Translations under genes and position numbers: made by a program | Origin: Blastocatellia bacterium | GTDB taxonomy: Bacteria > Acidobacteriota > Blastocatellia > Chloracidobacteriales > Chloracidobacteriaceae | Direction of reading: 5' to 3' | NCBI GenBank assembly: GCA_019695185.1 | Contig: JAIBAN010000020.1 | Span: 1 to 64,000, forward strand | DNA: 64,000 nucleotides | Part shown: in pieces, positions 1 to 64,000 of the stretch | Position numbering within the stretch: the first letter of the stretch is position 1 | Layout: each line of letters begins with the position of its first letter | Notes under the pieces: generated by a model | Database searches by the model: none | What the model was told of the DNA's origin: nothing | Seen by the model: the letters and a program-made list of their open reading frames with translations, nothing else

Positions 1-19
1 ATCTGCTGATATTCGAAAA

Positions 20-87
20 CCCTGAACCCTGAACCCTGAACCCTGAACCCTGAACCCTGAACCCTGAACCCTGAACCCTGAACCCTG
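20..87. repeat. Heptamer tandem repeat, unit CCCTGAA, about 9.7 copies
   Basis: An uninterrupted run of the 7-bp unit CCCTGAA (TTCAGGG on the other strand) lies immediately upstream of the rdgB-like gene and ends 7 bases before its ATG. It leaves no normal ribosome-binding site, so it must form the mRNA leader if transcription starts upstream. Several other heptamer arrays with different units occur in intergenic DNA of this window. It resembles a telomere-type repeat but is internal to a bacterial sequence. Confidence 0.95.
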
Positions 88-94
88 TTTTTCC

Positions 95-634
95 ATGCAC
101 TTCACCTTTGTCACCCAATCTGTCAAAAAACATCAGGAGGCAGAGCGAATTCTGGGCTTAAAGCTGGAAACCTGCCCGCTTGACCTGCCTGAACTGCAAA
201 CCGTGGATGTTGAAAACGTCGTGGCGCACAAGGCCCGCTGTGCCTTTGAAGCCTTGGGCGGAAAACCGGTTTTGATTGAAGACACCGGGCTCTATCTGGA
301 AGCCTGGAACGGCCTGCCCGGAGCACTGGTGAAATGGTTTTTGGAACGGGTGGACGTTGGCGGCATGTGCCGGATGCTCGATGGGTTTCCCCAGCGGCGG
401 GCCTTTGCCAAAACCATTGTCGCCACCTTTGACGGCGAATTGAAATGTTATGAAGGGGTGGTCCAAGGTGAAATTTCCCTGGAGCCACGAGGGAAGAACG
501 GTTTTGGCTGGGACCAAATCTTCATTCCCGTCGGGTTTGACCGGACGTTTGCCGAGATGAGCGACGCCGAGAAGGATGGACTTTCCATGCGCGGCATGGC
601 GTTTCGAAAGCTGGCGCAAACCATCCACCACTAA
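95..634 (+). CDS. rdgB: RdgB/HAM1 family non-canonical purine NTP pyrophosphatase
   Basis: A 179-residue protein of the Ham1/ITPase family, cytosolic enzymes that hydrolyse ITP, XTP and dITP to the monophosphate plus pyrophosphate and keep damaged purines out of nucleic acids. Visible family landmarks are the N-terminal FVTQSVKKHQEAERIL phosphate-binding strand/helix, IEDTGLYLEAWNGLPG (acidic catalytic region followed by the PG turn and KWF, as in eukaryotic and archaeal-type members), and the C-terminal GFGWDQIFIP...TFAEM segment. The canonical SHR near the C-terminus reads SMR here. The length is slightly below the usual 190-200. The ATG follows directly after a heptamer array. The next gene starts 14 bases after its stop on the same strand. 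Confidence 0.88.
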   Translation: MHFTFVTQSVKKHQEAERILGLKLETCPLDLPELQTVDVENVVAHKARCAFEALGGKPVLIEDTGLYLEAWNGLPGALVKWFLERVDVGGMCRMLDGFPQRRAFAKTIVATFDGELKCYEGVVQGEISLEPRGKNGFGWDQIFIPVGFDRTFAEMSDAEKDGLSMRGMAFRKLAQTIHH

Positions 635-647
635 TCAATCCACGAAT

Positions 648-1526
648 ATGCCCCAACTTACTATTTGTCTGCTGGTTTGGTTGTTCTTATCACTTTCCGC
701 CCGGATTCAGACACCCCAGGTTGACCAACTACAAGACACACTCCACCAAGTCACGGAGAATGGTCAAGCAGCTCATTTGCTAACCAATTACACCTATACA
801 CTCAAAATCATTAAGCGCAAAACCGAAAAAAATGGTGTAACCAGAGTCGAATCGGAAACTTTTGAAGCCTATGCCCCCAGCACCATGGGAAGGCGTACCA
901 CCAAGTTTGTCTTGATTAAAACCAAAGAAAACGACCAACCGGTAGAGGCCAAAAAACTGGAGAAAGAACGGCTTAAAGCAGGGGAAAAGCTGCTGAAGGC
1001 AGATACGGAAGCGCAGAAAAATTCGGCCATTCCAGCACCACCTGTCAAACCAGGTCCAGGGGTGTACTTCACTGCTAAAATCAATGCTTTCATTGGGGCG
1101 GATTACCACTTGCGTATGACCACCTTGCTGTCGCAAAGCGAGTTCTCCGAGCCGCAAACCCTCTTTCTGAATGGCCGGGAAATCCTGGTTTTAAAGTATT
1201 GCCTCAAACCACAAGCCCAACTGGATAAAGAAGAACAGTTTCTGCGTCAGACTACGGGCACAATCTCTATTGACCGCAAAAGCCTGATTTTGGTGGAAGC
1301 CGAAGGCTGGCCGGTGAATGCTTCACTTCGTGGCGACAAGCCTGTTTTTCGGTATCAGCAAACCCAAATCAAAGACGGGTTCTGGCTTCCACGCCAAGTG
1401 GAAATCAATTGTTCGGGATATCCTTCCCTGTTTGGAAAATTGAGACAGGACTTCGCTTTCGAATTCAGTGAGTACAATCGTTTCCAGACTGAAGCCCAGG
1501 AAAAGGCCGATGCCAGCTCTCGATAA
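648..1526 (+). CDS. Secreted protein of unknown function
   Basis: I start this at the ATG at 648, not at the upstream in-frame ATG inside rdgB, because the shorter form opens with a clear signal peptide (MPQLTICLLVWLFLSLSA), giving 292 residues. The mature part has alternating beta-strand patterns (LTNYTYTLKIIKRK, ISIDRKSLILVEAEGWP) and a short Lys/Glu-rich helix near residues 100-130. The many paired beta strands carrying Tyr/Phe are loosely reminiscent of periplasmic LolA-like folds, but I cannot assign a family. It is close behind rdgB (14-bp gap) and meets the minus-strand gene tail to tail with only 2 bp between stops. Confidence 0.75.
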   Translation: MPQLTICLLVWLFLSLSARIQTPQVDQLQDTLHQVTENGQAAHLLTNYTYTLKIIKRKTEKNGVTRVESETFEAYAPSTMGRRTTKFVLIKTKENDQPVEAKKLEKERLKAGEKLLKADTEAQKNSAIPAPPVKPGPGVYFTAKINAFIGADYHLRMTTLLSQSEFSEPQTLFLNGREILVLKYCLKPQAQLDKEEQFLRQTTGTISIDRKSLILVEAEGWPVNASLRGDKPVFRYQQTQIKDGFWLPRQVEINCSGYPSLFGKLRQDFAFEFSEYNRFQTEAQEKADASSR

Positions 1527-1528
1527 GT

Positions 1529-2044
1529 TCAGGTAAGGCCCACAAGTGAGCGCGAATAACGGATTCGCTCCGGGTCGGCTTTTCCCGCTATCAACTCCCG
1601 CAGGCATTCCTGTACCTCATCCATCAAAGGCGTATCCGGGTCTGAAAGGAGTTTGGCCGGGTCACGCCAGCATTCAAACCAGGGTTGGGCAACTTCCAGA
1701 AAATACTGCTCCACCAGTTTGGCGCATTTTTGGTGCGAAACCGGCGTGGTGGTAAACCCGAATTTGACCGGCTTTCCATTTGGTTTTGCTGCCGGTGTAA
1801 AAGTGTAGGTCGAGGGACCATTCAGCCCAAATGCAATCAACGGGTCATTGAGCACCCGAATTCCCAGTGAAACCAGATAATGCGGGCTGTATCCCTGGAG
1901 GTTGAAATACATGGCTTCAAGGACCAAGGGCTGTTCCCGGAAAAACAGGCCGTCTCTGGCCCAGGTGAACCCCTGAGGCTGCAGCAGGGTTTCCACCTCT
2001 CTCAAAACGAGTTGATTGCAGTGCTGACGCTCTTTTTCATTCAT
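1529..2044 (-). CDS. Hypothetical protein, 171 residues
   Basis: A soluble 171-residue protein without signal peptide. An N-terminal helix (EKERQHCNQLVLREVETLL) leads into a strand-rich core (FTWARDGLFFREQPLVLEAMYFNLQGYS) with the general look of DUF4304-like proteins, but that assignment is a guess. The start lies 9 bases after the stop of the TonB-dependent receptor gene, so the two are probably co-transcribed with this gene second. No catalytic motif is visible. Confidence 0.7.
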   Translation of the reverse strand: MNEKERQHCNQLVLREVETLLQPQGFTWARDGLFFREQPLVLEAMYFNLQGYSPHYLVSLGIRVLNDPLIAFGLNGPSTYTFTPAAKPNGKPVKFGFTTTPVSHQKCAKLVEQYFLEVAQPWFECWRDPAKLLSDPDTPLMDEVQECLRELIAGKADPERIRYSRSLVGLT

Positions 2045-2053
2045 AAGCAGGTG

Positions 2054-5000
2054 TTAAAAAACCAGCTTCAAGGCAAATTGAATCACCCGTTGACCACCGG
2101 AACCAATGCGCGGGCTACCGGCTGCCACATCCGGCGTCCGGGAAAACGTGCCAAAGGTTGGGGAAAGTAAATTGGTTTCCGGCAGGGCAAAATTCGGATG
2201 GTTGAAAATATTAAAGAATTCCGAGCGAAATTGAAGGTTCAGGTTTTCCTTAATCCGCATGTTTTTGAAGGCGGAAAAATCAAAGTTGACAAACTTTGGT
2301 CCGCGAAAGGTATTGCGACCCAGATTCCCATATTGACCCGGCAGCGGAACCAGCTTTTCAAGCGGAACCGTCAACCGCAGGCCGCCTTTTCCATCCGGCA
2401 CAAAGGCCCCCGGAATGTCATTCGGGCGTTGTTCATTGAGCGGATTGCCATCCAGCGCGGCATCCGTCCCCAGCCGCACGGAAAAGGGTTGACCGCCTTG
2501 GGCCGTCGTGATGCCGTTAACCTGCCAGCCGTCAATCAACGCCAGGGTGATGCCTTTGGTATTCGCTCCAAAACGCTTGCCGCGTCCAAAAGGCAAATCC
2601 CAGGTGAAGCTGTTGGTAAAGCGATGCCGCACGTCAAAGGGTGAATTAGCTTTTTCCGCCCGCAGGTTCCGGCTGTCCTGCGGAAAACCGGAGCTTCCGG
2701 TAAAGCCGAAGATGTCCGAAGCATTGTCAATCGAGTGTGACCACGTGTAGGCAAATGAAAACGAAAGCTGGTCTTTGACCCGTCCGCTCAATCTGGTTTG
2801 CAGGGAATGATACGTCGAGACGGCGGCAGCTTCCTGTTCCTGAATCAAGTCAATTCCGCCCACATCAACCTTATTGAGTAAAAACTGCTTTCCGGAAAGC
2901 TGCGTCGGACGCCGGTCAAAGATGTTGCGGTTGTCGGATTCGCCCGGATAAAAAACCGCCTGATTGATGTCCCGGTTGAGCAGTTGCTTGACGCCACGGG
3001 TGGCAAAATACCCGATTTCAAAGGCTATCCCGCCGGGCAGTTCCTTTTGCAGATTGAGATTCCATTGAAAGCTGTAGGGTGTGCGAAGTCGCGGGTCAAT
3101 CGTAATCAAGGCGGGTCCGGCATCGGCAAAATCGGGCACCTGCGGCACATCGGCAAAGACGCTGCCCAATTGGCCCGGTTCGGGGTCGGTTCCAAACAAC
3201 GGATAAAATTGCACCGAAGCGGGCGGGTTAAAGGTCAGATTGAACGGCACGTTGCCAAACAGCAGGTCATAAAACATCCCGGCCCCGCCCCGAATGACAA
3301 AATTCTTTTTGGCAAACGGAGTCCAGGCAAACCCCACACGGGGAGCAAAATTGTTGTGGTCGCCAGCGAACAGACCTTCCCGGTCGTTGAAAAATCCGCG
3401 TTCGGGAGTGAAATTCGTCAGTCTTCCGCTCGCTTTGGGGACCGTGTTCAGTTCATACCGCAATCCCAGATTGAGGGTCAGCCCCGGACGTGCCTTCCAG
3501 TCATCCTGCACGAAGAAATAATAGTTGGATTGCCGAATCGGCGGCGCGGTCAAGCCTCTGGTGATAAAAGTGGTTTGCGGCGAGGGTGTGCCCTGCAAAA
3601 AATCATAGATTGGTGAAACACCGCTCACCGAACCGTCAAACGTGATGGTTCCGGCAAAGCTGAAATCCTGGAAGCCGTTGAGTTGCACCCGCCGAATATC
3701 CAACCCCGTTTTGATGGTGTGGGACCCACGGGTGAGGCTGAGGGAATCCGTCACCTGATAGGTGTTCAATCCGTCACCAAAGGGAAAAATATTGCTGTTG
3801 CCAAGTGAGGAAAATCCGGAAATCACGATTTGCGGCAACGCCGTGTTGCGCGGGTCGAGCGGATTGGTCGGCAATCCCAGCGTAGCCGGATTGGTTTTAT
3901 CTTCACCGGTCAGCAAATCAACCACACGGCCAAAGGAAAACCGGGCTTCGTTGACCACGGTTCCGTTAAAGACATGGGTTTCCGAAAGTGTGAAATTCTG
4001 GGTTCGGCCTACGGAAAACTGCCCGAAACCGGGAACCTGCGAGGCTCCGCTTGAGGTGCCCGAAGTTGAAAGCACGGGCGTAAACGTGTTGGTGTCGTTA
4101 ATCAGGTAGCGGGCCGACCATGTGTCGTTTGAGCTTTGGTTGTAATCAACTCGGATTAACCCGTTGTCGTTGCGATTGCGAATCGTACGATTTGAAATGA
4201 AGTTACCAAACGAGGAATTCGTATTTGGCGCAGGAAACAGCCGCAATAAATTGAGAGAAACCGGGTCAGGCTGCAAAGGGGGGGCATTGATAAAACCAAA
4301 AAAATTGCCTGGCACATTGGTGAAAATCGTATTCCCCACCCGTGAGCGGATACCTTCATAACTCATGAAGAAAAATGCTTTATTTTTCTTTATCGGACCT
4401 CCAAAGACTCCGCCAAACTGAGTCAGGATAAATTTGGAGTCCGGTGCATTCCCGGCATTCTCAAAAAAATTGCGGGCGTCAAACACATTGTTCCGGTGGA
4501 ATTCAAACAGGGTGCCGTGAAAGTCATTCGTGCCCGAACGGGTCGCCACATTGACCACCGCGCCGGAGTTGCGGCCATATTCGGCGCTGAAGGTGCTGGT
4601 CAGAATCGTGAATTCCTGAATGGCATCCACATTCACAAACGACGCAGCATTGTTGTTGATGGGCTGGTTATTGTCGGCTCCGTCAAGCTGGTAATTGGCT
4701 GCCCGGTCACGCTGGCCTCCGACGCTGAAGGCTCCGACAAAGGAACCTCCCTCGGAACCGCCGCCACCAGGAGCCACGCTGACGCCGGGAATCAACGCCC
4801 CAAGCTGGAGAAAATTCCGTCCGTTGAGGGGCAGTTCGGTGATTTTTTTGTTGTCAATGACGGTGCTTTGCTGCGCGGTTTCGGTCGCAATTTCAGTTTT
4901 TGCGACGACAACCTCCAAATAATCATCGGTTTGTTTGCTCAACCCCAAGGTAAAATCAAGTCGAATCTCCTGATTGATATTGAGCCGGGCAATGCTGCCT

Positions 5001-5299
5001 GAAATCTTCTCAAATCCGGAAGCTTCGAAAGAAAGCTCATATTCACCAATCGGCATGGCGGAAAAACGGTAATTCCCATTCCCATCAGTAGTTGTGGTTC
5101 GGGTGAAATTCGTTTTGGTTTGTTTTGCGGTGACAGTTGCACCCGCAATCACTGCCCCGGAAGGGTCAAAGACCGTCCCCACAATCACTCCGGTTGTTTC
5201 TGCATAAAGAGGTGAACCACACCAGAGCATCACCCAGCCAATCACAACAAGCGCAACCACTTGCGCCACTCCCCGGAGCGACTGCCGCAACATGTTCAT
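2054..5299 (-). CDS. TonB-dependent receptor-like outer membrane protein with carboxypeptidase regulatory domain (Oar-like)
   Basis: A 1,081-residue outer-membrane protein. After a signal peptide ending near SPLYAE comes a CarboxypepD_reg-like beta-sandwich (GVIVGTVFDPSGAVIAGATV, about residues 36-120), then a plug domain (ELPLNGRNFLQLGALIPGV, SVGGQRDRAANYQLDGADNN, AEYGRNSGAVVNVATRSGTN) and a large beta-barrel up to the C-terminal FALKLVF with a terminal aromatic residue. This architecture is greatly expanded in Acidobacteriota and is usually annotated as Oar-like or TonB-dependent receptor; substrates are generally unknown. No TonB box is obvious. The upstream side (5300-5573) holds a palindromic repeat element rather than a recognisable regulator. 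Confidence 0.9.
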   Translation of the reverse strand: MNMLRQSLRGVAQVVALVVIGWVMLWCGSPLYAETTGVIVGTVFDPSGAVIAGATVTAKQTKTNFTRTTTTDGNGNYRFSAMPIGEYELSFEASGFEKISGSIARLNINQEIRLDFTLGLSKQTDDYLEVVVAKTEIATETAQQSTVIDNKKITELPLNGRNFLQLGALIPGVSVAPGGGGSEGGSFVGAFSVGGQRDRAANYQLDGADNNQPINNNAASFVNVDAIQEFTILTSTFSAEYGRNSGAVVNVATRSGTNDFHGTLFEFHRNNVFDARNFFENAGNAPDSKFILTQFGGVFGGPIKKNKAFFFMSYEGIRSRVGNTIFTNVPGNFFGFINAPPLQPDPVSLNLLRLFPAPNTNSSFGNFISNRTIRNRNDNGLIRVDYNQSSNDTWSARYLINDTNTFTPVLSTSGTSSGASQVPGFGQFSVGRTQNFTLSETHVFNGTVVNEARFSFGRVVDLLTGEDKTNPATLGLPTNPLDPRNTALPQIVISGFSSLGNSNIFPFGDGLNTYQVTDSLSLTRGSHTIKTGLDIRRVQLNGFQDFSFAGTITFDGSVSGVSPIYDFLQGTPSPQTTFITRGLTAPPIRQSNYYFFVQDDWKARPGLTLNLGLRYELNTVPKASGRLTNFTPERGFFNDREGLFAGDHNNFAPRVGFAWTPFAKKNFVIRGGAGMFYDLLFGNVPFNLTFNPPASVQFYPLFGTDPEPGQLGSVFADVPQVPDFADAGPALITIDPRLRTPYSFQWNLNLQKELPGGIAFEIGYFATRGVKQLLNRDINQAVFYPGESDNRNIFDRRPTQLSGKQFLLNKVDVGGIDLIQEQEAAAVSTYHSLQTRLSGRVKDQLSFSFAYTWSHSIDNASDIFGFTGSSGFPQDSRNLRAEKANSPFDVRHRFTNSFTWDLPFGRGKRFGANTKGITLALIDGWQVNGITTAQGGQPFSVRLGTDAALDGNPLNEQRPNDIPGAFVPDGKGGLRLTVPLEKLVPLPGQYGNLGRNTFRGPKFVNFDFSAFKNMRIKENLNLQFRSEFFNIFNHPNFALPETNLLSPTFGTFSRTPDVAAGSPRIGSGGQRVIQFALKLVF

Positions 5300-5408
5300 C
5301 GAATTGTTCCTTTGGTGAATTGTGAAAAGACGTGCTGGAAACGGAGATCAGAAAATACAGGCAGAAAGCCTTGGCGTCCAGCCTTCAACGGCTGGTTTTC
5401 CTATTTGT

Positions 5409-5562
5409 AAGCATTCCGGCAGGAATGCTTTTTGGAGTGCGGCGACTTGTCGCCGCTTTCATTGGGGGCGACTTGTCGCCACCACCTAAAATCTGTTCAC
5501 GTCACAAAACCCGGCGACAAGTCGCTGGGAACCAAAGCGGCGACAAGTCGCCGCACTCCAAA
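5409..5562. repeat. Nested palindromic repeat element (REP/MITE-like)
   Basis: Between the divergent-side leader of the TonB receptor and the stop of the permease gene lies a nested set of palindromes. A terminator-like hairpin (GCATTCC, GGCA loop, GGAATGC, then TTTTT) at 5411-5434 runs into a motif TTTGGAGTGCGGCGACTTGT continuing to 5460. Its near-exact reverse complement sits at 5533-5562. Two inner copies of the GGCGAC/GTCGCC palindrome are at 5465-5480 and 5511-5525. The whole can fold into one long cruciform. A second family with the same outer TTTGGAGT frame is found between sbcD and sbcC. Confidence 0.88.
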
Positions 5563-5573
5563 CTTCCAATCCT

Positions 5574-8102
5574 TTATTCGCTACGCAAAACACCCAATGG
5601 TTTTTTGAGGACCACATCCACCGTCGAAACAATCCCCACCAGCACCACCAGCAGGACCGTTGCCAGCACCCCAATCAGATTGGTCGCGGGCAGCCAATGC
5701 CAACTGATTTTGAGAATTTTGACCGTCACCGCCCAGGCAAGCCCAACGGCGGCACCTGAACCGACCAGACCGGCCAATAATCCCAGAATTCCATACTCGA
5801 CACAGGCAATCAGAAAAATGGTGTTCCGCTGGGCTCCGAGGGTTTTCAAAATCGCGGTTTCGTAGCGCCGCTGCAATTTACTCAGCGCAATCGAACCCAC
5901 CAGAATCAGCACACCACACAAAAAAACAAACCCGCCAATGAAGGAAATCGCCAGGGTAAAGCCGTTGATGATGGCTTTTGAACGTTGCAGAATATCCAGC
6001 ACGTCAATCACCGTGATATTGGGAAACCGCCGGACAATTTCAGCCTGAAGCCTGGTTCGCCCGGCGGCTTCAGCCGGGCCTTTGATTCCGGCAATGAAGG
6101 TATGTGGCGCACTTTCGAGCACACCCGGACGGAACAAAATGACAAAGCCGGTGCGAGAGTTGCGCCAGTCCACCTTGCGCAAGCTGGAGATGCGGGCCGT
6201 GATTTTGCGCCCCAGCACATCCACGGTCAGAGTGTTTCCCACTTTCAACCCGGTGCTTTGGTAGAGCGCTTCTTCAACCGACACTTCCGGTTCCGGGCTT
6301 GGCGTCCGGTCCCAAAAGGTTCCCGCCACAATCCGCTCATTCGGCCCCAGTTTATCTGTGTAGGTAATCGTGTATTCGCGTCCCAGGCGATTTCGTTCCG
6401 CTTCGCTTTTGAGCGATTCCAGCTCAATCGGAGCCCCGTTAAGCGCCACCAACCGCGCCCGGAGGGTTGGCACCAGTTCAACTTTGGCGGGTGAAGCCTG
6501 CGAGAGCAACTCAAAAACCGGGTGCTGCTGGTCGGGCTGGATGTCAATCAGAAACATATCCGAGGCATTCTGCAACAAGGTGAAGTTGAACTCCGTCAGC
6601 AGATTCTGTTGAATCAGATTGACCGCCATGATGAAAAAAACGCCCAACCCGGTGGAAAGGACAATCACCCGCGTCTGATTTCCCGGACGGTAGAGATTGT
6701 TGATGCCCTGCCGCAGCACAAACACCGGCAGCACCCGCATCCCGCGCAATCCGGTTATCAGCAACCAGCTTACCGCCAGCAGAACCAGTCCGGTTCCGGC
6801 CAATCCGGCCAGAAAGTAGGCTCCCACCCGGAACGACCCGGCCTGCCATGCCGCCACCGCCACCAGTCCCGCCACCACCAGCAGGCTCGTGACCCAGCGC
6901 AACCAGTCAAACCGGATGGCCGGCTGGCTGGTTTCCCCCCGGAGCAACAAAAGCGGTTTGATGTGCCTGATTTCCAGCAGCGGCACGATGGAGAACAAAA
7001 ATGCAATCAACAGTCCAACCCCAAATCCCTGGACGACTGCCGCCCGCGTCACCCGAAAAGCAATGGCAATCGGAAAGTCTGTCAGGAAATATTTGGGAAC
7101 CAGCCACACTGTCACAAACGCCAAGCCTACGCCAAAAGCACAGCCGGTGACCGCCAACAGAGCCACCTGGGTCAGGTAAATGCCCAGAATTCCCCGGCTG
7201 CTGCTGCCCAGGCATTTCAAAACCGCGATGGATTTCATGCGCTGGGCGATAAAAACCTGGATTACACTGGAAACCCCGATTCCTCCCAGAATCAGCACAA
7301 TCAGCCCAGCCAGACTGAAAAAGTTTTCCACCTGGGTAAATTGGGCATTTAACTGGTCCTGTGATTCCCGAAAGGATTTGATTGCAACCAGTTCGGTTTT
7401 GAGGGCCTGTTTGAGTTTCTCATTGAGCGGCTGGACCGCAGCTTCCGGCACCTTGAGGAGCAACCGGAACCGGCCTCTGGTGCCATAGGTAAACAAACCG
7501 CTTTCAGTCAGGTCTTTACGGTCCACCAGCACGCGCGGACCAAGACTGAAGGCAGTCAGCCCCGACCCAGGGTCATCCTGAATGACCCCGCGAATCTGAA
7601 ACGGAGTCGCGCCGATTTTGACCCAATCCCCCACCTTTGCCTGCAACTGAAAGAGCAATCCCGGCTGCGCCACAATTCCGTGATTGCGGAGCAGGTCATG
7701 GGAAAACACAGTTCCATCGGCCAGTGTGATGGTGCCATAAAACGGGTAGCCGGCTTCCACTCCGCGCAACTCAACCCGTGCCGTAATGTCGGTTCCTTCA
7801 GTGACCGGACGGCACATGGTCGGAGTTTCCAGCACCTGATTTCGGACCACCCCGACTGTTCCTGCCAATATCGGTTCAATCAGCGCCCATTGGGCCGGGG
7901 TCCATTCCCGGCGGCTGGAAATTTCAATGTCTGCCGCCATCAGGGAGCGGGCTTCGAGGGTGACACTGGTATTGACGCTGTGAATCAGCGACCGCAGGCT
8001 GACAATCGAGCCAACCCCAATCGCAATACAAAGAAAGAACAGAATCAGCCGCCGCCAGGAGGCTTTCAGTTCACTGAGGGCCATGCGGAAAACAAATTTC
8101 AT
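5574..8102 (-). CDS. ybbP: ABC transporter permease, FtsX/MacB superfamily (YbbP-like)
   Basis: An 842-residue inner-membrane permease. The open frame extends upstream to 8204, but that part is an encoded 7-bp repeat; MKFVFRMALSELKASWRRL at 8102 is the standard N-terminus of this family. One TM segment is followed by a periplasmic domain, a block of TM helices (LIVLILGGIGVSSVIQVFIA and following), a second large periplasmic domain and a final TM block (ISFIGGFVFLCGVLILVGSI; IGVLATVLLVVLVGIVSTVD): two FtsX modules, as in E. coli YbbP (about 800 residues). In E. coli tesA, ybbA and ybbP are neighbours; here tesA precedes it on the same strand and the ATPase is divergent. These transporters are thought to move lipids or lipoproteins; the substrate here is unknown. 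Confidence 0.88.
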   Translation of the reverse strand: MKFVFRMALSELKASWRRLILFFLCIAIGVGSIVSLRSLIHSVNTSVTLEARSLMAADIEISSRREWTPAQWALIEPILAGTVGVVRNQVLETPTMCRPVTEGTDITARVELRGVEAGYPFYGTITLADGTVFSHDLLRNHGIVAQPGLLFQLQAKVGDWVKIGATPFQIRGVIQDDPGSGLTAFSLGPRVLVDRKDLTESGLFTYGTRGRFRLLLKVPEAAVQPLNEKLKQALKTELVAIKSFRESQDQLNAQFTQVENFFSLAGLIVLILGGIGVSSVIQVFIAQRMKSIAVLKCLGSSSRGILGIYLTQVALLAVTGCAFGVGLAFVTVWLVPKYFLTDFPIAIAFRVTRAAVVQGFGVGLLIAFLFSIVPLLEIRHIKPLLLLRGETSQPAIRFDWLRWVTSLLVVAGLVAVAAWQAGSFRVGAYFLAGLAGTGLVLLAVSWLLITGLRGMRVLPVFVLRQGINNLYRPGNQTRVIVLSTGLGVFFIMAVNLIQQNLLTEFNFTLLQNASDMFLIDIQPDQQHPVFELLSQASPAKVELVPTLRARLVALNGAPIELESLKSEAERNRLGREYTITYTDKLGPNERIVAGTFWDRTPSPEPEVSVEEALYQSTGLKVGNTLTVDVLGRKITARISSLRKVDWRNSRTGFVILFRPGVLESAPHTFIAGIKGPAEAAGRTRLQAEIVRRFPNITVIDVLDILQRSKAIINGFTLAISFIGGFVFLCGVLILVGSIALSKLQRRYETAILKTLGAQRNTIFLIACVEYGILGLLAGLVGSGAAVGLAWAVTVKILKISWHWLPATNLIGVLATVLLVVLVGIVSTVDVVLKKPLGVLRSE

Positions 8103-8107
8103 AAAGA

Positions 8108-8320
8108 CAGGACTGAGGACTGAGGACTGAGGACTAAAGAAGGACTGAGGACTGAGGACTGAGGACTGAGGACTGAGGACTGAGGACTGAGGACTGAGTA
8201 TCAATAAAGGGCAAATCAGATTCGATTTGATAATTTCAAATTGGATTTTACTCAGTCCTCAGTCCTCAGTCCTCAGTCCTGCCTTCGCCCTCAGTCCTCA
8301 GTCCTCAGTCCTCAGTCCTT
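8108..8320. repeat. Head-to-head heptamer arrays (ACTGAGG / CCTCAGT)
   Basis: 8108-8198 is a tandem array of the heptamer ACTGAGG with one 7-base interruption (AAAGAAG) that keeps the phase. 8250-8320 is the same heptamer in reverse orientation (CCTCAGT), also interrupted once. The two arms, separated by a 51-bp AT-rich spacer, can pair into a long hairpin. The right arm overlaps the last codons of tesA: its TGA stop is part of a GGACTGA unit. The left arm stops 5 bp before the ybbP start. Confidence 0.95.
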
Positions 8321-9031
8321 CTTAAGAGTTGGTTCCAAAACGCTCCAGACATTTTGGGTAACGATGGCCACACCAGCCGGATTGGGGTGAATACCGTCCT
8401 CCTGGTTGAGTTCGGTTTTCCCGGCAACGCCTTCCAGAAAGAACGGAACGAAAGGCGTTTTGTACTGACGGGCTAAATCACCATAGACGTTATGAAATTC
8501 CTTGATGTAATCAGGCCCGTAGTTTGGCGGCGCTTCCATGCCGGTCAAAATCACAGTGATGCCTTTCTTTTGGGCCTTTTCAATGATGATGGCCAGATTT
8601 CGCTTGAGTTCGGCCACGGGCAGACCACGCAAACCGTCATTTCCGCCAAGTTCCACAATCACATATCGGACGTTCCCTTCCAGTGACCATTCCAACCGGC
8701 TGACGCCTCCAGCGGACGTATCGCCCGACACACCGGCGTTGACCACTTCGTAGGCGAATCCCTTTTCATCCAGCTTTTTTTGAAGCTGGGCCGGAAACGC
8801 CTGGTCAATCGTCAATCCGTACCCGGCGGTCAGGCTGTCGCCCAGAGCCACAATTTTGGGAAAATTGGAACGATTTGTTGCCGGCGGCGTCTTAATGGCT
8901 GGTGAAACCGGAACAACCGGGGGAGGTTCCTTCCCAACCGAAGGTTGACTGGTGCATCCTGCCGTAGCTCCAATCCAGGCAACCAGACAAAAAACCAACC
9001 CGACACGTACGTGAATCCGAATTTTTTCCAT
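8312..9031 (-). CDS. tesA: TesA-like GDSL arylesterase/lysophospholipase, lipoprotein
   Basis: A 239-residue SGNH-hydrolase. The N-terminal segment (VFCLVAWIGATAGC) has a lipobox, so it is probably a lipid-anchored periplasmic enzyme. All blocks of the family are present: block I VALGDSLTAGYG with the nucleophile Ser, block II VNAGVSGDTS (oxyanion Gly), block III VIVELGGNDGLRG (Asn), block V DGIHPNPAGV with the catalytic Asp and His. Members hydrolyse short acyl esters, thioesters and lysophospholipids. It lies upstream of the ybbP-like permease on the same strand and divergently from the ybbA-like ATPase, matching the conserved tesA/ybbA/ybbP neighbourhood. The stop codon is supplied by a heptamer repeat unit. 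Confidence 0.92.
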   Translation of the reverse strand: MEKIRIHVRVGLVFCLVAWIGATAGCTSQPSVGKEPPPVVPVSPAIKTPPATNRSNFPKIVALGDSLTAGYGLTIDQAFPAQLQKKLDEKGFAYEVVNAGVSGDTSAGGVSRLEWSLEGNVRYVIVELGGNDGLRGLPVAELKRNLAIIIEKAQKKGITVILTGMEAPPNYGPDYIKEFHNVYGDLARQYKTPFVPFFLEGVAGKTELNQEDGIHPNPAGVAIVTQNVWSVLEPTLKKD

Positions 9032-9155
9032 AAACTCAACAGTGAAATTGTTCTTTCCTTATGGTGAACACCAAATCAACCGAAATCAGGTGCGATTGGC
9101 CATGTGTGACTTGAAACAGGCACAAAGCGTCAGTGTTTCTCTTTTGGGAACATTT

Positions 9156-9190
9156 GCAACTCGCATTTCGCAATTTGCAAATCGCACCTG
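9156..9190. repeat. Degenerate heptamer array (GCAACTC/GCATTTC/GCAATTT/GCAAATC/GCACCTG)
   Basis: Five consecutive 7-base units that all begin with GCA lie in the divergent intergenic region between tesA and the ABC ATPase gene. The units differ in sequence but keep the 7-bp spacing, similar to the perfect heptamer arrays elsewhere in this window. Confidence 0.6.
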
Positions 9191-9232
9191 ACACACATTG
9201 AAAATGACACCTCACAAATTACCAACCACCCT

Positions 9233-9922
9233 ATGATACAGCTTTCAAACGTTTCGAAAACCGTTCTCAGCGGAAGTGAGCGTCTCACCATCCTCCAAGC
9301 CCTTGATTTGGACATCCCCAAAGGCCAGTTTGTTTCGATTGTCGGACCTTCCGGCAGCGGTAAATCCACCCTGCTGGGGTTGATTGCCGGACTCGACACA
9401 CCCAGTTCCGGTGAGATACGGCTGGATGGAGTTTCCATCACACGCCTGGGTGAAGACCGACTGGCCGCGCTCCGCAGTGCGAAAATCGGCTTTGTGTTCC
9501 AGTCCTTTCACCTGATTCCCTCACTGACTGCCTTTGAAAACATTCTGGTGCCGATGGAAATTGCCGGAGTCAAACAGGCAAACCAGCGAGCCAAAGAGCT
9601 GCTTTCCGAAGTGGGACTGGAAAAGCGGGGACACCATTACCCTTCCCAGCTTTCCGGGGGCGAACAGCAGCGGGTGGCGATTGCGCGGGCTTTTTCCAAC
9701 AACCCGCCGATTCTGCTGGCGGATGAACCCACCGGGAACCTCGACAATCAGAACGGACGCCATATTTTTGATTTGTTACTGCGCCTGAATCAGGACATGG
9801 GGACGACCCTGGTTTTCGTCACCCACAACACCGAACTGGCCGAGCAGGCCCAGCGGCAGATTCACCTGCGCGAGGGCCAAATCAGCCTTGATACAGATTC
9901 TTCCCGGAGTAAATCCCAATGA
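9233..9922 (+). CDS. ybbA: ABC transporter ATP-binding protein (YbbA/LolD/MacB type)
   Basis: A 229-residue ATPase subunit with Walker [11 protein letters not shown]-loop [17 protein letters not shown], signature [15 protein letters not shown], Walker [13 protein letters not shown] and the switch His in FVTHN. The sequence is of the LolD/YbbA/MacB branch that works with FtsX-type permeases. The likely partner is the YbbP-like permease at 5574-8102, which lies divergently on the other side of tesA; in E. coli ybbA and ybbP are adjacent and co-directional, so an inversion or gene shuffle would explain the arrangement here. The stop overlaps the next start by 4 bp (ATGA), suggesting coupled translation with the following secreted protein. 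Confidence 0.93.
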
Positions 9923-11235
9923 AACAATGCCTGTTTAGGTTTCTTTTCGGGTGCTGGCTAATTCATTTCACGGTTTTTCCCCTGCCAGCCCAAACCCCGA
10001 CTCCCACAAAAACCCAGGAGCTTCCTTCTCCGATGGGAACACTTTTTGACGGCAGGTCCTTTGATATCGGTCGTTTCTTTGCTGGCGGCCTCGAATTGCA
10101 GCAAAAAGAAGCACAATATGCTGCCTCCGAGCAAAAATGGAGTTATTGGCAGGCGATTGGCAGTTACAAGGCTATCATCAGCGAATACAAACCGGCGCTG
10201 GCAGCCTTTGACCAGCTTTCACGCAAGCGAAAACCGTTGGCGGCGGCTTCTCCGCTGAATGATTACAAGGCAGTCCCGGCAGTCGAAGCAATTGAAAAAC
10301 TGGCTGCCACACACCAAATCATCTTTATCAATGAAGCCCATCACGTCCCCCGTCATCGGGCCTTCACCAAACAACTTCTGGCTAAACTGTATCGCAAAGG
10401 GTTTCGCTATTTTGCAGCGGAAACACTCGACGAAGTGGACCAGGAACTAAACCAGCGCAAATACCCGTTGGAAAAGTCAGGCACATACAGCCACGAACCC
10501 GTCTATGGCGACCTGCTGCGTACGGCTTTGAAAATCGGCTATACCCTGGTTCCCTATGAAACCACCGTGGAATGTGAGGAAACCGAGGCCGAACCCAACA
10601 AATGTATCAAAGTGCGGGAACAGGAACAGGCTAAAAACCTGTTTAACCGAACTCTGGCCCAAGACCCCAAAGCCAAAATCCTCGTCCATGCCGGATATGA
10701 CCATATCAAGAAGGATGTCTTTTTTGAGGGAGTTCCCAGCATGGCCGTCTATTTTCAACAACTTTCGGGGGTGACCCCCTTTTCCATTGACCAGGTGGGC
10801 ATGATGGAACATTCCTCCACCGAGTATGAAAACCCGTTGCTGGCTGACGCGGTCAAACAGAACCTGTTTGCGCAACCTTCCTTTTTCCAGGCCAAGGACG
10901 GCAGCTATTTTGTTGAGGAGCAGAACCGAAAAAGCTATAACGCCCAGCTTTTTCAACCGCCAAGCCAATATCAAAACGGTCGCCCGACCTGGCTTTTGGA
11001 AAACGGGCAACGGTTTTTCCAAAAAATCCCGGCTTCCTGGTGCCGGGGCAGCTTCCCCTGTCTGGTCCGAGCCCGAATTGCCTCGGAAGACGCACAGGCC
11101 GTGCCGCTCGACCAGGTTGTGGTTCCCGCCGCCGACCGCCTGCCGGCTTTGGTGTTGCCGAAAGGAACCTTTCACATTCAGGTACTGAACCAGTCCGGCA
11201 AGGTCATCAATGAAACTGAAATTAAAGTGAAATAA
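9919..11235 (+). CDS. Secreted protein with EreA/ChaN-like domain
   Basis: A 438-residue protein with a signal peptide (LFGCWLIHFTVFPLPAQ). The segment IIFINEAHHVPRHRAFTKQLL followed by FRYFAAETL (about residues 133-170) carries the acidic-plus-His signature seen in the erythromycin esterase/ChaN/Tiki superfamily, and ILVHAGYDHIKK at about residue 255 supplies a further conserved His region. Activity cannot be predicted: superfamily members include esterases, haem-binding proteins and proteases. It overlaps the upstream ATPase gene by 4 bp, so it is likely in one operon with it. A paralogue-like protein is encoded at 45628-46941. The frame stays open for 63 codons after its stop. Confidence 0.7.
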   Translation: MKQCLFRFLFGCWLIHFTVFPLPAQTPTPTKTQELPSPMGTLFDGRSFDIGRFFAGGLELQQKEAQYAASEQKWSYWQAIGSYKAIISEYKPALAAFDQLSRKRKPLAAASPLNDYKAVPAVEAIEKLAATHQIIFINEAHHVPRHRAFTKQLLAKLYRKGFRYFAAETLDEVDQELNQRKYPLEKSGTYSHEPVYGDLLRTALKIGYTLVPYETTVECEETEAEPNKCIKVREQEQAKNLFNRTLAQDPKAKILVHAGYDHIKKDVFFEGVPSMAVYFQQLSGVTPFSIDQVGMMEHSSTEYENPLLADAVKQNLFAQPSFFQAKDGSYFVEEQNRKSYNAQLFQPPSQYQNGRPTWLLENGQRFFQKIPASWCRGSFPCLVRARIASEDAQAVPLDQVVVPAADRLPALVLPKGTFHIQVLNQSGKVINETEIKVK

Positions 11236-11543
11236 CCTTTTCCTTCGGTCGTCCAGTTCGAAACCGGGAATGGTGCTCTGTACCTTCCCGGATGCAACAG
11301 TCTGGTTCCCGGCCCCACAGCAACCGTATCCGTCTGCGGACTGACCCTGACAGGCAAAACCGCCAATTGCCAATTCCCCGCGTTTCTGGTCAAATTCACA
11401 GTCTCAAACCTTAAATTCAACCCTTAAACCTGAAAAAAACCAAATTGGACAACCACCTGTTCAAGTCGTTTTTTCATTCCGGTCGCTGACGCCGCTGAAC
11501 CCCATCCGGTTGGCAGCAGACCGTCAACCCGCTTGGGTGCCCT
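11236..11543. other. Intergenic region, 308 bp
   Basis: No independent gene is recognisable. In the frame of the preceding gene 63 sense codons follow the TAA before the next stop at 11425-11427, encoding a strand-rich peptide with two Cys, but without a start codon. The remainder up to the ankyrin-TPR gene shows no clear promoter or hairpin. Confidence 0.5.
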
Positions 11544-12797
11544 ATGAAAAACCTTTCTCAAATTTTCCCGGTGAGTCGCATCGTGACGATGTGGGCAATC
11601 ATGTGTTTCTTTGGCTCAACTCCTGTTTTATGTGCCCAGGGCCAAGCAGGCAGTGACCTGAATATGGTGCAAAAAAATGGCCGGACCAAGCTGATGGAAG
11701 CCGCTGCCTGGGGCGAAATCGAAACCGTCAATTCCCTGCTGACCAAGGGAGCCAATGTCAATATGGCTGGCAGCGGCGGCGTCACCGCGCTCATGTTGGC
11801 TGCCGCCGTAGGGTATCAAAAGGTTGCCGAAATCCTGCTCAAAGCCGGAGCCGACCCAACAACGAAAGACCGGCAAGGTCGAACGGCGGCTGATTATGCC
11901 ACTCAGGCCGGTTACCACGAGGTTGCCCGACTCATCCTGAACCAGCCCGGTTCCGCACCGCTCCAAACAGGAACTCCCAACGGACCACCGACAGGTTCCA
12001 GCTCCGTTTCTGCGCCACCCAAGCCGGAACCAGCCGCCACCAATACGGTGGCCCAACCAGCCGCCGGTTCGCCGGAACCGGCCTTCACCACGTCAGTGGT
12101 CAACGGAACCGAAACCTCGGCCCTGGCACTGGCTTTTGAAGCCAAAATGCTGCGCGACAAAGAGCAATATGATGCGGCCATACAAAAATGCAATCAGGCG
12201 CTCCGGCTGGAGAAAGACAGCTTCGAAGCCCTTTATTACCGGGCTTCTTCCTACTATTACAAAGATGAGTTTGACCTGGCGATTGCCGATTATACGGCGG
12301 TGATTCGGCTGCGTCCGCTCCTGTCAACCGCATTTCTGTATCGGGGGCTGTCATATTTGGCCAAAGCCGATTATGACCATGCCCTGGCGGACCTCAACCG
12401 AACCATTGAAATGGGTGTGGGGGTGGCGCTTTCCTATCATGGACGGGGCATTGCCTTGATGAACAAAGACCAACCGGACCAGGCACTGGAGGATTACCAC
12501 CATGCCCTGAAACTGGATCCGCAAGACAGCCAGATTTATTTTCACCGGGGACTGGCCTACATCAGGAAAAAAGACCTGGACAAAGCGCTGGCGGATTTCT
12601 CGGCTGCCATCCGGCTCAAGCCTGATTATGTCCGTGCCCTCTACAACCGGGGGCGGGTCTATGAGGAATTGGGCGACACCACCAAGGCATTGGAGGATTA
12701 CCGCAGGATTCTTTCCTTCACCCAGGACCCCGATACCCTGGAGCGGTACACCTATCTAACCAAGCCAGGAAAGAATAAACCCGGCATCAAGACCTAA
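11544..12797 (+). CDS. Secreted ankyrin-repeat and TPR protein
   Basis: A 417-residue protein-interaction scaffold. A signal peptide (about residues 1-31, ending FFGSTPVLCAQ) is followed by three ankyrin repeats (NGRTKLMEAAAWGEIETVNS, GGVTALMLAAAVGYQKVAEI, QGRTAADYATQAGYHEVARL; about 45-140), a Pro/Ala/Thr-rich linker (about 145-190) and six tetratricopeptide repeats (about 195-400; for example YDAAIQKCNQALRLEKDSFE and LDKALADFSAAIRLKPDYVR). Both repeat types bind proteins; no enzymatic motif is present. Location is inferred to be periplasmic or exported. The gene stands alone between a 308-bp gap and a repeat-containing gap. Confidence 0.88.
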   Translation: MKNLSQIFPVSRIVTMWAIMCFFGSTPVLCAQGQAGSDLNMVQKNGRTKLMEAAAWGEIETVNSLLTKGANVNMAGSGGVTALMLAAAVGYQKVAEILLKAGADPTTKDRQGRTAADYATQAGYHEVARLILNQPGSAPLQTGTPNGPPTGSSSVSAPPKPEPAATNTVAQPAAGSPEPAFTTSVVNGTETSALALAFEAKMLRDKEQYDAAIQKCNQALRLEKDSFEALYYRASSYYYKDEFDLAIADYTAVIRLRPLLSTAFLYRGLSYLAKADYDHALADLNRTIEMGVGVALSYHGRGIALMNKDQPDQALEDYHHALKLDPQDSQIYFHRGLAYIRKKDLDKALADFSAAIRLKPDYVRALYNRGRVYEELGDTTKALEDYRRILSFTQDPDTLERYTYLTKPGKNKPGIKT

Positions 12798-12800
12798 AAT

Positions 12801-12880
12801 TCAGGTTTCCGGTTTTCGGGTTCGGGTTTTCCAATTCTGAATACATGAAGTTGAGGATGAGATTCTCAATTCTCAATTGA
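12801..12880. repeat. Degenerate heptamer tract
   Basis: Just after the ankyrin-TPR stop there are four degenerate units (TTCAGGT, TTCCGGT, TTTCGGG, TTCGGGT) and, at 12862-12875, two exact copies of ATTCTCA. The sequences differ from other arrays but the 7-bp step is the same. Confidence 0.5.
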
Positions 12881-12916
12881 TAAGGCCCGCTACCCGATAG
12901 AATGCTTTGTCCCTTC

Positions 12917-13567
12917 TCATCCCTCAATGACTTTTTCCGGCTGGTCCAGCGCATCCTGCAAAGCGGAGAGAAACCGTCCGACATGCAAGCCGTCCATCAA
13001 GGCGTGATGAACCTCAACTGAAATCGGCAGCCAGACCCTTCCGGTTTCTTCCCGGTCAAACTTGCCAAAGGCAAATTTGGGAATCGAGTCGTTGGGTCGC
13101 AGTTTCCGGGCATGGGCAAAACTGGTAAAGGAGAACCAGGGCAAGGTGGTGCAGTGGATACGATCATCCTCCTGCCGGGGGTCCAGCGGGAGGCTCCCAC
13201 TCCGTACCGCCTCAACCGACGCTTTGGCTGCGGGGTAAAAGGCGGAAAAGCTTGGAGTATAGTCAAAGTGAGCAAAATTAAAGGTTTCATTGGGCAATAA
13301 AACCGTGGTCCCGCCGTGAATCGCTTCGTGAATGATGACGTTTTCCCCCCGGAGCCGGTAATGAAACTGCTCTACTTCGTTGACCGCCCGCATGACAAAA
13401 TAATGGTAGGCCAGGGTGACACTGATTTCCGGTTTGCGCCGCAAGGCTGTCAGCAGGGCGGTCACCTCTACCTTGGTACAGACATTGAAAAACGGCAGTT
13501 CATTCCCCCGAAAAAAATCAAACAGCTCCTTGCGGGCCCAGTTTTGAACGTCCAGATAAGTCGGCAT
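12917..13567 (-). CDS. Chloramphenicol acetyltransferase family protein
   Basis: I use the ATG at 13567 (216 residues), because the N-terminus MPTYLDVQNWARKELFDFF then aligns with the standard CAT beginning and the length fits the 210-220 residues of the family; the frame is open to 13717 without added family sequence. The catalytic motif HHALMDGLHVGRF near the C-terminus holds the general-base His, and the FFNVCTKVEVTALL and ISVTLAYHYFVMRAVNE helices are typical. CATs are trimeric cytosolic enzymes that transfer acetyl from acetyl-CoA to chloramphenicol hydroxyls. Chromosomal homologues are widespread, so resistance should not be assumed. There is no sign of a mobile element next to it. Confidence 0.9.
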   Translation of the reverse strand: MPTYLDVQNWARKELFDFFRGNELPFFNVCTKVEVTALLTALRRKPEISVTLAYHYFVMRAVNEVEQFHYRLRGENVIIHEAIHGGTTVLLPNETFNFAHFDYTPSFSAFYPAAKASVEAVRSGSLPLDPRQEDDRIHCTTLPWFSFTSFAHARKLRPNDSIPKFAFGKFDREETGRVWLPISVEVHHALMDGLHVGRFLSALQDALDQPEKVIEG

Positions 13568-13858
13568 TTTCCAGCAGACCTCCCCTTTCCTGAATTGACT
13601 TTTCCCTACCTTCAATAGCATAAGTCCAGTTTGATTGAAAATTCTTCCGGTCAGCCTGTGGTCCGGCACCCGGTCCGGTTGGGTAAACAGCAGCGCAAAT
13701 GCTACGATTGCGGTCAAGTTTTCAAGCAGTTTCGACCAAGGGCGCTGGGACCAGAAAAAGGGTCCTCCTACTTGAGCTGCCTGTTTCGTTTTTTAACCAG
13801 CGAATTTGGCCAAGTCAGGCTGAGTTTTGCGGAATTCAAAACAAAAAGCGAGATTCCC

Positions 13859-14068
13859 ATGTCTCAATCCGATTTGGAACAGGTTTTTGAGGTTGTGCTG
13901 GCTTCACCGTCACTCCAGGCAGAGCTGAATATGGTGACATCCCTTGATGTTTTTATTGAACGGCTGCTGGCAATCAGCCATGCCCACGGTGGTTCCCTGA
14001 CAATGGACGACATCACAGACGCCATCCGGCAGCGCCAGCGCGAATGGCTGCAACGTGGCATGCTCTAA
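13859..14068 (+). CDS. Nif11-like leader-type small protein
   Basis: A 69-residue protein starting at the ATG at 13859; the frame is open from 13631 but the conserved part begins here. The sequence MSQSDLEQVFEVVLASPSLQ, a central FIERLLAISHAHGG and LTMDDITDAIR match the Nif11 helical pattern: aromatic/hydrophobic first helix, PxLQ turn, second helix, a Gly-containing turn and a last helix. Nif11 domains often serve as leader peptides of ribosomal natural products, but here there is no GG-type cleavage site or core after the domain (it ends REWLQRGML). It may be an orphan recognition domain for the sulfotransferase-like, GNAT and hydroxylase genes nearby; that role is inference. Confidence 0.65.
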   Translation: MSQSDLEQVFEVVLASPSLQAELNMVTSLDVFIERLLAISHAHGGSLTMDDITDAIRQRQREWLQRGML

Positions 14069-14101
14069 ACCATCAACAGGTACGTCACACCAGGATGTGG
14101 A

Positions 14102-14132
14102 TTCGGGTTTCGGGTTTCGGGTTTCGGGTTTC
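14102..14132. repeat. Heptamer array TTTCGGG, four copies
   Basis: Four contiguous copies of the 7-bp unit TTTCGGG (phase TTCGGGT) lie 34 bp after the Nif11-like gene, between it and the sulfotransferase-like gene. Confidence 0.9.
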
Positions 14133-14279
14133 AGCTTCCGGTTTTGCCGAGTGCCAAGATTGATTGGGAAAGATGGACCTCTGAATTCAGGAAAAGGGGG
14201 TTCAAACCCGCAACCCGCCCCACCCAATTCGAAATCTTGGTGCGAGTTACCTGCCTAAAGATACAAAGGAACCTCCAGG

Positions 14280-15251
14280 ATGAGACCACCAGCCGATTTT
14301 GCGGGATGGGTTCCCGCCTACTTGACCTGGGAAACGCCCCTCCCCGCCATTTCCTGGGTGTATCAGGATGCACCCCTTCTGGCAGAACCGTTTTTTGAAC
14401 ATACCCTGGCAAACGCCGTCAGGTCACCGTTTGGCCTGCTGTTCCGGCGGCAGACCTCTTTGGCCGAACTGTCGCACCTTCTGGCCCGCCGCCCGGAAGT
14501 CGTTCCCACCGGATTCATTTTTCATATGTCACGGTGCGGCTCAACGCTGGTTTCCAATCTCTTGAAGACCCTCCCTGAAACACGGGTGATTTCCGAACCG
14601 GGAGTGGTGTCGGCTTTGCTTCGGTTTTTTCACCGGAATCCGGATTTCCCCTTTGCGGAAAAAATCCTGCACCTGAAGAACCTGGTTCAGGCTCTGGGCT
14701 ACCAGCCGGATGGCCGTCCCGCAGGCCGGTTTTTCCTCAAACTGGATGCGCTTGATACCTTGGCGCTTCCCCTGTTTCAGGCAGCCTTCCCCACGGTTCC
14801 CTGGATTTTTGTTTTTCGCCGACCGGTGGAGGTGCTGGTTTCAAACCTGAATGAAATCTCCGGCGGGATGTTTCCCGGTACCTTCCATCCCACCTGGGTT
14901 GGCATCAGTTGGGAAGACGCTTTCAACCTGCCGCCCGAAACCTACATGGCCCGGCTGCTGGGAAGGGTTTGTGAAACGGCGGTGAGCTGTTCGTCACCCC
15001 ACAGCCGGTTTATTGACTATGAAACCTTACCGGGTGCCGTTTGGACGACCGTCGCGGATTTCTTTCAGCTTGACTTGAGCCCAACCGATGTGGAACGAAT
15101 GCAATCCGCTGCCGGATTTGACGCCAAACGCCCTGACCAAACCTTTCAGGATGACCGGGACCGGAAACGGGCGTCCGCCTCAGTCAACATCCGGCAAGCC
15201 GTGGCTGAGTGGTTGGAACCTCATGACCAGGCTTTGCGGCTGCATTCGTAA
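14280..15251 (+). CDS. Sulfotransferase-like protein (PAPS-binding P-loop family)
   Basis: A 323-residue cytosolic protein. The motif GFIFHMSRCGSTLVSNLL (about residues 78-95) is the 5'-phosphosulfate-binding loop of the sulfotransferase family, and WIFVFRRPVEVLVSNLNE (about 178-195) is the 3'-phosphate-binding region with Arg and Ser. These enzymes transfer sulfate from PAPS to hydroxyl groups; the acceptor here is unknown. A paralogue of the same length and layout is encoded at 22587-23570 beyond the collar genes, so the two bracket that locus. It lies between the Nif11-like peptide and a GNAT acetyltransferase on the same strand. A protein-modifying role is inference from context. Confidence 0.85.
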   Translation: MRPPADFAGWVPAYLTWETPLPAISWVYQDAPLLAEPFFEHTLANAVRSPFGLLFRRQTSLAELSHLLARRPEVVPTGFIFHMSRCGSTLVSNLLKTLPETRVISEPGVVSALLRFFHRNPDFPFAEKILHLKNLVQALGYQPDGRPAGRFFLKLDALDTLALPLFQAAFPTVPWIFVFRRPVEVLVSNLNEISGGMFPGTFHPTWVGISWEDAFNLPPETYMARLLGRVCETAVSCSSPHSRFIDYETLPGAVWTTVADFFQLDLSPTDVERMQSAAGFDAKRPDQTFQDDRDRKRASASVNIRQAVAEWLEPHDQALRLHS

Positions 15252-15334
15252 AAAATTGGATTTTCCAGACCTGAATTGTCACCGCAGGCGGGCAACTCCT
15301 TTTTGCTGCTTCCGAATTTTTGGATTTTCTGATT

Positions 15335-15811
15335 ATGGAAATTACCTTTCGCCCGGCACTTCCTGAAGACGATGCCTTTTTGTTTCGGGTTTACTCCTCG
15401 ACTCGTGAAGCGGAGTTTTCCGTTCTCAACCTGCCTCCGGAATTTTTGGAACACCTCATCCGGCAACAATTTGAGGCACAGCGCACCGCTTATGCAGCCC
15501 AGTTTTCAAATCTGGCGCAACTGGTGATTCTTTGTGACAACCTACCGGTTGGCCGGATGTTGCTTGACTATGGCCCCACAGACATTCATTTGGCTGATAT
15601 TGCCCTGCTTCCCGAACAGCGGGGAAAAGGCATCGGCAATTGGATTATGGCCGACCTGTTGCAACAGGCCCGCGCCAACCACCAGACCGTTTCCCTGTTT
15701 GCCGACACCGACAGTCGCCCTTTTTTCTGGTACCAAAAACTCGGTTTCACCATTATCAAGACTGATTCAGTTTATACGGAGATGATTTGGAGGCCAAACG
15801 CCCAAAATTAA
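15335..15811 (+). CDS. GNAT family N-acetyltransferase
   Basis: A 158-residue acetyltransferase starting at MEITFRPALPEDD (ATG at 15335). The GNAT core is clear: strand/helix 1, a beta4 strand DIALLPEQ followed by the acetyl-CoA pyrophosphate loop RGKGIGNWIMADLL (motif A), and a C-terminal RPFFWYQKLGFTII motif B. Typical members acetylate amines of small molecules or protein N-termini or lysines. Substrate unknown. It stands between the sulfotransferase-like gene and the Tat-exported binding protein in the collar locus, all on the plus strand. Confidence 0.88.
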   Translation: MEITFRPALPEDDAFLFRVYSSTREAEFSVLNLPPEFLEHLIRQQFEAQRTAYAAQFSNLAQLVILCDNLPVGRMLLDYGPTDIHLADIALLPEQRGKGIGNWIMADLLQQARANHQTVSLFADTDSRPFFWYQKLGFTIIKTDSVYTEMIWRPNAQN

Positions 15812-16062
15812 GCTCCAAGCGGGTTCATTTGGGAAGAAAAAGAAAAATCCAGTTGACAAGATTCTTTTCAGGGGAGTATGAAAGAGCCTTGGTGCTTTCA
15901 AAACACAAATCACAATCTCGTTCACACTCCCTTTACCTTAATGACCGGTTTCAGGCACTTGCTGAGTTGTGATACCGGTAGCCCCCGCCCAATCTTGATC
16001 GTTCGACCAAGGCGTTTGCGCTTTGCAGTCTTTTCTTTATTTGTGGTAACAGGTCAAACGTT

Positions 16063-17328
16063 ATGAAAAATAAATCAGGTGCCACCCTTCACCGTCGCCG
16101 GTTTCTTCAGGCTGCCGGTATGACGACCGGATTTGCCGTTGCCTCCCCGTTGTTGTCCCTGGGCGATGCGTTTGCCGCACCCCAGTCGCACCTGCGGGTC
16201 GGGTTGCTGCTTCCCCAGCGCTCCACCTTTACCTCGCTGCCAGTGGAAAACGTGCTTTCCGGAATCCGGTTGGGCCTGCGGTCGGAACCACGGCGTGGGA
16301 CCTTCGGGTTGAGGGCCGAATGTGTTTCCGAAACACCAACTGGAGGTTATGCGGGGTTGAGCACGGCGGTTGAACGGTTGTTGGCTGAGGCACGGGTTGA
16401 TGTGCTGGTGGGCTTCTTCGGGAACATCATTCCGGAACCTGTCCTGAAAGCCTGCGAACGGCATCACACGGCTTTGATTGTGGCCGATGCAGGTGCCAAC
16501 TTGGCCGCTCACCGCAAACCGCACTCCCTTGTTTTTTATAATTCGCTCAATTATTGGCAGGCCAACTGGGCTTTGGGTGCATGGGCAGCCAGACAAACCG
16601 GCCAACGGGCAGCGCTGGTTTCCTCGTTTTATGAAAGCGGTTTCGATGCGCACAACACCCTGCGACTTGGTTTTGAAGCGGAAGGTGGGGAAATTGCCGC
16701 CGTTGCCATTTCACGAATCCATGGCCAGCCCTTTTCCTTCAAACAGATGTTCCAGGACATCCGGCAAACGAACCCTGATTGTATCCTGGCGGCCCAGACC
16801 GGGCGGGATGCCGGTGCGTTCCTCAATGCCTATGTCAAGTCGGGGTTGCACCGCGAAGTGCCGTTGGTCAGCACCGGATTCACGCTTGATATGGCCCAGC
16901 GGCTGCATAAACAAAGCCCACTGCCGGCAGCGGTTTCCGCTGTGGCCTGGGATGCAAGGCTTGCCACCCCGGCCAATCCAGCTTTTCTGAATGAGTTCCG
17001 CTCTTTTACACACCGCGAGGCCGATGCCTTTGGGGTGTTGGGCTGGGAGATTGGACGCCTGCTTGGGGACACCCATCAGGTCACCGGCGGGCGTTGGCAT
17101 GATTCTGACCGGGTAGCCGCCGCGCTCACCTCGGTTGCCCTGCACAGCCCGCGCGGGCGGATTGCCATGGATGCCCGCACGCAAACCATGCGCGGACCGG
17201 TGTATCTCTGCGAGCCGGGCTCCCAAGGGCTGCGTGAACTGCCCTCGGTGGATGAATGCGCAGACTGTTTGTCCATTTTACGGACCGGCCCACGCTCCGG
17301 CTGGACCAACTCATTTTTGATTGGTTGA
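16063..17328 (+). CDS. Tat-exported periplasmic substrate-binding protein, LivJ-like (Peripla_BP_6)
   Basis: A 421-residue protein with a twin-arginine signal (HRRRFLQAAGMTTGFAVASP) and a type I periplasmic binding fold of the branched-chain amino-acid/amide type: LRVGLLLPQRSTFTSLP at the mature N-terminus, VDVLVGFFGNIIPEPV and ALIVADAGANLAAH in lobe 1, and a second lobe with PDCILAAQTGRDAGAFLNAY. No ABC permease or ATPase gene of this class is present nearby, so it may act as a sensor or scaffold rather than in uptake. It is followed 6 bp later by the DUF6916-like gene and then by three collar genes, suggesting one operon. Confidence 0.85.
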   Translation: MKNKSGATLHRRRFLQAAGMTTGFAVASPLLSLGDAFAAPQSHLRVGLLLPQRSTFTSLPVENVLSGIRLGLRSEPRRGTFGLRAECVSETPTGGYAGLSTAVERLLAEARVDVLVGFFGNIIPEPVLKACERHHTALIVADAGANLAAHRKPHSLVFYNSLNYWQANWALGAWAARQTGQRAALVSSFYESGFDAHNTLRLGFEAEGGEIAAVAISRIHGQPFSFKQMFQDIRQTNPDCILAAQTGRDAGAFLNAYVKSGLHREVPLVSTGFTLDMAQRLHKQSPLPAAVSAVAWDARLATPANPAFLNEFRSFTHREADAFGVLGWEIGRLLGDTHQVTGGRWHDSDRVAAALTSVALHSPRGRIAMDARTQTMRGPVYLCEPGSQGLRELPSVDECADCLSILRTGPRSGWTNSFLIG

Positions 17329-17334
17329 GAAGGT

Positions 17335-17664
17335 ATGGAACCTACCGCACAGACTTTGATACCGCTCGACAGTTTGCATCTGGAGAGTTTTACTCCCTGG
17401 CTGGGAACGGCCTTTGTGGTGAGCAATGCCACCACTCCGCCCCAGGAGTTCGTCCTGGAAGAAGCCTTCGACCGCCGGTCAACCCCGCGCAACGAATGCT
17501 TCGCCCTGTTTTTTCGCGGCCCGGTCGAACCGTATTGGCCCCAGGGGATTTACCAGTTTTCCCATCCGTCGCTGGGACAAATGGAGCTGTTCACCGTCCC
17601 GGTGGGAAAAGACCCGGACGGTGTTCGGTATGAAGTGATTATCAATCGGCTACTGAAACAATAA
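17335..17664 (+). CDS. Small DUF6916-like protein
   Basis: A 109-residue protein beginning 6 bp after the binding-protein stop. The pattern SFTPWLGTAFVV, FALFFRGPVEPYWPQGIYQF, LGQMELFTVPVGKDPDGVRY and YEVIINRL is what I remember for the small DUF6916 proteins found beside tail-collar proteins; that label is from memory and not verified. It is beta-rich, has no signal peptide and no catalytic motif. The gap to the first collar gene is 57 bp. Confidence 0.7.
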   Translation: MEPTAQTLIPLDSLHLESFTPWLGTAFVVSNATTPPQEFVLEEAFDRRSTPRNECFALFFRGPVEPYWPQGIYQFSHPSLGQMELFTVPVGKDPDGVRYEVIINRLLKQ

Positions 17665-17721
17665 CCGGCTGGGGAAATTTGCAGTAAACGGATTCCCCTC
17701 CCCCCAAAGAGGTAAGGAGCT

Positions 17722-18228
17722 ATGGCAACGCCTTTTATTGGTGAGATTAAAATGTTTGGCGGGAATTTTGCGCCGTTGGGTTATGCCTTTTGTGACGGGG
17801 CTTTGCTTGCCATCAGCCAAAATGACACGCTGTTTATCATTTTGGGAACCACTTTTGGCGGCGACGGCCAAACCACGTTCGGATTGCCCGATTTTCGCGG
17901 GCGGGTTCCCATCCATGCGGGTCAGGGGCCAGGGTTGTCAGCCTATCCGCTGGGGCAAAAGGCCGGAGCGGAAACCGTCACATTGGCGGCGGGACAAATT
18001 CCAGCCCATACCCACAGTTTCTCGGCCAGCACGGCGGATGCAACCAGCAATACCCCGACAACGAATGTTCCGGCAGCCGGCGGTTCGTATGCCACCACCC
18101 CAGGAACCACCATGAATGCTGCCATGGTTGGGACGGCAGGCGGGGGGCAAGCCCATGAAAACCGGATGCCGTTTCTGACGGTTACCTTTGTGATTGCACT
18201 ACAGGGTATTTTCCCCACACGCAACTAG
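17722..18228 (+). CDS. Tail-collar domain protein 1 (MdpB-like)
   Basis: A 168-residue member of the phage tail collar family that also contains bacterial microcystin-dependent protein (MdpB). N-terminal MATPFIGEIKMFGGNFAPLG and FCDGALLAISQNDTLFIILG are the collar signature, TFGLPDFRGRVPIH is the conserved turn, and the protein ends ALQGIFPTRN, the typical C-terminus. The middle is a low-complexity Thr/Ala/Pro stretch that contains an AHTH metal-ligand-like motif. No signal peptide. It is the first of three consecutive paralogues and is preceded by a GGTAAGGAG-like ribosome-binding site (17710-17718). Confidence 0.93.
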   Translation: MATPFIGEIKMFGGNFAPLGYAFCDGALLAISQNDTLFIILGTTFGGDGQTTFGLPDFRGRVPIHAGQGPGLSAYPLGQKAGAETVTLAAGQIPAHTHSFSASTADATSNTPTTNVPAAGGSYATTPGTTMNAAMVGTAGGGQAHENRMPFLTVTFVIALQGIFPTRN

Positions 18229-18466
18229 CACCAAGTAGTCAAACGGCTGCCAGCCGTGACGCTGGAAAAGAGCAAATCGTCCGGAATTGAAGGGGTGTCT
18301 CTCTGAACATATGTTTCAACCCTGTTGCTGGCAGAATTGCCGACAGTTTGAACCAGCATCCAGGCGGCAGGTGAGAAAAGGCAGGCAGATGGACACCACC
18401 AGAGCCAAACTTCTCACTTCCTCATCTTCCAAGAGCAACCCATTTCGCCCATGAGGTATTTCCATT

Positions 18467-18973
18467 ATGACAACGCCATTTCTCGGTGAAATAAAAATGT
18501 TTGGCGGGAATTTTGCAATTCGCGGCTGGGCATTCTGTAACGGGCAAATTTTAGCGATCAACCAAAACCAGGCATTGTTTGCGCTGCTTGCCACCACCTA
18601 CGGTGGCAATGGGACGACCACCTTTGCCCTGCCGGATTTGCGGAGCCGGGTGCCCGTTCATTTTGGGCAAGGACCGGGACTGCCAAATTATCCCCAAGGG
18701 CAAGTTGGCGGGGTGGAAAACGTGACCCTCACCGCCAACCAACTGCCGACTCATAACCACACGGTGGCAGCCAATTCTGCGGCAGGAACACAGGCCAGCC
18801 CGGCCAATAATTTCCCGGCTGGGGGAACCGCCTATGCCGCCGCCGCCAATACCGTCCTCAGCGCAGGGGTCGTCAACAATACTGGAAGCAACCAACCGCA
18901 TCCCAATATTCAGCCCCATCAAGTGGTCTATTTTTTGATTGCCTTACAAGGTATTTTCCCTTCCCGCAATTAG
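18467..18973 (+). CDS. Tail-collar domain protein 2 (MdpB-like)
   Basis: A second 168-residue paralogue with the same layout: MTTPFLGEIKMFGGNFAIRG, FCNGQILAINQNQALFALLA, TFALPDLRSRVPVHFGQGPG and the C-terminus ALQGIFPSRN. The variable middle (residues about 95-140) differs from collar 1, while both ends are conserved, a pattern seen in proteins that assemble through their ends and present a variable surface. It follows collar 1 after a 238-bp gap with no gene and precedes collar 3 by 42 bp. Confidence 0.93.
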   Translation: MTTPFLGEIKMFGGNFAIRGWAFCNGQILAINQNQALFALLATTYGGNGTTTFALPDLRSRVPVHFGQGPGLPNYPQGQVGGVENVTLTANQLPTHNHTVAANSAAGTQASPANNFPAGGTAYAAAANTVLSAGVVNNTGSNQPHPNIQPHQVVYFLIALQGIFPSRN

Positions 18974-19015
18974 CTCTTGGGTTGGCAGCCATTACCGAAA
19001 CGAGGTCAGGGTTCT

Positions 19016-19528
19016 ATGTCAAGTCCTTTTATTGGTGAAATTCGAATCGTCGGGTTTACTTTTGCACCCCGCGGCTGGGCCTTATGCAGCGGGCAACTCC
19101 TCGCCATCTCCCAAAATACGGCGCTTTTTTCAATCCTCGGTACCGACTACGGCGGCAACGGAACCAGTACGTTCGGCTTGCCGGATTTTCGGGGCCGGGT
19201 GCCGATGTTTTATGGCCAAGGGCCAGGGCTGTCAAACTATGTGCGGGCCCAGGCCGGCGGCGTGGAAACGGTCTCGTTGGCAACGACCCAAATCCCTTCT
19301 CACAGCCATACTGTGAATGCCAACAGTGGTGCTGCCACCAATACCGGACCCGGCTCCAATTTTCTGGCGGGCAGTGGCGGGAATGCCTACGCCACAACCG
19401 GTGGGTCAACCATGGCGGCAACCACCCTGGGCAACACCGGTAGCGGCCAGGGGCATGAAAACCGGCAACCGTTTCTGGTCCTGAATTTTATCATTGCTTT
19501 GCAAGGGATTTTCCCGTCCCGAAATTGA
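19016..19528 (+). CDS. Tail-collar domain protein 3 (MdpB-like)
   Basis: The third paralogue, 170 residues from the ATG at 19016; the frame is open from 18977 but only the shorter form begins with the conserved MSSPFIGEIRIVGFTFAPRG. Other family segments are LCSGQLLAISQNTALFSILG, TFGLPDFRGRVPMFYGQGPG and ALQGIFPSRN. The middle is rich in Asn, Gly, Thr and Ala and includes SHSH. A 150-bp gap separates it from the large Ig/NHL protein gene. Confidence 0.93.
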   Translation: MSSPFIGEIRIVGFTFAPRGWALCSGQLLAISQNTALFSILGTDYGGNGTSTFGLPDFRGRVPMFYGQGPGLSNYVRAQAGGVETVSLATTQIPSHSHTVNANSGAATNTGPGSNFLAGSGGNAYATTGGSTMAATTLGNTGSGQGHENRQPFLVLNFIIALQGIFPSRN

Positions 19529-19678
19529 AGCCCCCCAATCCGATTTTGCACCGGGTGCAGGTTGACAGGAAGAACCCTTTCGCAGGTTGCTCTGGTACCT
19601 TTTTTGCGCCAGCACCGTACGAACGATTTCATTTTTTGCGTGCGCCCCATGGAAGTGGTGGCCAAGGAGTAAAAAATC

Positions 19679-22594
19679 ATGTTTGCTCAGATATCAAACT
19701 TCCGCCGGCTGACGTTTGCGGCACTGTTCGCCCTCTTTTTAGGACTGGGCTTTTTGACGACCAGCCATGCCTGGAACAACGCGCCGACCGCCGACCGCCA
19801 GCCTACGCAAAAAATGAATCCGGTGGAACCGGAACCGGAACCCCAGCGGGTGTTTTCCCCCAATGCCTCGACCTTGTGTGCGAGCGGACGATTGGGGCCG
19901 GGGGGCAGCACCACCACCTGGCGGAGACCGCAAACCCCGTTTAACACCTTCACGGCTTCGCCCTTTACCGATACCGGTTTTTATTATGAGGCCCTTGAAT
20001 TCAACGTTGATTGTGCCACGAATGTGACCATTCAATTGTGCGGGACCACGCCATGCAGTGCCGCCGGAACCATGAACGGTGCTGTCGCCGTGGTTTATCA
20101 GGCCCCTGGAGGGACTTCGGCTCCTTTTAATGTAGCTAGCCCCGGCACCAATTTCGTGACCTCGTTTGGCAGTACCGCCGACAGCGGAAACTGTGGCGGG
20201 ACCAATGGCTTGCCCAGCAAAACCGTTTCATTGAATACCGGTCGTTTTGTCGTGGTGGTGACCGGCATTGTTCGGTTGGGCTTCCAACCGACGGCAGCCC
20301 GTGAAGGAACCTATAATATCGGTCTTTCCGCTGCGAACGGAAGCTGCAATATCACCCAGGCAGGTGCCTGTCCGACAATTACGGTGACCAACCCGGCAAC
20401 CGCCACCGGAACCGTGGGGAATGCTTTCAGCCAAACCTTTACGCAAACTGGAGGCGTGGCCACGCCCATCACTTTTACTACCTCCAGCACCTTGCCCACC
20501 GGGTTGACCTTAAACTCCAACGGAAACCTGTCGGGCACACCGACCCAGACCGGTACCTTCCCCATTACCGTGAGAGCCACCGACAACAACGGTTGTTTCG
20601 GAACCGGGGCCACCTACAATTTAACCATCAGTTGCCCCACGGTGACCGTGACCAATCCGGCCACAGCCACCGGCACGCGGGGCACGTCCTTCAGCCAGAC
20701 CTTCACCCAAACCGGAGCCACCGGAACCGTCACCTTCAGCACGGCCAGCACCTTGCCCAACGGCCTGACACTTTCCACCGGTGGGGTGCTTTCCGGCACG
20801 CCAACCCAGACCGGCACCTTCCCCATTACCGTCACCGCCACCGGGCAGGCAGGCTGTACCGGAACCGGAACCACTTACAATCTGGTCATTAGTTGTCAGA
20901 CCATCACGGTGACGAACCCCGGCACCGCGAGCGGCACCCGTGGCAGCGCTTTCAGCCAGACCTTTACCCAGACCGGAGCCATTGGCGGAGCGACCTTCAC
21001 CACAGCCAGCACCCTGCCCAATGGAATTTCACTCTCCACCGGCGGAGTGCTTGCGGGCACACCGACCCAAACCGGCACCTTCCCGGTGGTGGTCACCGTC
21101 ACTGACGGCGGCGGCTGTACCGGCACCGGAACCACCTACAATCTGGTCATCAGTTGTCAGACCATCACGGTGACGAACCCCGGAACCGCCACTGGCACCC
21201 GTGGCAGCGCTTTCAGCCAGACCTTTACCCAGACCGGAGCCATAGGCGGGGCGACCTTCACCACGGCCAGCACCCTGCCCAATGGAATTTCACTCTCCAC
21301 CGGCGGAGTGCTTGCGGGCACACCGACCCAAACCGGCACCTTCCCGGTGGTGGTCACCGTCACTGACGGCGGCGGCTGTACCGGCACCGGCAAGACCTCC
21401 AATCTGGTCATTGCCTGCCAGACGATTACCGTCACGAATCCTGCCACCAGCACCGGCATCATCAACGTTGCGTTCAGCCAAACTTTCACGCAAACCGGAG
21501 CCATTGGCGGAGCGACCTTCACCACGGCCAGCACCCTGCCCAGCGGACTGACGCTTTCCGCCGGCGGAGTGCTTGCGGGCACACCGACCCAAACCGGCAC
21601 TTTCCCGGTGGTGGTCACTGTGACTGACGGCGGCGGTTGTACCGGAACCGGAGCCACCTACAATCTGGTCATCAGTTCGATTTTGGCTCCACGGGTTTTT
21701 GTGGCTGACACCTACAACAATCGGGTGCAGAAATATGAAGCCGGAGTCTGGACTGTGCTTGGTGCCGGCCAGTTTAATGGACCTGAAGCCGTTGCGGCAG
21801 ACCCCACCGGAACCAAAATCTATGTGGCCGATACCGGGAACAACAAAGTCCAGTATTCGACCGACAGTGGCTCCACCTGGTCTGATTTGACCACCACCGG
21901 GCAGGTCACCGGACCACAGGGCGTGGCAGTTGACATCCAGGGAAATGTGTACATCTCAAATTCAGGCGGCGGAACGGTGCTGCGCTTCAACGGCGGGACT
22001 CCCAGCGCCAGCCCGGTTGTCATTTATGCCAATGGCACCGGAACCAATCAGGTGCAGGACCCGCGCGGTTTGGCAATTGACATCAATTTCAGGCTTTTTG
22101 TGGCAGACCGGGGAGCAACTGCTGGCACCAGCGGTCGTGTTTTGAGCGTGACAACCGCCAATGCGACTCCGGGCACCTACGCTCAGGTGGCAGGCTATGG
22201 GGTTGGGTCGGCTCCCTTTATGCAGGTCAAGAATCCGGAAGGAGTGGCCCTGGACGATGCGGGCAACCTCTTCATAGCTGACACCGGAAACAACCGGGTG
22301 CTCCGGCGGGCGGGCGGTACCGGTGGTGCCGGGACGGTTCTTTGCCCCATCAGCGGGAGTTTGACTGCCCCGGCCCTGGGGCAGGTCCGGGGTCCTGAAG
22401 GCGTTACTATCGTGGATGCCGCACTCCTGGGTGGCACAACCGGACAGGCGGCAATTATTGTCAGCGATACCCAAAACCAGCGGATTCAAGGGAGCACCAC
22501 CACCACTTCCAACACCGGTTACGGATTGGTTGGTTCCCCGAATGGAAATGGGACCGGGACCGGGCAGTTCAAATCACCCGGCAAAATCAAGTAG
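19679..22594 (+). CDS. Secreted Ig-like repeat and NHL beta-propeller protein
   Basis: A 971-residue exported protein. A signal peptide ends near SHAWN; an N-terminal domain with paired Cys (about residues 60-225) is followed by five putative-Ig (He_PIG-like) repeats of 87-88 residues (about 231-666), each carrying TVTNP, FSQTFTQTG and GTPTQTGTFP and two Cys. The remainder contains NHL-type propeller blades (VFVADTYNNRVQKYE, IYVADTGNNKVQYS, VYISNSGGGTVLRFN, LFIADTGNNRVLRR). It probably is a cell-surface adhesin or binding protein. Its end overlaps the convergent sulfotransferase-like gene by 8 bp. It lacks the TIG-dockerin-like C-terminus of three other secreted proteins in this window. Confidence 0.88.
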   Translation: MFAQISNFRRLTFAALFALFLGLGFLTTSHAWNNAPTADRQPTQKMNPVEPEPEPQRVFSPNASTLCASGRLGPGGSTTTWRRPQTPFNTFTASPFTDTGFYYEALEFNVDCATNVTIQLCGTTPCSAAGTMNGAVAVVYQAPGGTSAPFNVASPGTNFVTSFGSTADSGNCGGTNGLPSKTVSLNTGRFVVVVTGIVRLGFQPTAAREGTYNIGLSAANGSCNITQAGACPTITVTNPATATGTVGNAFSQTFTQTGGVATPITFTTSSTLPTGLTLNSNGNLSGTPTQTGTFPITVRATDNNGCFGTGATYNLTISCPTVTVTNPATATGTRGTSFSQTFTQTGATGTVTFSTASTLPNGLTLSTGGVLSGTPTQTGTFPITVTATGQAGCTGTGTTYNLVISCQTITVTNPGTASGTRGSAFSQTFTQTGAIGGATFTTASTLPNGISLSTGGVLAGTPTQTGTFPVVVTVTDGGGCTGTGTTYNLVISCQTITVTNPGTATGTRGSAFSQTFTQTGAIGGATFTTASTLPNGISLSTGGVLAGTPTQTGTFPVVVTVTDGGGCTGTGKTSNLVIACQTITVTNPATSTGIINVAFSQTFTQTGAIGGATFTTASTLPSGLTLSAGGVLAGTPTQTGTFPVVVTVTDGGGCTGTGATYNLVISSILAPRVFVADTYNNRVQKYEAGVWTVLGAGQFNGPEAVAADPTGTKIYVADTGNNKVQYSTDSGSTWSDLTTTGQVTGPQGVAVDIQGNVYISNSGGGTVLRFNGGTPSASPVVIYANGTGTNQVQDPRGLAIDINFRLFVADRGATAGTSGRVLSVTTANATPGTYAQVAGYGVGSAPFMQVKNPEGVALDDAGNLFIADTGNNRVLRRAGGTGGAGTVLCPISGSLTAPALGQVRGPEGVTIVDAALLGGTTGQAAIIVSDTQNQRIQGSTTTTSNTGYGLVGSPNGNGTGTGQFKSPGKIK
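20369..21676 (+). repeat. Five tandem Ig-like coding repeats (258-264 bp each)
   Basis: Repeat units begin at 20369, 20633, 20894, 21155 and 21416. Units 3 and 4 are almost identical at DNA level over most of 261 bp, and unit 5 shares long identical stretches with them, while units 1 and 2 are more diverged. This pattern indicates recent duplication or gene conversion inside the secreted-protein gene. Confidence 0.93.
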
Positions 22595-23570
22595 CCTTCC
22601 AGGCTACCGCCCGCAGGGCTTCATAGGGAGCCTGCGCCCACTGTCCAACCGCCGCCCGGATGGCCTCCGTGGCGGCGGTTTGTTTTGTTTCCGAATCCGG
22701 CACAAACATAAAAAAGGGATTTTTGGCATCCAGTCCGGCCTTTTGTTGCATGGCGTTCACCTCGGCGGCGGTGAAAGAAACCCGGAACAGTTCATCCAGC
22801 CCGGTCCAGGCCAGGGCAGGAAGGTCCGGATACGCAACCACCTGGCCTCCCTGCGTGCGACAGTAATGCGCGGCTGCCTGACACAGACTCCCCAAGACTT
22901 TGGCTCCATACACTTCAAACGGCATGGTGCGGGCCGTTTCGGCGTCGAGACCGAAAATTTCTGGTTCAACCAGTTGGGGAAACATCTGGATTCCACGCCG
23001 GTTGGAATGGGAAACCAATACCTCCACCGGATCACGGATGACAAAAATCCAGGGGACAGCAGGATAGGCCCGGCGAATCAGCGGCAGGTCAAAAATGTGC
23101 CAACAATCAAACTTGAGAAACAAACGCTCGACCGGCAAACCACGAGGTTGCCCCAAAGCACTCACCACCCACCTGAGCCACTGCACCCGGTCTTCGTCAG
23201 TGATGCCGGGTCGTTTCCAAGGGGAACGCAAGACATTGTCCACCGGCGGGGGTTCAGACACCATCAGATTGCGGGGTGAAGTGGCTAAAAGTTGGGAGAG
23301 CAGCGTCGAACCACAGCGCGACATATGAAAAATAAAACCCTGAGGTTCAATTCCGGGAAAGGCGGCAGCCCGTTCCGCCAGAACCTCCAACCCGGTCCGA
23401 GGGCGAAACAGCAGGTTGAAGGGGTGGCGAAACCGTTGTTCAACGGATTCATGAAAAAATGGTTCGGTCAGGCGCTCAGGTCCAAACCAGCACCATTCCA
23501 CTGCTGCCTGCGGTTCTTTCCAGTCAATTCGAACCGGCAACCAGTCATGCAAATCAAGCGAGGTGGTCAT
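22587..23570 (-). CDS. Sulfotransferase-like protein, second paralogue
   Basis: A 327-residue paralogue of the protein at 14280-15251. The PAPS-binding loop GFIFHMSRCGSTLLSQLLA and the 3'-phosphate region WIFVIRDPVEVLVSHSNRRG are intact. N-terminal blocks (VEWCWFGPERLTEPFFHESV, HPFNLLFRPRT) also match the first paralogue, so the two belong to one subfamily. It starts within an ATGA overlap with the upstream hydroxylase gene, so both are translated from one message. The gene ends 8 bp inside the convergent Ig/NHL gene. Acceptor unknown; protein or peptide sulfation is inferred from context. Confidence 0.86.
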   Translation of the reverse strand: MTTSLDLHDWLPVRIDWKEPQAAVEWCWFGPERLTEPFFHESVEQRFRHPFNLLFRPRTGLEVLAERAAAFPGIEPQGFIFHMSRCGSTLLSQLLATSPRNLMVSEPPPVDNVLRSPWKRPGITDEDRVQWLRWVVSALGQPRGLPVERLFLKFDCWHIFDLPLIRRAYPAVPWIFVIRDPVEVLVSHSNRRGIQMFPQLVEPEIFGLDAETARTMPFEVYGAKVLGSLCQAAAHYCRTQGGQVVAYPDLPALAWTGLDELFRVSFTAAEVNAMQQKAGLDAKNPFFMFVPDSETKQTAATEAIRAAVGQWAQAPYEALRAVAWKAT

Positions 23571-24385
23571 AGATTGGTCAACGTGGGTTCCATTTGAACT
23601 TGAAACCAGCTCCGCCGCTCGGTTTCCATTGCGGACTGAAGGTCGTCCGCCGTGAAATGGAAGCCATGGGCTTCTCCACGGCGCACCGTGGTGGAAAAAA
23701 ACTCCCGCCTGTCAGCCGTCTGCCGAAGTTCAACCAGGAGTTCCGGATGTTCAAACGCATAGGTGCGGAAGGCTTCAAATCCACCCCGTGAGATTGAGCC
23801 AAACAGGTCATACTCGGTGGTGGCCCGGTCTGTCTGCTCAAAAAGTTCTCGCAGCCAGTCGTTGACCTGACAATCCAGCACCAGATGAATCCGGTCAGTC
23901 GTCCCGCCATTTTCGACCCGGTGCAAGCGGTTGAAATCCATGTACCAGCATTCACCGGCCTGTAACGGGATGCGCCGCCCATTGACATAAAAATGCACCT
24001 CCGGGTTGGTTCGAATCGGAACGTGCAACCGGACTTCACCGTCGGCATAGCCGAGGTCATAGTCCTTATGCTCAAGAATCCGGGAGCCGGGGGTGACTTT
24101 GAGAAACCGGACCGATGTTGCCCGACAGCGCAAGGTTTCAAGTACCTCCTGCACTGCCGGACAGCGAGCCAATAGCGGCGTGTCGGAATAGACACAGGTT
24201 TGGGAGGGAGCCGGGTAGAGTTGGTGCGGGTCACCCTCAACCGAACGCAATGCCAGTCCACTCCATTCACCTTCAAAATAACCGGTGTTGAAATGCCGCA
24301 CCCAGGTTTCGGCGGAAAACTGGTCCACCTCAGCCGCCAGTCGGTTTGGGTCAAATCTGAAAGGAAGTCTAAGACAAAACCACAT
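23567..24385 (-). CDS. Aspartyl/asparaginyl beta-hydroxylase family protein
   Basis: A 272-residue Fe(II)/2-oxoglutarate-dependent oxygenase-like protein. The core ILEHKDYDLGYADGEVRLHV followed by EVHFYVNGRRIPLQAGECWY and MDFNRLHRVENGG is the AspH double-stranded beta-helix: the HKD His and the RLHRV His are the metal ligands and the GEVRLHVPI/RIHLVLD Arg residues bind 2-oxoglutarate. Homologues hydroxylate Asp/Asn side chains, in some cases of peptides. It overlaps the second sulfotransferase-like gene by 4 bp. A role in modifying the Nif11-like peptide or the collar proteins is plausible but unproven. The overlapping 258-residue frame at 23578-24354 is a shadow. Confidence 0.85.
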   Translation of the reverse strand: MWFCLRLPFRFDPNRLAAEVDQFSAETWVRHFNTGYFEGEWSGLALRSVEGDPHQLYPAPSQTCVYSDTPLLARCPAVQEVLETLRCRATSVRFLKVTPGSRILEHKDYDLGYADGEVRLHVPIRTNPEVHFYVNGRRIPLQAGECWYMDFNRLHRVENGGTTDRIHLVLDCQVNDWLRELFEQTDRATTEYDLFGSISRGGFEAFRTYAFEHPELLVELRQTADRREFFSTTVRRGEAHGFHFTADDLQSAMETERRSWFQVQMEPTLTNL

Positions 24386-24832
24386 ACATCGGGGACCTTT
24401 CCTGGATTGATTTGGTAAGGCGAATTCCCGTTGGAACCAGCGGCCCGCCCCTTTCCTTAAACAAGTTTCCAGGCAGGCTTTTTCATCCGTTCACACAACC
24501 AAGCCTGAAACATCATTATCCACAAAGAACCAAAAGAAACTCAATGAAAAAGGTCAGGGACCATTTGAACAGTTTCTCGGCGGCTTCCTTTCCCTCTTCT
24601 TCTTTTTCACCAATCCGGCCCTTACAAAATCCGGAGAACCAGGAGAGCTGCATCCTGCGAACCCGTTTTTTCGGAAAAATCCGGTTGTTCACAAACCGCT
24701 TTTGTTTCAATATAAGTCGCATCCAACAACCCGAAATTGCAGTGCCAATCCATCTCAGGAAGAAAAGGCGGGATGACACCCATCCCATTTCACAGGAAGA
24801 GACCGGAAATCCGTTTTTCTGCCACGAAAACA
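24386..24832. other. Intergenic region between hydroxylase and sbcD
   Basis: A 447-bp divergent region. It should hold promoters for both the hydroxylase/sulfotransferase pair and sbcD. I see no conserved operator, repeat array or convincing small gene. Confidence 0.5.
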
Positions 24833-26080
24833 ATGAAAGTACTCCATACCTCCGACTGGCACCTGGGCCACATGCTGGGCGAACTGTCCCGTGCTCCGGA
24901 ACATGCCCGCTTTCTCGGCTGGTTGTTGGACCGGCTCGCATCCGAGGCCGTTGACGCCCTGCTGATTGCCGGAGACGTTTTTGATGGATCCAACCCAACC
25001 CCCGCCACACAGGCCATGTATTATGGCTTTCTGGCTGAATGCCGCCGCCGGCTGCCCAACCTGGATGTGGTCGTGGTGGGTGGCAACCATGATTCACCGG
25101 GACGCCTGGATGCCCCGGCTGATTTGCTCAAGGCCATGCGGGTCCGGGTGGTGGGCGGGCTTCCTTCCCTGACGGCGGAAACCCTGGCCGACCGGGTTTT
25201 GGTTCCGCTTCACCGGGCCGATGGGGAAATTGGTGCCTGGGTGCTGGCCGTCCCCTTCCTGCGCCCGTCAGATATTCCGGCGGGCAGCAGCGCGGAACCA
25301 CTCAAACTGGCCGAGGCGGTGCAACAGATTTATTGCCGCCTGAGCGAACTGGCCGCAGCCTGCCGACTTCCCGGACAGGCCCTGATTGGCACCGGCCATT
25401 GTTATATGGTGGGTGGTGAAATTTCCGAATTAAGCGAGCGAAAAATTCAACGCGGAAACCAGGATGCCCTGCCGGTCAGCATTTTTCCCCCGGAAATGGC
25501 CTATGTCGCCTTGGGGCACCTGCACAAAGCCCAAATGGTCGGAGGCTGTAAACATATCCGGTACAGTGGTGCCCCGCTGCCGCTCTCGCTGAATGAACGC
25601 CGCTATCAGCATCAGGTTGGATTGGTTGAGTTTGAGGGCGACCGGTTTGTCAGATACCAGCCTCTTCCGGTTCCGCGTTTTGCCGATTTGCTGGCGGTGC
25701 CCGAAACCCATGCCCCGCTGGAGGAAGTGCTGGAACAGCTCAAGACCCTTCCGACTTCCGCCCCCGAAGCAACACCTGAAGCCATTCCGCCGTTTCTTGA
25801 AGTCCGGGTACAGGTTGAAAAATTTCAACCCAATCTGAAAACCGTCATCCAGGAAGCCGTTCAGAATTGTTGGGTCCAACTGGTGCGGATTGACACGCTG
25901 ACCTTACGCCCCAACCAGCCGCTGGCGGAAACGGTTCCCCGGCAGAACCTGCGCGATATGAACCCGGTGGAAGTCTTTCGGAAAAGATTTCACAGCAAAT
26001 ACCCTGATGCTGAGATGCCTGCGGCCCTCCAGGATGCCTTTCACGAATTGCTGGAAACGGTCCAGCAGGCGGAACGGTAA
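24833..26080 (+). CDS. sbcD: Exonuclease SbcCD, nuclease subunit SbcD (Mre11 family)
   Basis: A 415-residue metallophosphoesterase. I start at 24833 because MKVLHTSDWHLGH is the invariant family N-terminus; the open frame from 24737 adds unrelated sequence. Metal-binding motifs in order are SDWHLGH, ALLIAGDVFDGSNP, VVVVGGNHDSPGRL, GTGHCYM and ALGHLHKAQ. With SbcC it forms the Mre11/Rad50-type complex that opens hairpins and cleaves protein-blocked or palindromic DNA ends. SbcC is encoded 247 bp downstream, separated by a palindrome-rich array, which is unusual because these genes usually overlap or abut. Confidence 0.95.
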   Translation: MKVLHTSDWHLGHMLGELSRAPEHARFLGWLLDRLASEAVDALLIAGDVFDGSNPTPATQAMYYGFLAECRRRLPNLDVVVVGGNHDSPGRLDAPADLLKAMRVRVVGGLPSLTAETLADRVLVPLHRADGEIGAWVLAVPFLRPSDIPAGSSAEPLKLAEAVQQIYCRLSELAAACRLPGQALIGTGHCYMVGGEISELSERKIQRGNQDALPVSIFPPEMAYVALGHLHKAQMVGGCKHIRYSGAPLPLSLNERRYQHQVGLVEFEGDRFVRYQPLPVPRFADLLAVPETHAPLEEVLEQLKTLPTSAPEATPEAIPPFLEVRVQVEKFQPNLKTVIQEAVQNCWVQLVRIDTLTLRPNQPLAETVPRQNLRDMNPVEVFRKRFHSKYPDAEMPAALQDAFHELLETVQQAER

Positions 26081-26114
26081 AATTCCATCCCTCCGTTCTG
26101 AGTTCTGCCTCAGA

Positions 26115-26313
26115 GTTCGGAGTTCCGCCTTCAGGCGGCAGTTTGGAGTTCCGCGTTTACGCGGCTGTTTGATTGGCAACCTTCAGGTTGCTTTTTGAAA
26201 AAAGAAAAACTGCCGCCTGAAGGCGGAACTCCAAACTGCCGCCTGAAGGCGGAACTCCAAACTGCCGCCTGAAGGCGGAACTCCAAACCGCCGCCTGAAG
26301 GCGGAACTCCAAA
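26115..26313. repeat. Palindromic repeat array with a common TTTGGAGT frame
   Basis: Two units in forward orientation (26115-26140 with core CCGCCTTCAGGCGG; 26141-26167 with core CCGCGTTTACGCGG), then a terminator-like hairpin, then four reverse-orientation tandem units of exactly 26 bp (from 26210, 26236, 26262 and 26288) that each end GGCGGAACTCCAAA. Each unit is a hairpin with a 4-nt loop. The forward and reverse blocks face each other, so the array can fold as one long cruciform. It sits between sbcD and sbcC. Confidence 0.95.
26176..26196 (+). terminator. Terminator-like hairpin inside the sbcD-sbcC repeat array
   Basis: Stem GCAACC, loop TTCA, stem GGTTGC, followed by TTTTT. On the plus strand it could end sbcD transcription. 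The same design (6-7 bp stem, 4-nt loop, T5) occurs at 5411-5434, so it may equally be part of the repeat element. Confidence 0.6.
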
Positions 26314-26327
26314 CATCTCTGAATCCT

Positions 26328-29300
26328 ATGAAAATCCTGGCCATTCGCGGCGAGAATCTTGCCAGCCTGAAAAAGTTTGAGGTTGATTTTGAAACCGAAC
26401 CGCTCAGACACGCCGGTGTTTTTGCGATTGCCGGCCCCACCGGTGCCGGGAAAAGCACCCTGCTTGACGCCATGTGTCTGGCTCTCTTTGACACCACCCC
26501 GCGCCTTGAAACCGCTGGAAAAGTTGAAATTGGCATCGTGCATGAAGGCAAAAACCTGAAGGTCAAAGAGGATGACCCGCGTTCCCTGCTGCGCCGGGGA
26601 GCGGGTGAAGGATTTGCCGAAGTTGACTTCCGGGACCGCACAGGCACCCGCTGGCGAGCCCGGTGGAGCATTCACCGCGAACGCAGAAAACCGGGCGGCG
26701 CGTTGCAGAAACAATCGGTCACGCTCACCAGTCTTGAAACCGGAGCCGCCGCCGGCAGCCATCGGAAAGAGGAAACCCTGGACATCATAGCCGAGAAAAT
26801 CGGCTTGACCTTTCATCAGTTCACCCGCTCGGCCCTGCTGGCCCAGGGCGAGTTTGCCCAGTTTTTGAAGGCCGAAGAAAAAGACCGGGCCCGACTGCTG
26901 GAAAAAATGACGGGGACGGAAATCTATAAACTGCTCTCCCGCGAGGCATTCCAGCGAGCCAAGACAGAACGGGAAAACCTCACCCGGCTGACCAAATCCA
27001 AAGCCGATGGAAAAGACTATGCCGTGCTCTTTCGCCATGAACTGGAGGAACTGAACCAGTTGCAGGTCCAGCTTGCCGCAGAACGGGACCGCCAGCAGGC
27101 TGAAAAAAACCAGATGCAGCACCAGTTGGCCTGGTATGACCGCCGTACCACGCTTGAAACCGAACTCCAGACAGCCCTTTCCGAATTGGACCACAGGCAG
27201 GCCGAATGGAACCAACTGGCTGACCTTCGCCTCCGGATTGCTGCGATTGAACGGATTCAGCCCCTGCGTTCCGTGGTCAAACTGACCGGCCAGAAACGGC
27301 GTGACATCCAGCGGGCGAAACAGGCTGCCGCCCAATTCCAACAGGCAATTGAAATGGCTGCCGGGCGGCACCGGGCGGCCCAAACGCTGGAACATCTGGC
27401 CCGCCAGCGGCTGGACCTGGCCTTGGCCAACCGGCACAATGCCGCAACGGAACTGGAAATCGCCAAAGCCCTCGACATCAAACTGGAACAGGCCCGCCAG
27501 CAGTTCAACGAACTGCAAGCCGCCCACCACCGCCAAACCACTTCCCTGCAAGCCAAGGAACGGGAAGTTCAGCACACCCAATCCGAGCTTCACCATCTGG
27601 AGGCCGAGGCCAGAGAAACCGAACAATGGCTGGAACAGCACCTCCGGTTGCAACTGCTGGCTGAACAATGGCCCCGCTGGAACCAGGAATTCCAGGCGTT
27701 TGAAAGCGCCAGGGTCAGCCAAAGTCAGCTTGAAAAAGACCTTTCCCAGAGCGCCACGAAGTTGGCAGCCGCACACGACCGATTGAACCAAACCCGTGCC
27801 AGGCTGGCCGAAAAAAAAGCCGCCCTTTCAGAGCTGGACAAAAGCCTGCACCACCAGGAAACCGAGCTTGAATCCCATGAACGGCAGTTCCCCCCCGCAG
27901 AACAGCACCGCTGGCGCAAATCACTGGAGGAACTCCGGCGCACCCTGCTTGAATTGGAGAAAACCGGTCACCACGCCGCAGCGTCCCGCAACGAGGCGGA
28001 CCACGAACTGGACGAAGCCAATGCCGCCCGCGCCCAGGTCAAGCAGGCCCAACGCGAAGGCGCAACCGCTTTGCAGAACCTGGAAGAACTTCGGCAAAAA
28101 CTCTTTGAACTTTCCCGCCGGATAGCCCGCGCCCGCGCCCGCGAGGATTACGCCGTGCAACGACCGGAACTGCTGGCCGCAGGCGAACCATGCCCCTTGT
28201 GTGGTTCACTTGAACATCCGTGGGCGGATGAAACCCATCCCCCCAGCAATGTGCTCCGCAGCCTGGAACGGGAAGCCGAACATCAGGAAAACCGTTGCCA
28301 GGAAATACAAAAGCTCCTGAGCGCCCATCAAGCCAACCAGGAAGCCAGCAAAAAACTGGCGGAACTGCACCAGAAAAACCACCAGCGGGCACTGGCTGAC
28401 AGTGAGGAAGCCATTCGCCAATGGCAGCGCACGCTCAAAACGGTGTTGACGCAACTGGAGGAATTGCCTTTTGCGGAAACCGGTCACATCATCCGGCTTT
28501 TACGGGCGGCCACGGTGGAAACCAGCCTGGGGGCGGCCTTTGAAACCATCGCCGGGCTCCTCCAGGTCATTGAAAACCACGAGCAGGAACGAGCCGATTT
28601 GCGCACCCGCCTCGACCGGTTGCGGCGGGAGCAATCCCGCCTGGTTGCCGACCTCAACAGCCTGCAACCAAATTTGGACCGTCAGCTTCACGAAGTACAG
28701 TCCCTGGAAACCAGTCAGCTTGAATTTCAGCATACCCTCAAACAACACCAGAACCGGGCGCAGGAAGCCCTGGAGCGGCTGGCTCCGGCCTTTCAGAGCG
28801 ACCCGGAATGGACGTCCGGATTCATCGCCGACGCGTCCCGGTTCCATACCACGTGCCATCGGGAGGTGGAGCAGTGGAACCGGTACCAAACCGAACTCAA
28901 ACGGGTGGCTGAACGAAAAACAGCCCTGCAACAGCAGTCGGCGGTGCTGGCAACCGAACTCAAAGGCGCGCAGGAAGCCGTCCGCCAAATCGAAACCAAG
29001 CTGAACCGCCAAACGGAAACGGTTGACCACCTGCACCAGGAACGCCAAGCACTGCTCCAGGGCAAATCGGTGGCCGAGGTTTCCGGCGAGTTGAATTTAT
29101 TTGTCCAAACCGAAGAACAGCACTACCGCACCGCCCAGACTGCGCTCCAGACAGCGGTGCAGGAATCCCTGGTGGCGGAAACCAATCTCCACAATGCCAC
29201 CCGGCAGATTGCCAGTTGTGAAACGGCCTACCAAACCCAGCGCCAGGAACTGGAACAGGCGCTGAACCGCTTTGAACTTCCCGGTTTGACCGACCTTTGT

Positions 29301-30122
29301 CAGCAACTCGCTTTCAAAGAAACCAGGCTGCGGACCGAGCAGGCCCGCATCGCGGCCCTCCAGCAGGAAATCCAGCGAATTGCAGCCATTCGGGACAACC
29401 GCCGCAGCCAGTTGGAAGAACATCTGACCCGGACACCCTCCGTCGGTTCGCCTGAAACCCTGCGCAAAAATCTGGCCAAAATCGAACAGGACAGCACCAA
29501 ACTGTCTGAGCAACTGGGCGCAAATCAGGAAAAACTGCGGACCGATGCCGAAAACCGCCGCCGTCTGGCCGGATTGGAAAAGGAAATCGAAGCCCAACAA
29601 CAAGTCACCCAGGTTTGGGAGGAACTCCGCGACCTGATTGGGTCCGCCGACGGCGACAAATTTCAGAAATACGCCCAGAGCCTGACCCTCGAACTGCTGC
29701 TCGACCATGCCAACCATCACCTGAGCCAGTTGCGGCCCCGCTACCGGCTGGAGCGGGTGCCGGGCTACGACCTGGAAATCCATGTGGTGGACCGTGATTT
29801 GGGCGATGAAATCAGAAGCTGCGCCTCCTTGTCGGGTGGGGAAACCTTTTTGATTTCACTCGCGCTGGCACTGGGGTTGTCTTCGGTTTCCGCCCGTCAG
29901 GTCACCATTGAATCGCTGTTTATTGACGAAGGTTTTGGCACTCTGGACCGGGATTCACTCGAAACCGCCGTGGCAGCCCTCGACCAGTTGCAGGCCGAAG
30001 GCTGTCAGGTCGGCATCATTTCCCATATCCCGGATTTGGCCGAACGACTGGGGTACCAAATCCTGGTCGAGCCCCGTGGTGCCGGTATCAGCACGGTTTC
30101 CATTCTGGGAAAAAACAGCTAA
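26328..30122 (+). CDS. sbcC: Exonuclease SbcCD, ATPase subunit SbcC (Rad50 family)
   Basis: A 1,264-residue SMC-like ATPase, longer than E. coli SbcC (1,048). The N-terminal lobe has MKILAIRGENLASLKKFEVD and Walker A AGPTGAGKSTLLDAMCLALF; long Gln/Glu-rich coiled coils flank the zinc hook CPLCG (about residue 623), which joins two SbcC arms. The C-terminal lobe has signature SLSGGETFLISLALALGLS, Walker B SLFIDEGFGTLD and IISHIPDLAERLG. It works with SbcD on DNA hairpins and blocked ends. The start codon lies 15 bp after the palindromic array. A 544-residue antisense open frame is a codon-usage shadow. Confidence 0.95.
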   Translation: MKILAIRGENLASLKKFEVDFETEPLRHAGVFAIAGPTGAGKSTLLDAMCLALFDTTPRLETAGKVEIGIVHEGKNLKVKEDDPRSLLRRGAGEGFAEVDFRDRTGTRWRARWSIHRERRKPGGALQKQSVTLTSLETGAAAGSHRKEETLDIIAEKIGLTFHQFTRSALLAQGEFAQFLKAEEKDRARLLEKMTGTEIYKLLSREAFQRAKTERENLTRLTKSKADGKDYAVLFRHELEELNQLQVQLAAERDRQQAEKNQMQHQLAWYDRRTTLETELQTALSELDHRQAEWNQLADLRLRIAAIERIQPLRSVVKLTGQKRRDIQRAKQAAAQFQQAIEMAAGRHRAAQTLEHLARQRLDLALANRHNAATELEIAKALDIKLEQARQQFNELQAAHHRQTTSLQAKEREVQHTQSELHHLEAEARETEQWLEQHLRLQLLAEQWPRWNQEFQAFESARVSQSQLEKDLSQSATKLAAAHDRLNQTRARLAEKKAALSELDKSLHHQETELESHERQFPPAEQHRWRKSLEELRRTLLELEKTGHHAAASRNEADHELDEANAARAQVKQAQREGATALQNLEELRQKLFELSRRIARARAREDYAVQRPELLAAGEPCPLCGSLEHPWADETHPPSNVLRSLEREAEHQENRCQEIQKLLSAHQANQEASKKLAELHQKNHQRALADSEEAIRQWQRTLKTVLTQLEELPFAETGHIIRLLRAATVETSLGAAFETIAGLLQVIENHEQERADLRTRLDRLRREQSRLVADLNSLQPNLDRQLHEVQSLETSQLEFQHTLKQHQNRAQEALERLAPAFQSDPEWTSGFIADASRFHTTCHREVEQWNRYQTELKRVAERKTALQQQSAVLATELKGAQEAVRQIETKLNRQTETVDHLHQERQALLQGKSVAEVSGELNLFVQTEEQHYRTAQTALQTAVQESLVAETNLHNATRQIASCETAYQTQRQELEQALNRFELPGLTDLCQQLAFKETRLRTEQARIAALQQEIQRIAAIRDNRRSQLEEHLTRTPSVGSPETLRKNLAKIEQDSTKLSEQLGANQEKLRTDAENRRRLAGLEKEIEAQQQVTQVWEELRDLIGSADGDKFQKYAQSLTLELLLDHANHHLSQLRPRYRLERVPGYDLEIHVVDRDLGDEIRSCASLSGGETFLISLALALGLSSVSARQVTIESLFIDEGFGTLDRDSLETAVAALDQLQAEGCQVGIISHIPDLAERLGYQILVEPRGAGISTVSILGKNS

Positions 30123-30175
30123 CCCAGGAAATAATCGGTAAATGGTACTTGGTGTTTTTGCAAACATCTGTTTTT

Positions 30176-30203
30176 CACCATTCATCATTCATCATTCACC
30201 ATC
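30176..30203. repeat. Heptamer array CATCATT-type, four units
   Basis: Four consecutive 7-base units CACCATT, CATCATT, CATCATT, CACCATC lie between sbcC and the HXXEE gene, 33 bp before its start. Confidence 0.8.
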
Positions 30204-30235
30204 TTGCTACCCTTTCGCCCAGGAGTAACTTGTTC

Positions 30236-30772
30236 ATGACCAAGCCGCCCCAGGTTGTCAGCTACTGGTGGCTGCCGGTTCTTTTCCTCATACACGACCT
30301 GGAGGAGCTTTTCACCATTCCGGGTTGGGTGACGGCCCACCGGCACGAGCTTCGGCTTCTTTTTGAGCACGTTGGGATTGGCGGCTGGGCTGCAGCCTTG
30401 CCCACCACCTTCGCCCAAACAGCTTTCGCCATCGGGCTCATGCTGGCTCTTTTCATCATTGTGACGGCGGGGGTTTTCCGCCGCCCGGATTCCCGACTGT
30501 GGCGCACGCTCTACGGTGGGCTGGCGGGAACCTTTCTGTTCCACACCCTGACACATGTCGCCCAAGCCATTGGGTTTCGCGGTTACACGCCGGGCCTTGT
30601 GACTGCCCTTTTGGTGGTTGCGCCTGGAACTGCCCTGCTGACCAGAGAGCTTCTGCGCCAGAGTGCGATTGATTTCAAACCCTCCTTGGTTGCCGCTCTC
30701 ATCGGCCTGATGCTCTTCCTGCCCAGCGTCCTGGGAACCTTCCAACTTGTACACTGGCTCTGTTCGTGGTGA
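30236..30772 (+). CDS. HXXEE domain membrane protein
   Basis: A 178-residue integral membrane protein starting at ATG 30236 (MTKPPQVVSYWW); the open frame from 30149 is repeat-derived. The family motif HDLEE (residues about 20-24) is at the N-terminus, followed by a second conserved HTLTHV and five or six hydrophobic helices (AFAIGLMLALFIIVTAGVF, LVTALLVVAPGTALL, SLVAALIGLMLFLPSVLGTF). HXXEE proteins are uncharacterised; the conserved His/Glu residues suggest metal or haem coordination in the membrane. It appears monocistronic. Confidence 0.82.
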   Translation: MTKPPQVVSYWWLPVLFLIHDLEELFTIPGWVTAHRHELRLLFEHVGIGGWAAALPTTFAQTAFAIGLMLALFIIVTAGVFRRPDSRLWRTLYGGLAGTFLFHTLTHVAQAIGFRGYTPGLVTALLVVAPGTALLTRELLRQSAIDFKPSLVAALIGLMLFLPSVLGTFQLVHWLCSW

Positions 30773-30991
30773 AAAGCCTCTTGGCACGGCTGGGGCTTTG
30801 GTGTACGACACCGTGTCCCAGCATGCCGGAAAAGCTGAAACCCATCTTATTTTTTCAGCAATTGTCGGCTTGGAACTGTCGTTGGATTGGCCTTCCAAAT
30901 CCTGAAGGAAAGCGATACGAGGACGGAGTTCCAGATTTTGGATGTCAGGTCACAAAACCCGGAACCCGTCTTGGGTCAGATTCAGGTGGTA

Positions 30992-33157
30992 CTATTTTTC
31001 CTTGACCAGTTCCTCCATGACGGCGTTCAGCTCAAATTTGCTCTCATACCAGCTAAACCCGCTGGCCTGGTAACGAAGTTTGCCATCCCGGCCAAAGAAG
31101 AATGTTTGGGGAATTCCGCTCACCCCATACTGCTTTGCCACCGCCTCGGCCCAAAAAACCGGGAACGGCATTTTTTCCCTGGCCAGAAACTCCTTGGCCA
31201 CGTCCTGTTCGTCCCAGGTATTCATTGACAAAAATTCCACCCCTTGGGACTTATAGGTTTCATAGAGTTTCTTCAAATGCGGAAGTTCGGCCATACAGGG
31301 ACCGCACCAAGTTGACCAAAAATTCATGACCACCACTTTGCCGCGCAAGTCCGCCAGCCGGTACGGTTTCCCATCCAGGCTCGTCAGGGAGAAATCCTTG
31401 GGTTCGGCGGAAATGAAGCGTTTCCGGACACGGGCTGCAACTTCCTCCCGTTTCTGCTGGTTGGCCTGGGAAATAAATTCCTCGCTTTTGAGAGTCGGAT
31501 TTCGTTTTTCCAGGTCGGTCAAAGCCTCAGCCGCTTTTCCCCCAAAGTGTTTGATTTCATGGTCTTTGGAACTGATTTTTTCGGTTCCGTCCCCATACTG
31601 CGCCATAATCCGGGCGTACAACTCCGCTGCTGCACGGGTTTTCCCCAGTTTCTCCAGCGTCAAACCATAATGATATGGAATGCCGCCCCAGGTTGGGTCG
31701 TTATCCGGCACTTCGGCTTTTCGGAAGGATTCTTCAGCCGGAGCATATTCTCCCAAGGCCAACTGAACCCGTCCGAGAGCATATAGATATTCGGCCCGGC
31801 GGTTCCGATAGGTAAAGCGCGCACGTCCCTCAGGAAAATTCTGTGCCCAGGCAGCAGGGTCAAAACTGGCAGGCCGCGTGGCCGGAGTATAGGTCTCGGT
31901 GGCTGCCACCAGCATCTGCGCATGTTTGCGCGCTCGGTTGAGGTCGCCTTTCCGCTCCAGCAATGCGTTAATCACAAATTTGTAAACGCCAATATCTTCC
32001 GGGTCCAACTTGATGACTTTGGCGGCAGCGGCCTCCATTTTCCCAATGTCACTGCCATCGTAGGCTTCCAGCAGGTTTTCATTGACCAGTACCCGAAATT
32101 CATCATCCAGTGGTTCTGTGTCCAGGGCTTCGAGGGCAGCCACCTGCTGTGCCTTATCCTTCAGTTGTAAGGCGGCTACGCGGCGTTCGTTATAGCGAAA
32201 CCGGTGGCCCAGAAAAAAGTACCGTCGCCTGAGCCCGGTTTGATTGTCCATTTCCACGTAGCCCAGGCTATCCATTTTTCCCCAGCCGGGATACATCTTG
32301 TTGAGTTCAGTTTGGAACCCTAGCGCCTTTTCCTTTTGACTCAATGGCTGTTCATAGGTGAAAGCGGCAATTTGCAACAGGCGGGGATTTTTTTCTTCCG
32401 TGGCCAGCAGGCGCGCCAGGTCTGTTTCAATCTGCTGCAACACTGCGGCATCGTTTCCGGATTTGGCAGCCTGCGCTTTCCACAGGTCCCGATACAATGA
32501 ATATCCTTTTGGATTCGATTGAATCAGCTTCTGACAAACCGTGATGGCCTCGTCAAATTGCTTTGCCTCAATCAACAGGCGGGCAAACCCCTGCTGGATG
32601 ATCGTCTCCGTCGGGTCCAGAGCGGCAGCTTGACGATAGGCTGCCACTGCTCCCTCGATGTCTTTTTGTGCCTTTTTCAGTTCACCTGCCGCCACCTGGC
32701 TCCAGCTCCAATCCGGTGCCAGTTCCATCACTTTGGTCAAAAAACCCGGTCCCTCCTGAGTGTCATAGGTCAACAGCGGGGTCAACCCAAAAATCAACGG
32801 GTACAGCGGATTCTTCGGCTCGGCGGCCATTTTGGCCCGGTATTCATCGGCCACCAGAACCGGATTGGAGGTTCGGGCCAGACAGATTTTTACGTAGAGT
32901 TGGTGGGCAGCGACATTGTGGGGTGACTGTTCCAGCGCTTTGCGAATGGTTATCAACGCCTCGTCCAGTTTTCCTTCATCGTAGAAGTCCCGCGCCTGCC
33001 GGAGCAGTTCCTTGATTTCAGAGGTGCTGGCTTTCTGCGCTGTTGTTGCTTGAAATGGATGGGTTCCCGCTGCATGTGCCTTGAACGGTGTGACAATACC
33101 CAGCAGACCAACGGCTGCAATCCCACACAAGCTCAGAAAGAGTTTGCTTCGTTTCAT
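30992..33157 (-). CDS. Secreted TPR protein with C-terminal TlpA/thioredoxin-like domain
   Basis: A 721-residue protein with signal peptide (LFLSLCGIAAVGLLGIVTPF). The N-terminal two thirds are helical with tetratricopeptide-type repeats (YDEGKLDEALITIRKALEQS, AVAAYRQAAALDPTETIIQQ, YAPAEESFRKAEVPDNDPTW). The last ~140 residues are an AhpC/TlpA-like thioredoxin fold (FSLTSLDGKPYRLADLRGKV, VVVMNFWSTWCGPCMAELP with the CGPC redox site, and SGIPQTFFFGRDGKL with the cis-Pro). Likely a periplasmic thiol-disulfide reductase joined to a protein-binding module. It is flanked by gaps of 219 and 388 bp and has no co-directional neighbour. Confidence 0.88.
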   Translation of the reverse strand: MKRSKLFLSLCGIAAVGLLGIVTPFKAHAAGTHPFQATTAQKASTSEIKELLRQARDFYDEGKLDEALITIRKALEQSPHNVAAHQLYVKICLARTSNPVLVADEYRAKMAAEPKNPLYPLIFGLTPLLTYDTQEGPGFLTKVMELAPDWSWSQVAAGELKKAQKDIEGAVAAYRQAAALDPTETIIQQGFARLLIEAKQFDEAITVCQKLIQSNPKGYSLYRDLWKAQAAKSGNDAAVLQQIETDLARLLATEEKNPRLLQIAAFTYEQPLSQKEKALGFQTELNKMYPGWGKMDSLGYVEMDNQTGLRRRYFFLGHRFRYNERRVAALQLKDKAQQVAALEALDTEPLDDEFRVLVNENLLEAYDGSDIGKMEAAAAKVIKLDPEDIGVYKFVINALLERKGDLNRARKHAQMLVAATETYTPATRPASFDPAAWAQNFPEGRARFTYRNRRAEYLYALGRVQLALGEYAPAEESFRKAEVPDNDPTWGGIPYHYGLTLEKLGKTRAAAELYARIMAQYGDGTEKISSKDHEIKHFGGKAAEALTDLEKRNPTLKSEEFISQANQQKREEVAARVRKRFISAEPKDFSLTSLDGKPYRLADLRGKVVVMNFWSTWCGPCMAELPHLKKLYETYKSQGVEFLSMNTWDEQDVAKEFLAREKMPFPVFWAEAVAKQYGVSGIPQTFFFGRDGKLRYQASGFSWYESKFELNAVMEELVKEK

Positions 33158-33545
33158 GGTTTTTCACTTTTTCGATTCATTGGATTGTTTGAGAAGATAT
33201 GGGTGCTACGAGGCTGTTTCCGTTTTTGGTTTGGACTTGTGCAAAAACTGTGATTGCTTACAAGCCGCACCCTGGGGTTGGTTCCAAAAACCGGGAATTG
33301 CCTGCGAAACCTACTGACTTCCACCAGTCAAGCAAGGAAAATTTGCCCAGGGTACTGATTTTCGGCTACTATCGGGTTTCCCCAAATAATCCTTACAGCC
33401 CTCAGCACGTTTTACCCCAACGAAGTAGCCCCTGGTTGCCCCCATTCGGCAGTTTCTTTGCGCCGGATGTCTTCATGCAAACCGCTTCACCATTCCCCGA
33501 CAATCCGTAGCCCCCACCTATTTTTTGATTTCGACACAGGTGCCT
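33158..33545. other. Intergenic region between divergent genes
   Basis: 388 bp between the TPR-thioredoxin gene and the large TPS-like gene; both promoters should lie here. I see no repeat array, hairpin with T-tract or conserved operator. Short open frames lack ribosome-binding sites and recognisable sequence. Confidence 0.45.
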
Positions 33546-36500
33546 ATGCAAAGATTTTGGCTGGCTGTTGTTTGGTGTTTGGTGGCACTTGGCGGAGCCT
33601 TCGTCGTGATTGAGCAGGCTGCGTCAGCCCGACTGGAAACAAACCTTTCGCAGGGAAACAACCGGTTTCTTCACCCCCTCAAAACAAATCCTCTGCCAAT
33701 CCCTGACCGGCTGGCCGGGGCGATTGTCAGTGCCCCGCAGCAGGTCCGGTTTTCCGTCAATTCCCTGGCCATCCAGGCCGCCGGACTGGAATTGACAACC
33801 ACGGGAATTCCCTCGGCGGCAGAACCCATTCGCCGGGTGGAACTGGTGGTAACCGGGCCGGAACCGGTACTCATCGAGGGTCCGCTTGAGACACGGGCTT
33901 TTCCCCAGGCGGATGTCTGGCTGATTGCACCTCATGGAATTACTTTTGGAAAAAACGCCCGCCTGAACGTGGGCCAATCTTTTTTTGCCATTGCCGGAAA
34001 ACCTGATGGCGGTGGCTTTCGCTTTTTTTCCCAACATCCCGGCTCCCTGGTCAATCACGCGCAACTTCAAGTCGGAACCGGAAAGACCCTGGCCTTGCTG
34101 GGCGGGCATCTTGAGCAACGAGGAACCCTGTATGCTCCCGGCGGCACGATTGTGGTGGCTGCGCCGGTTGGAACCAAGGGGGCCGGGTCTTTGAAAGACA
34201 AACAAAACCTGATGTCGCCTGAATTTCCCCTTGCTTCCTTTTCCTTTGAGCGCGGAAAACAGGGCGGCGCAGCCGGTATCCTGGAACAGCTTGGCACCAT
34301 TGATGTTTCAGGGGAAACCGGCGGAGCCATCACCATTGCCGGCGGGCTGGGATTGCTGGGCGGGGAAATCCGCGCCGATGCCAGGAACCAGGGTGGAACC
34401 GTCCGGTTGACAGGCGAACATCTGACGCTGACCGGAATGATTTCCGCCTCCGGGAGCAAAGGAAACGGCGGGAACATCAGGGTGGAAACCTCCACCCGGA
34501 CGATTCAAACCTCCGGCAGCCTCCTTACCGTTGCGGGAGGACAATTTGGCAATGGAGGCGAAATCGCCCTCCGCAGCGGAACCACCGGAAAAACGGATGG
34601 CATCTTCCTTTCCGGCACGCTTGCAGCCGGAACCGCCGGGTTGCAGGGCGGATCCATTTCCCTGGCGGGTCGCAAACTGGATGTGGTGGACGGGAAACTT
34701 TTTGCGGTCGGACCAACCGGCGGGGGCACCATCCGGGTGGGAACCATGCAGGAACCTGGTGCCGCCGATGGGGCTGAAACCGTGTTTGTTTCCCCAACCT
34801 CGGAGGTAAGAACCGATTCGACCAGTCGGGGCAACGGCGGGGAAATTCTGGTCTGGTCGCGGATGGATACCGAAATGAGGGGCACCATCAGTGCTGCCGG
34901 AGGGCCTCAAGGCGGTGACGGCGGCCAGATGGATGTTTCGGGCCTGGGTGCAGTGACCATGAACAGTGACCCGGCCACTCCTGCCGGAAAACCGGGCCGT
35001 CTGCGGCTGGACCCCAAAAATATCGTGGTGAGCGACACGGCGGGCGTCTTTCCTCAATATGATTTGGTGAATCCACATCCGGGAACGTTTACCTTTGGCG
35101 AACGGGTCACAGTGACAGGAACCGGCCATCTCGCGGTTTCCAATCGGAATGCCATTATTGGAGCCTCTGCCGCCGGAGCCGTGTACCTCTTTCATGGATT
35201 GACCGGAGCCTTAATCAGCGTCCTGACCGGCAGTTCGGCTAACGACTCGGTGGGCAATGGGGGCTTTGTGGCACTGACCAACGGCAATTACGTGGTGCGC
35301 AGTCCCAACTGGAACAATCCGGCCAATGGGGCGGGCAACGCCGGGGCGGCCACCTGGGGCAGCGGCGTGACCGGTGTCAGCGGGTTCGTCAGCGCCAGCA
35401 ACAGTCTGGTGGGTGGATCCTTTGGGGACAATGTTTCGCAAAACAGTATTCGGGCCTTAACCAATGGCAACTATGTCGTGGTCAGTACCAACTGGGACAA
35501 TCCCGTTGGCTCAATTTCCGATGCCGGAGCCGTCACCTGGGGAAACGGTGCCAGCGGCTCCTTTGGCGTGGTCACGGCGGCCAACAGCCTCGTCGGGACC
35601 ACTGCCAACGATTTTGTCGGAAACAGTGGTGTCACGCCGCTCGCCAATGGCAATTATGTGGTGGGCAGTCAGACCTGGGACAACCCGACCGGCCCGGTGG
35701 ATGCCGCCGGGGCCATTACCTGGTGCGACGGAACCACCGGGCGTTCCGGCCCGGTGACAGCCGCCAACAGTCTGTATGGCGGAACCAATTTTGACCAGTC
35801 CGGTTCCGGCGGAATCGTGGCCCTCAGCAATGGAAACTATGTGGTGGCCAGCCGGTTTTGGGATAACCCGTCTGGTTCCCTTAACAATGCCGGGGCGGTT
35901 ACCTGGGGGAACGGCACCACCGGCATCACCGGCCTCATCAGCGCCACCAACAGTCTGGTGGGCACCACCGGTAACGATGCCATCAGCGCCGGCGGAGTCG
36001 TTGGGCTGACCAATGGCAATTATGTGGTGTGCAGCCCCCTGTGGAGCAACGGAGGCACCACACCGATTTCCGGGGCAGCCACCTGGTGTGATGGCACCAC
36101 GGGTCGGACCGGCCCCATCAATGCTTCCAATAGCCTGATTGGAACCAAAGTCGCCGACCTGGTTGGGTCGGGGGCGATTGCTCTTTCCAACGGCAATTAT
36201 GTGGTGCGGAGTGACCAATGGGATGCTCCCGGCGGGACTGCGAATGTCGGGGCCGTCACCTGGGGGGATGGTGCCGGCGGCACCTTTGGTCCGGTCAGTT
36301 CCGCCAACAGTCTGGTGGGAACCACTGCCAATGACCAGCTTGGTTCCGGCAGCAATGGTGGCATTACGGCTCTGGCCAATGGCCATTTTGTGGTGCGCAG
36401 TCCCGCCTGGAGCAACGCCGGAACGGCCAATGCCGGGGCGGTCACCTGGTGCAACGGAGAAACGGCGGGACCTCGCACGGTCGGCGCTGTCAGCCCAGCC

Positions 36501-39239
36501 AACAGTCTGGTGGGCAGCACCGCCGGTGACAAAATTGGCGAGTTCAGCGTCACGGCTTTGACCAACGGGAATTTTGTGGTCAACAGTCCGTCCTGGAGCA
36601 ATAGCGGGATGGCCAGCGCCGGAGCCTCAACCTGGTGCAACGGGTCCACCGCCGGGCCACGGACTGTCGGCCCTGTCAGTGTAGCCAACAGTCTGACAGG
36701 CAGCGCAGCCAACCATCAGGTGGGCAGTGCCGGGGCCATTCCTTTGACCAATGGAAATTACGCCGTGAGCAGTCCCGGCTGGGACAATGGAGCGGTGGCC
36801 AACGTGGGAGCCGTCACCTGGGGGAACGGTGTCAGCGGAAGCAGCGGTCCGGTGGGTGCATCCAACAGCCTGATGGGCACCAGTGCCAATGACGGAGTGG
36901 GAAATCTGACTGCCTTGCCCAATGGAAATTTTGTGATACGGACAGGAACCTGGGACAAACCGGGGCAGGCTGATGCCGGAGCCGTCACCTGGGGAAATGG
37001 AACCACCGGGCAATCCCTGACCGGATTTGGAGAACTCAATGCCCAAAACAGTGTGATTGGAAATGCAGCCAATACCCTGCTGGCCGGAGAGACTCCGGCT
37101 GATGGCGTCAATGGGTACTTTGCCGCAGTTTTCCAAAGTTCCGCCGAGGGCGGCAAAATAACGCTCGGTCTCAGCAATCCCGACCCGAACCAAATGACCT
37201 ACAGCCGGGGCCAGGGGTCAACCATGACCGTCACCACCGGATTTTTGACAAGTCTGCTCAATGTCGGAACCCCGGTCACCCTGCAAGCCAGCAACGACAT
37301 TACGCTGAACAGTCCGCTGACCGCCAGCGGCGGCGGGGATTTGACCTTGCAGGCGGGCCGGAGCGTGCTGCTCAACCAGCCCGTTTCCCTGGCCAACGGC
37401 AATCTGACCGTGATTGCCAACGACCTCTTGAGCAACGGCGTGGTGGACACCCAACGCGATGCCGGGCAGGCCCGCATCACGGCCACCGGAGCCATCTCCA
37501 CCGGAACCGGCACTGCCACGTTTGAAATTCGGACCGGAGCCGGGAAAACCAACTTGGCGAGCGGCGTGCTGCAACTGCTGACGGTTCAGGCCGGCGGGAT
37601 TTCACTTTCCAATAACGGACCTTCTGCCGGTTCTCAAATTCGGGTCACGGGGACAATCGGCAGCGGTCCCTGCTCCGGAGCCAGTCTGTGTGCCGCCAAT
37701 GGAGGGGGCGGCATTGCCATCAATCACCCCAACAGCAGCACCAACTTTTTGGTAGGAAACGCCGCTGCCAATGGGACGGCTGGCAGTCTGGTCAGCGCCA
37801 CCGCCACGGTTCAGTCACCCCTCACCATCATCAATGCGCCGGGGACGTTTACCCAAGGCAACATCAATGTGACACCGGGGTTGGTGTGCCCGACCATTTC
37901 CATCACCCCTGCCACCCTTCCCGGTGGGATAGTGGGAACTACCTATTCTCAGACATTGACCGGAACTCCGGCAGCAAGCTATGGGTTTTCCCTGCTTTCC
38001 GGGAACCTGCCACCGGGTATCGCCCTTGAACCCAACGGAAATCTAACCGGGACCCCGACTCAGGCAGGTGTTTTCAATTTCACCATCAGGGCTTTGAATG
38101 ACACAACCACCTGCTCCGGTGCGCAGGCATTGACGCTGACGGTGCTGGCCCGACCAAACTTGACTGCCGGTCCCGTCGCCAACCGTCAACAAGGAAGTTC
38201 AGGCACCATCGCCCCGATTGCCACCGTTTCGGATGTCGAAACCCCTGCTGGAAATCTGACGGTGACAGCCCTTTCCATTCCAACCGGAATCTCGGTCACC
38301 GGAGTTTCCAACCAGAATGGAACCGTGACCGCCACCATCGAAGCAAGTTGCACGGCAACTCTGGGAAACAACACCGTCGGGCTGCAAGTCACGGATGGAG
38401 ACGGTTTAACTGCCACTGCCAGCCTGACGGTCACCGTGACCGCCAATGAGAGTCCGACGTTGACCTACACTGCCGCAGGGATTGGTTTGGGCGGCAGCCG
38501 GTTTGTCAATCCCGCCACCGGACCGAGTGACACCGGAGTGATTTCCAGTCTGACGCTGCAAAGCCAGGGCACCTTCACCGGGACGGTTGGCCTGAACAGT
38601 CTGACGGGCGTGGTCACGCTTTCCAACGCGGGTCCTGCCGGAACCCATACGATTGTTATCCGGGCCACAGATAATTGCGGCTCCGTCACTAATGCCACCC
38701 TTGACGTGTCGGTGGCTGCCGCAACCCACACGGTCACCCAGTTTTACCCGGTGGCTTCCACCAGCGGAAAAACCGTTACCATTTCAGGCACGGGGTTTGT
38801 TCCAGGCAACACGATGGTCTTTTTCGGTGAAGGACGGTTGATTTCGGCTACCGTCACAAACGTGACCGCCACCTCCATCACGGTGACGGTACCAGCCTCC
38901 GCTGCCGGCAACCTTAACGGCTATTTGACCGTGCGGGTGAATGGGGTGGATGTCACAACGCTCAGCCTTGCTGCCAATGCTCCGGACCCCGGTAATCCGG
39001 CAGCCGTTTTTCCGGAGTTTGTCCTGTGGGGCGATGTCAATCGGGACGGCGTATTTGGCACCAATGACGTAGCGCTGGCGCGGGCTTTTCTGCAATTCCA
39101 GGCCACGCCAACAGCCCGGCAGGTGCTGGCTGCAGATGTGGTTCCGGCCAATGCCAACGGCAGCCGGGGCAATGGACAATTGTCCACCACGGACTTTTCG
39201 CTGTTGCGGGCGGTTTCGTTTGGACAGACATCCTTCTAG
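33546..39239 (+). CDS. Very large secreted TPS-like protein with ten ~60-residue repeats and TIG/dockerin-like C-terminus
   Basis: A 1,897-residue exported protein from ATG 33546 (ACAGG 6 bp upstream; TTG at 33525 is an alternative). After a signal peptide (WLAVVWCLVALGGAFVV) comes a filamentous-haemagglutinin/two-partner-secretion-like domain with WLIAPHGITFGKNARLNVGQ. A Gly/Thr-rich beta-helix follows, then ten repeats of about 60 residues (LTNGNYVV, GAVTWGNG, ANSLVG; DUF5650-like), one Ig-like (GTPTQAGVFNFTIRAL), cadherin-like segments, a TIG domain and a dockerin-like tail (WGDVNRDGVFGTNDVALARA) ending SFGQTSF. No TpsB pore gene is present in the window. Probable surface adhesin. Antisense frames of up to 295 residues are shadows. 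Confidence 0.85.
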   Translation: MQRFWLAVVWCLVALGGAFVVIEQAASARLETNLSQGNNRFLHPLKTNPLPIPDRLAGAIVSAPQQVRFSVNSLAIQAAGLELTTTGIPSAAEPIRRVELVVTGPEPVLIEGPLETRAFPQADVWLIAPHGITFGKNARLNVGQSFFAIAGKPDGGGFRFFSQHPGSLVNHAQLQVGTGKTLALLGGHLEQRGTLYAPGGTIVVAAPVGTKGAGSLKDKQNLMSPEFPLASFSFERGKQGGAAGILEQLGTIDVSGETGGAITIAGGLGLLGGEIRADARNQGGTVRLTGEHLTLTGMISASGSKGNGGNIRVETSTRTIQTSGSLLTVAGGQFGNGGEIALRSGTTGKTDGIFLSGTLAAGTAGLQGGSISLAGRKLDVVDGKLFAVGPTGGGTIRVGTMQEPGAADGAETVFVSPTSEVRTDSTSRGNGGEILVWSRMDTEMRGTISAAGGPQGGDGGQMDVSGLGAVTMNSDPATPAGKPGRLRLDPKNIVVSDTAGVFPQYDLVNPHPGTFTFGERVTVTGTGHLAVSNRNAIIGASAAGAVYLFHGLTGALISVLTGSSANDSVGNGGFVALTNGNYVVRSPNWNNPANGAGNAGAATWGSGVTGVSGFVSASNSLVGGSFGDNVSQNSIRALTNGNYVVVSTNWDNPVGSISDAGAVTWGNGASGSFGVVTAANSLVGTTANDFVGNSGVTPLANGNYVVGSQTWDNPTGPVDAAGAITWCDGTTGRSGPVTAANSLYGGTNFDQSGSGGIVALSNGNYVVASRFWDNPSGSLNNAGAVTWGNGTTGITGLISATNSLVGTTGNDAISAGGVVGLTNGNYVVCSPLWSNGGTTPISGAATWCDGTTGRTGPINASNSLIGTKVADLVGSGAIALSNGNYVVRSDQWDAPGGTANVGAVTWGDGAGGTFGPVSSANSLVGTTANDQLGSGSNGGITALANGHFVVRSPAWSNAGTANAGAVTWCNGETAGPRTVGAVSPANSLVGSTAGDKIGEFSVTALTNGNFVVNSPSWSNSGMASAGASTWCNGSTAGPRTVGPVSVANSLTGSAANHQVGSAGAIPLTNGNYAVSSPGWDNGAVANVGAVTWGNGVSGSSGPVGASNSLMGTSANDGVGNLTALPNGNFVIRTGTWDKPGQADAGAVTWGNGTTGQSLTGFGELNAQNSVIGNAANTLLAGETPADGVNGYFAAVFQSSAEGGKITLGLSNPDPNQMTYSRGQGSTMTVTTGFLTSLLNVGTPVTLQASNDITLNSPLTASGGGDLTLQAGRSVLLNQPVSLANGNLTVIANDLLSNGVVDTQRDAGQARITATGAISTGTGTATFEIRTGAGKTNLASGVLQLLTVQAGGISLSNNGPSAGSQIRVTGTIGSGPCSGASLCAANGGGGIAINHPNSSTNFLVGNAAANGTAGSLVSATATVQSPLTIINAPGTFTQGNINVTPGLVCPTISITPATLPGGIVGTTYSQTLTGTPAASYGFSLLSGNLPPGIALEPNGNLTGTPTQAGVFNFTIRALNDTTTCSGAQALTLTVLARPNLTAGPVANRQQGSSGTIAPIATVSDVETPAGNLTVTALSIPTGISVTGVSNQNGTVTATIEASCTATLGNNTVGLQVTDGDGLTATASLTVTVTANESPTLTYTAAGIGLGGSRFVNPATGPSDTGVISSLTLQSQGTFTGTVGLNSLTGVVTLSNAGPAGTHTIVIRATDNCGSVTNATLDVSVAAATHTVTQFYPVASTSGKTVTISGTGFVPGNTMVFFGEGRLISATVTNVTATSITVTVPASAAGNLNGYLTVRVNGVDVTTLSLAANAPDPGNPAAVFPEFVLWGDVNRDGVFGTNDVALARAFLQFQATPTARQVLAADVVPANANGSRGNGQLSTTDFSLLRAVSFGQTSF
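35223..37052 (+). repeat. Ten degenerate ~180-bp coding repeats (DUF5650-like)
   Basis: Each unit encodes about 60 residues with the pattern LVGTTAND, an NGNYVV core, a W-x-N step, GAVTWGNG and a closing ANS. The units are clearly homologous but diverged at DNA level, unlike the nearly identical Ig repeats at 20894-21415. The regular aromatic/Gly spacing suggests a repeated beta-sheet or propeller-like fold. Confidence 0.9.
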
Positions 39240-39380
39240 GACTGGGGACTGAGGACTGAGGACTGAGGGCACAGACAGAGTTTGGAGTCGGAGCAGAAAA
39301 ACGAAACTGAAGGACAGATTTTCCGGATAGGACTCGGCCCTCAGTCCTCAGTCCTCAGTCCTGAAAGGGTCCTCAGTCCT
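39239..39380. repeat. Head-to-head heptamer arrays (ACTGAGG / CCTCAGT)
   Basis: 39239-39268 carries GGACTGA-type units in forward orientation immediately after the TAG of the TPS-like gene; 39339-39362 and 39370-39380 carry the reverse units (CCTCAGT), ending at the stop codon of the convergent methyltransferase gene. This is the same heptamer and the same head-to-head arrangement as at 8108-8320, and can fold into a hairpin between the two convergent genes, where it might act as a shared terminator. Confidence 0.93.
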
Positions 39381-40061
39381 TCAGGTGGCAGGCTTTTCCC
39401 AAACCACCGTGTAGCGCCAGCGCACATGGCGAATCCACTGTGCGCCCGGCAAATGAGTGTGGCACATGGCCGCCACTTCGGACATGGAAAGGTACCGCTC
39501 GGTTCGTCCATGTTCATTCCAGGCGGCCCGGACTGCGGCTGGTTCGCGGAACCGTCCTGTTTTCCACCAACGGTTGAAGAGCGAAACTCCGGCAGCCACA
39601 GGAAATTCAAGCCGGTCATACCAGGTTTCAGCGGAACGCAAATCCTGAATCAACAAGGTTCCGCCCGGTTTGAGCAGTGTTTTCATGCGGGAAACGGCCG
39701 GTTCCAGGTCCAGGTGATGGAGTGTCGCCGCCGACACCACACAATCGAAAGCGGCTGTTTCCAAGGGGAGTTGAAAAAAATCCCCGCACCAAAAGGTCAG
39801 ATTGGTTTGGGTCTGGTGGTGGTTCTGGGCAATCCGAATCATTTGAGATGAAAGGTCCACGGCCAGCACCTGCGCCGCCTGCCGGGCCAGCAATCCCGCC
39901 AAAAACCCCTGCCCACAGCCAATGTCGAGCGCCCGCCCGCAGGGCCGGGGCAGGTGTTGCAACAGGAAATCTTCGTACAGCAAAGGATGGACGCTCTGGT
40001 TTTCAGTCAGGCAGGCAATCTGGTCAAAATCAGCGCGGATTTTTTCCGATGATGTCGTCAT
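39381..40061 (-). CDS. SAM-dependent class I methyltransferase
   Basis: A 226-residue Rossmann methyltransferase from the ATG at 40061 (MTTSSEKIRADFDQIACLTE); the open frame from 40115 overlaps the upstream gene. Motif I ALDIGCGQGFLAGLLA binds SAM; VLAVDLSSQMIRIAQ holds the acidic ribose ligand; DCVVSAATLHHLDLE is motif II/III. The layout resembles UbiE/ubiquinone-type and related small-molecule methyltransferases, but the substrate cannot be told. Its start is 5 bp after the stop of the zinc-ribbon gene, so the two are probably co-transcribed. Confidence 0.88.
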   Translation of the reverse strand: MTTSSEKIRADFDQIACLTENQSVHPLLYEDFLLQHLPRPCGRALDIGCGQGFLAGLLARQAAQVLAVDLSSQMIRIAQNHHQTQTNLTFWCGDFFQLPLETAAFDCVVSAATLHHLDLEPAVSRMKTLLKPGGTLLIQDLRSAETWYDRLEFPVAAGVSLFNRWWKTGRFREPAAVRAAWNEHGRTERYLSMSEVAAMCHTHLPGAQWIRHVRWRYTVVWEKPAT

Positions 40062-40066
40062 GCGGG

Positions 40067-40573
40067 TTACCAATAAAGCAGCCAATTGTCCGGCACAATC
40101 AGTTTTTGCCCACACCTGCCGTGGCGTGGGCCATTCCAGACGTTTTTATCTCTCACATTAAACCGGAAACCGCAGTGGGGGCATTTGGTCCAGCCATCCT
40201 CTGCAACTTCAATCGGGATGGGCTCAAGGTCTTCCGGATATTGTTTTTTTGTGTGAATGCCCTGTCCTGCACAGCTTGAACAATCCGTCACGGTCCATGC
40301 CTCCTGACTGCGGGAAAATAAAACTCCTTCCCCTTCGCAAACTGCACAGGTTTCGCAAACATAAGGGTTAAAATCATTTTCCTCTGAGGCAGGCTTGCTT
40401 TTGAAAACCCGGTATTGGTGGATGAGGATTTTGCTGCAATCACAACGACGATAGGGCGTTCCCCGCCTTCGCCGGACTGGGGTCAGACACTGTTCACACA
40501 AGTCAAATTGATAGGCTCCGGCAACGGTGCGGATTGCTCCCGGTATCAGGTCTGCATACGAATGGCTCTTCAT
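40067..40573 (-). CDS. Cys-rich zinc-ribbon protein with DnaJ-like CxxCxGxG motifs
   Basis: A 168-residue soluble protein with at least five Cys pairs: CEQC, CDC, CETCAVCEGEG, CSSCAGQG and CPHC. Two of them match the CxxCxGxG zinc motif of DnaJ-type chaperones, but there is no J domain. It may be a zinc-dependent protein- or RNA-binding factor. Genes upstream (PNPOx-like, 8 bp) and downstream (methyltransferase, 5 bp) are closely spaced on the same strand and form an apparent three-gene operon. Confidence 0.75.
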   Translation of the reverse strand: MKSHSYADLIPGAIRTVAGAYQFDLCEQCLTPVRRRRGTPYRRCDCSKILIHQYRVFKSKPASEENDFNPYVCETCAVCEGEGVLFSRSQEAWTVTDCSSCAGQGIHTKKQYPEDLEPIPIEVAEDGWTKCPHCGFRFNVRDKNVWNGPRHGRCGQKLIVPDNWLLYW

Positions 40574-40581
40574 GTCGCCCT

Positions 40582-41127
40582 CTATGGAAACGTAACTGAA
40601 ACCGGCACCCAGGTTTTCGGGTCGTTCAAAATCTGATGGGCGTAGCTCACGACTTCCATCCGGGAAACCTGCACCCGAATCAGCATGTAATCATTGCCTT
40701 TGTAGGTATCCTGGTAAAAAGCCGCCCATTCCTTTTTCCAGTGTTTTTCCTTCTCGGCCAGACTGTTGACCAGTTGCGCCTTGCCAATCAGCGTCACGTA
40801 ACCGCCGCCGTTTTCCACCACATAACAGAGTGTCACTCTGGGATTGCGTTTGATTTCAGCCACTTTTCGGGTGACCGGATTGGTGGCAATCCAAATCACC
40901 ATGCCTTCTTCAGGTGGAAACGGATCCACCACACGGGCCTGGGGCTGGCCGCTCCGGTCCAGGGTGACCAGGGTGCAATAACGGGCTTTCTGCATCATCT
41001 CTTTGGCCGCATTGATAATGCCGGCCCGGTCCGGTTTGGCTGGTTCCTGGGCGCAGACATCCATGACCGACCCCAACAGGAAAAGCAGCAAAAGAATAAA
41101 AGCGCATGGTTTCATAACAATGCTCAC
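40582..41127 (-). CDS. Exported pyridoxamine 5'-phosphate oxidase-like flavin-binding protein
   Basis: A 181-residue protein. Uncommonly for this fold it starts with a signal peptide (CAFILLLLFLLGSVMDVCAQ). The mature part is a split beta-barrel flavin-reductase/PNPOx-like domain: MQKARYCTLVTLDRSGQPQA, MVIWIATNPVTRKVAEIKRN and PRVTLCYVVENGGGYVTLIG, as in general stress protein 26-type proteins. Flavin or haem binding in the periplasm is likely; the reaction is unknown. It is the first gene of the three-gene group with the zinc-ribbon and methyltransferase genes. Confidence 0.85.
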   Translation of the reverse strand: MSIVMKPCAFILLLLFLLGSVMDVCAQEPAKPDRAGIINAAKEMMQKARYCTLVTLDRSGQPQARVVDPFPPEEGMVIWIATNPVTRKVAEIKRNPRVTLCYVVENGGGYVTLIGKAQLVNSLAEKEKHWKKEWAAFYQDTYKGNDYMLIRVQVSRMEVVSYAHQILNDPKTWVPVSVTFP

Positions 41128-41251
41128 ACAGAAAAAAGGAATTCAGCCAGTTTTCAACCTGCCCGAGGATGAGGGGCGCAGGCTTGCCACACATCCGTGC
41201 TCCAGCCCTGTTCCTTTGGTTTTTTTCAACACGTTGTTTTCCCTGGTCAAT

Positions 41252-41713
41252 TCAGGTTTGTACCGGGAAAACGGTTTTTCCCCGTTGTTTGAGTATTTGC
41301 TCGGAAAACTTCCCAATAAAACTACGCAAGGCAGACAGCGATTGCCAGTCTTTTTCCCTGTCGGACCACCAAACCGCAGTAAATGAGTTGGATCCTTCCC
41401 TGATTTCCAGTGAAAAGAGACATCCGTCTTTTCCGAAATTCCTGGCAGGTCGGGAGGGCAAACCGGTTTTCCGGATTTGGGAAAGGACTGGTTGAAGTTC
41501 CTCCAACGTGACCCTGGCTTCGACAAATTCTGTCGTTGGGTCCACTGGCCATTGGACCTTCATTGTATACTTTTTTCCTTTTTGAAACCGGATCAAAAAC
41601 CGGTCTGAGGTTTCCTCTTCGGCAAAAACTCTGAGTATTTCCACGACCCTGCTCGAACCAAATGCCGGGCCGCGATTGATGCGGATGACATCGGGAATTT
41701 CAAAGGGCTTCAT
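41252..41713 (-). CDS. Hypothetical protein, 153 residues
   Basis: I start at ATG 41713 (MKPFEIPDVIRINRGPAFGS); the open frame from 41782 adds an unconvincing Lys-rich head. Soluble, beta-rich, with a conserved-looking W..SDREKDWQSL segment and no signal peptide. I do not recognise a family. It lies between the PNPOx-like and 2H-phosphoesterase-like genes on the same strand, with gaps of 124 and 83 bp. Confidence 0.6.
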   Translation of the reverse strand: MKPFEIPDVIRINRGPAFGSSRVVEILRVFAEEETSDRFLIRFQKGKKYTMKVQWPVDPTTEFVEARVTLEELQPVLSQIRKTGLPSRPARNFGKDGCLFSLEIREGSNSFTAVWWSDREKDWQSLSALRSFIGKFSEQILKQRGKTVFPVQT

Positions 41714-41796
41714 TGCTTTGCTAAATCCGGTACTTCTCACAGGTTTTTCCTTCACCCGGTTTGCTTTCGCCAACCAACTCAATCAGAACCTAAAAC

Positions 41797-42291
41797 TCAC
41801 AAATGCTGCATTCCGGTTTCAACGTCGATATGGCTTTGGGGGCACAACCGCAATTGGGGCCGGGGTTTCCTTTCAACGGCTTTTTTCCTTCGCCCGATGG
41901 TGAAATGAAAATTGACCAGCCAGATTCCATCATCGCGCCTGAGGGTGACCAGTCCAAAATGCTCGCGCATTTCACATAACCTGGGACTGTAGCAATCCAC
42001 CCAGAAATGGAGTCCGTTGCCATCAAAGAGCGTCGGACCGAAACGGAATGAAACCGACTCGCCCACAAAAACAGTTCCCCAGTCCGTTTTGTTGCGACAG
42101 GGAGCTTCGTCTTTCATGATGGAAAGATGGGGCCGGGCGGCTGGTTTGAAGGGTATACCCAACGGGGTGAGCAACTCCAATAAAGTTCCATGAGCCTGCG
42201 CCGGAACAGCCAACAGATACCAGTCTGGTTCGTAAAACACCGTGCCGGTAAGTTCGGGAGCTGAATCGTATGCTTCAAGCGGAGTGGACAT
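41797..42291 (-). CDS. 2H phosphoesterase-like protein
   Basis: A 164-residue protein starting at MSTPLEAYDSAPE (42291). Two motifs of the form H-x-S/T, RPHLSIMK near residue 55 and NFHFTIGRR near residue 128, are separated by about 70 residues and fit the paired catalytic histidines of the 2H phosphoesterase/LigT superfamily, which hydrolyse 2',3'-cyclic phosphates and related RNA ends. The strands and FGPTLFDGNG/HFWVDCYSPRL between them also fit. The assignment rests on the two motifs only. There is no close neighbour on the same strand within 80 bp. Confidence 0.55.
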   Translation of the reverse strand: MSTPLEAYDSAPELTGTVFYEPDWYLLAVPAQAHGTLLELLTPLGIPFKPAARPHLSIMKDEAPCRNKTDWGTVFVGESVSFRFGPTLFDGNGLHFWVDCYSPRLCEMREHFGLVTLRRDDGIWLVNFHFTIGRRKKAVERKPRPQLRLCPQSHIDVETGMQHL

Positions 42292-42761
42292 CGTGACCTG
42301 CAATCAAAAAACGTTGCCAACGCAGATAAACCCCTGCCCCTAAAGAAAAAACCAGTCCCTGGCTGTGAGAACCAGGACCGGCCTGGCACCTTCCGGGTTG
42401 CGGGTTACGGGTTGGAAAATTGGAAAAGGCGGCAATCACGGAAAAGGTTACACCACATCGTCCGTACTCTAGCAAAGCCGGAACCCCGAACCAGTGTCAA
42501 TTTTTTCTGCCATATCCCGTGGCATTCAAGGTCAATCACCTTACACAACCTAAAACTTCAGGTTTTCATTCAGGTTTTTCCCGATGGGAAAATCAGGAAA
42601 CCAGGGTATTGTCCCGAACCCCACTTCACTGGAAAATGCACCATCCTGCCGCGTCAACTAATTCCCTGCACCCAAAGGACTGTCTTTCTGATTGTGGGAA
42701 AGCGCTGTTTGCGAGGTGCCAACTGGAAATCGCCAATTAAACAAATTTCCCAAAGGTGTTT
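42292..42761. other. Intergenic region with a GGGTTRC heptamer tract
   Basis: A 470-bp divergent region upstream of the histidine kinase. At 42393-42413 three 7-base units (CCGGGTT, GCGGGTT, ACGGGTT) repeat. An AAAGGTG ribosome-binding site lies at 42753-42758 before the kinase ATG. I see nothing else. Confidence 0.55.
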
Positions 42762-44378
42762 ATGTCGCTTCAGTCTCATGAAAAAATCTGGCAATTAATT
42801 CCGGGGGATGTTTCGCACCAGCAGGGTAACCCTTTAGTTGATTCTCACGCCCCCGCAAAAGAGTTTCCCGCCATCCTCTCGTACCTCAACTCGTTTCAGG
42901 ATGTTGTGATGGTACTGGAAGGCAGCCATTCATATGGGAGAGAACCTTGGATTGCTTCTGTGAATCAGGCGTTTGAAGACCTGACCGGATATGCGCTTGA
43001 GGAGGCCGTAGGTCATCCGCTGACTTTTTTACATGGCCCGCAAACCCGGCTGACAACCTGGAATCGCCTGAAAACAGCCCTCTTGCATTATGAGCCAATC
43101 CGCGAGGAGCTGGCTTTTTATAACAAAAACGGGGACGTCTTCTGGCTGGAACTGGACTTGGCTCCGCTGGGCCGGATTGAACAGGATACAATGCAGTGGC
43201 TGCTCATTGGCCGGAATGTGACCGGACGGAAAACCCTTGAAAATCAGGTCAAAGAACAAGACAGCCTGGAAAAAGTGCGGCAGTTGTCAGCCGGAGTGGC
43301 CCACAACTTCAACAACCTTCTGATGGTGCTGATGGGGTACAGCGAAATGCTGCTGGGCAAATTTCCGGTTGACGATCCGAAACGGACCATGATTGCCAAA
43401 ATCCAGGAAACAACCCAGCAAATGGCACAGATCACCAGCCAGTTGGTCGCTTTTGGACAAACCAGCTCTTCCAACCCCAAACCAGTAGACCTGAGCCAGG
43501 AGGTGGCACAACAGAAAAGTCGAATTCAAGGCTTGCTGGGGGATCAAATCACTGTGTCCACCAACCTCCGCCCCAACCTGGCAACCGTCCTGATCGACCC
43601 TTCTCAACTGGAGCAGGCTTTGGTGCAATTAAGCCTGAATGCCCGTGAAGCCATGCCCAACGGTGGTACGCTGTCCTTTGAAACCAACGTGGTTTTCCTT
43701 GATCGGGAAACCGCCCTCCACCAACTCGACTGCAAACCCGGTTTTTATATTGAACTGCTCGTTTCGGATACGGGGAAAGGCATGAAACCCGAGGTCAAAA
43801 CTCATGTCTTTGAACCGTTCTTTACCACCAAAGGTGCCTGGGAAGGAAGCGGGCTGGGGCTTTCCACCGTGTATGGCATCGTGAAACAGAACGGCGGAGT
43901 GATTGAAGTATCCAGCCAGGAACAGTGTGGGACCCAATTCCGCCTCATGTTCCCGGTTTCGCTCCCTCAAGCAGCGGACAGCCAGGACCTTTCGGGTCAA
44001 ACAGAAGTGGATAAATCCGTGATTCTTCTCATCGAAGACACCGCCGAGGTCAGGGAACTCTTGCACTATGAACTTGAATCCAAGGGTTATACAGTATTGG
44101 CAGCCGCCCACGGGCGCGAAGCCATCCGGTTGGCCAGTCAATGTCCCCACCCTATCCATTTTGTTCTTTCAGATGTGATGATGCCGGGAATGAACACCAG
44201 AAATATGGTGGACCAATTGAATAAACTGCAACCAGGCATCCGTTATTTGTTTATGAGTGGATTTTCCCAGGAAATATTGGAGCAACATGACCTTCAGGCT
44301 CCCACCGGGTGTTTTCTTCAGAAACCATTCACCTCCGAAGAGATGAATCTCAAACTGAACCAACTCTTCAACCATTAA
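42762..44378 (+). CDS. PAS-containing hybrid histidine kinase with C-terminal receiver
   Basis: A 538-residue cytosolic sensor kinase (ATG 42762 preferred over GTG 42756 because AAAGGTG is then correctly spaced). Domains: PAS/PAC (about residues 40-160, with FEDLTGYALEEAVGHPLTFL), HisKA with phospho-His in LSAGVAHNFNNLLMVLMGYS (about 180), HATPase_c with N-box LVQLSLNAREAMPNGG and G-boxes VSDTGKGMKP and GSGLGLSTVYGIVKQNGG, and a receiver domain (VILLIEDTAEVRE, FVLSDVMMPG with the acceptor Asp, LQKPF). No TM segment, so it senses an internal ligand or redox state through PAS. A single-domain response regulator follows 88 bp downstream. Confidence 0.93.
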   Translation: MSLQSHEKIWQLIPGDVSHQQGNPLVDSHAPAKEFPAILSYLNSFQDVVMVLEGSHSYGREPWIASVNQAFEDLTGYALEEAVGHPLTFLHGPQTRLTTWNRLKTALLHYEPIREELAFYNKNGDVFWLELDLAPLGRIEQDTMQWLLIGRNVTGRKTLENQVKEQDSLEKVRQLSAGVAHNFNNLLMVLMGYSEMLLGKFPVDDPKRTMIAKIQETTQQMAQITSQLVAFGQTSSSNPKPVDLSQEVAQQKSRIQGLLGDQITVSTNLRPNLATVLIDPSQLEQALVQLSLNAREAMPNGGTLSFETNVVFLDRETALHQLDCKPGFYIELLVSDTGKGMKPEVKTHVFEPFFTTKGAWEGSGLGLSTVYGIVKQNGGVIEVSSQEQCGTQFRLMFPVSLPQAADSQDLSGQTEVDKSVILLIEDTAEVRELLHYELESKGYTVLAAAHGREAIRLASQCPHPIHFVLSDVMMPGMNTRNMVDQLNKLQPGIRYLFMSGFSQEILEQHDLQAPTGCFLQKPFTSEEMNLKLNQLFNH

Positions 44379-44466
44379 CAAACAGAAGTCCGTAGGTTGC
44401 TGTTTTTCCTAGCCGGGAAGGGTTCTGTATCACTTGCTGAGATTAAGTGAAGACTGAGATACAGCC

Positions 44467-44961
44467 ATGAAAAGAATACGAATTATCATTGCTGATGGAC
44501 ATGAGGTTATTCGGTACAGGTTACATACATTTTTGACCACACAGCCCAACTGGGAGGTGGTGGGGGAGGCCCAAAACGGATTTGATGCAGTTTGGCTGGC
44601 AGTCAACCACACCCCGGACCTGGCAATTCTGGACCTTTCCTTATCGGGTTTGAATGGTTTGGAAGTTGCCAGTCTGATTCGGGAAACCAACGCTGATATT
44701 AAAATTCTTTTGTTATCGATGCCCGATTTGAATGAGCTGGAAGAGGAAGGGATTGCGGCTGGGGTCACGAAAGTTCTCTCCAAGGCTTCTGCCGGACGGG
44801 TCCTGGTGGAAACCATCCAGGAAATATGTGAAGGCACTCTGAGCGAAGTGCTCGTTCCTGTGGATACCCCGTTGCCAGCCTTGAAAACCGGCCTGCCGGA
44901 TTCTCGTTTTGTCAGACTGGGCCAGACCAATCCGTTTTTTTCAAACCCTCTCCAGCCGTGA
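44467..44961 (+). CDS. Single-domain response regulator receiver-like protein
   Basis: A 164-residue protein with a NarL-type receiver domain (about residues 1-125): RIRIIIADGHEVIRYRLHTF, phospho-acceptor Asp in LAILDLSLSGLNGLE, Ser in ILLLSMPD and Lys in VLSKAS. One of the two acidic Mg-binding residues is replaced: IADGH in place of IADDH, so phosphorylation may be weak or regulated differently. About 40 Pro-rich residues follow and there is no DNA-binding output domain. Likely partner of the hybrid kinase immediately upstream. Confidence 0.82.
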   Translation: MKRIRIIIADGHEVIRYRLHTFLTTQPNWEVVGEAQNGFDAVWLAVNHTPDLAILDLSLSGLNGLEVASLIRETNADIKILLLSMPDLNELEEEGIAAGVTKVLSKASAGRVLVETIQEICEGTLSEVLVPVDTPLPALKTGLPDSRFVRLGQTNPFFSNPLQP

Positions 44962-45131
44962 ACCGGGCCACGCGGATTGCGGATGCATTGTCCGTTTACA
45001 AATTTAGGTTGTGTCTTGAAATTCAGGAAACTCTGGTTGATTGGGGGGATCCTTTCACGTCTTTCCTGATTTTCAAGACCCTGGTTTAGCAAACCCAACC
45101 GATGACGGGTCGCCTGCCGCCGGGACCCGGT

Positions 45132-45635
45132 TCATCGGCTGAACTGTCGCAGGTGATGGTCAGCGTGTAAATAACCCCAGCGGAGCCATTCCGCCTCGCT
45201 CATGCGGCCAAAAATGGGATGCTCCCCCCATTCAAAAGAGCGTGGGGATGCAGTCATCTTTTCAATCAGAAAAACCAGTTCTGCCACATCCCGGACGAAT
45301 TCCACTGGCGGGGTGCCAGCTTGTTCCTGGTCGAATTCAGGGCGGGTGACAATCCCTTTGGGCCATCGCAGCGGAACCTGCAAGGCAATCCACTTGACCA
45401 CCACCCGATGAAAAATGGTTCCGACGAGCGGTGTTTGGCGTTCACCCCAGGCACATTTGAAGGCATCGTTGAGGTGACACACCATCTGATGAACATTCAT
45501 TCGTCCCCACCGGCGGGGACTCTGCGGCGTCAAAAGGGCAATCCGGGCCAGAATCTCCGCTTTATCGGTAGCATGCGCCAATGTCTTCACAAACGGTTCC
45601 TTCCTCTCGTCCGGTGTGACCGGTTCCCTATTCAA
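45132..45635 (-). CDS. DUF1569/DinB-like protein
   Basis: A 167-residue protein of the four-helix DinB/YfiT superfamily, DUF1569 branch: RWGRMNVHQMVCHLNDAFKC at residues about 43-62 carries the first His, and RMSEAEWLRWGYLHADHHLR at the C-terminus holds the remaining metal-binding His pair. Members bind divalent metals; some use mycothiol or bacillithiol, but the reaction here is unknown. It overlaps the 3' end of the EreA/ChaN-like gene (45628-46941) by 8 bp on the same strand and is thus probably co-transcribed. Confidence 0.78.
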   Translation of the reverse strand: MNREPVTPDERKEPFVKTLAHATDKAEILARIALLTPQSPRRWGRMNVHQMVCHLNDAFKCAWGERQTPLVGTIFHRVVVKWIALQVPLRWPKGIVTRPEFDQEQAGTPPVEFVRDVAELVFLIEKMTASPRSFEWGEHPIFGRMSEAEWLRWGYLHADHHLRQFSR

Positions 45636-46941
45636 ACAGCGTCGAAGCGTGAATTTCCGGAATCACAATCGCCATGTCATACCCCCAAATAAACTCTTCC
45701 AGGCGCGGGTCAATCTTTCCGAGTTTCCGCCCTTGCGCCAAAGGGCGCAGCGGACGCAAATCCAGGAGGGTCCAGTTTTTGCCCTGTGCGGCAGCCAACA
45801 AGGGTTTGACGTCGAAAAAATTCATTTCCTCCACGACATTATAGGGTTTCTTCTTGTCAGCCTCATTGCCAACAAAAGGAAAATATCCATTGGTGGCTCC
45901 GCCCGCGCCCACCACCACCACGTGGAGCGACTGGGAACCATTGGAGGCCGCCAGTTCAGCCGCCAGATTTCCCATATCATAGACATTCAGCCAGCTTCGC
46001 CCTCGTTTTGTGTGCATCATGCCAAACTTGAACAGAACTTTGGGCAGCTTGCCGTCCCGTTTGTAGGCCTGTTTGTAATAATCCATAAAATGCTGCTTCA
46101 TGAGCTTGGAACGCTGCGTATTGGAGGCATAGCCCTGATTCCCGGCATTTTTCAGGTACACTTCCCAGCTTACCTTCAGTTCCCGGAAAATTTCTGCAAC
46201 CGCCGGGTTCGGCACTCCTTCCAGCGCCTTTTCCAGCCGGTCAAAATCCTCCGGACGGGCAGATGCCATAAAGACCGAGGCCGGGTTTTTGCTTTCGACC
46301 ATGTGGGCAAATTCGGTTTTGAGCGGCTGATACATTTCCTGGACAACCGCCTCCGCCTTGGTTTTGCGAGTCAACTCGACCAATCGTTCAAAATGAAAAT
46401 TTGCTGAGAGGATAAACTCCTGGTCGAGCCCCCACAGCCAATTGGTTTTTTGCCTGGTTTTTGAACCAATGGCCTGCACCATGGCGCATTCCTCTTTCCA
46501 AAAGTAAAACGGAATGCCGAAAGGATACTGTTTGTTCATAGTTGCCAGAGCTTCGGTACTGTTTGGCCCTCTCGCCACCTTTTCCAGATGCCGGGCTGAA
46601 AGCGGGCCGATTTCCGAGGCAAAATATTCAAATCCGGCTGGTGCCAATTCCTCAAAGAGCATGGCGGTCAACTGTGGCATTTCCGTCATCCCGTGGTCTT
46701 CGCCTAACAGCACAAACTGGGCTGCCTTGGCTTCCCGGTGTAACACATCGGCTCCGGCACCGGTCAATTTTCCCCCTTCAACCGTCAGGGGATAGGCATT
46801 CTTGGTCAAGGCAGCTCCCAGAGGGTCCGCCGGCTTTTCCTGAGCCACCACCGGCCAACGGGTTCCCTGAAATGCCACGGCTGCCACCAAAAGGGCAAAA
46901 AACCACCAACGCAATTGAAAGAAACGCATAATTTTCCTCAA
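45628..46941 (-). CDS. Secreted EreA/ChaN-like protein, second paralogue
   Basis: A 437-residue exported protein with a signal peptide (WWFFALLVAAVAFQGTRWPV). The superfamily signature QFVLLGEDHGMTEMPQLTAM and GFEYFASEIGPLSARHLEK is intact, with further conserved segments IPFYFWKEECAMVQAI and VLFKFGMMHTKRGRSWLNVY. The overall organisation resembles the protein at 9919-11235, though the sequences are diverged. In this superfamily the acidic residue and His pair may act in hydrolysis or metal/haem binding. It precedes the DUF1569 gene and follows the small membrane protein by 21 bp, giving an apparent three-gene operon. Confidence 0.72.
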   Translation of the reverse strand: MRKIMRFFQLRWWFFALLVAAVAFQGTRWPVVAQEKPADPLGAALTKNAYPLTVEGGKLTGAGADVLHREAKAAQFVLLGEDHGMTEMPQLTAMLFEELAPAGFEYFASEIGPLSARHLEKVARGPNSTEALATMNKQYPFGIPFYFWKEECAMVQAIGSKTRQKTNWLWGLDQEFILSANFHFERLVELTRKTKAEAVVQEMYQPLKTEFAHMVESKNPASVFMASARPEDFDRLEKALEGVPNPAVAEIFRELKVSWEVYLKNAGNQGYASNTQRSKLMKQHFMDYYKQAYKRDGKLPKVLFKFGMMHTKRGRSWLNVYDMGNLAAELAASNGSQSLHVVVVGAGGATNGYFPFVGNEADKKKPYNVVEEMNFFDVKPLLAAAQGKNWTLLDLRPLRPLAQGRKLGKIDPRLEEFIWGYDMAIVIPEIHASTLFE

Positions 46942-46962
46942 AGAAGAACGATGGGTTTGAAT

Positions 46963-47568
46963 TTACCCAACCTGAGCTGGTTGGTACTGACGCAAGCGCA
47001 GGAACAAAACAAAATGCGTGGCAAAAATAAGCGGAACCAAAAAGGTTGGCAACAGGGCCAGCGGCAATTTTAACAAGGCGTTTAACTGGCTGAAGTCGTT
47101 CAGCCCAATCCGGGCCGCAGTTCCCACCACAAAAATAATGTCCAGCAGGCCTAAAATATTCCAGACAAAATAGACTCTCCGGAGAGAAAGTCCGGTTGGA
47201 GGCCCCCAGAATAACAACCCCACCGCCCCGCTGGCAGCCACGATGTCACCCCATCCGCCAGGGACGGCAAAGGCATAAGGAAGCTCACCACGTCCATACA
47301 AAACCAGAAAATACATCCCCACGAAACGACCCAGATGCGGAATCAGAAACAATCTCATGTCAACCTGTTCGGTCCATGCCCGAACGGGCGGAACCCTGGT
47401 GAAAACCAAAAAGGAAAGGAAAGCCAAACCTACAATCAACAACTGTGGGGCCGGCGGGCGCAGCATTTGGGTCAATCCCAAAGCACCAGCCAAAAAGGCT
47501 AACCCAAACCATATCGCAACCCCTGTGACAATCGTCGTGGTATGAACCAAAGCGGGTTTCTGTGCCAT
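46963..47568 (-). CDS. Small multi-pass membrane protein
   Basis: A 201-residue protein from ATG 47568 (MAQKPALVHTTTIVTGVAIW); the frame is open from 47664 but the added part is charged and lacks support. Six hydrophobic segments, including TTTIVTGVAIWFGLAFLAGA, LLIVGLAFLSFLVFTRV, GDIVAASGAVGLLFWG, ILGLLDIIFVVGTAARI and LLPTFLVPLIFATHFVLFL. No family recognised. It lies just upstream of the EreA/ChaN-like gene, on the same strand. Confidence 0.72.
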   Translation of the reverse strand: MAQKPALVHTTTIVTGVAIWFGLAFLAGALGLTQMLRPPAPQLLIVGLAFLSFLVFTRVPPVRAWTEQVDMRLFLIPHLGRFVGMYFLVLYGRGELPYAFAVPGGWGDIVAASGAVGLLFWGPPTGLSLRRVYFVWNILGLLDIIFVVGTAARIGLNDFSQLNALLKLPLALLPTFLVPLIFATHFVLFLRLRQYQPAQVG

Positions 47569-47717
47569 GAACCAAACCTCAAGCCTGAATTTTTGTTGGA
47601 TGTGCGGCTCTGAACGTTTGACATGGGTTTGTTTGTTCGATTCCGATTGAATTTGGCTTTTCACCCTTCACCATTCAAAACCTGCTTGGTCCTCAGTCTT
47701 CAGTCCTTGTTTGCTCC

Positions 47718-49466
47718 TCAAAATGTGGCTTGTCCAAAGGAAACCGCCCGCAAAAATGAAATATCGGCCGTGGTGATTGCCCCGTCGCCCCGACAAATAC
47801 CATTGACCGGTGTGACATCGGTGGCCAGTCGTTGGCGAACTGTGGGAGTTGCCTGAAATTGCGAAAACGCACGGCTTAAAGCCACATCATTGGAATTGGC
47901 CAAGGCTCCGTCTCCGTTGGTATCCCCCCACAACACAAATTCCGGAAAAGTGGCGGTTCCGTTGCACGGCGGAGTTGAGGTATCCGGCAGGTTGCTCGTG
48001 GTGGCATCATTGCCATTCACCCGCACGGTCACATAGCCGTTGAGATTGGCGGTTCCGGTTCCCGAACTCGGAATGGTCACCGTCAAGGTCGTGGAATTGG
48101 CCACCGTCACCGCTGCGGCGGGAATCAAGCGGGTGCCTCCGAAAAAGACCTGGGTACTGCCGCTGACGAAATTGGTGCCCACAACGGTCAAGGTTTTCCC
48201 TGGAGCGGAGGCAATCGGGGTGAAACGGGTGATAGTTGGCACCGGGGTCACACTTTCCCGGAAATTGGAAACCGTCACCGCTGTGTTATTGAGTGATTGC
48301 GCATTGTCCCTGGTTCCGGCCAGTCCGGTCGGAAGTCCGGTGTAGTTCACATTCGGGTTGGAAAAATGCGCCACCCTGGTGCATCCCTGGGTACACTCCG
48401 AACTGTAGGACATGACCGTGCGAAATTGTCCATCCACAAAATGACCGTAAGAATAGGCGTAAGCCGCCGTACCGCCGTTGGCTGGATCGTGCTGACTGCC
48501 CTGGGTATGGCCCAGTTCATGGGCAAAGGAAAGATTTCCTACCGCACAGCCCCGGTCGGTAATTGAATAGGCACTGGAGGCAAAAGTGGTATTGACATTG
48601 GTCATTACATAGCCGATGCCACAGGCGCTGGGAAGCACCTCCACAATCAGCGACATGAGGTCAGCCCGGTACTGGTCCCGCAGAGCCTGGGCGGTTGTAT
48701 TCGCCCGAAAGTTGGAAAGCATCTGGCTGGCTGTTCCGGTCTCGCTGAAATCCAGTTCCCCGGTATAAACCATTTGCAAACGGGTGGTGATATTGCTGTT
48801 GGCATAGGCGGTGTTGGTTATATCCACTGCACTTTGGGCGGTGGCCTGAATCTGGGTGGTGCCGCCCGCTGCCGTGCGGGCCGCCGCTGTGTACAGCACC
48901 ATCACATCAATCCGGCTCCCGTTATCCACTTCCGGAGTGCCACTGCGCACGACTGTTGGTTCAACCGCATTGGAGGCTGCAACCGGGACCGCCCCACCAC
49001 AAGGTTTGAAACTGGAAAAATCTACCTTTTCAATCACATGGCGGTTTCCCGCCTGGGGTATCACCTGAAAGGTTCCAGTGGGAAGATAGAGTAACCCTGA
49101 AACAACTCCGTCCACCGCTGAAATGGTCACGTCATGCTGGCTCCCGGTCGGATGTGGGGCCTTTCCCCGCCAGGTGAAGCTGTTCATCGAACGGCCTTCA
49201 AATTCAGTCCGGCCCACCGGAAATGTGTTTCCCGCAGGTGTTTCAACCTCCACCACCCCAACCTCTGGCATCCGTAGGGCTTCCAAATTGATCCGGACTT
49301 CCGCCGCTTTACCGGGTACCGTGGCGGCCAGGTACTCAAACAAACGTACCCTTTTTTGAAGTCCCGCTCTGGCTTGCCAACGGGCTTCAGTCCACCCTGG
49401 CAGTCCAATCAACCCCATCCCTAAAACCATCAGAAAAAACCATTTTCCCAGGTGCCGTCGAATCAT
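47718..49466 (-). CDS. Secreted reprolysin-like zinc metalloprotease with TIG/dockerin-like C-terminus
   Basis: A 582-residue exported protease from ATG 49466, chosen because GAGG lies 5 bp upstream (49469 is the alternative). Signal peptide: FFLMVLGMGLIGLPGW. The prodomain includes TGSQHDVTISAVDGVVSGLL. The zinc motif HELGHTQGSQHD (about residues 316-327) and the Met-turn VMSYSSE place it in the M12-type metzincins. The last ~174 residues are a TIG domain (FTPIASAPGKTLTVVGTNF) plus a dockerin-like EF-hand module (WGDTNGDGALANSNDVALSR) ending SFGQATF, shared with two other proteins here. Degenerate CCTCAGT heptamers lie just downstream of the stop (47689-47707). It is divergent from a small hypothetical gene. 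Confidence 0.88.
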   Translation of the reverse strand: MIRRHLGKWFFLMVLGMGLIGLPGWTEARWQARAGLQKRVRLFEYLAATVPGKAAEVRINLEALRMPEVGVVEVETPAGNTFPVGRTEFEGRSMNSFTWRGKAPHPTGSQHDVTISAVDGVVSGLLYLPTGTFQVIPQAGNRHVIEKVDFSSFKPCGGAVPVAASNAVEPTVVRSGTPEVDNGSRIDVMVLYTAAARTAAGGTTQIQATAQSAVDITNTAYANSNITTRLQMVYTGELDFSETGTASQMLSNFRANTTAQALRDQYRADLMSLIVEVLPSACGIGYVMTNVNTTFASSAYSITDRGCAVGNLSFAHELGHTQGSQHDPANGGTAAYAYSYGHFVDGQFRTVMSYSSECTQGCTRVAHFSNPNVNYTGLPTGLAGTRDNAQSLNNTAVTVSNFRESVTPVPTITRFTPIASAPGKTLTVVGTNFVSGSTQVFFGGTRLIPAAAVTVANSTTLTVTIPSSGTGTANLNGYVTVRVNGNDATTSNLPDTSTPPCNGTATFPEFVLWGDTNGDGALANSNDVALSRAFSQFQATPTVRQRLATDVTPVNGICRGDGAITTADISFLRAVSFGQATF

Positions 49467-49621
49467 CATAACCTCACTTTGTCTTGAAGAGGAATTCGAA
49501 AACCTTTCGAATATTTTCGAACAAAACACTCTTGCCAAACGTTTCCAGAAACAGGCGGGACACCCCTCGCCCAACTTTCAAAGACTTGTTGTAAGCTTAT
49601 ATTTGAAAAGGAGTTATTGTC

Positions 49622-50053
49622 ATGGCCAAAGCCAAACGCGTTGCCAAATCTCAACAGGAAATTTTGAACTCCGCCTTGACCGAATGGGCAACCTTGTCCC
49701 AACAAATCGCCCCCCAAGTATATCGCATGAAGCAACTGGAAGCCCAAATTGATGAAACCATCAAAGCCATTTCCCTCGACGCCGAAGGCCAATTGCACAG
49801 CAATTCCATCGAAACTGAAACTGCCAAAGTTGCCCTCATGGTCGCCAAGGTGCGAACCGTTGACGCCAAACGGTTTATCACCAGTGTGGCAGAGACCAAC
49901 CGGAACGAAGCCTTTTGGGATTGCCTTTGGGTGGGAGCCGCACGAGCCGAAAAATTTCTGCCAGCCGACGTTTTTTCAACCTTGGCTGAGGTCAACACCG
50001 AAGTCAGAATCAAAATGTGGTTGAAACCGACGTTTCCCCCGACCATCACCTAA
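49622..50053 (+). CDS. Hypothetical protein, 143 residues
   Basis: A soluble, helical 143-residue protein (AKRVAKSQQEILNSALTEWA; ISLDAEGQLHSNSIETETAK) with a well-placed AAGGAG ribosome-binding site 8 bp before the ATG. The pattern of a long amphipathic helix then a compact domain with WDCLWVGAARAEKFL is not one I recognise; a phage-type accessory protein is one weak possibility. It is convergent with the subtilase gene and separated from it by a bidirectional terminator. Confidence 0.65.
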   Translation: MAKAKRVAKSQQEILNSALTEWATLSQQIAPQVYRMKQLEAQIDETIKAISLDAEGQLHSNSIETETAKVALMVAKVRTVDAKRFITSVAETNRNEAFWDCLWVGAARAEKFLPADVFSTLAEVNTEVRIKMWLKPTFPPTIT

Positions 50054-50192
50054 GTTCCCCAACGGATTTGGACTGCGGTAAATGGTCAAGGTGCGGAGGG
50101 TTTCTCCACCAACTGCGCTTCACCATTCACAACCACCTGCGAATTTATTTCCGAACTTGTTCCCCGGCCCATCTTTCTCCAAATAAAAAAAA

Positions 50193-50228
50193 ATGGCCGC
50201 CCTCAACCGGGGCGGCCATGCTTGTTTT
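50193..50228. terminator. Bidirectional rho-independent terminator
   Basis: A stem ATGGCCGCC/GGCGGCCAT (50193-50219) with an 8-9 nt loop, preceded by A8 and followed by CTTGTTTT, lies between the convergent 143-residue gene and the subtilase gene and can terminate transcription from both sides. Confidence 0.9.
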
Positions 50229-50259
50229 AAGGCTTTTCAGGCTGAAATCCAGGAAAAAA

Positions 50260-53200
50260 TTAGAAGTCAGTCTGTCCAAACGAAACGGCCCGGAGGAAAG
50301 CAATGTCAGTGGCTCCGAGTGTTCCGTCACCCCGACAGGCTCCATTAACCGGCACCACGTCGGCAGCCAGCCGCTGCCGCACGGTCGGGGTTGCCTGGAA
50401 TTGGGTAAAGGCCCGCGCCAAAGCAACGTCGTTTGCCTGAGCCCGCAATCCATCTCCCGTGATGTCGCCCCACAGCACGAATTCCGAGAACGTGGCCGTC
50501 AGGCTGCATGGCGGAGTGGAATTATCCGCCAGTGCCTGGGTTGTCGCCTGGGAAGCGCCGTCCACCACTGTCAGATAGCCGTTGATGTTTCCGTTCCCTG
50601 TGGTTGAAGCAGGCACCACCACATTCAAAGTTTGGGCGTCCACAAACGTCACTGAGGCAGCCGGAACCAAACGCGTTCCGCCAAAGAAGACCTGCGAAGC
50701 CGCCGTAAAGCCAGTTCCTTTGACCACAATCGTTTTACCTGCTGCCGAGGCAATCGGGGCAAAACCAGTCACGGTCACACTGCCTGGAGCCGCACTACAG
50801 CACGTGTAGGCAGACCGGGTGATTTCCAATTGCCAACAGAACAGCGTACCGGTGTCCTGGGTGGCATCGTCGTTAATACTCAGGGTCCAGGTTCCATTCG
50901 ACGCTTTTCCGTTCAGGGCCGACAGCACCTGATCGGGTTTGAAGGAACCGGCATAGGGCGGCGTGCCGGCGCTGATGGCTGTGGCGGCGGCATCGTCAAA
51001 CACCGTAAAGGTGCCAGTACAATCGTTGTTTCCGCTGCCATAGTTGTCACCGCTGCTGCCCCGGCGGTTGGAAAGCACGATTGACGTGTTATCCGGAGCA
51101 ATCAAAGTCAGGGCAATGTCGCCGTCAAAGGTGTGATTCAACCGCACCTTGACATTGACATCCGTGATTTGACCGGAATCCGGCACGTTGACGGTTGAGG
51201 TGACCGTGTTATTATCCGGAATCGGCACACTGATTCCACCACTGCTGTAGGTATTGGTGGCCGGAGCCCCCAAGGCCCCCACCGTAAAGTTAAAGCTGAC
51301 TGTTCCCAAGTTGGTGGCTCCATCCTGTAAGGCAAAAGTCGCCGTCAGCACTCCGCCACAGGTCAATCCACTGCTGGCCGTAAAAGTAAAGGAGCGGGTG
51401 GCAGGCCCGCCGCCACTGTTCAAGGCACCATAGTTTTGGGCTGCGCTCGGAGCCACCACACCACCTGTTGCCTGCAAGGTAGCCGTCAGGTTTGTGGTGC
51501 TCGCCGTACCGATATTGCGCAGAGCGAAATCAAGGGTCACCGTTTCCCCTGGATCAATCGCGCCGTTGGCCGGCGCGCAGTTCTGAGCCGTAATCAGGCT
51601 GTTGTCCGCATTGATCACCGGCAAACTGGCCGCCGTGGCATTGACCACCACCAGGGCAAAATGCTGGTCGGTCAAATCGGCATTTCCCAAAACCCCATCG
51701 CCGTTGAGCGCGGTGGCCGTCACTTTGACCGCCATGGTCGTTCCGACAGCCAAGCCAGCCGGAAGGAACACGTTTTCAACGTTGTTTTTTGTGTCAAAGG
51801 AACCGCCCGCGATGGAAAGTCCACCGCTCAACACATTGCCTTTGTAGGTATTTCCGCCCACAGACACTTCCAAATCAAGGTTATTGACCAGGGCCGGGTC
51901 ATTCAGGGCCGGCGGGTCGGTCCAGACCAGGGTGACACGCAGGGGTTTGGTTGCATCGGCTACCGTTCCGGTAAAGACATAGTTGTCTCCAGGACTGGAA
52001 AGTGTTTGGGTTTGGTCAATGTATTGGGTTGGAATGCCCGTGTTGAGCACATTTTTGAGGTTCATGCGGCCCCAGCCTTCATCACCGTTCGGAATGGGCG
52101 ACGTGGCTCCGGTTCCTGTCATTTCAACAGCTCCGTTGATGAGCGCGGCTTTGACAAGGGCCGGGCTGGGGTTGGCACCGGCGTGGCCGTTTTTCCAAAA
52201 CTGGGTAAAGAGGGCTGCGCCACCGGAAACCAACGGACAGGCATGGGAAGTGCCACTGCTCCACCGGTGGTTCGTGTCAATATTGCCAAACAACACGTCC
52301 GGCCCGGAACGTCCGCCTGACACACCATCGCCAGGAGCCGTAATATCCGGTTTGATGCGACCATCAGCCGCCAATCCGCGACTGGAAAAGCTGGGAACCT
52401 CTTCAAGGCTGGTAAATGCCGGGTCAAGCTCTGAGCGAAGATTTTCACTGGCTGCCACTGCAATCAGGTTTTTGGCCACTTTCGGACGGGTCAGGCCGCT
52501 GGTTCCCTGATTTCCGGCGGAGAAAATAATCAACAACGGATCCACCGTCCCGGCAGTCGAGCCATCCCGCACGAACCCGTCAAACTGGGCTGTGAACGAG
52601 TCATAGGCATTGCTGTTCGTTCCATTGCCCCAACTGTTGCTGCTGATGAAACCCGGTACACCGTTGACCCCGTTGGTCGTCAAGGTGTCGTTGGCCGTAT
52701 CGGCTTCCGTGCCGGTATAGCCTGTGCGCAGAAACGGAATGTTGACAATATGAGCTTTGGGGGCAACACCCAAGCCGTAGTTGTAACCGGTTGGGTCCAA
52801 AGAACCAAAAGGCGTATCGCCCGCAATAATCGTCGCGTTCAAGTGGCCATGGCCATCGGCTCCGACCGCCGCTCCCCGCAGGGGGCCGTCTTTGGCATTT
52901 GTGGCCGTCGTGTAAAAACCACCGTCACCTGGTATGCCGACGCCGTCGTCCACCACCGAAACCGTCACATTCTGGCCATTGACCCCAAACTGGGTTTGCG
53001 GATTGTAACCGGGGGCGGCAATCGTGCCGGGGCTGGTGTAGTTTCCGGCGATAATCTGGTTGGCCCGTTCATCCTCTTTGGTCGGCTTGTAATACGGGTC
53101 CATGGCAATCACATCACTCAGGCTCAGGATGGTTTTGACCATTTCCGGTTTGAGCCGTGCCCGAATCACATTGAAATAGTTATTTGGCAGGGTAATCCGG

Positions 53201-54018
53201 TGCAAAATCGAGCCGTTCACGGTCGTTACCTGGTTGGCTACTTTTTCAAAACCGGCCCGCTTGTAAATGGCAATGTCATAGGTGGATTCCTCGGTGGCCC
53301 CAAACACCACCGGGTTGCCGCCCGGTTTCTGCCGGTTGTTTTGGGAATTTCCAAAAACCCAACTCAGGGCCGGACCGGCTTTGTACACCGGCTGGTAGGC
53401 TCCAACCCAGCGCACCCGTGGATGCTGATTGATTTTGGCCATTGTTTCAGGGGTTCCATAGACCAGAAACGCCTGATTCGGCACATATTGAATCACTTCC
53501 CCGCCCAGGCTCCGCACTTCGTCAAGCCAGGAATCACGCACCGGAGCCACAAACTGGACCAGATAATAATCCGCCTCAACTCCGGGCACTTCCCGAAACC
53601 CTCCGACGGCCCGGTAATTGGTGCCCGGATTGGTGCGAAGCGGGTCAAACTGCAAGCCCCGCAAACTGACCGTGGTATCAAGCGGAGTTACTTCCAGATT
53701 GTTTGAAGCCGGCCCGCGCCGCAAATTCTGGAGTGCCGTCGGAGAAACGGCGACCACCACATAAGAGCCATAATCCTCAATGATGGTTCCCACCTGGGCG
53801 GCGGCTTCCCGGTCAGCGGTGGAGCGAATCGGAATTTGGGAGAAAATCAATGACTGGTCATAAGCCAGCGGTTTGACGGATTGAGAGCTGACCGAACTGC
53901 CTGCGGTCAACCCGTTGCGCTCGTAAGCCCGCAGGTTGACATGGGGAAAACCACAAACCAGGACCCCCATGCCAAGTGCAATTGTAAGTGAAAACAACCA
54001 ACGCATATTTCGATTCAC
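50260..54018 (-). CDS. Secreted subtilisin-like serine protease with P-domain and TIG/dockerin-like C-terminus
   Basis: A 1,252-residue exported protease. The GTG at 54018 is preferred because AAGGAG sits 7 bp upstream; ATG 54006 and the frame from 54270 are alternatives. Signal peptide: WLFSLTIALGMGVLVCGF. An N-terminal propeptide-like part precedes a subtilase domain with Asp in VTVSVVDDGVG (about 357), His in ADGHGHLNATII (about 390) and Ser in SSGTSHACPLV (about 591). A P/homo-B-like domain (LNHTFDGDIALTLIAPDNT) follows, then the TIG (FAPIASAAGKTIVVKGTGF) and dockerin-like (WGDITGDGLRAQANDVALAR) tail ending SFGQTDF. Likely a surface or secreted broad protease. Confidence 0.92.
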   Translation of the reverse strand: MNRNMRWLFSLTIALGMGVLVCGFPHVNLRAYERNGLTAGSSVSSQSVKPLAYDQSLIFSQIPIRSTADREAAAQVGTIIEDYGSYVVVAVSPTALQNLRRGPASNNLEVTPLDTTVSLRGLQFDPLRTNPGTNYRAVGGFREVPGVEADYYLVQFVAPVRDSWLDEVRSLGGEVIQYVPNQAFLVYGTPETMAKINQHPRVRWVGAYQPVYKAGPALSWVFGNSQNNRQKPGGNPVVFGATEESTYDIAIYKRAGFEKVANQVTTVNGSILHRITLPNNYFNVIRARLKPEMVKTILSLSDVIAMDPYYKPTKEDERANQIIAGNYTSPGTIAAPGYNPQTQFGVNGQNVTVSVVDDGVGIPGDGGFYTTATNAKDGPLRGAAVGADGHGHLNATIIAGDTPFGSLDPTGYNYGLGVAPKAHIVNIPFLRTGYTGTEADTANDTLTTNGVNGVPGFISSNSWGNGTNSNAYDSFTAQFDGFVRDGSTAGTVDPLLIIFSAGNQGTSGLTRPKVAKNLIAVAASENLRSELDPAFTSLEEVPSFSSRGLAADGRIKPDITAPGDGVSGGRSGPDVLFGNIDTNHRWSSGTSHACPLVSGGAALFTQFWKNGHAGANPSPALVKAALINGAVEMTGTGATSPIPNGDEGWGRMNLKNVLNTGIPTQYIDQTQTLSSPGDNYVFTGTVADATKPLRVTLVWTDPPALNDPALVNNLDLEVSVGGNTYKGNVLSGGLSIAGGSFDTKNNVENVFLPAGLAVGTTMAVKVTATALNGDGVLGNADLTDQHFALVVVNATAASLPVINADNSLITAQNCAPANGAIDPGETVTLDFALRNIGTASTTNLTATLQATGGVVAPSAAQNYGALNSGGGPATRSFTFTASSGLTCGGVLTATFALQDGATNLGTVSFNFTVGALGAPATNTYSSGGISVPIPDNNTVTSTVNVPDSGQITDVNVKVRLNHTFDGDIALTLIAPDNTSIVLSNRRGSSGDNYGSGNNDCTGTFTVFDDAAATAISAGTPPYAGSFKPDQVLSALNGKASNGTWTLSINDDATQDTGTLFCWQLEITRSAYTCCSAAPGSVTVTGFAPIASAAGKTIVVKGTGFTAASQVFFGGTRLVPAASVTFVDAQTLNVVVPASTTGNGNINGYLTVVDGASQATTQALADNSTPPCSLTATFSEFVLWGDITGDGLRAQANDVALARAFTQFQATPTVRQRLAADVVPVNGACRGDGTLGATDIAFLRAVSFGQTDF

Positions 54019-54396
54019 TATGAAACTCCTTACTGTGCGTGAATAGAACTGACAGTCCTGGGTGGCCGCCATGAGAGGTTTCCCGTGCCAGGTTGTGTCG
54101 GTACCAAACAAATGTGATTTTGGAAATGTGTCGTTGCAAAGCGACTTGCCCAACCGTCCAACAGTCATTTCGTAGGTTGAATTTCCAGTGCAGGGCCTGA
54201 GCAAGCTGGACAGTGTGAACACCACAACCACACTGTTGAGGGTGATGGAATAGGTGCGGGCTTTGACCAATCGAGTGGAATGGTTTGAAATGACTGAGCG
54301 GTCGCCCCAAACTAACGACTTTCGGGCAAACTGTCAAGAAAGTACAGGAAAAACCGACCCGCGCGAGGAACCCCGCGCAGGATGAGAGAAATGAAA
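54019..54396. other. Intergenic region upstream of the subtilase
   Basis: 378 bp between the subtilase start and the tRNA-terminator hairpin at the integration site. It should hold the subtilase promoter. An open frame running through it lacks a ribosome-binding site and recognisable sequence. I see no repeat. Confidence 0.5.
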
Positions 54397-54423
54397 GAAG
54401 CCCACCTCGGCGAAGTGGGCTTC
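54397..54423 (-). terminator. Hairpin downstream of the tRNA-Lys fragment
   Basis: Stem GAAGCCCAC/GTGGGCTTC (54397-54405 with 54415-54423) with a 9-nt loop, followed on the minus strand by TTTCATTTCTCTC. It starts 9 bp after the 3' end of the tRNA fragment on the same strand, so it is likely the native terminator of the interrupted tRNA-Lys gene. Confidence 0.75.
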
Positions 54424-54431
54424 CATCACAA

Positions 54432-54474
54432 TGAGCCGTACTGGGATCGAACCAGTGACCCGCAGATTAAGAGT
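54432..54474 (-). other. Attachment-site scar: 3' fragment of tRNA-Lys(CUU), tRNA positions 31-73
   Basis: Read on the minus strand, the 43 nt give loop CTCTTAA (anticodon CUU), 3' anticodon strand TCTGC, variable region GGGTC, a perfect T-arm ACTGG-TTCGATC-CCAGT, acceptor strand ACGGCTC and discriminator A. Identity with a tRNA-Lys stops one base 5' of the anticodon loop; no matching 5' half or GAGCCGT strand is found upstream. This is the normal footprint of integrase-mediated insertion in a tRNA 3' half: the displaced fragment stays with its terminator, and the phage-like genes to the right belong to the insert. The intact tRNA should lie at the far end, outside the window. Confidence 0.85.
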
Positions 54475-54558
54475 GTATTTTCAACGGTTTACGGTGATTT
54501 CGCACGGTTCTGAATAACAATTTTTCAGCAGGTTGCAGCCGCTCCGGGACTCCAAACG

Positions 54559-54577
54559 GTTCGAAACAATTTCGAAC
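54559..54577. terminator. Perfect inverted repeat GTTCGAAA/TTTCGAAC
   Basis: An 8-bp perfect inverted repeat with a CAA spacer lies between the att scar and the end of the endolysin gene. On the plus strand it is followed by GTTTTT, giving a terminator-like form. It may alternatively serve as a recognition site near the element end. Confidence 0.55.
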
Positions 54578-54594
54578 GTTTTTGCCTATCTCGG

Positions 54595-55227
54595 TCACAA
54601 AAATGTCACATTCGCAAAAATCTTCTTGGCCGCTTTGTGAAACGCTTCACGTTCTGTCAGCCCCAAAAGGGCGCGATTGATTTTGCGAGTCAATTCCCTG
54701 AAGTTCCCCACATCTGCCAATCCTGACAAGCTGTTTGCGCTCCAATAAGCGCACGCGCTCAAAACCGCCCCCCTTGGCTCGGCCACGAGTTCCGGATGAT
54801 TCAGCCAGTCCTGTCCGCAGGCTTTTCCGTAGGCCCGGTAATTGTCTTTCCCGGTCAATTGAAAAATCCCCCGGCCACGATACCGCCACCCATCCCCACT
54901 TCGCTCGTCACCATTGCCAAGCTTGTTGGCATAGGCCCGGTTCGCAATCCGTTCCGGCTGTCTGGCATAAATGGTTGCAGTGGACCGGTCAAACCGGTTC
55001 GGGAATGTGGCAACGAGACCAGGTGCGCTGTAATTGAGATTTTCCGTCAATCGGGTAAACCCGCCAGTCTCATGGGCGGCTTGTGCCATAAATGCCGCCA
55101 CTCGCGCCGGGGTGGTAATCCCGAATTTAGGAAAAAACTCGTTGATTGCCGCCACGAGTTCCGCAGACCATGCTGGGTTTGCCGTCGGCGCAAAGGCGTG
55201 AAATTGTTCGAGAGTGATTCCGCTCAT
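54595..55227 (-). CDS. Phage GH19 endolysin (chitinase-like)
   Basis: A 210-residue single-domain glycoside hydrolase family 19 protein without signal peptide. The catalytic Glu lies in AFMAQAAHETGGF (about residue 54), followed by LTENLNYSAPGL, YANKLGNGDERSGDGWRYRG and RGIFQLTGKDNYRAYGK, as in phage and prophage lysozyme-like GH19 enzymes. It degrades peptidoglycan for lysis; export would need a holin, which I do not see here. It overlaps the tail-tip gene by 4 bp and is the last gene before the att scar, a common place for lysis genes. Confidence 0.93.
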   Translation of the reverse strand: MSGITLEQFHAFAPTANPAWSAELVAAINEFFPKFGITTPARVAAFMAQAAHETGGFTRLTENLNYSAPGLVATFPNRFDRSTATIYARQPERIANRAYANKLGNGDERSGDGWRYRGRGIFQLTGKDNYRAYGKACGQDWLNHPELVAEPRGAVLSACAYWSANSLSGLADVGNFRELTRKINRALLGLTEREAFHKAAKKIFANVTFL

Positions 55228-58200
55228 AATAAAACCAGAGTGAGGGTTGTTACAGAAACCTCGTTAGTGAAAATTGATTGAATCCCGCCGCCATACCGGT
55301 GCCGGACCTTGAACACGTAATCAGTGTTCGGACTGAGACCGGTTACCGTGAAATCAGTGGTGGCCGCTCCCACATTCCCAATGGAAACACCATCCTGGTA
55401 AATCTGGGTTTGGGTGTTGGTCGAGGAATTGCGGATCCAAAAAAGGTGAACGCTGTCGGAAGTGACCTGGTTGTACTGCAAATTCAAGGGCGGCGGATAT
55501 TGGTCCGTTGGCGTGGTTACCGTCACCTCGTTTGAGAACGACGAGAAATTCGGGCCCGTGAACGTTGCCCGCACTTTATAGGTGTATGACGTGTTTGCCG
55601 TCACGGATGTATCGGTGTAGCTGTAGGTGCTGGCTCCGACTGTCGCGTAATAGAGCCCGTTCCGGTAAATCTCAAAGCCATTGTTCGAGGTGTAGGGGAA
55701 TTGCCAATCCAGCACAATGCTGGTTGGTCCTGTTGCCTGGGCTACCAAAGCTGTGGGGGCAGGATAAGCCCCCGCTGGCGTGCTTACGGTTGCCTCGTTG
55801 CTGTAGGCCGAGAACTGGCCATTCCCGTAATAATGGCGAAGTTTGTAAATGTAGGTGTTCCCCGGCAAAACAGAATAATCGTCGTAAGTTGTTCGGGTTG
55901 GGTCAAGAATCAGTTCCCCGGCAATTCCCGTGCGGGCAAGCCGGGTTTCGGTGTTGCTGGTCGTGTTGCGGGTCCATGCCAGATTGACAATTGATCCGGA
56001 AAAGCTGGGAATCGTCAGGTTGCTGGGGGCAGGCAGATTTGAGGGGAAATCAACACCGGCAGTCGAAATCTCGGCTGAATAGTTGGGACCGGAATAAACG
56101 TTGCGGACCGAATAATAATAGACGGTGCCAACCACCCCGGTTGTATCGGTGTAGGTGGTCGTAGTGGCTCCGAGGGTTGCCAGCAGCGTCCGACCAAACC
56201 CTCCTGACTGCTGCCGGTAAACTTCAACCCCGGTATTGGTGGTGCTGTTGCGGGTCCAGTTGAGTTGAACCTGACCAGGCGCTGTTGTGGCACTCAGGCC
56301 GGTTGGAGCCGAATAGGTTCCGGTGCTGTTGGTGGTGCCATTGGCGCTCGATGAGAACGCCGAGTAATTCCCCCCTGAATAAACGTTGCGCACCTGATAT
56401 TTGTAGGTCGTCCCCGGCTGGAGCCCGGATCGCTGATACGTTGTGACAGCGGCCCCCAGGGTGGCAACCAGAAAATAGGTGCTTGAAGTCGGTGACAGTG
56501 CCTCCCAAACCTCAACCCCGGTGTTGGTCGTGCTGTTGCGGGTCCACGAAAGATTGAGCGCCGTATCTGATGCGGCTGAAACGGAAAGCGAGGTCGGAGC
56601 CGGGAACGCCGAGTTTGACGGCGTGGTGACAGTTGCCTCGTTTGAAAATCCGGAATCCCCGCCGGAATAACTGTTGTAAACCTTATAGGTGTAGGTGGTG
56701 GCCGGGTTGCAGGCGTTATCCGTATAGGTCGTGGTGGTTGCCCCCACTGTGGCCAGAAAAACCCCGTTTCTATAAATCGAGGCACTTGTGTTGCTCGTGG
56801 TGTTGCGAGTCCAACTCAGTGCAACCGAAAACTCACTCTGGGCAATGGCCGAAAGGTTGAGCGGTGCCGGGAACTGCACGCCGCCTTGGGTGGTGGCCTG
56901 TGCGGTGTTCGAGTAATTGCTGAGGTTTCCGCCTGAAAAGCTGTTGCGCACCTGATAGGTGTAGGTGGTGTTGCTGGAAAGCCCGGTATCGCTGAACGTG
57001 GTTACAGCGGCCCCCAGAGTGGTCAGAAGCGCCCCATTGCGGAAAATCTGCACACCGGTGTTGCTCGTGGTGTTGCGAGTCCAGCTCAGATCAATCTGAG
57101 AAGTGCTGGCAGCCGTGGCCGTCAGGCCGGAAGGTGCCGGATAGGTCTCGCTGTTGGTGGTGGCGTTCACCGTGGCCGTAAAATCCGAAATCTGGGCATT
57201 TGGATACAGGTGCCGGATTTTGTAAAAATATTGGGTTGAGGCCGAAAGCCCGGTGTCGCTGTAGGTTGTGGTGCCTACGTTGACCGTGACGAGCAAGGAC
57301 ATGCTTGAAGTCGAAGTTCCCCGCCAAATCTCAGTGCGCAGCGGCCCGCCGGTGGTTGAATCGGTCCAGGCCAAATTGATTTGAGAGGTGCTGGCAGCCG
57401 TGGCAGAAAGCCCAGTGGGGGCAGCATATCCCCCGCCTGTTCCACCGGTCGTTAATGTCCGGCAGATGGTGGCCGCATACGGACTTGTTTTGCTGCCTGA
57501 GAAATAATGCACGAGCAAAATCGTGTATTCAGTGTCGGCAGTCAATCCGGTAATCGAATAGCTCGTTGCGGATCCGCTGGAAAGCCCGGTGTCAACAAAT
57601 CCGTCCCGGTAAACCAGGATGCAATTGGTTGAGGTGTTGTCGGTCGCGTTCCGAGTCCAGGTGATGTCAATTTGCGTGGCGCTGACGGCCACAGCAACCA
57701 GGTTGGTCGGTGCCAGCCGCGAGCCGCTTGATTCAGTGGTATTGGCCGTGGTTTGGGCAGAATAATCAGAGAAAGCTGTCCCGTACTTTGCCCGTACCTG
57801 ATGGTTGTAGCTTAGGCCCGCACTCAAACCCGAATCATTGTAATAGAACTGAGTCCCCGGAACGGTGCCCACAAGCGCGCCATTCCGGTAAATCTCAAAT
57901 CCGGTTTGACCGGTGCCGGTTGGATACCAGCAGAATCGCGCCTTGGTGGAGCCGGACACGTCGCCCTTGCCGGATTGGGTGCTTGTCACCGGTGCCGGAT
58001 AAAAAGCTGAAGTGGTGATTGAAACCTCATTTGAGAAATCCGAGACACCAGCGGCATAAACGTTTTTGACTTTGTAATAATAGAGCGTTGTGGTTGCGGT
58101 TGACCCGTCAATGTACTCGGTCACCTTCCCGGCGGTTGCGATCATGGCATAGGTGCCACCTGAACCGGTTTTGCGCCAGATTTCCACCCCGGTATTTTCG

Positions 58201-61127
58201 GTCGTGTTGGCTGTCCAAGTCAGCCGCACATTGCTCGTGCTGTTGAGTAGGGCAGCCGCGAGCCCTGACGGTGCCGTTTGCTGAATCACCACGTTGCCGA
58301 GGCCCTCAAATGTTTTTGCGCTGGTGATATTCGAAAAAGATTCATCCCCTGCCGGGTTCACCCGAAAATCATAGGTGGTGTTTGGCAACAGCCCTGTCAC
58401 CTGATAGCTCGTGGCACCGGCTGCCGTCAGGGTTCCGGCTGCGGTTGCGGTTGCCTGCCTGTCATTCGGCACGATGTACCACGTCACGCTGACGCCGCTC
58501 GTGCCGGAATATTCCCACGTCAAATCCACGGTTGAAGCCGATGACGGAACCGCTTTCAGGTTCCGGATCACATACGAACCTGGGTCTGTAGCTGGCGGCT
58601 GGGTGGTGCGGAACGTCTCACCAATCACCCAAAACGGCTGGCTGAAACCGAATTTGTTCCGCAATCGAAACTTGTAAATCGCCTCTGGTGAATTGTACGG
58701 CGTTTCGGCCACGTCCTTGAACCCTATCGGGTCGGCGTATTTTCGAACATGGGAGATGGTCGCAGCCACGCCATCACCCTGAAATGGGTACAGCCTCGCC
58801 GCCAGGATCAAAGTCAAAAAACGGTCATAGACGGTGATTTCCGCCGCGTCAATGCTGGCGGCGTTGGCTTCGAGGTCGGTCAACCGGTTCGGAATTCGGA
58901 CCGAGAGCACCGATTGCACTTTGTCATCCGGCAGGCGCTTTCGGTCAATGACTTTCGCCTCGGTGATTTTGGCAATGTTCGGAATGTCAGTGTCAGTGTT
59001 GCCGTTTGCGTTCGGGTTACCTGTCCAGGTGTAAGTAAACGAGGCCGCATCATCCACGTTTTGACCGACGGTCACCGCCTTGTAGGTCCGCTCAATTCCC
59101 GCTTCGCTCGCCAGGGTTGCCACGAAAATCACCGCCGTATCAATCAGAGAAAACCTTTCTCCGGCAATGTGGCTGCCAATCTGGTCAGATGTGCCTTTTT
59201 GCCCCCGGCGGAGATTCGAAAGCGTAAACCGCCGTGGGAAACCGGAAACCTGCGAGGCCGTTTCCCATTGAATTACCTCGTTGCCCAGAATGGCGAGATT
59301 GGCCCCCGCATCCAAGTCGCCACCGGATGCACTCGCCAAAGAACCAAAATACAAATCCACCGTCACCGTGTTCGTAGTGTCCGTACCGGTGCCGGTGAAG
59401 TTTCCGAGCGCGCCCACGGCAACGCCCATCGTTGCCTGATTCGACCACTCGGCGATTTTTTCAAAACCCAAGCCCATATCCTTGAAAAGAGCCGCCCCTT
59501 CCCAATTTCCCGGCCCGCGTGCTGCACAGGCCGCGTAATAGCCGAGTTCCGGGTCACCGGCCCGCAAATTGGGCAAATTGAACAAGGTGGCAATGGATTG
59601 CGGCGGCGTGTTGACTGGAAACGGCTCGTAGCCGTCCCCTCCGTCGCCCTGGCCAGCCGGGTCGAATACCGAGACTTCCTGGGCGACTCCCACAAACTGC
59701 AACGGTGCCGGCGCTGTCCCCCGCACTTCCTTGATTCGCACAAAATAGGTGAAGCCGCCAATTTCAACCGTGATGCTGTCAGTCGGCTTCAACCATGCGT
59801 ATTTCCACCCCAATGGCAACGCAAATTGATTGCGTTCCAACCAGGCTTGATAGAGTTCCCGCTGTGCCAGCAAGCGGGCCTCGCGCGGAATCAGCGTGCA
59901 TGGCACGTCCAGCGTCTCGGTTTTTTCCGAGCGCACGGCCTGCCGGGTTTCCCGTTGGGTGTTGGATTGCCCGTCCCGTCGAGGGTCAAAAAACTTCACC
60001 TCGATTTGCCGGGAAAGCTGCGGCTCGTCAATCAGGGTCGAATCAATCAAAGGCGGCGGTTCGTTGGATTCCGTTTGCGGTCCGCCTTCCTGCACTCCCA
60101 AGTCATCTTCCGAGATCATCGCCACGGGATCAGCCGTCAGGAGGGTACCCCGCACCACGCCATCAGCCTCGTAGAAATCGCAGTTGTACACCCTGGCCAG
60201 GATTTCAAGCATACTTTTTGGTGATGACCGGGTTGCCTGCACGAATCCGCGCACCTCGATGTTTTCAAGGGCGGTGAAATTAAAATCAGCCGGTGCCAGC
60301 CCTACGGTGCCGCATAACTCCGCGCAAATCTCATCCAAGGTTTTGACGGTTTTGTGTTCCACCTGGAACGTGAAGTTGGGCACCGCGTTACCAAACTTCG
60401 TCAAATTGAATTTTTCGAAAACAACATAGCACCGGCCCCGGTAGGCAGGGGTTGAGCCGGTTCCCTTTTTGCCATCCACATCCGCCTGTATCAAAGGGTC
60501 CACCAATTGGGTGTCATTTCCCGGATAGATGGCAATCGAGGCGAAATTGCCTGAATTGGTGGTCAGGTTAATGGTGCCGGTGCCGTCCGGCGTGGTCACC
60601 TGGTCGTAGCGGTCAATTGAGTAGCTGCCGTTCGGGTTGGGGGGCAAAAACTGGTTGTAATCAGTGTCAGGGGCTGCATCCGGGTCATACACTCCAGATG
60701 GCCCCGTTGATGCCTCGGAGGTGTCCTCGTTGTAAATGAGGGTGGTGTTTGCCCAAATCTTTGTGACTTTCAGCGGCCCCAGGCCGAGCATGACGGCCAA
60801 ATCCACATCATAGGTGATGTCTTCCGTCGCCGGTCGCCGAGGCCCTTTCCCGCCGGATGTCTTTTCGGTTTTCTTCCGGATGCCCGATGTCCAAATCACG
60901 TTCCCGGCAATAACGAGGCCCCCGCCTTTGTTGTCCGTTGGGTTGGCACCGTAAATGCGCGGGATGTTCTGGCCATAGGCCGAGTTCTGTACAAAAAGGT
61001 CACCCTCGTATTTCCCGCGCTGGATGGCTTTAGGTTTGGGCGTGAGAAGTCTCTGGGTGATAGCCGAAGCCGCGCTTGCGGCAAGGGAAACCAAAGCTGA
61101 AATGATAAATGGTTCAGCGCCCGACAT
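55224..61127 (-). CDS. Phage tail-tip protein (J-like/GTA gp15-like) with 12 fibronectin type III repeats
   Basis: A 1,967-residue protein. The N-terminal ~830 residues match tail-tip/host-specificity proteins of the J/GTA type: ISALVSLAASAASAITQRLL, SAYGQNIPRIYGANPTDNKG, a central domain with LLDTAVIFVATLASEAG-type sequence and the characteristic IPNRLTDLEANAASIDAAEI. The rest is twelve FN3 domains of about 85 residues (for example YPAPSGLTATAASTSQIDLS, WTRNTTSNTGVQIFRN, TYTYQVRNSFSGG). FN3 stalks on tail tips are thought to bind carbohydrate or cell surfaces. The start overlaps the end of the NlpC/P60 gene by 14 bp and the end overlaps the endolysin by 4 bp. A 491-residue antisense open frame is a shadow. 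Confidence 0.9.
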   Translation of the reverse strand: MSGAEPFIISALVSLAASAASAITQRLLTPKPKAIQRGKYEGDLFVQNSAYGQNIPRIYGANPTDNKGGGLVIAGNVIWTSGIRKKTEKTSGGKGPRRPATEDITYDVDLAVMLGLGPLKVTKIWANTTLIYNEDTSEASTGPSGVYDPDAAPDTDYNQFLPPNPNGSYSIDRYDQVTTPDGTGTINLTTNSGNFASIAIYPGNDTQLVDPLIQADVDGKKGTGSTPAYRGRCYVVFEKFNLTKFGNAVPNFTFQVEHKTVKTLDEICAELCGTVGLAPADFNFTALENIEVRGFVQATRSSPKSMLEILARVYNCDFYEADGVVRGTLLTADPVAMISEDDLGVQEGGPQTESNEPPPLIDSTLIDEPQLSRQIEVKFFDPRRDGQSNTQRETRQAVRSEKTETLDVPCTLIPREARLLAQRELYQAWLERNQFALPLGWKYAWLKPTDSITVEIGGFTYFVRIKEVRGTAPAPLQFVGVAQEVSVFDPAGQGDGGDGYEPFPVNTPPQSIATLFNLPNLRAGDPELGYYAACAARGPGNWEGAALFKDMGLGFEKIAEWSNQATMGVAVGALGNFTGTGTDTTNTVTVDLYFGSLASASGGDLDAGANLAILGNEVIQWETASQVSGFPRRFTLSNLRRGQKGTSDQIGSHIAGERFSLIDTAVIFVATLASEAGIERTYKAVTVGQNVDDAASFTYTWTGNPNANGNTDTDIPNIAKITEAKVIDRKRLPDDKVQSVLSVRIPNRLTDLEANAASIDAAEITVYDRFLTLILAARLYPFQGDGVAATISHVRKYADPIGFKDVAETPYNSPEAIYKFRLRNKFGFSQPFWVIGETFRTTQPPATDPGSYVIRNLKAVPSSASTVDLTWEYSGTSGVSVTWYIVPNDRQATATAAGTLTAAGATSYQVTGLLPNTTYDFRVNPAGDESFSNITSAKTFEGLGNVVIQQTAPSGLAAALLNSTSNVRLTWTANTTENTGVEIWRKTGSGGTYAMIATAGKVTEYIDGSTATTTLYYYKVKNVYAAGVSDFSNEVSITTSAFYPAPVTSTQSGKGDVSGSTKARFCWYPTGTGQTGFEIYRNGALVGTVPGTQFYYNDSGLSAGLSYNHQVRAKYGTAFSDYSAQTTANTTESSGSRLAPTNLVAVAVSATQIDITWTRNATDNTSTNCILVYRDGFVDTGLSSGSATSYSITGLTADTEYTILLVHYFSGSKTSPYAATICRTLTTGGTGGGYAAPTGLSATAASTSQINLAWTDSTTGGPLRTEIWRGTSTSSMSLLVTVNVGTTTYSDTGLSASTQYFYKIRHLYPNAQISDFTATVNATTNSETYPAPSGLTATAASTSQIDLSWTRNTTSNTGVQIFRNGALLTTLGAAVTTFSDTGLSSNTTYTYQVRNSFSGGNLSNYSNTAQATTQGGVQFPAPLNLSAIAQSEFSVALSWTRNTTSNTSASIYRNGVFLATVGATTTTYTDNACNPATTYTYKVYNSYSGGDSGFSNEATVTTPSNSAFPAPTSLSVSAASDTALNLSWTRNSTTNTGVEVWEALSPTSSTYFLVATLGAAVTTYQRSGLQPGTTYKYQVRNVYSGGNYSAFSSSANGTTNSTGTYSAPTGLSATTAPGQVQLNWTRNSTTNTGVEVYRQQSGGFGRTLLATLGATTTTYTDTTGVVGTVYYYSVRNVYSGPNYSAEISTAGVDFPSNLPAPSNLTIPSFSGSIVNLAWTRNTTSNTETRLARTGIAGELILDPTRTTYDDYSVLPGNTYIYKLRHYYGNGQFSAYSNEATVSTPAGAYPAPTALVAQATGPTSIVLDWQFPYTSNNGFEIYRNGLYYATVGASTYSYTDTSVTANTSYTYKVRATFTGPNFSSFSNEVTVTTPTDQYPPPLNLQYNQVTSDSVHLFWIRNSSTNTQTQIYQDGVSIGNVGAATTDFTVTGLSPNTDYVFKVRHRYGGGIQSIFTNEVSVTTLTLVLL

Positions 61128-61545
61128 CAGTCACCCCCGGAATCCTGTACCGGCCACAAACCCGGCGTTCCCAACGGGAATCAAACCGGTGCTCGCAAAC
61201 GCCATTCTCAATTGCGTGAATACAGGTCCAAACGTCGCCCTCAACCTTTGAAACAATCGCAGCGTGTTGCGGCGCTCGGTAACGAATCAACAGAATATCC
61301 CCCGGCTGTACCGGCTCATCTTCCGATATGGGTTCAAGCTGGGCGTCCACCATTTCCTGTAACAATGTTCCATCTGGACGCCGCCGGTAATCGGTCCGGT
61401 CCTGCAACTCAATCCCCAAATCCCGTCCAACGCACACAAGCAACCCGACACAATCCACCCCAATACCCTTTAGGCGTCCTTGGTGCTGGAACGGGGTTCC
61501 CAGATAGGAACGGGCAGTTTCGACAATTTGCGAGCGAGTTGGCAT
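61114..61545 (-). CDS. Phage NlpC/P60 family cell-wall peptidase (GTA gp14-like)
   Basis: A 143-residue peptidase starting at MPTRSQIVETARSYLGTPF (61545); the longer open frame to 61611 has no family sequence. The catalytic Cys is in GIGVDCVGLLVCVGR, the His in RAPQHAAIVS, and VQPGDILLIRY is the usual segment before the His. This matches the tail-associated peptidase that follows the DUF2163 gene in Rhodobacter gene transfer agents and related phages; it opens peptidoglycan during DNA entry. It overlaps the tail-tip gene by 14 bp and is separated from the upstream tail genes by a terminator array. Confidence 0.9.
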   Translation of the reverse strand: MPTRSQIVETARSYLGTPFQHQGRLKGIGVDCVGLLVCVGRDLGIELQDRTDYRRRPDGTLLQEMVDAQLEPISEDEPVQPGDILLIRYRAPQHAAIVSKVEGDVWTCIHAIENGVCEHRFDSRWERRVCGRYRIPGVTDVGR

Positions 61546-61631
61546 GGGCGAGAACCTACCATGACCTCTTTCCCTGTTTGTGAATAAAAAACGGACCGTT
61601 GCGGACCGCAAAAGACTGACAAAAACGGTCC

Positions 61632-61801
61632 GGGTTTAACCAGGGTGACAAAAAAAACCCATTGCGGGTTTAACCAGGGTGACAAAAAAAACCCATTGCG
61701 GGTTTAACCAGGGTGACAAAAAAAACCCATTGCGGGTTTAACCAGGGTGACAAAAAAAACCCATTACGGGTTTAACCAGGGTGACAAAAAAAACCCATTA
61801 C
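61632..61801. repeat. Five 34-bp tandem repeats, each a terminator-like hairpin on the minus strand
   Basis: Perfectly phased units begin at 61632, 61666, 61700, 61734 and 61768. Three end CCCATTGC and two CCCATTAC. On the minus strand each gives stem AAACCC, a 5-nt loop, GGGTTT and a T-run, i.e. a weak intrinsic terminator, repeated five times. They lie between the 93-residue gene and the NlpC/P60 gene of the phage module. There are no spacers, so this is not CRISPR. Confidence 0.95.
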
Positions 61802-61818
61802 GGGTCAAACCAAGCATG

Positions 61819-61847
61819 AAAAAGCCGCCCCGGTTTCCCAAGGCGGC
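61819..61847 (-). terminator. Rho-independent terminator after the 93-residue phage gene
   Basis: On the minus strand a GCCGCC/GGCGGC stem with a 12-nt loop is followed by TTTTT. It lies 36 bp downstream of the stop of the small gene, ahead of the tandem hairpin array in the direction of transcription. Confidence 0.85.
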
Positions 61848-61848
61848 A

Positions 61849-61876
61849 TTCTCACTGGCAACGTTGCCAGTGAGAA
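61849..61876. repeat. 28-bp perfect palindrome
   Basis: A perfect palindrome with arms TTCTCACTGGCAAC and GTTGCCAGTGAGAA and no loop, 7 bp after the stop of the 93-residue gene and directly before the terminator. It can be a cruciform or a binding site for a dimeric repressor. Confidence 0.9.
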
Positions 61877-61883
61877 CCGGAAA

Positions 61884-62165
61884 TTACCCTATGATATTGA
61901 GCTTTTGCTTCCCGCATTCCTCGGCGTGTTTGTTTGCTTCGTGAACAGCGAGTAAGAATTGTTCTTCGATGGTGCAAATTTCATCCAAAAGCCTCCGGGC
62001 TTTTTCCAAATCAAACCGTTTCCCGATATACGCAGTTCCCGGCCCAAACCCCTGGCCATCACTGGCAATTTGTTTCAATTGAGCAAAAATGGTATTCCGA
62101 TTGATTGCCAGTTGTTCGGCTTTTTCTTTGGCCTCGACATATCGGCCCAACGCTTCATAGTTCAT
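61884..62165 (-). CDS. Small helical phage protein, 93 residues
   Basis: A 93-residue, strongly helical, charged protein (RYVEAKEKAEQLAINRNTIF; DLEKARRLLDEICTIEEQFL) with no recognised family. It starts 11 bp after the DUF2163 stop, so it belongs to the same transcription unit. Position between the DUF2163 and NlpC/P60 genes is not occupied in the classical GTA order, so it is an insertion relative to that layout. An assembly or regulatory role is possible. Confidence 0.75.
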   Translation of the reverse strand: MNYEALGRYVEAKEKAEQLAINRNTIFAQLKQIASDGQGFGPGTAYIGKRFDLEKARRLLDEICTIEEQFLLAVHEANKHAEECGKQKLNIIG

Positions 62166-62176
62166 CCTGTTTCTCC

Positions 62177-63007
62177 TTATTCCGGAAAATGCACTACACG
62201 ACGGTCTCCGGGAAGGTCCGGCTCGCCTTGGAAGTTGATTGCGTTTGAGAATTTATCCCGGCAGGTTCCCCGTGTCCGGTCACAGCCGGCAATGATGGTC
62301 AGCGTGTCCCCCACTCGCAGCAGTCCTGACATTGGAAGCATCAACTCGATGCGGTTCCCGAAGCTCCGCTTGACTTCCATCGAGTATCCCAAATTCTGGC
62401 CACTGGTCCAGGTCACCAACCCATAATCAAAATAGGTGTCAGCCTTGGTCACTCCAATGGTGAAAATCCGGCGATTTTCCACCGACGCAACCGATGTGTT
62501 GTAGGTGTGGGTCGCAAGGTTTGCCTTGCACTGTGAATCCCCCAGCACTCGCACCCGGCAATGCGGCGAGGTGGTTTGGCCGGTATCCTGTGCCAGCAAC
62601 TGCGAAAGGCTGCGCAGTTCGGCCCGGAACATTCCGTTTCGGCAGGTGATTTCACCAAAATATCCAACCAGGCGTTGGGCATATCCAATTGATGGATTCA
62701 GATAATTGAGCACCCTGAACTCGACTCGCGCAAAATTCCATTTGCCCGCCAGAAAATCCGCTTCACTGAAAATGTTACTGGCAAGAATGGCGTTCACCTC
62801 GGTGTTGTCCGGTGCGAGCCCTGATTTCGCCTCGTACTGCGCTGGCTGAATGGGCAATGCCGTGTAAAGTTCGCCGTCAATGGTCAGGTTTCGCGTGTGA
62901 GATACAACCCGGATGGTGGTGCCATCCTGCGCCATGACTTTCCATGCCTGGCACAAGGTGGTAAGCGATTGGGCCAAATGGGTCTGCATGTCGAGCGAGA
63001 CAGGCAT
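62177..63007 (-). CDS. Phage DUF2163 family tail protein (GTA gp13-like)
   Basis: A 276-residue protein with DUF2163 landmarks: MPVSLDMQTHLAQSLTTLCQ at the start, VEFRVLNYLNPSIGYAQRLV and GYFGEITCRNGMFRAELRSL in the middle, and a C-terminal DRTRGTCRDKFSNAINFQGE with the conserved Cys residues and Pro-Gly turn. It is one of the distal tail proteins of the Rhodobacter GTA/HK97-like tail modules. The start overlaps the stop of the DUF2460 gene (TAATG), indicating coupling. Exact role in the tail tip is not established. Confidence 0.92.
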   Translation of the reverse strand: MPVSLDMQTHLAQSLTTLCQAWKVMAQDGTTIRVVSHTRNLTIDGELYTALPIQPAQYEAKSGLAPDNTEVNAILASNIFSEADFLAGKWNFARVEFRVLNYLNPSIGYAQRLVGYFGEITCRNGMFRAELRSLSQLLAQDTGQTTSPHCRVRVLGDSQCKANLATHTYNTSVASVENRRIFTIGVTKADTYFDYGLVTWTSGQNLGYSMEVKRSFGNRIELMLPMSGLLRVGDTLTIIAGCDRTRGTCRDKFSNAINFQGEPDLPGDRRVVHFPE

Positions 63008-63750
63008 TACAGCACCTCCACCAAATCAATCGAGCCGGTTGCGCCGGTCTCGTTGATGTCGAAATGGGCGTCAAAGCGGTCCGAATCAAAGCGGACCGGC
63101 ACGGAAAGAAGTGTTTCACCCGGCGGCAAAAACTGAAACGTCTGGGCTTTGCCCTTTCTCGCAACAAAGAAATTCACAAGGTCGAGCAACTGTGAATACG
63201 ACAACGCATTGTAATCAATGGTCCAGCGCCGCACTTCAGGCCGGGTTTCCACTCGCTTTTCCACACCAGGAGCATAGGAAATGACCGAGGTGCCAAAAGT
63301 TGGCCCCCCGGTCACCGCCGCTGAAAAGTTGTCCGGCAGAGAGGTGCCAGCCGATGGAGGAAATGAGGTTGCAGTTTCTGGCGAGAGTGCCGGAAGCACC
63401 TCCAAAACCTCCAACTCGACTGAGCTTGTGCTTCCGAAATCAATGGTTGCCTCGAACCGGTCCTGGTTGAATCGGGCACGAACTTCCGTCAGTTGAAAGG
63501 GTCGTTTGAACAAAAAACTTTGATACCGTCCACGCCGGTCACTGAAGAATGTTTGGAGGGCCTGCAACTCGGATTTTTTGAGCTGGTTGTAGCGCACTTG
63601 CCAAATCCAGAGCGGGTCCCACCGGTTGACGTTGCGCTGTTCTTTTCCCGTGGCTGTTGAAATAATGGTGGTGGCAAATTCCGGCCCACCGGTCAACAGT
63701 GGCTGGTATTGCGAGTTGAGTGATTCGTTGCTGTCGAGTGGGGTGCTCAT
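63007..63750 (-). CDS. Phage DUF2460-like tail protein with two tandem copies of the domain (GTA gp12-like)
   Basis: A 247-residue protein built from two homologous halves. Copy 1 (about residues 18-118) has LLTGGPEFATTIISTATGKE, RYNQLKKSELQALQTFFSDR, FNQDRFEATIDFGSTS and VLEVL; copy 2 (about 144-247) repeats AAVTGGPTFGTSVISYAPGV, YNALSYSQLLDLVNFFVARK, FDSDRFDAHFDINETG and DLVEVL. The usual DUF2460 protein carries one such unit in a similar total length. It lies in GTA-like order before DUF2163 and overlaps the preceding gene by 3 bp (TGATG-type). Confidence 0.9.
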   Translation of the reverse strand: MSTPLDSNESLNSQYQPLLTGGPEFATTIISTATGKEQRNVNRWDPLWIWQVRYNQLKKSELQALQTFFSDRRGRYQSFLFKRPFQLTEVRARFNQDRFEATIDFGSTSSVELEVLEVLPALSPETATSFPPSAGTSLPDNFSAAVTGGPTFGTSVISYAPGVEKRVETRPEVRRWTIDYNALSYSQLLDLVNFFVARKGKAQTFQFLPPGETLLSVPVRFDSDRFDAHFDINETGATGSIDLVEVL

Positions 63751-64000
63751 TTCGAAGTTGCTTCTTTCTCAATTTCTGTCATTGCCATCCATTCTTCATA
63801 AGATATTCCAAGGTCAACCCAAGGTGGAATTTCCCTGTTTAATTCTTGGGAATATCTGAGCTTTCCGCAATTAGGACAACGCCATAATGAGCGGGCTTCT
63901 ACAATCAAAATTGAGTGCCCGTAAAAGTTCTCCACCCATTCAAATCCCTGCGAATGAGAGCAAACTAAGTTTTGATTGATTGCACGAAATAACCAATTCA
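63747..64000 (-). CDS. Zinc-binding phage small protein (5' end beyond the window)
   Basis: The frame is open from the window end to 63747 and starts upstream of it, so the gene is incomplete at its 5' end. Visible residues include QNLVCSHSQGFEWVENFYGH and RSLWRCPNCGKLRYSQELNR: a Cys-x-His pair and a CPNC pair form a likely zinc-binding site. The stop overlaps the DUF2460 start (ATGA), so they are coupled. No family recognised. Confidence 0.65.
   Translation of the reverse strand, partial: NWLFRAINQNLVCSHSQGFEWVENFYGHSILIVEARSLWRCPNCGKLRYSQELNREIPPWVDLGISYEEWMAMTEIEKEATSK

Follow-up and report, generated by a model that had tools for sequence, protein, structure and literature searches.

A TIG-dockerin tail on secreted proteins of an acidobacterium and its candidate cohesin partners

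Described cohesin-dockerin systems

In the cellulosomes of Clostridia and Ruminococcus (type I/II), many secreted enzymes end in a dockerin whose partners are jelly-roll cohesins, adaptors carry both modules, and an Ig-like module can sit beside the dockerin (X-dockerin). These features recur in the acidobacterial system described here, which nonetheless differs from the cellulosome in that its modules are too divergent for the standard models, its host is Gram negative (as inferred from the phylum and the secretin), its cargo is made up mostly of proteases, propellers, and adhesins, and no multi-cohesin or CBM3 scaffoldin is seen. That is, the draft genome yielded no scaffoldin with at least two cohesins, and in place of many plant-cell-wall glycoside hydrolases, there is a single GH44 among 41 carriers; by the scaffoldin and glycoside-hydrolase tests, this system is not a cellulosome. 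A 2024 survey of cellulosome bacteria covers 33 species, mainly from four genera, and does not mention Acidobacteria in its text (PMC11557425).

Cohesins and dockerins have also been described outside cellulosomes, both in Archaeoglobus fulgidus and Clostridium perfringens (Peer et al. 2009, as cited in PMC6461901) and in the hypothetical "planctosome" of freshwater Planctomycetes, a non-cellulosomal set that has an anchoring protein and a two-module adaptor and whose cargo is of the M12B reprolysin and M14 carboxypeptidase types (Andrei et al. 2019, PMC6461901). Our system resembles the planctosome in having reprolysins and an M14 peptidase as cargo (within a dockerin-bearing peptidase set that spans M12B, M14, M28, and S8) and two cohesin-dockerin adaptors (C136 and C86). 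Unlike the planctosome, it belongs to a different phylum, has a constant TIG-dockerin dyad on 41 carriers, and contains two dockerin subtypes and divergent cohesins, with no lamin-tail anchor seen. With the Archaeoglobus and C. perfringens sets, it shares a cohesin fold deployed outside cellulose degradation (the matches listed for the C176 cohesin model discussed below include 2xdh and 2jh2). Those sets reportedly comprise isolated or few modules, in contrast to the genome-wide expansion seen here. Finally, the X-module-dockerin (XDoc) of CipA and ScaA offers a structural likeness: a beta-sandwich module stands rigidly before the dockerin, as it does in our tail model (pTM 0.90), but here the module is of the TIG/IPT type and is carried by cargo, not by scaffoldins alone. 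The titles and abstracts that a text search on cohesin, dockerin, and Acidobacteria returned described no such acidobacterial system. Given that result and the cohesin-dockerin and planctosome precedents, we regard the principle as known and the acidobacterial form, with its TIG-dockerin dyad, as a new variation on it.

A shared tail on unrelated secreted proteins

The original prediction, made from the 64-kb window (the whole stretch of DNA analyzed), was that the same TIG plus dockerin-like tail ends three otherwise unrelated secreted proteins, and positions, alignment, and Pfam families all agree with it. The first carrier (33525-39239, + strand) is a secreted, hemagglutinin-like protein with an FHA-type N-terminal domain (TIGR01901), ten DUF5650 repeats (PF18888), and an Ig-like region; its tail (38718-39236) consists of a TIG (IPT) domain and linker (38718-39008; PF01833, E 3.5e-8) and a dockerin module of two EF-hand half repeats (39009-39236) ending in SFGQTSF. 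The second, a secreted M12B reprolysin-type metalloprotease (47718-49574, - strand; PF13688, E 6e-18), has its tail at 47721-48242, with the TIG domain and linker at 47949-48242 (E 1.9e-8) and the dockerin module, ending in SFGQATF, at 47721-47948. The third is a secreted S8 subtilase with a P domain (50260-54270, - strand; PF00082, E 2e-28; PF01483), whose tail (50263-50784) divides into the TIG domain and linker (50491-50784; E 1.7e-6) and a dockerin module ending in SFGQTDF (50263-50490). Pfam thus recognizes TIG in each of the three isolated tails (E 1.7e-6 to 1.9e-8), and the dockerin assignments draw on the alignments and the 45-tail profile described below, joined for the third tail by an AlphaFold model. 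Each tail ends at a stop codon, tails 2 and 3 are 57 to 59% identical to tail 1 over 177 aligned columns, and the module order is common to all: TIG, linker, F[PS]EFVLWGD, EF-hand 1, EF-hand 2, and LRAVSFGQxxF. The proposed TIG motif PIASAxGKT does not extend to the first protein, which instead has PVASTSGKT.

Sharing among three proteins was confirmed, and the carriers extend well beyond these three. Searched with a profile of the window tails, the 8.33-Mb genome from which the window comes yields 41 copies; since 38 of these are additional to the window and score at E 1e-33 to 1e-87, the sharing is far beyond chance. All 41 stand at the end of their genes, with a stop codon reached or a few residues off, and by a heuristic criterion, a signal-like hydrophobic stretch opens nearly every complete carrier gene (the genome is a draft of 222 contigs, and three carrier genes are cut by contig edges). 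G003, a relative from the same family, carries four tails. Apart from these two genomes, the full tail is absent from the other 56 relatives (profile search), from 162 genomes of the class, and from 297 genomes sampled across the phylum; weak matches in G001, G014, and G419 are confined to the TIG part and were left uncounted. One GTDB r220 contig scan, the sole search to reach other phyla, returned no relatives of the tail, using a pattern built from a ten-tail subset because all 45 tails were too diverse; a GTDB r220 contig scan for the cohesins discussed below was likewise empty. The module is therefore lineage specific, as predicted, and neither scattered across phyla nor confined to three carriers.

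The cargo is diverse. By Pfam scans of the carriers, it includes proteases (S8 subtilases, three M12B reprolysins, and M14 and M28 peptidases), the GH44 enzyme, a glucose/sorbosone dehydrogenase, two lipase/PGAP1-like proteins, and a SpoIID protein, along with propellers of the Kelch, FG-GAP, SBBP, and BNR/sortilin types with Ig-like repeats, and adhesins. Two carriers have DUF5650 (one with an FHA N terminus, the other truncated by a contig edge). The tails of a BNR/sortilin protein (C100_5224) and a reprolysin (C164_10083) are 82% identical on cargo without BLAST similarity, whereas the C125 reprolysin, related to C164_10083 along its length, has a tail only 63% identical to that of C164_10083. 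Tail history and cargo history differ in this way; the module has moved from gene to gene.

What kind of module is the tail? AlphaFold models tail 3 (50263-50790) as one compact unit (pLDDT 96.2, pTM 0.90), in which a TIG beta-sandwich leads into three helices. For the TIG part, profile, Foldseek, and VIA (Z up to 9) give matches to the TIG domains of CGTase, NFAT, and EBF. The structure prediction that had been proposed as a check thus bore out the TIG half, but among the matches listed for the whole tail by Foldseek and VIA, there were only TIG-type folds and no dockerin. For this reason, the dockerin assignment rests on the sequence profile and the calcium-loop pattern. Against solved structures, the 45-tail profile matches dockerins (2ccl at E 9.6e-5, together with 4uyq, 5nrk, 1ohz, and 3ul4; E values of about 1e-4 to 4e-3) at positions 104-175, the C-terminal ~72 residues of the tail. 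The calcium ligands are conserved: D1, G6, and D12 of loop 1 and D12 of loop 2 are present in all 45 tails and D1 of loop 2 in 43, and the model places one helix behind each loop (119-129 and 160-170), so that the tail has the tandem F-hand calcium loops (D/N/D...D), each followed by a helix, of a type I dockerin. These profile matches and ligands sustain the predicted dockerin-like nature of the tail end.

The tail is also a divergent dockerin. Pfam Dockerin_1 reaches one of the three window tails, below threshold (E 0.026), and its cut-off is passed by only one of the 41 copies in the genome (itself divergent, at 23.3 bits) and by one in G003. Loop 1 is an ordinary dockerin calcium loop; loop 2 is longer than the classical one, with an insertion between D1 and D5 (ADVxPxNGxxRGDG) that may explain why Pfam usually misses the module. 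Two cysteines, one in the linker between TIG and dockerin and one in loop 2, are both present in 11 tails and both absent from the other 34; given this co-occurrence, they likely form a disulfide.

Cohesins and their linkage to tails

Are there cohesins for such tails to bind? None lies within the window, as had been noted, but the genome has seven, most of them missed by the standard family models. PF00963 gives three matches in the genome, one of which falls at the C terminus of a secretin (C112) and forms its last domain; the other two, in the C176 and C100 genes that adjoin tail genes, are below threshold (E 0.003 and 0.0098), and the remaining five of the seven cohesins have no match. A profile built from the C176 and C100 copies and two C136 domains spotted by eye recovers the seven copies at E 1.6e-71 to 6.7e-16. 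The AlphaFold model of the C176 copy (pLDDT 95.8) has the cohesin jelly-roll fold: its best Foldseek match is 6kgf (E 2.7e-8; by VIA, Z 16.9 and rmsd 2.4 over 141 residues), and cohesins or cohesin-like modules make up 49 of the 50 VIA matches listed. Since the sequence profile matches solved cohesins weakly (1aoh, E 0.21), the identification of these divergent domains as cohesins rests on the fold. The 971-aa Ig/NHL protein at 19679-22594, considered as an in-window partner, is stalk-like, but it was rejected as its N terminus matches neither cohesin profile.

Five of the cohesin proteins lack a dockerin. In C100, C136, and C1, an N-terminal cohesin is followed by Ig-like stalks (and, in C100, an NHL repeat region); in C176 and C70, the cohesin is at the C terminus, and C176 also has NHL, TIG, and fn3 domains. 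The other two are adaptors, with a cohesin and then a TIG-dockerin of their own (C136, 422 aa; C86, 1096 aa). The seven cohesins lie in seven separate genes, with no multi-cohesin protein among them (the draft assembly could hide or break arrays) and no clear membrane anchor seen on any.

Cohesins and tails are linked by gene order. In C176, a cohesin gene is followed on the same strand, after 52 bp, by a tail gene; the same arrangement, with a gap of about 140 bp, occurs at two G003 loci, C57 and C80. In C100, a 258-aa protein with little beyond signal, TIG, and dockerin precedes the 1198-aa cohesin-Ig-NHL protein, and in C136, a row of genes encodes a 1854-aa carrier, a 218-aa TIG-dockerin protein, the 422-aa cohesin-TIG-dockerin adaptor, and a 1533-aa cohesin protein. 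In the second adaptor, C86, the cohesin immediately precedes a normal tail, so that for two of the seven cohesins, cohesin and tail are parts of a single protein chain. Overall, a tail gene adjoins three of the five dockerin-free cohesin genes in this genome (C1 and C70 have no such neighbor) and two of three in G003; under random gene order, the chance of this is about 2e-5 and 5e-6, respectively. The search for a gene that co-occurs with the tail, suggested at the outset, points the same way: among the 162 class genomes, the cohesin family is found in the two tail-bearing genomes (seven copies here, three in G003), with one weak copy in G001. Because this co-distribution comes down to essentially two genomes that are themselves related, we place more weight on gene order.

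The two module families also fall into matching clades. The C-terminal cohesins (C176, C70, and G003 C57 and C80) form one clade (support 99/96), and the divergent dockerins (C176, C182, and G003 C57 and C80) form another (97/85). In clostridial dockerins, calcium-loop positions 10 and 11 decide specificity. Here, the cargo tails carry small, polar residues at these positions (TN, AN, TT, ST), those of the cohesin-neighbor clade are mostly hydrophobic (AL, GI, AV, AF; QR in one case), and the C136 adaptor has LD/LD; based on these differing residues, we predict two or more distinct specificities, together with a step through an adaptor.

A proposed assembly and its alternatives

We consider it likely that the tail belongs to a two-tier cohesin-dockerin assembly or surface-attachment system, in which the TIG-dockerin dyad plugs into cohesins. 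In this model, cargo would be exported via its N-terminal signal peptide, and the C-terminal dockerin, with calcium, is predicted to dock into a cohesin borne by a stalk protein of the Ig-like or NHL type, either directly or through the C136 and C86 adaptors. Proteases, beta-propellers, hemagglutinin-like adhesins, lipase-like enzymes, and one glycoside hydrolase would thereby be held on or near the cell. The anchoring role first proposed for the tail is the most likely reading.

A different possibility is that the tail is a calcium-stabilized end-cap or a generic adhesive domain, that it lacks a partner of its own, and that it owes its spread to domain shuffling. The discordant histories of tail and cargo (82% versus 63% tail identity) are what such shuffling would leave, but the adjacent and fused cohesins, the shared distribution, and the matching cohesin and dockerin clades speak for a partner, and we judge this explanation improbable.

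We would give equally little credence to a secretion or sorting signal of the kind found in T9SS C-terminal domains, read by an outer-membrane export machine rather than by cohesins. A strictly C-terminal tail on many unrelated secreted cargos is indeed what T9SS tags look like; however, a TIG domain with a calcium-loop dockerin is not the Ig-like domain of a T9SS tag, and the cohesins beside tail genes would be left unexplained, so that this part of the original prediction is not supported. SprA (TIGR04189) had no match in the genome, a silence equaled by the control genomes. Very unlikely, finally, is docking of cargo on the C-terminal cohesin of the C112 secretin, for secretion or outer-membrane tethering: that cohesin passes the Pfam cut-off and would provide the missing outer-membrane anchor, but cohesin-tailed secretins also occur in the tail-less family members G002 (by Pfam) and G004, Pfam cohesin matches in ORFs of ~900 aa recur across the family, and no tail gene was found linked to C112, so that the secretin cohesin, which does not track the tail and is probably older than it, was set aside as the specific partner.

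Returning to the cohesin-dockerin assembly, a more detailed version of it strikes us as evenly balanced between right and wrong. It posits an independently expanded, general surface-display socket in a Gram-negative acidobacterium with two specificities. One would be an ancestral pairing of C-terminal cohesin with hydrophobic-type dockerin, retained as a gene pair by two genera; the other, a second code, would match polar-type dockerins to cohesins that are N-terminal or part of an adaptor, and would have been copied onto proteases, propellers, and adhesins, over 30 unrelated proteins in all. On this view, the TIG-dockerin dyad would be a new X-dockerin-like class that is mostly invisible to current annotation.

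If the assembly is real, cohesin-dockerin pairing would organize a large part of a Gram-negative secretome, and cellulosome-like assembly would not be confined to fiber degraders. The gene neighbors in two genera are candidate pairs with predicted matching cohesin and dockerin, and new orthogonal pairs of this kind would be useful protein-assembly tools. Given that PF00963 and PF00404 mostly miss both modules, similar systems may be overlooked elsewhere; among the 58 related genomes, 34 have Pfam cohesins above the cut-off, and dockerin matches are few.

A cysteine pair in the tails

Two cysteines, one in the linker and one in the second calcium loop, occur together or not at all: both are present in 11 of the 45 tails, and both are absent from the other 34. 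The tails of the window's subtilase (50263-50784) and metalloprotease (47721-48242) are among those that carry the pair, which probably forms a disulphide.

Cohesins beyond the tailed proteins

A cohesin domain ends the secretin of the window's own genome (G000:C112:2-1990, locus L096) and those of family relatives. Pfam matches both Secretin and Cohesin in L096 and in loci L130, L131, and L133, the C-terminal sequence of L132 is the same as in these four, and genomes without tails also encode a secretin with a terminal cohesin. In other families of the class, Pfam cohesins are numerous (for example, 22 matches in G045, 17 in G026, and 11 in G037), but Pfam dockerin matches are few in those cohesin-rich genomes, which may contain additional, unrecognized dockerins.

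The N-terminal cohesin genes on contig C1 of the own genome and contig C109 of the same-family relative G003 (loci L109 and L111) have no adjoining tail gene. Each adjoins two membrane-protein genes, and since these neighbors are similar, with matching ends as judged by eye, the two cohesin genes look orthologous.

Other proteins in the window

A secreted 971-aa protein (19679-22594) contains NHL repeats as well as five He_PIG domains, and no cohesin is detectable in it. Its C terminus resembles that of the 1198-aa cohesin-Ig-NHL protein on contig C100, and TGQF[KR][ST]P[GS]KI[KR] ends both. Just upstream of the tailed subtilase (50260-54270, minus strand), and on the same strand, a 210-aa ORF (54595-55227) encodes a GH19 chitinase/lysozyme-type domain.
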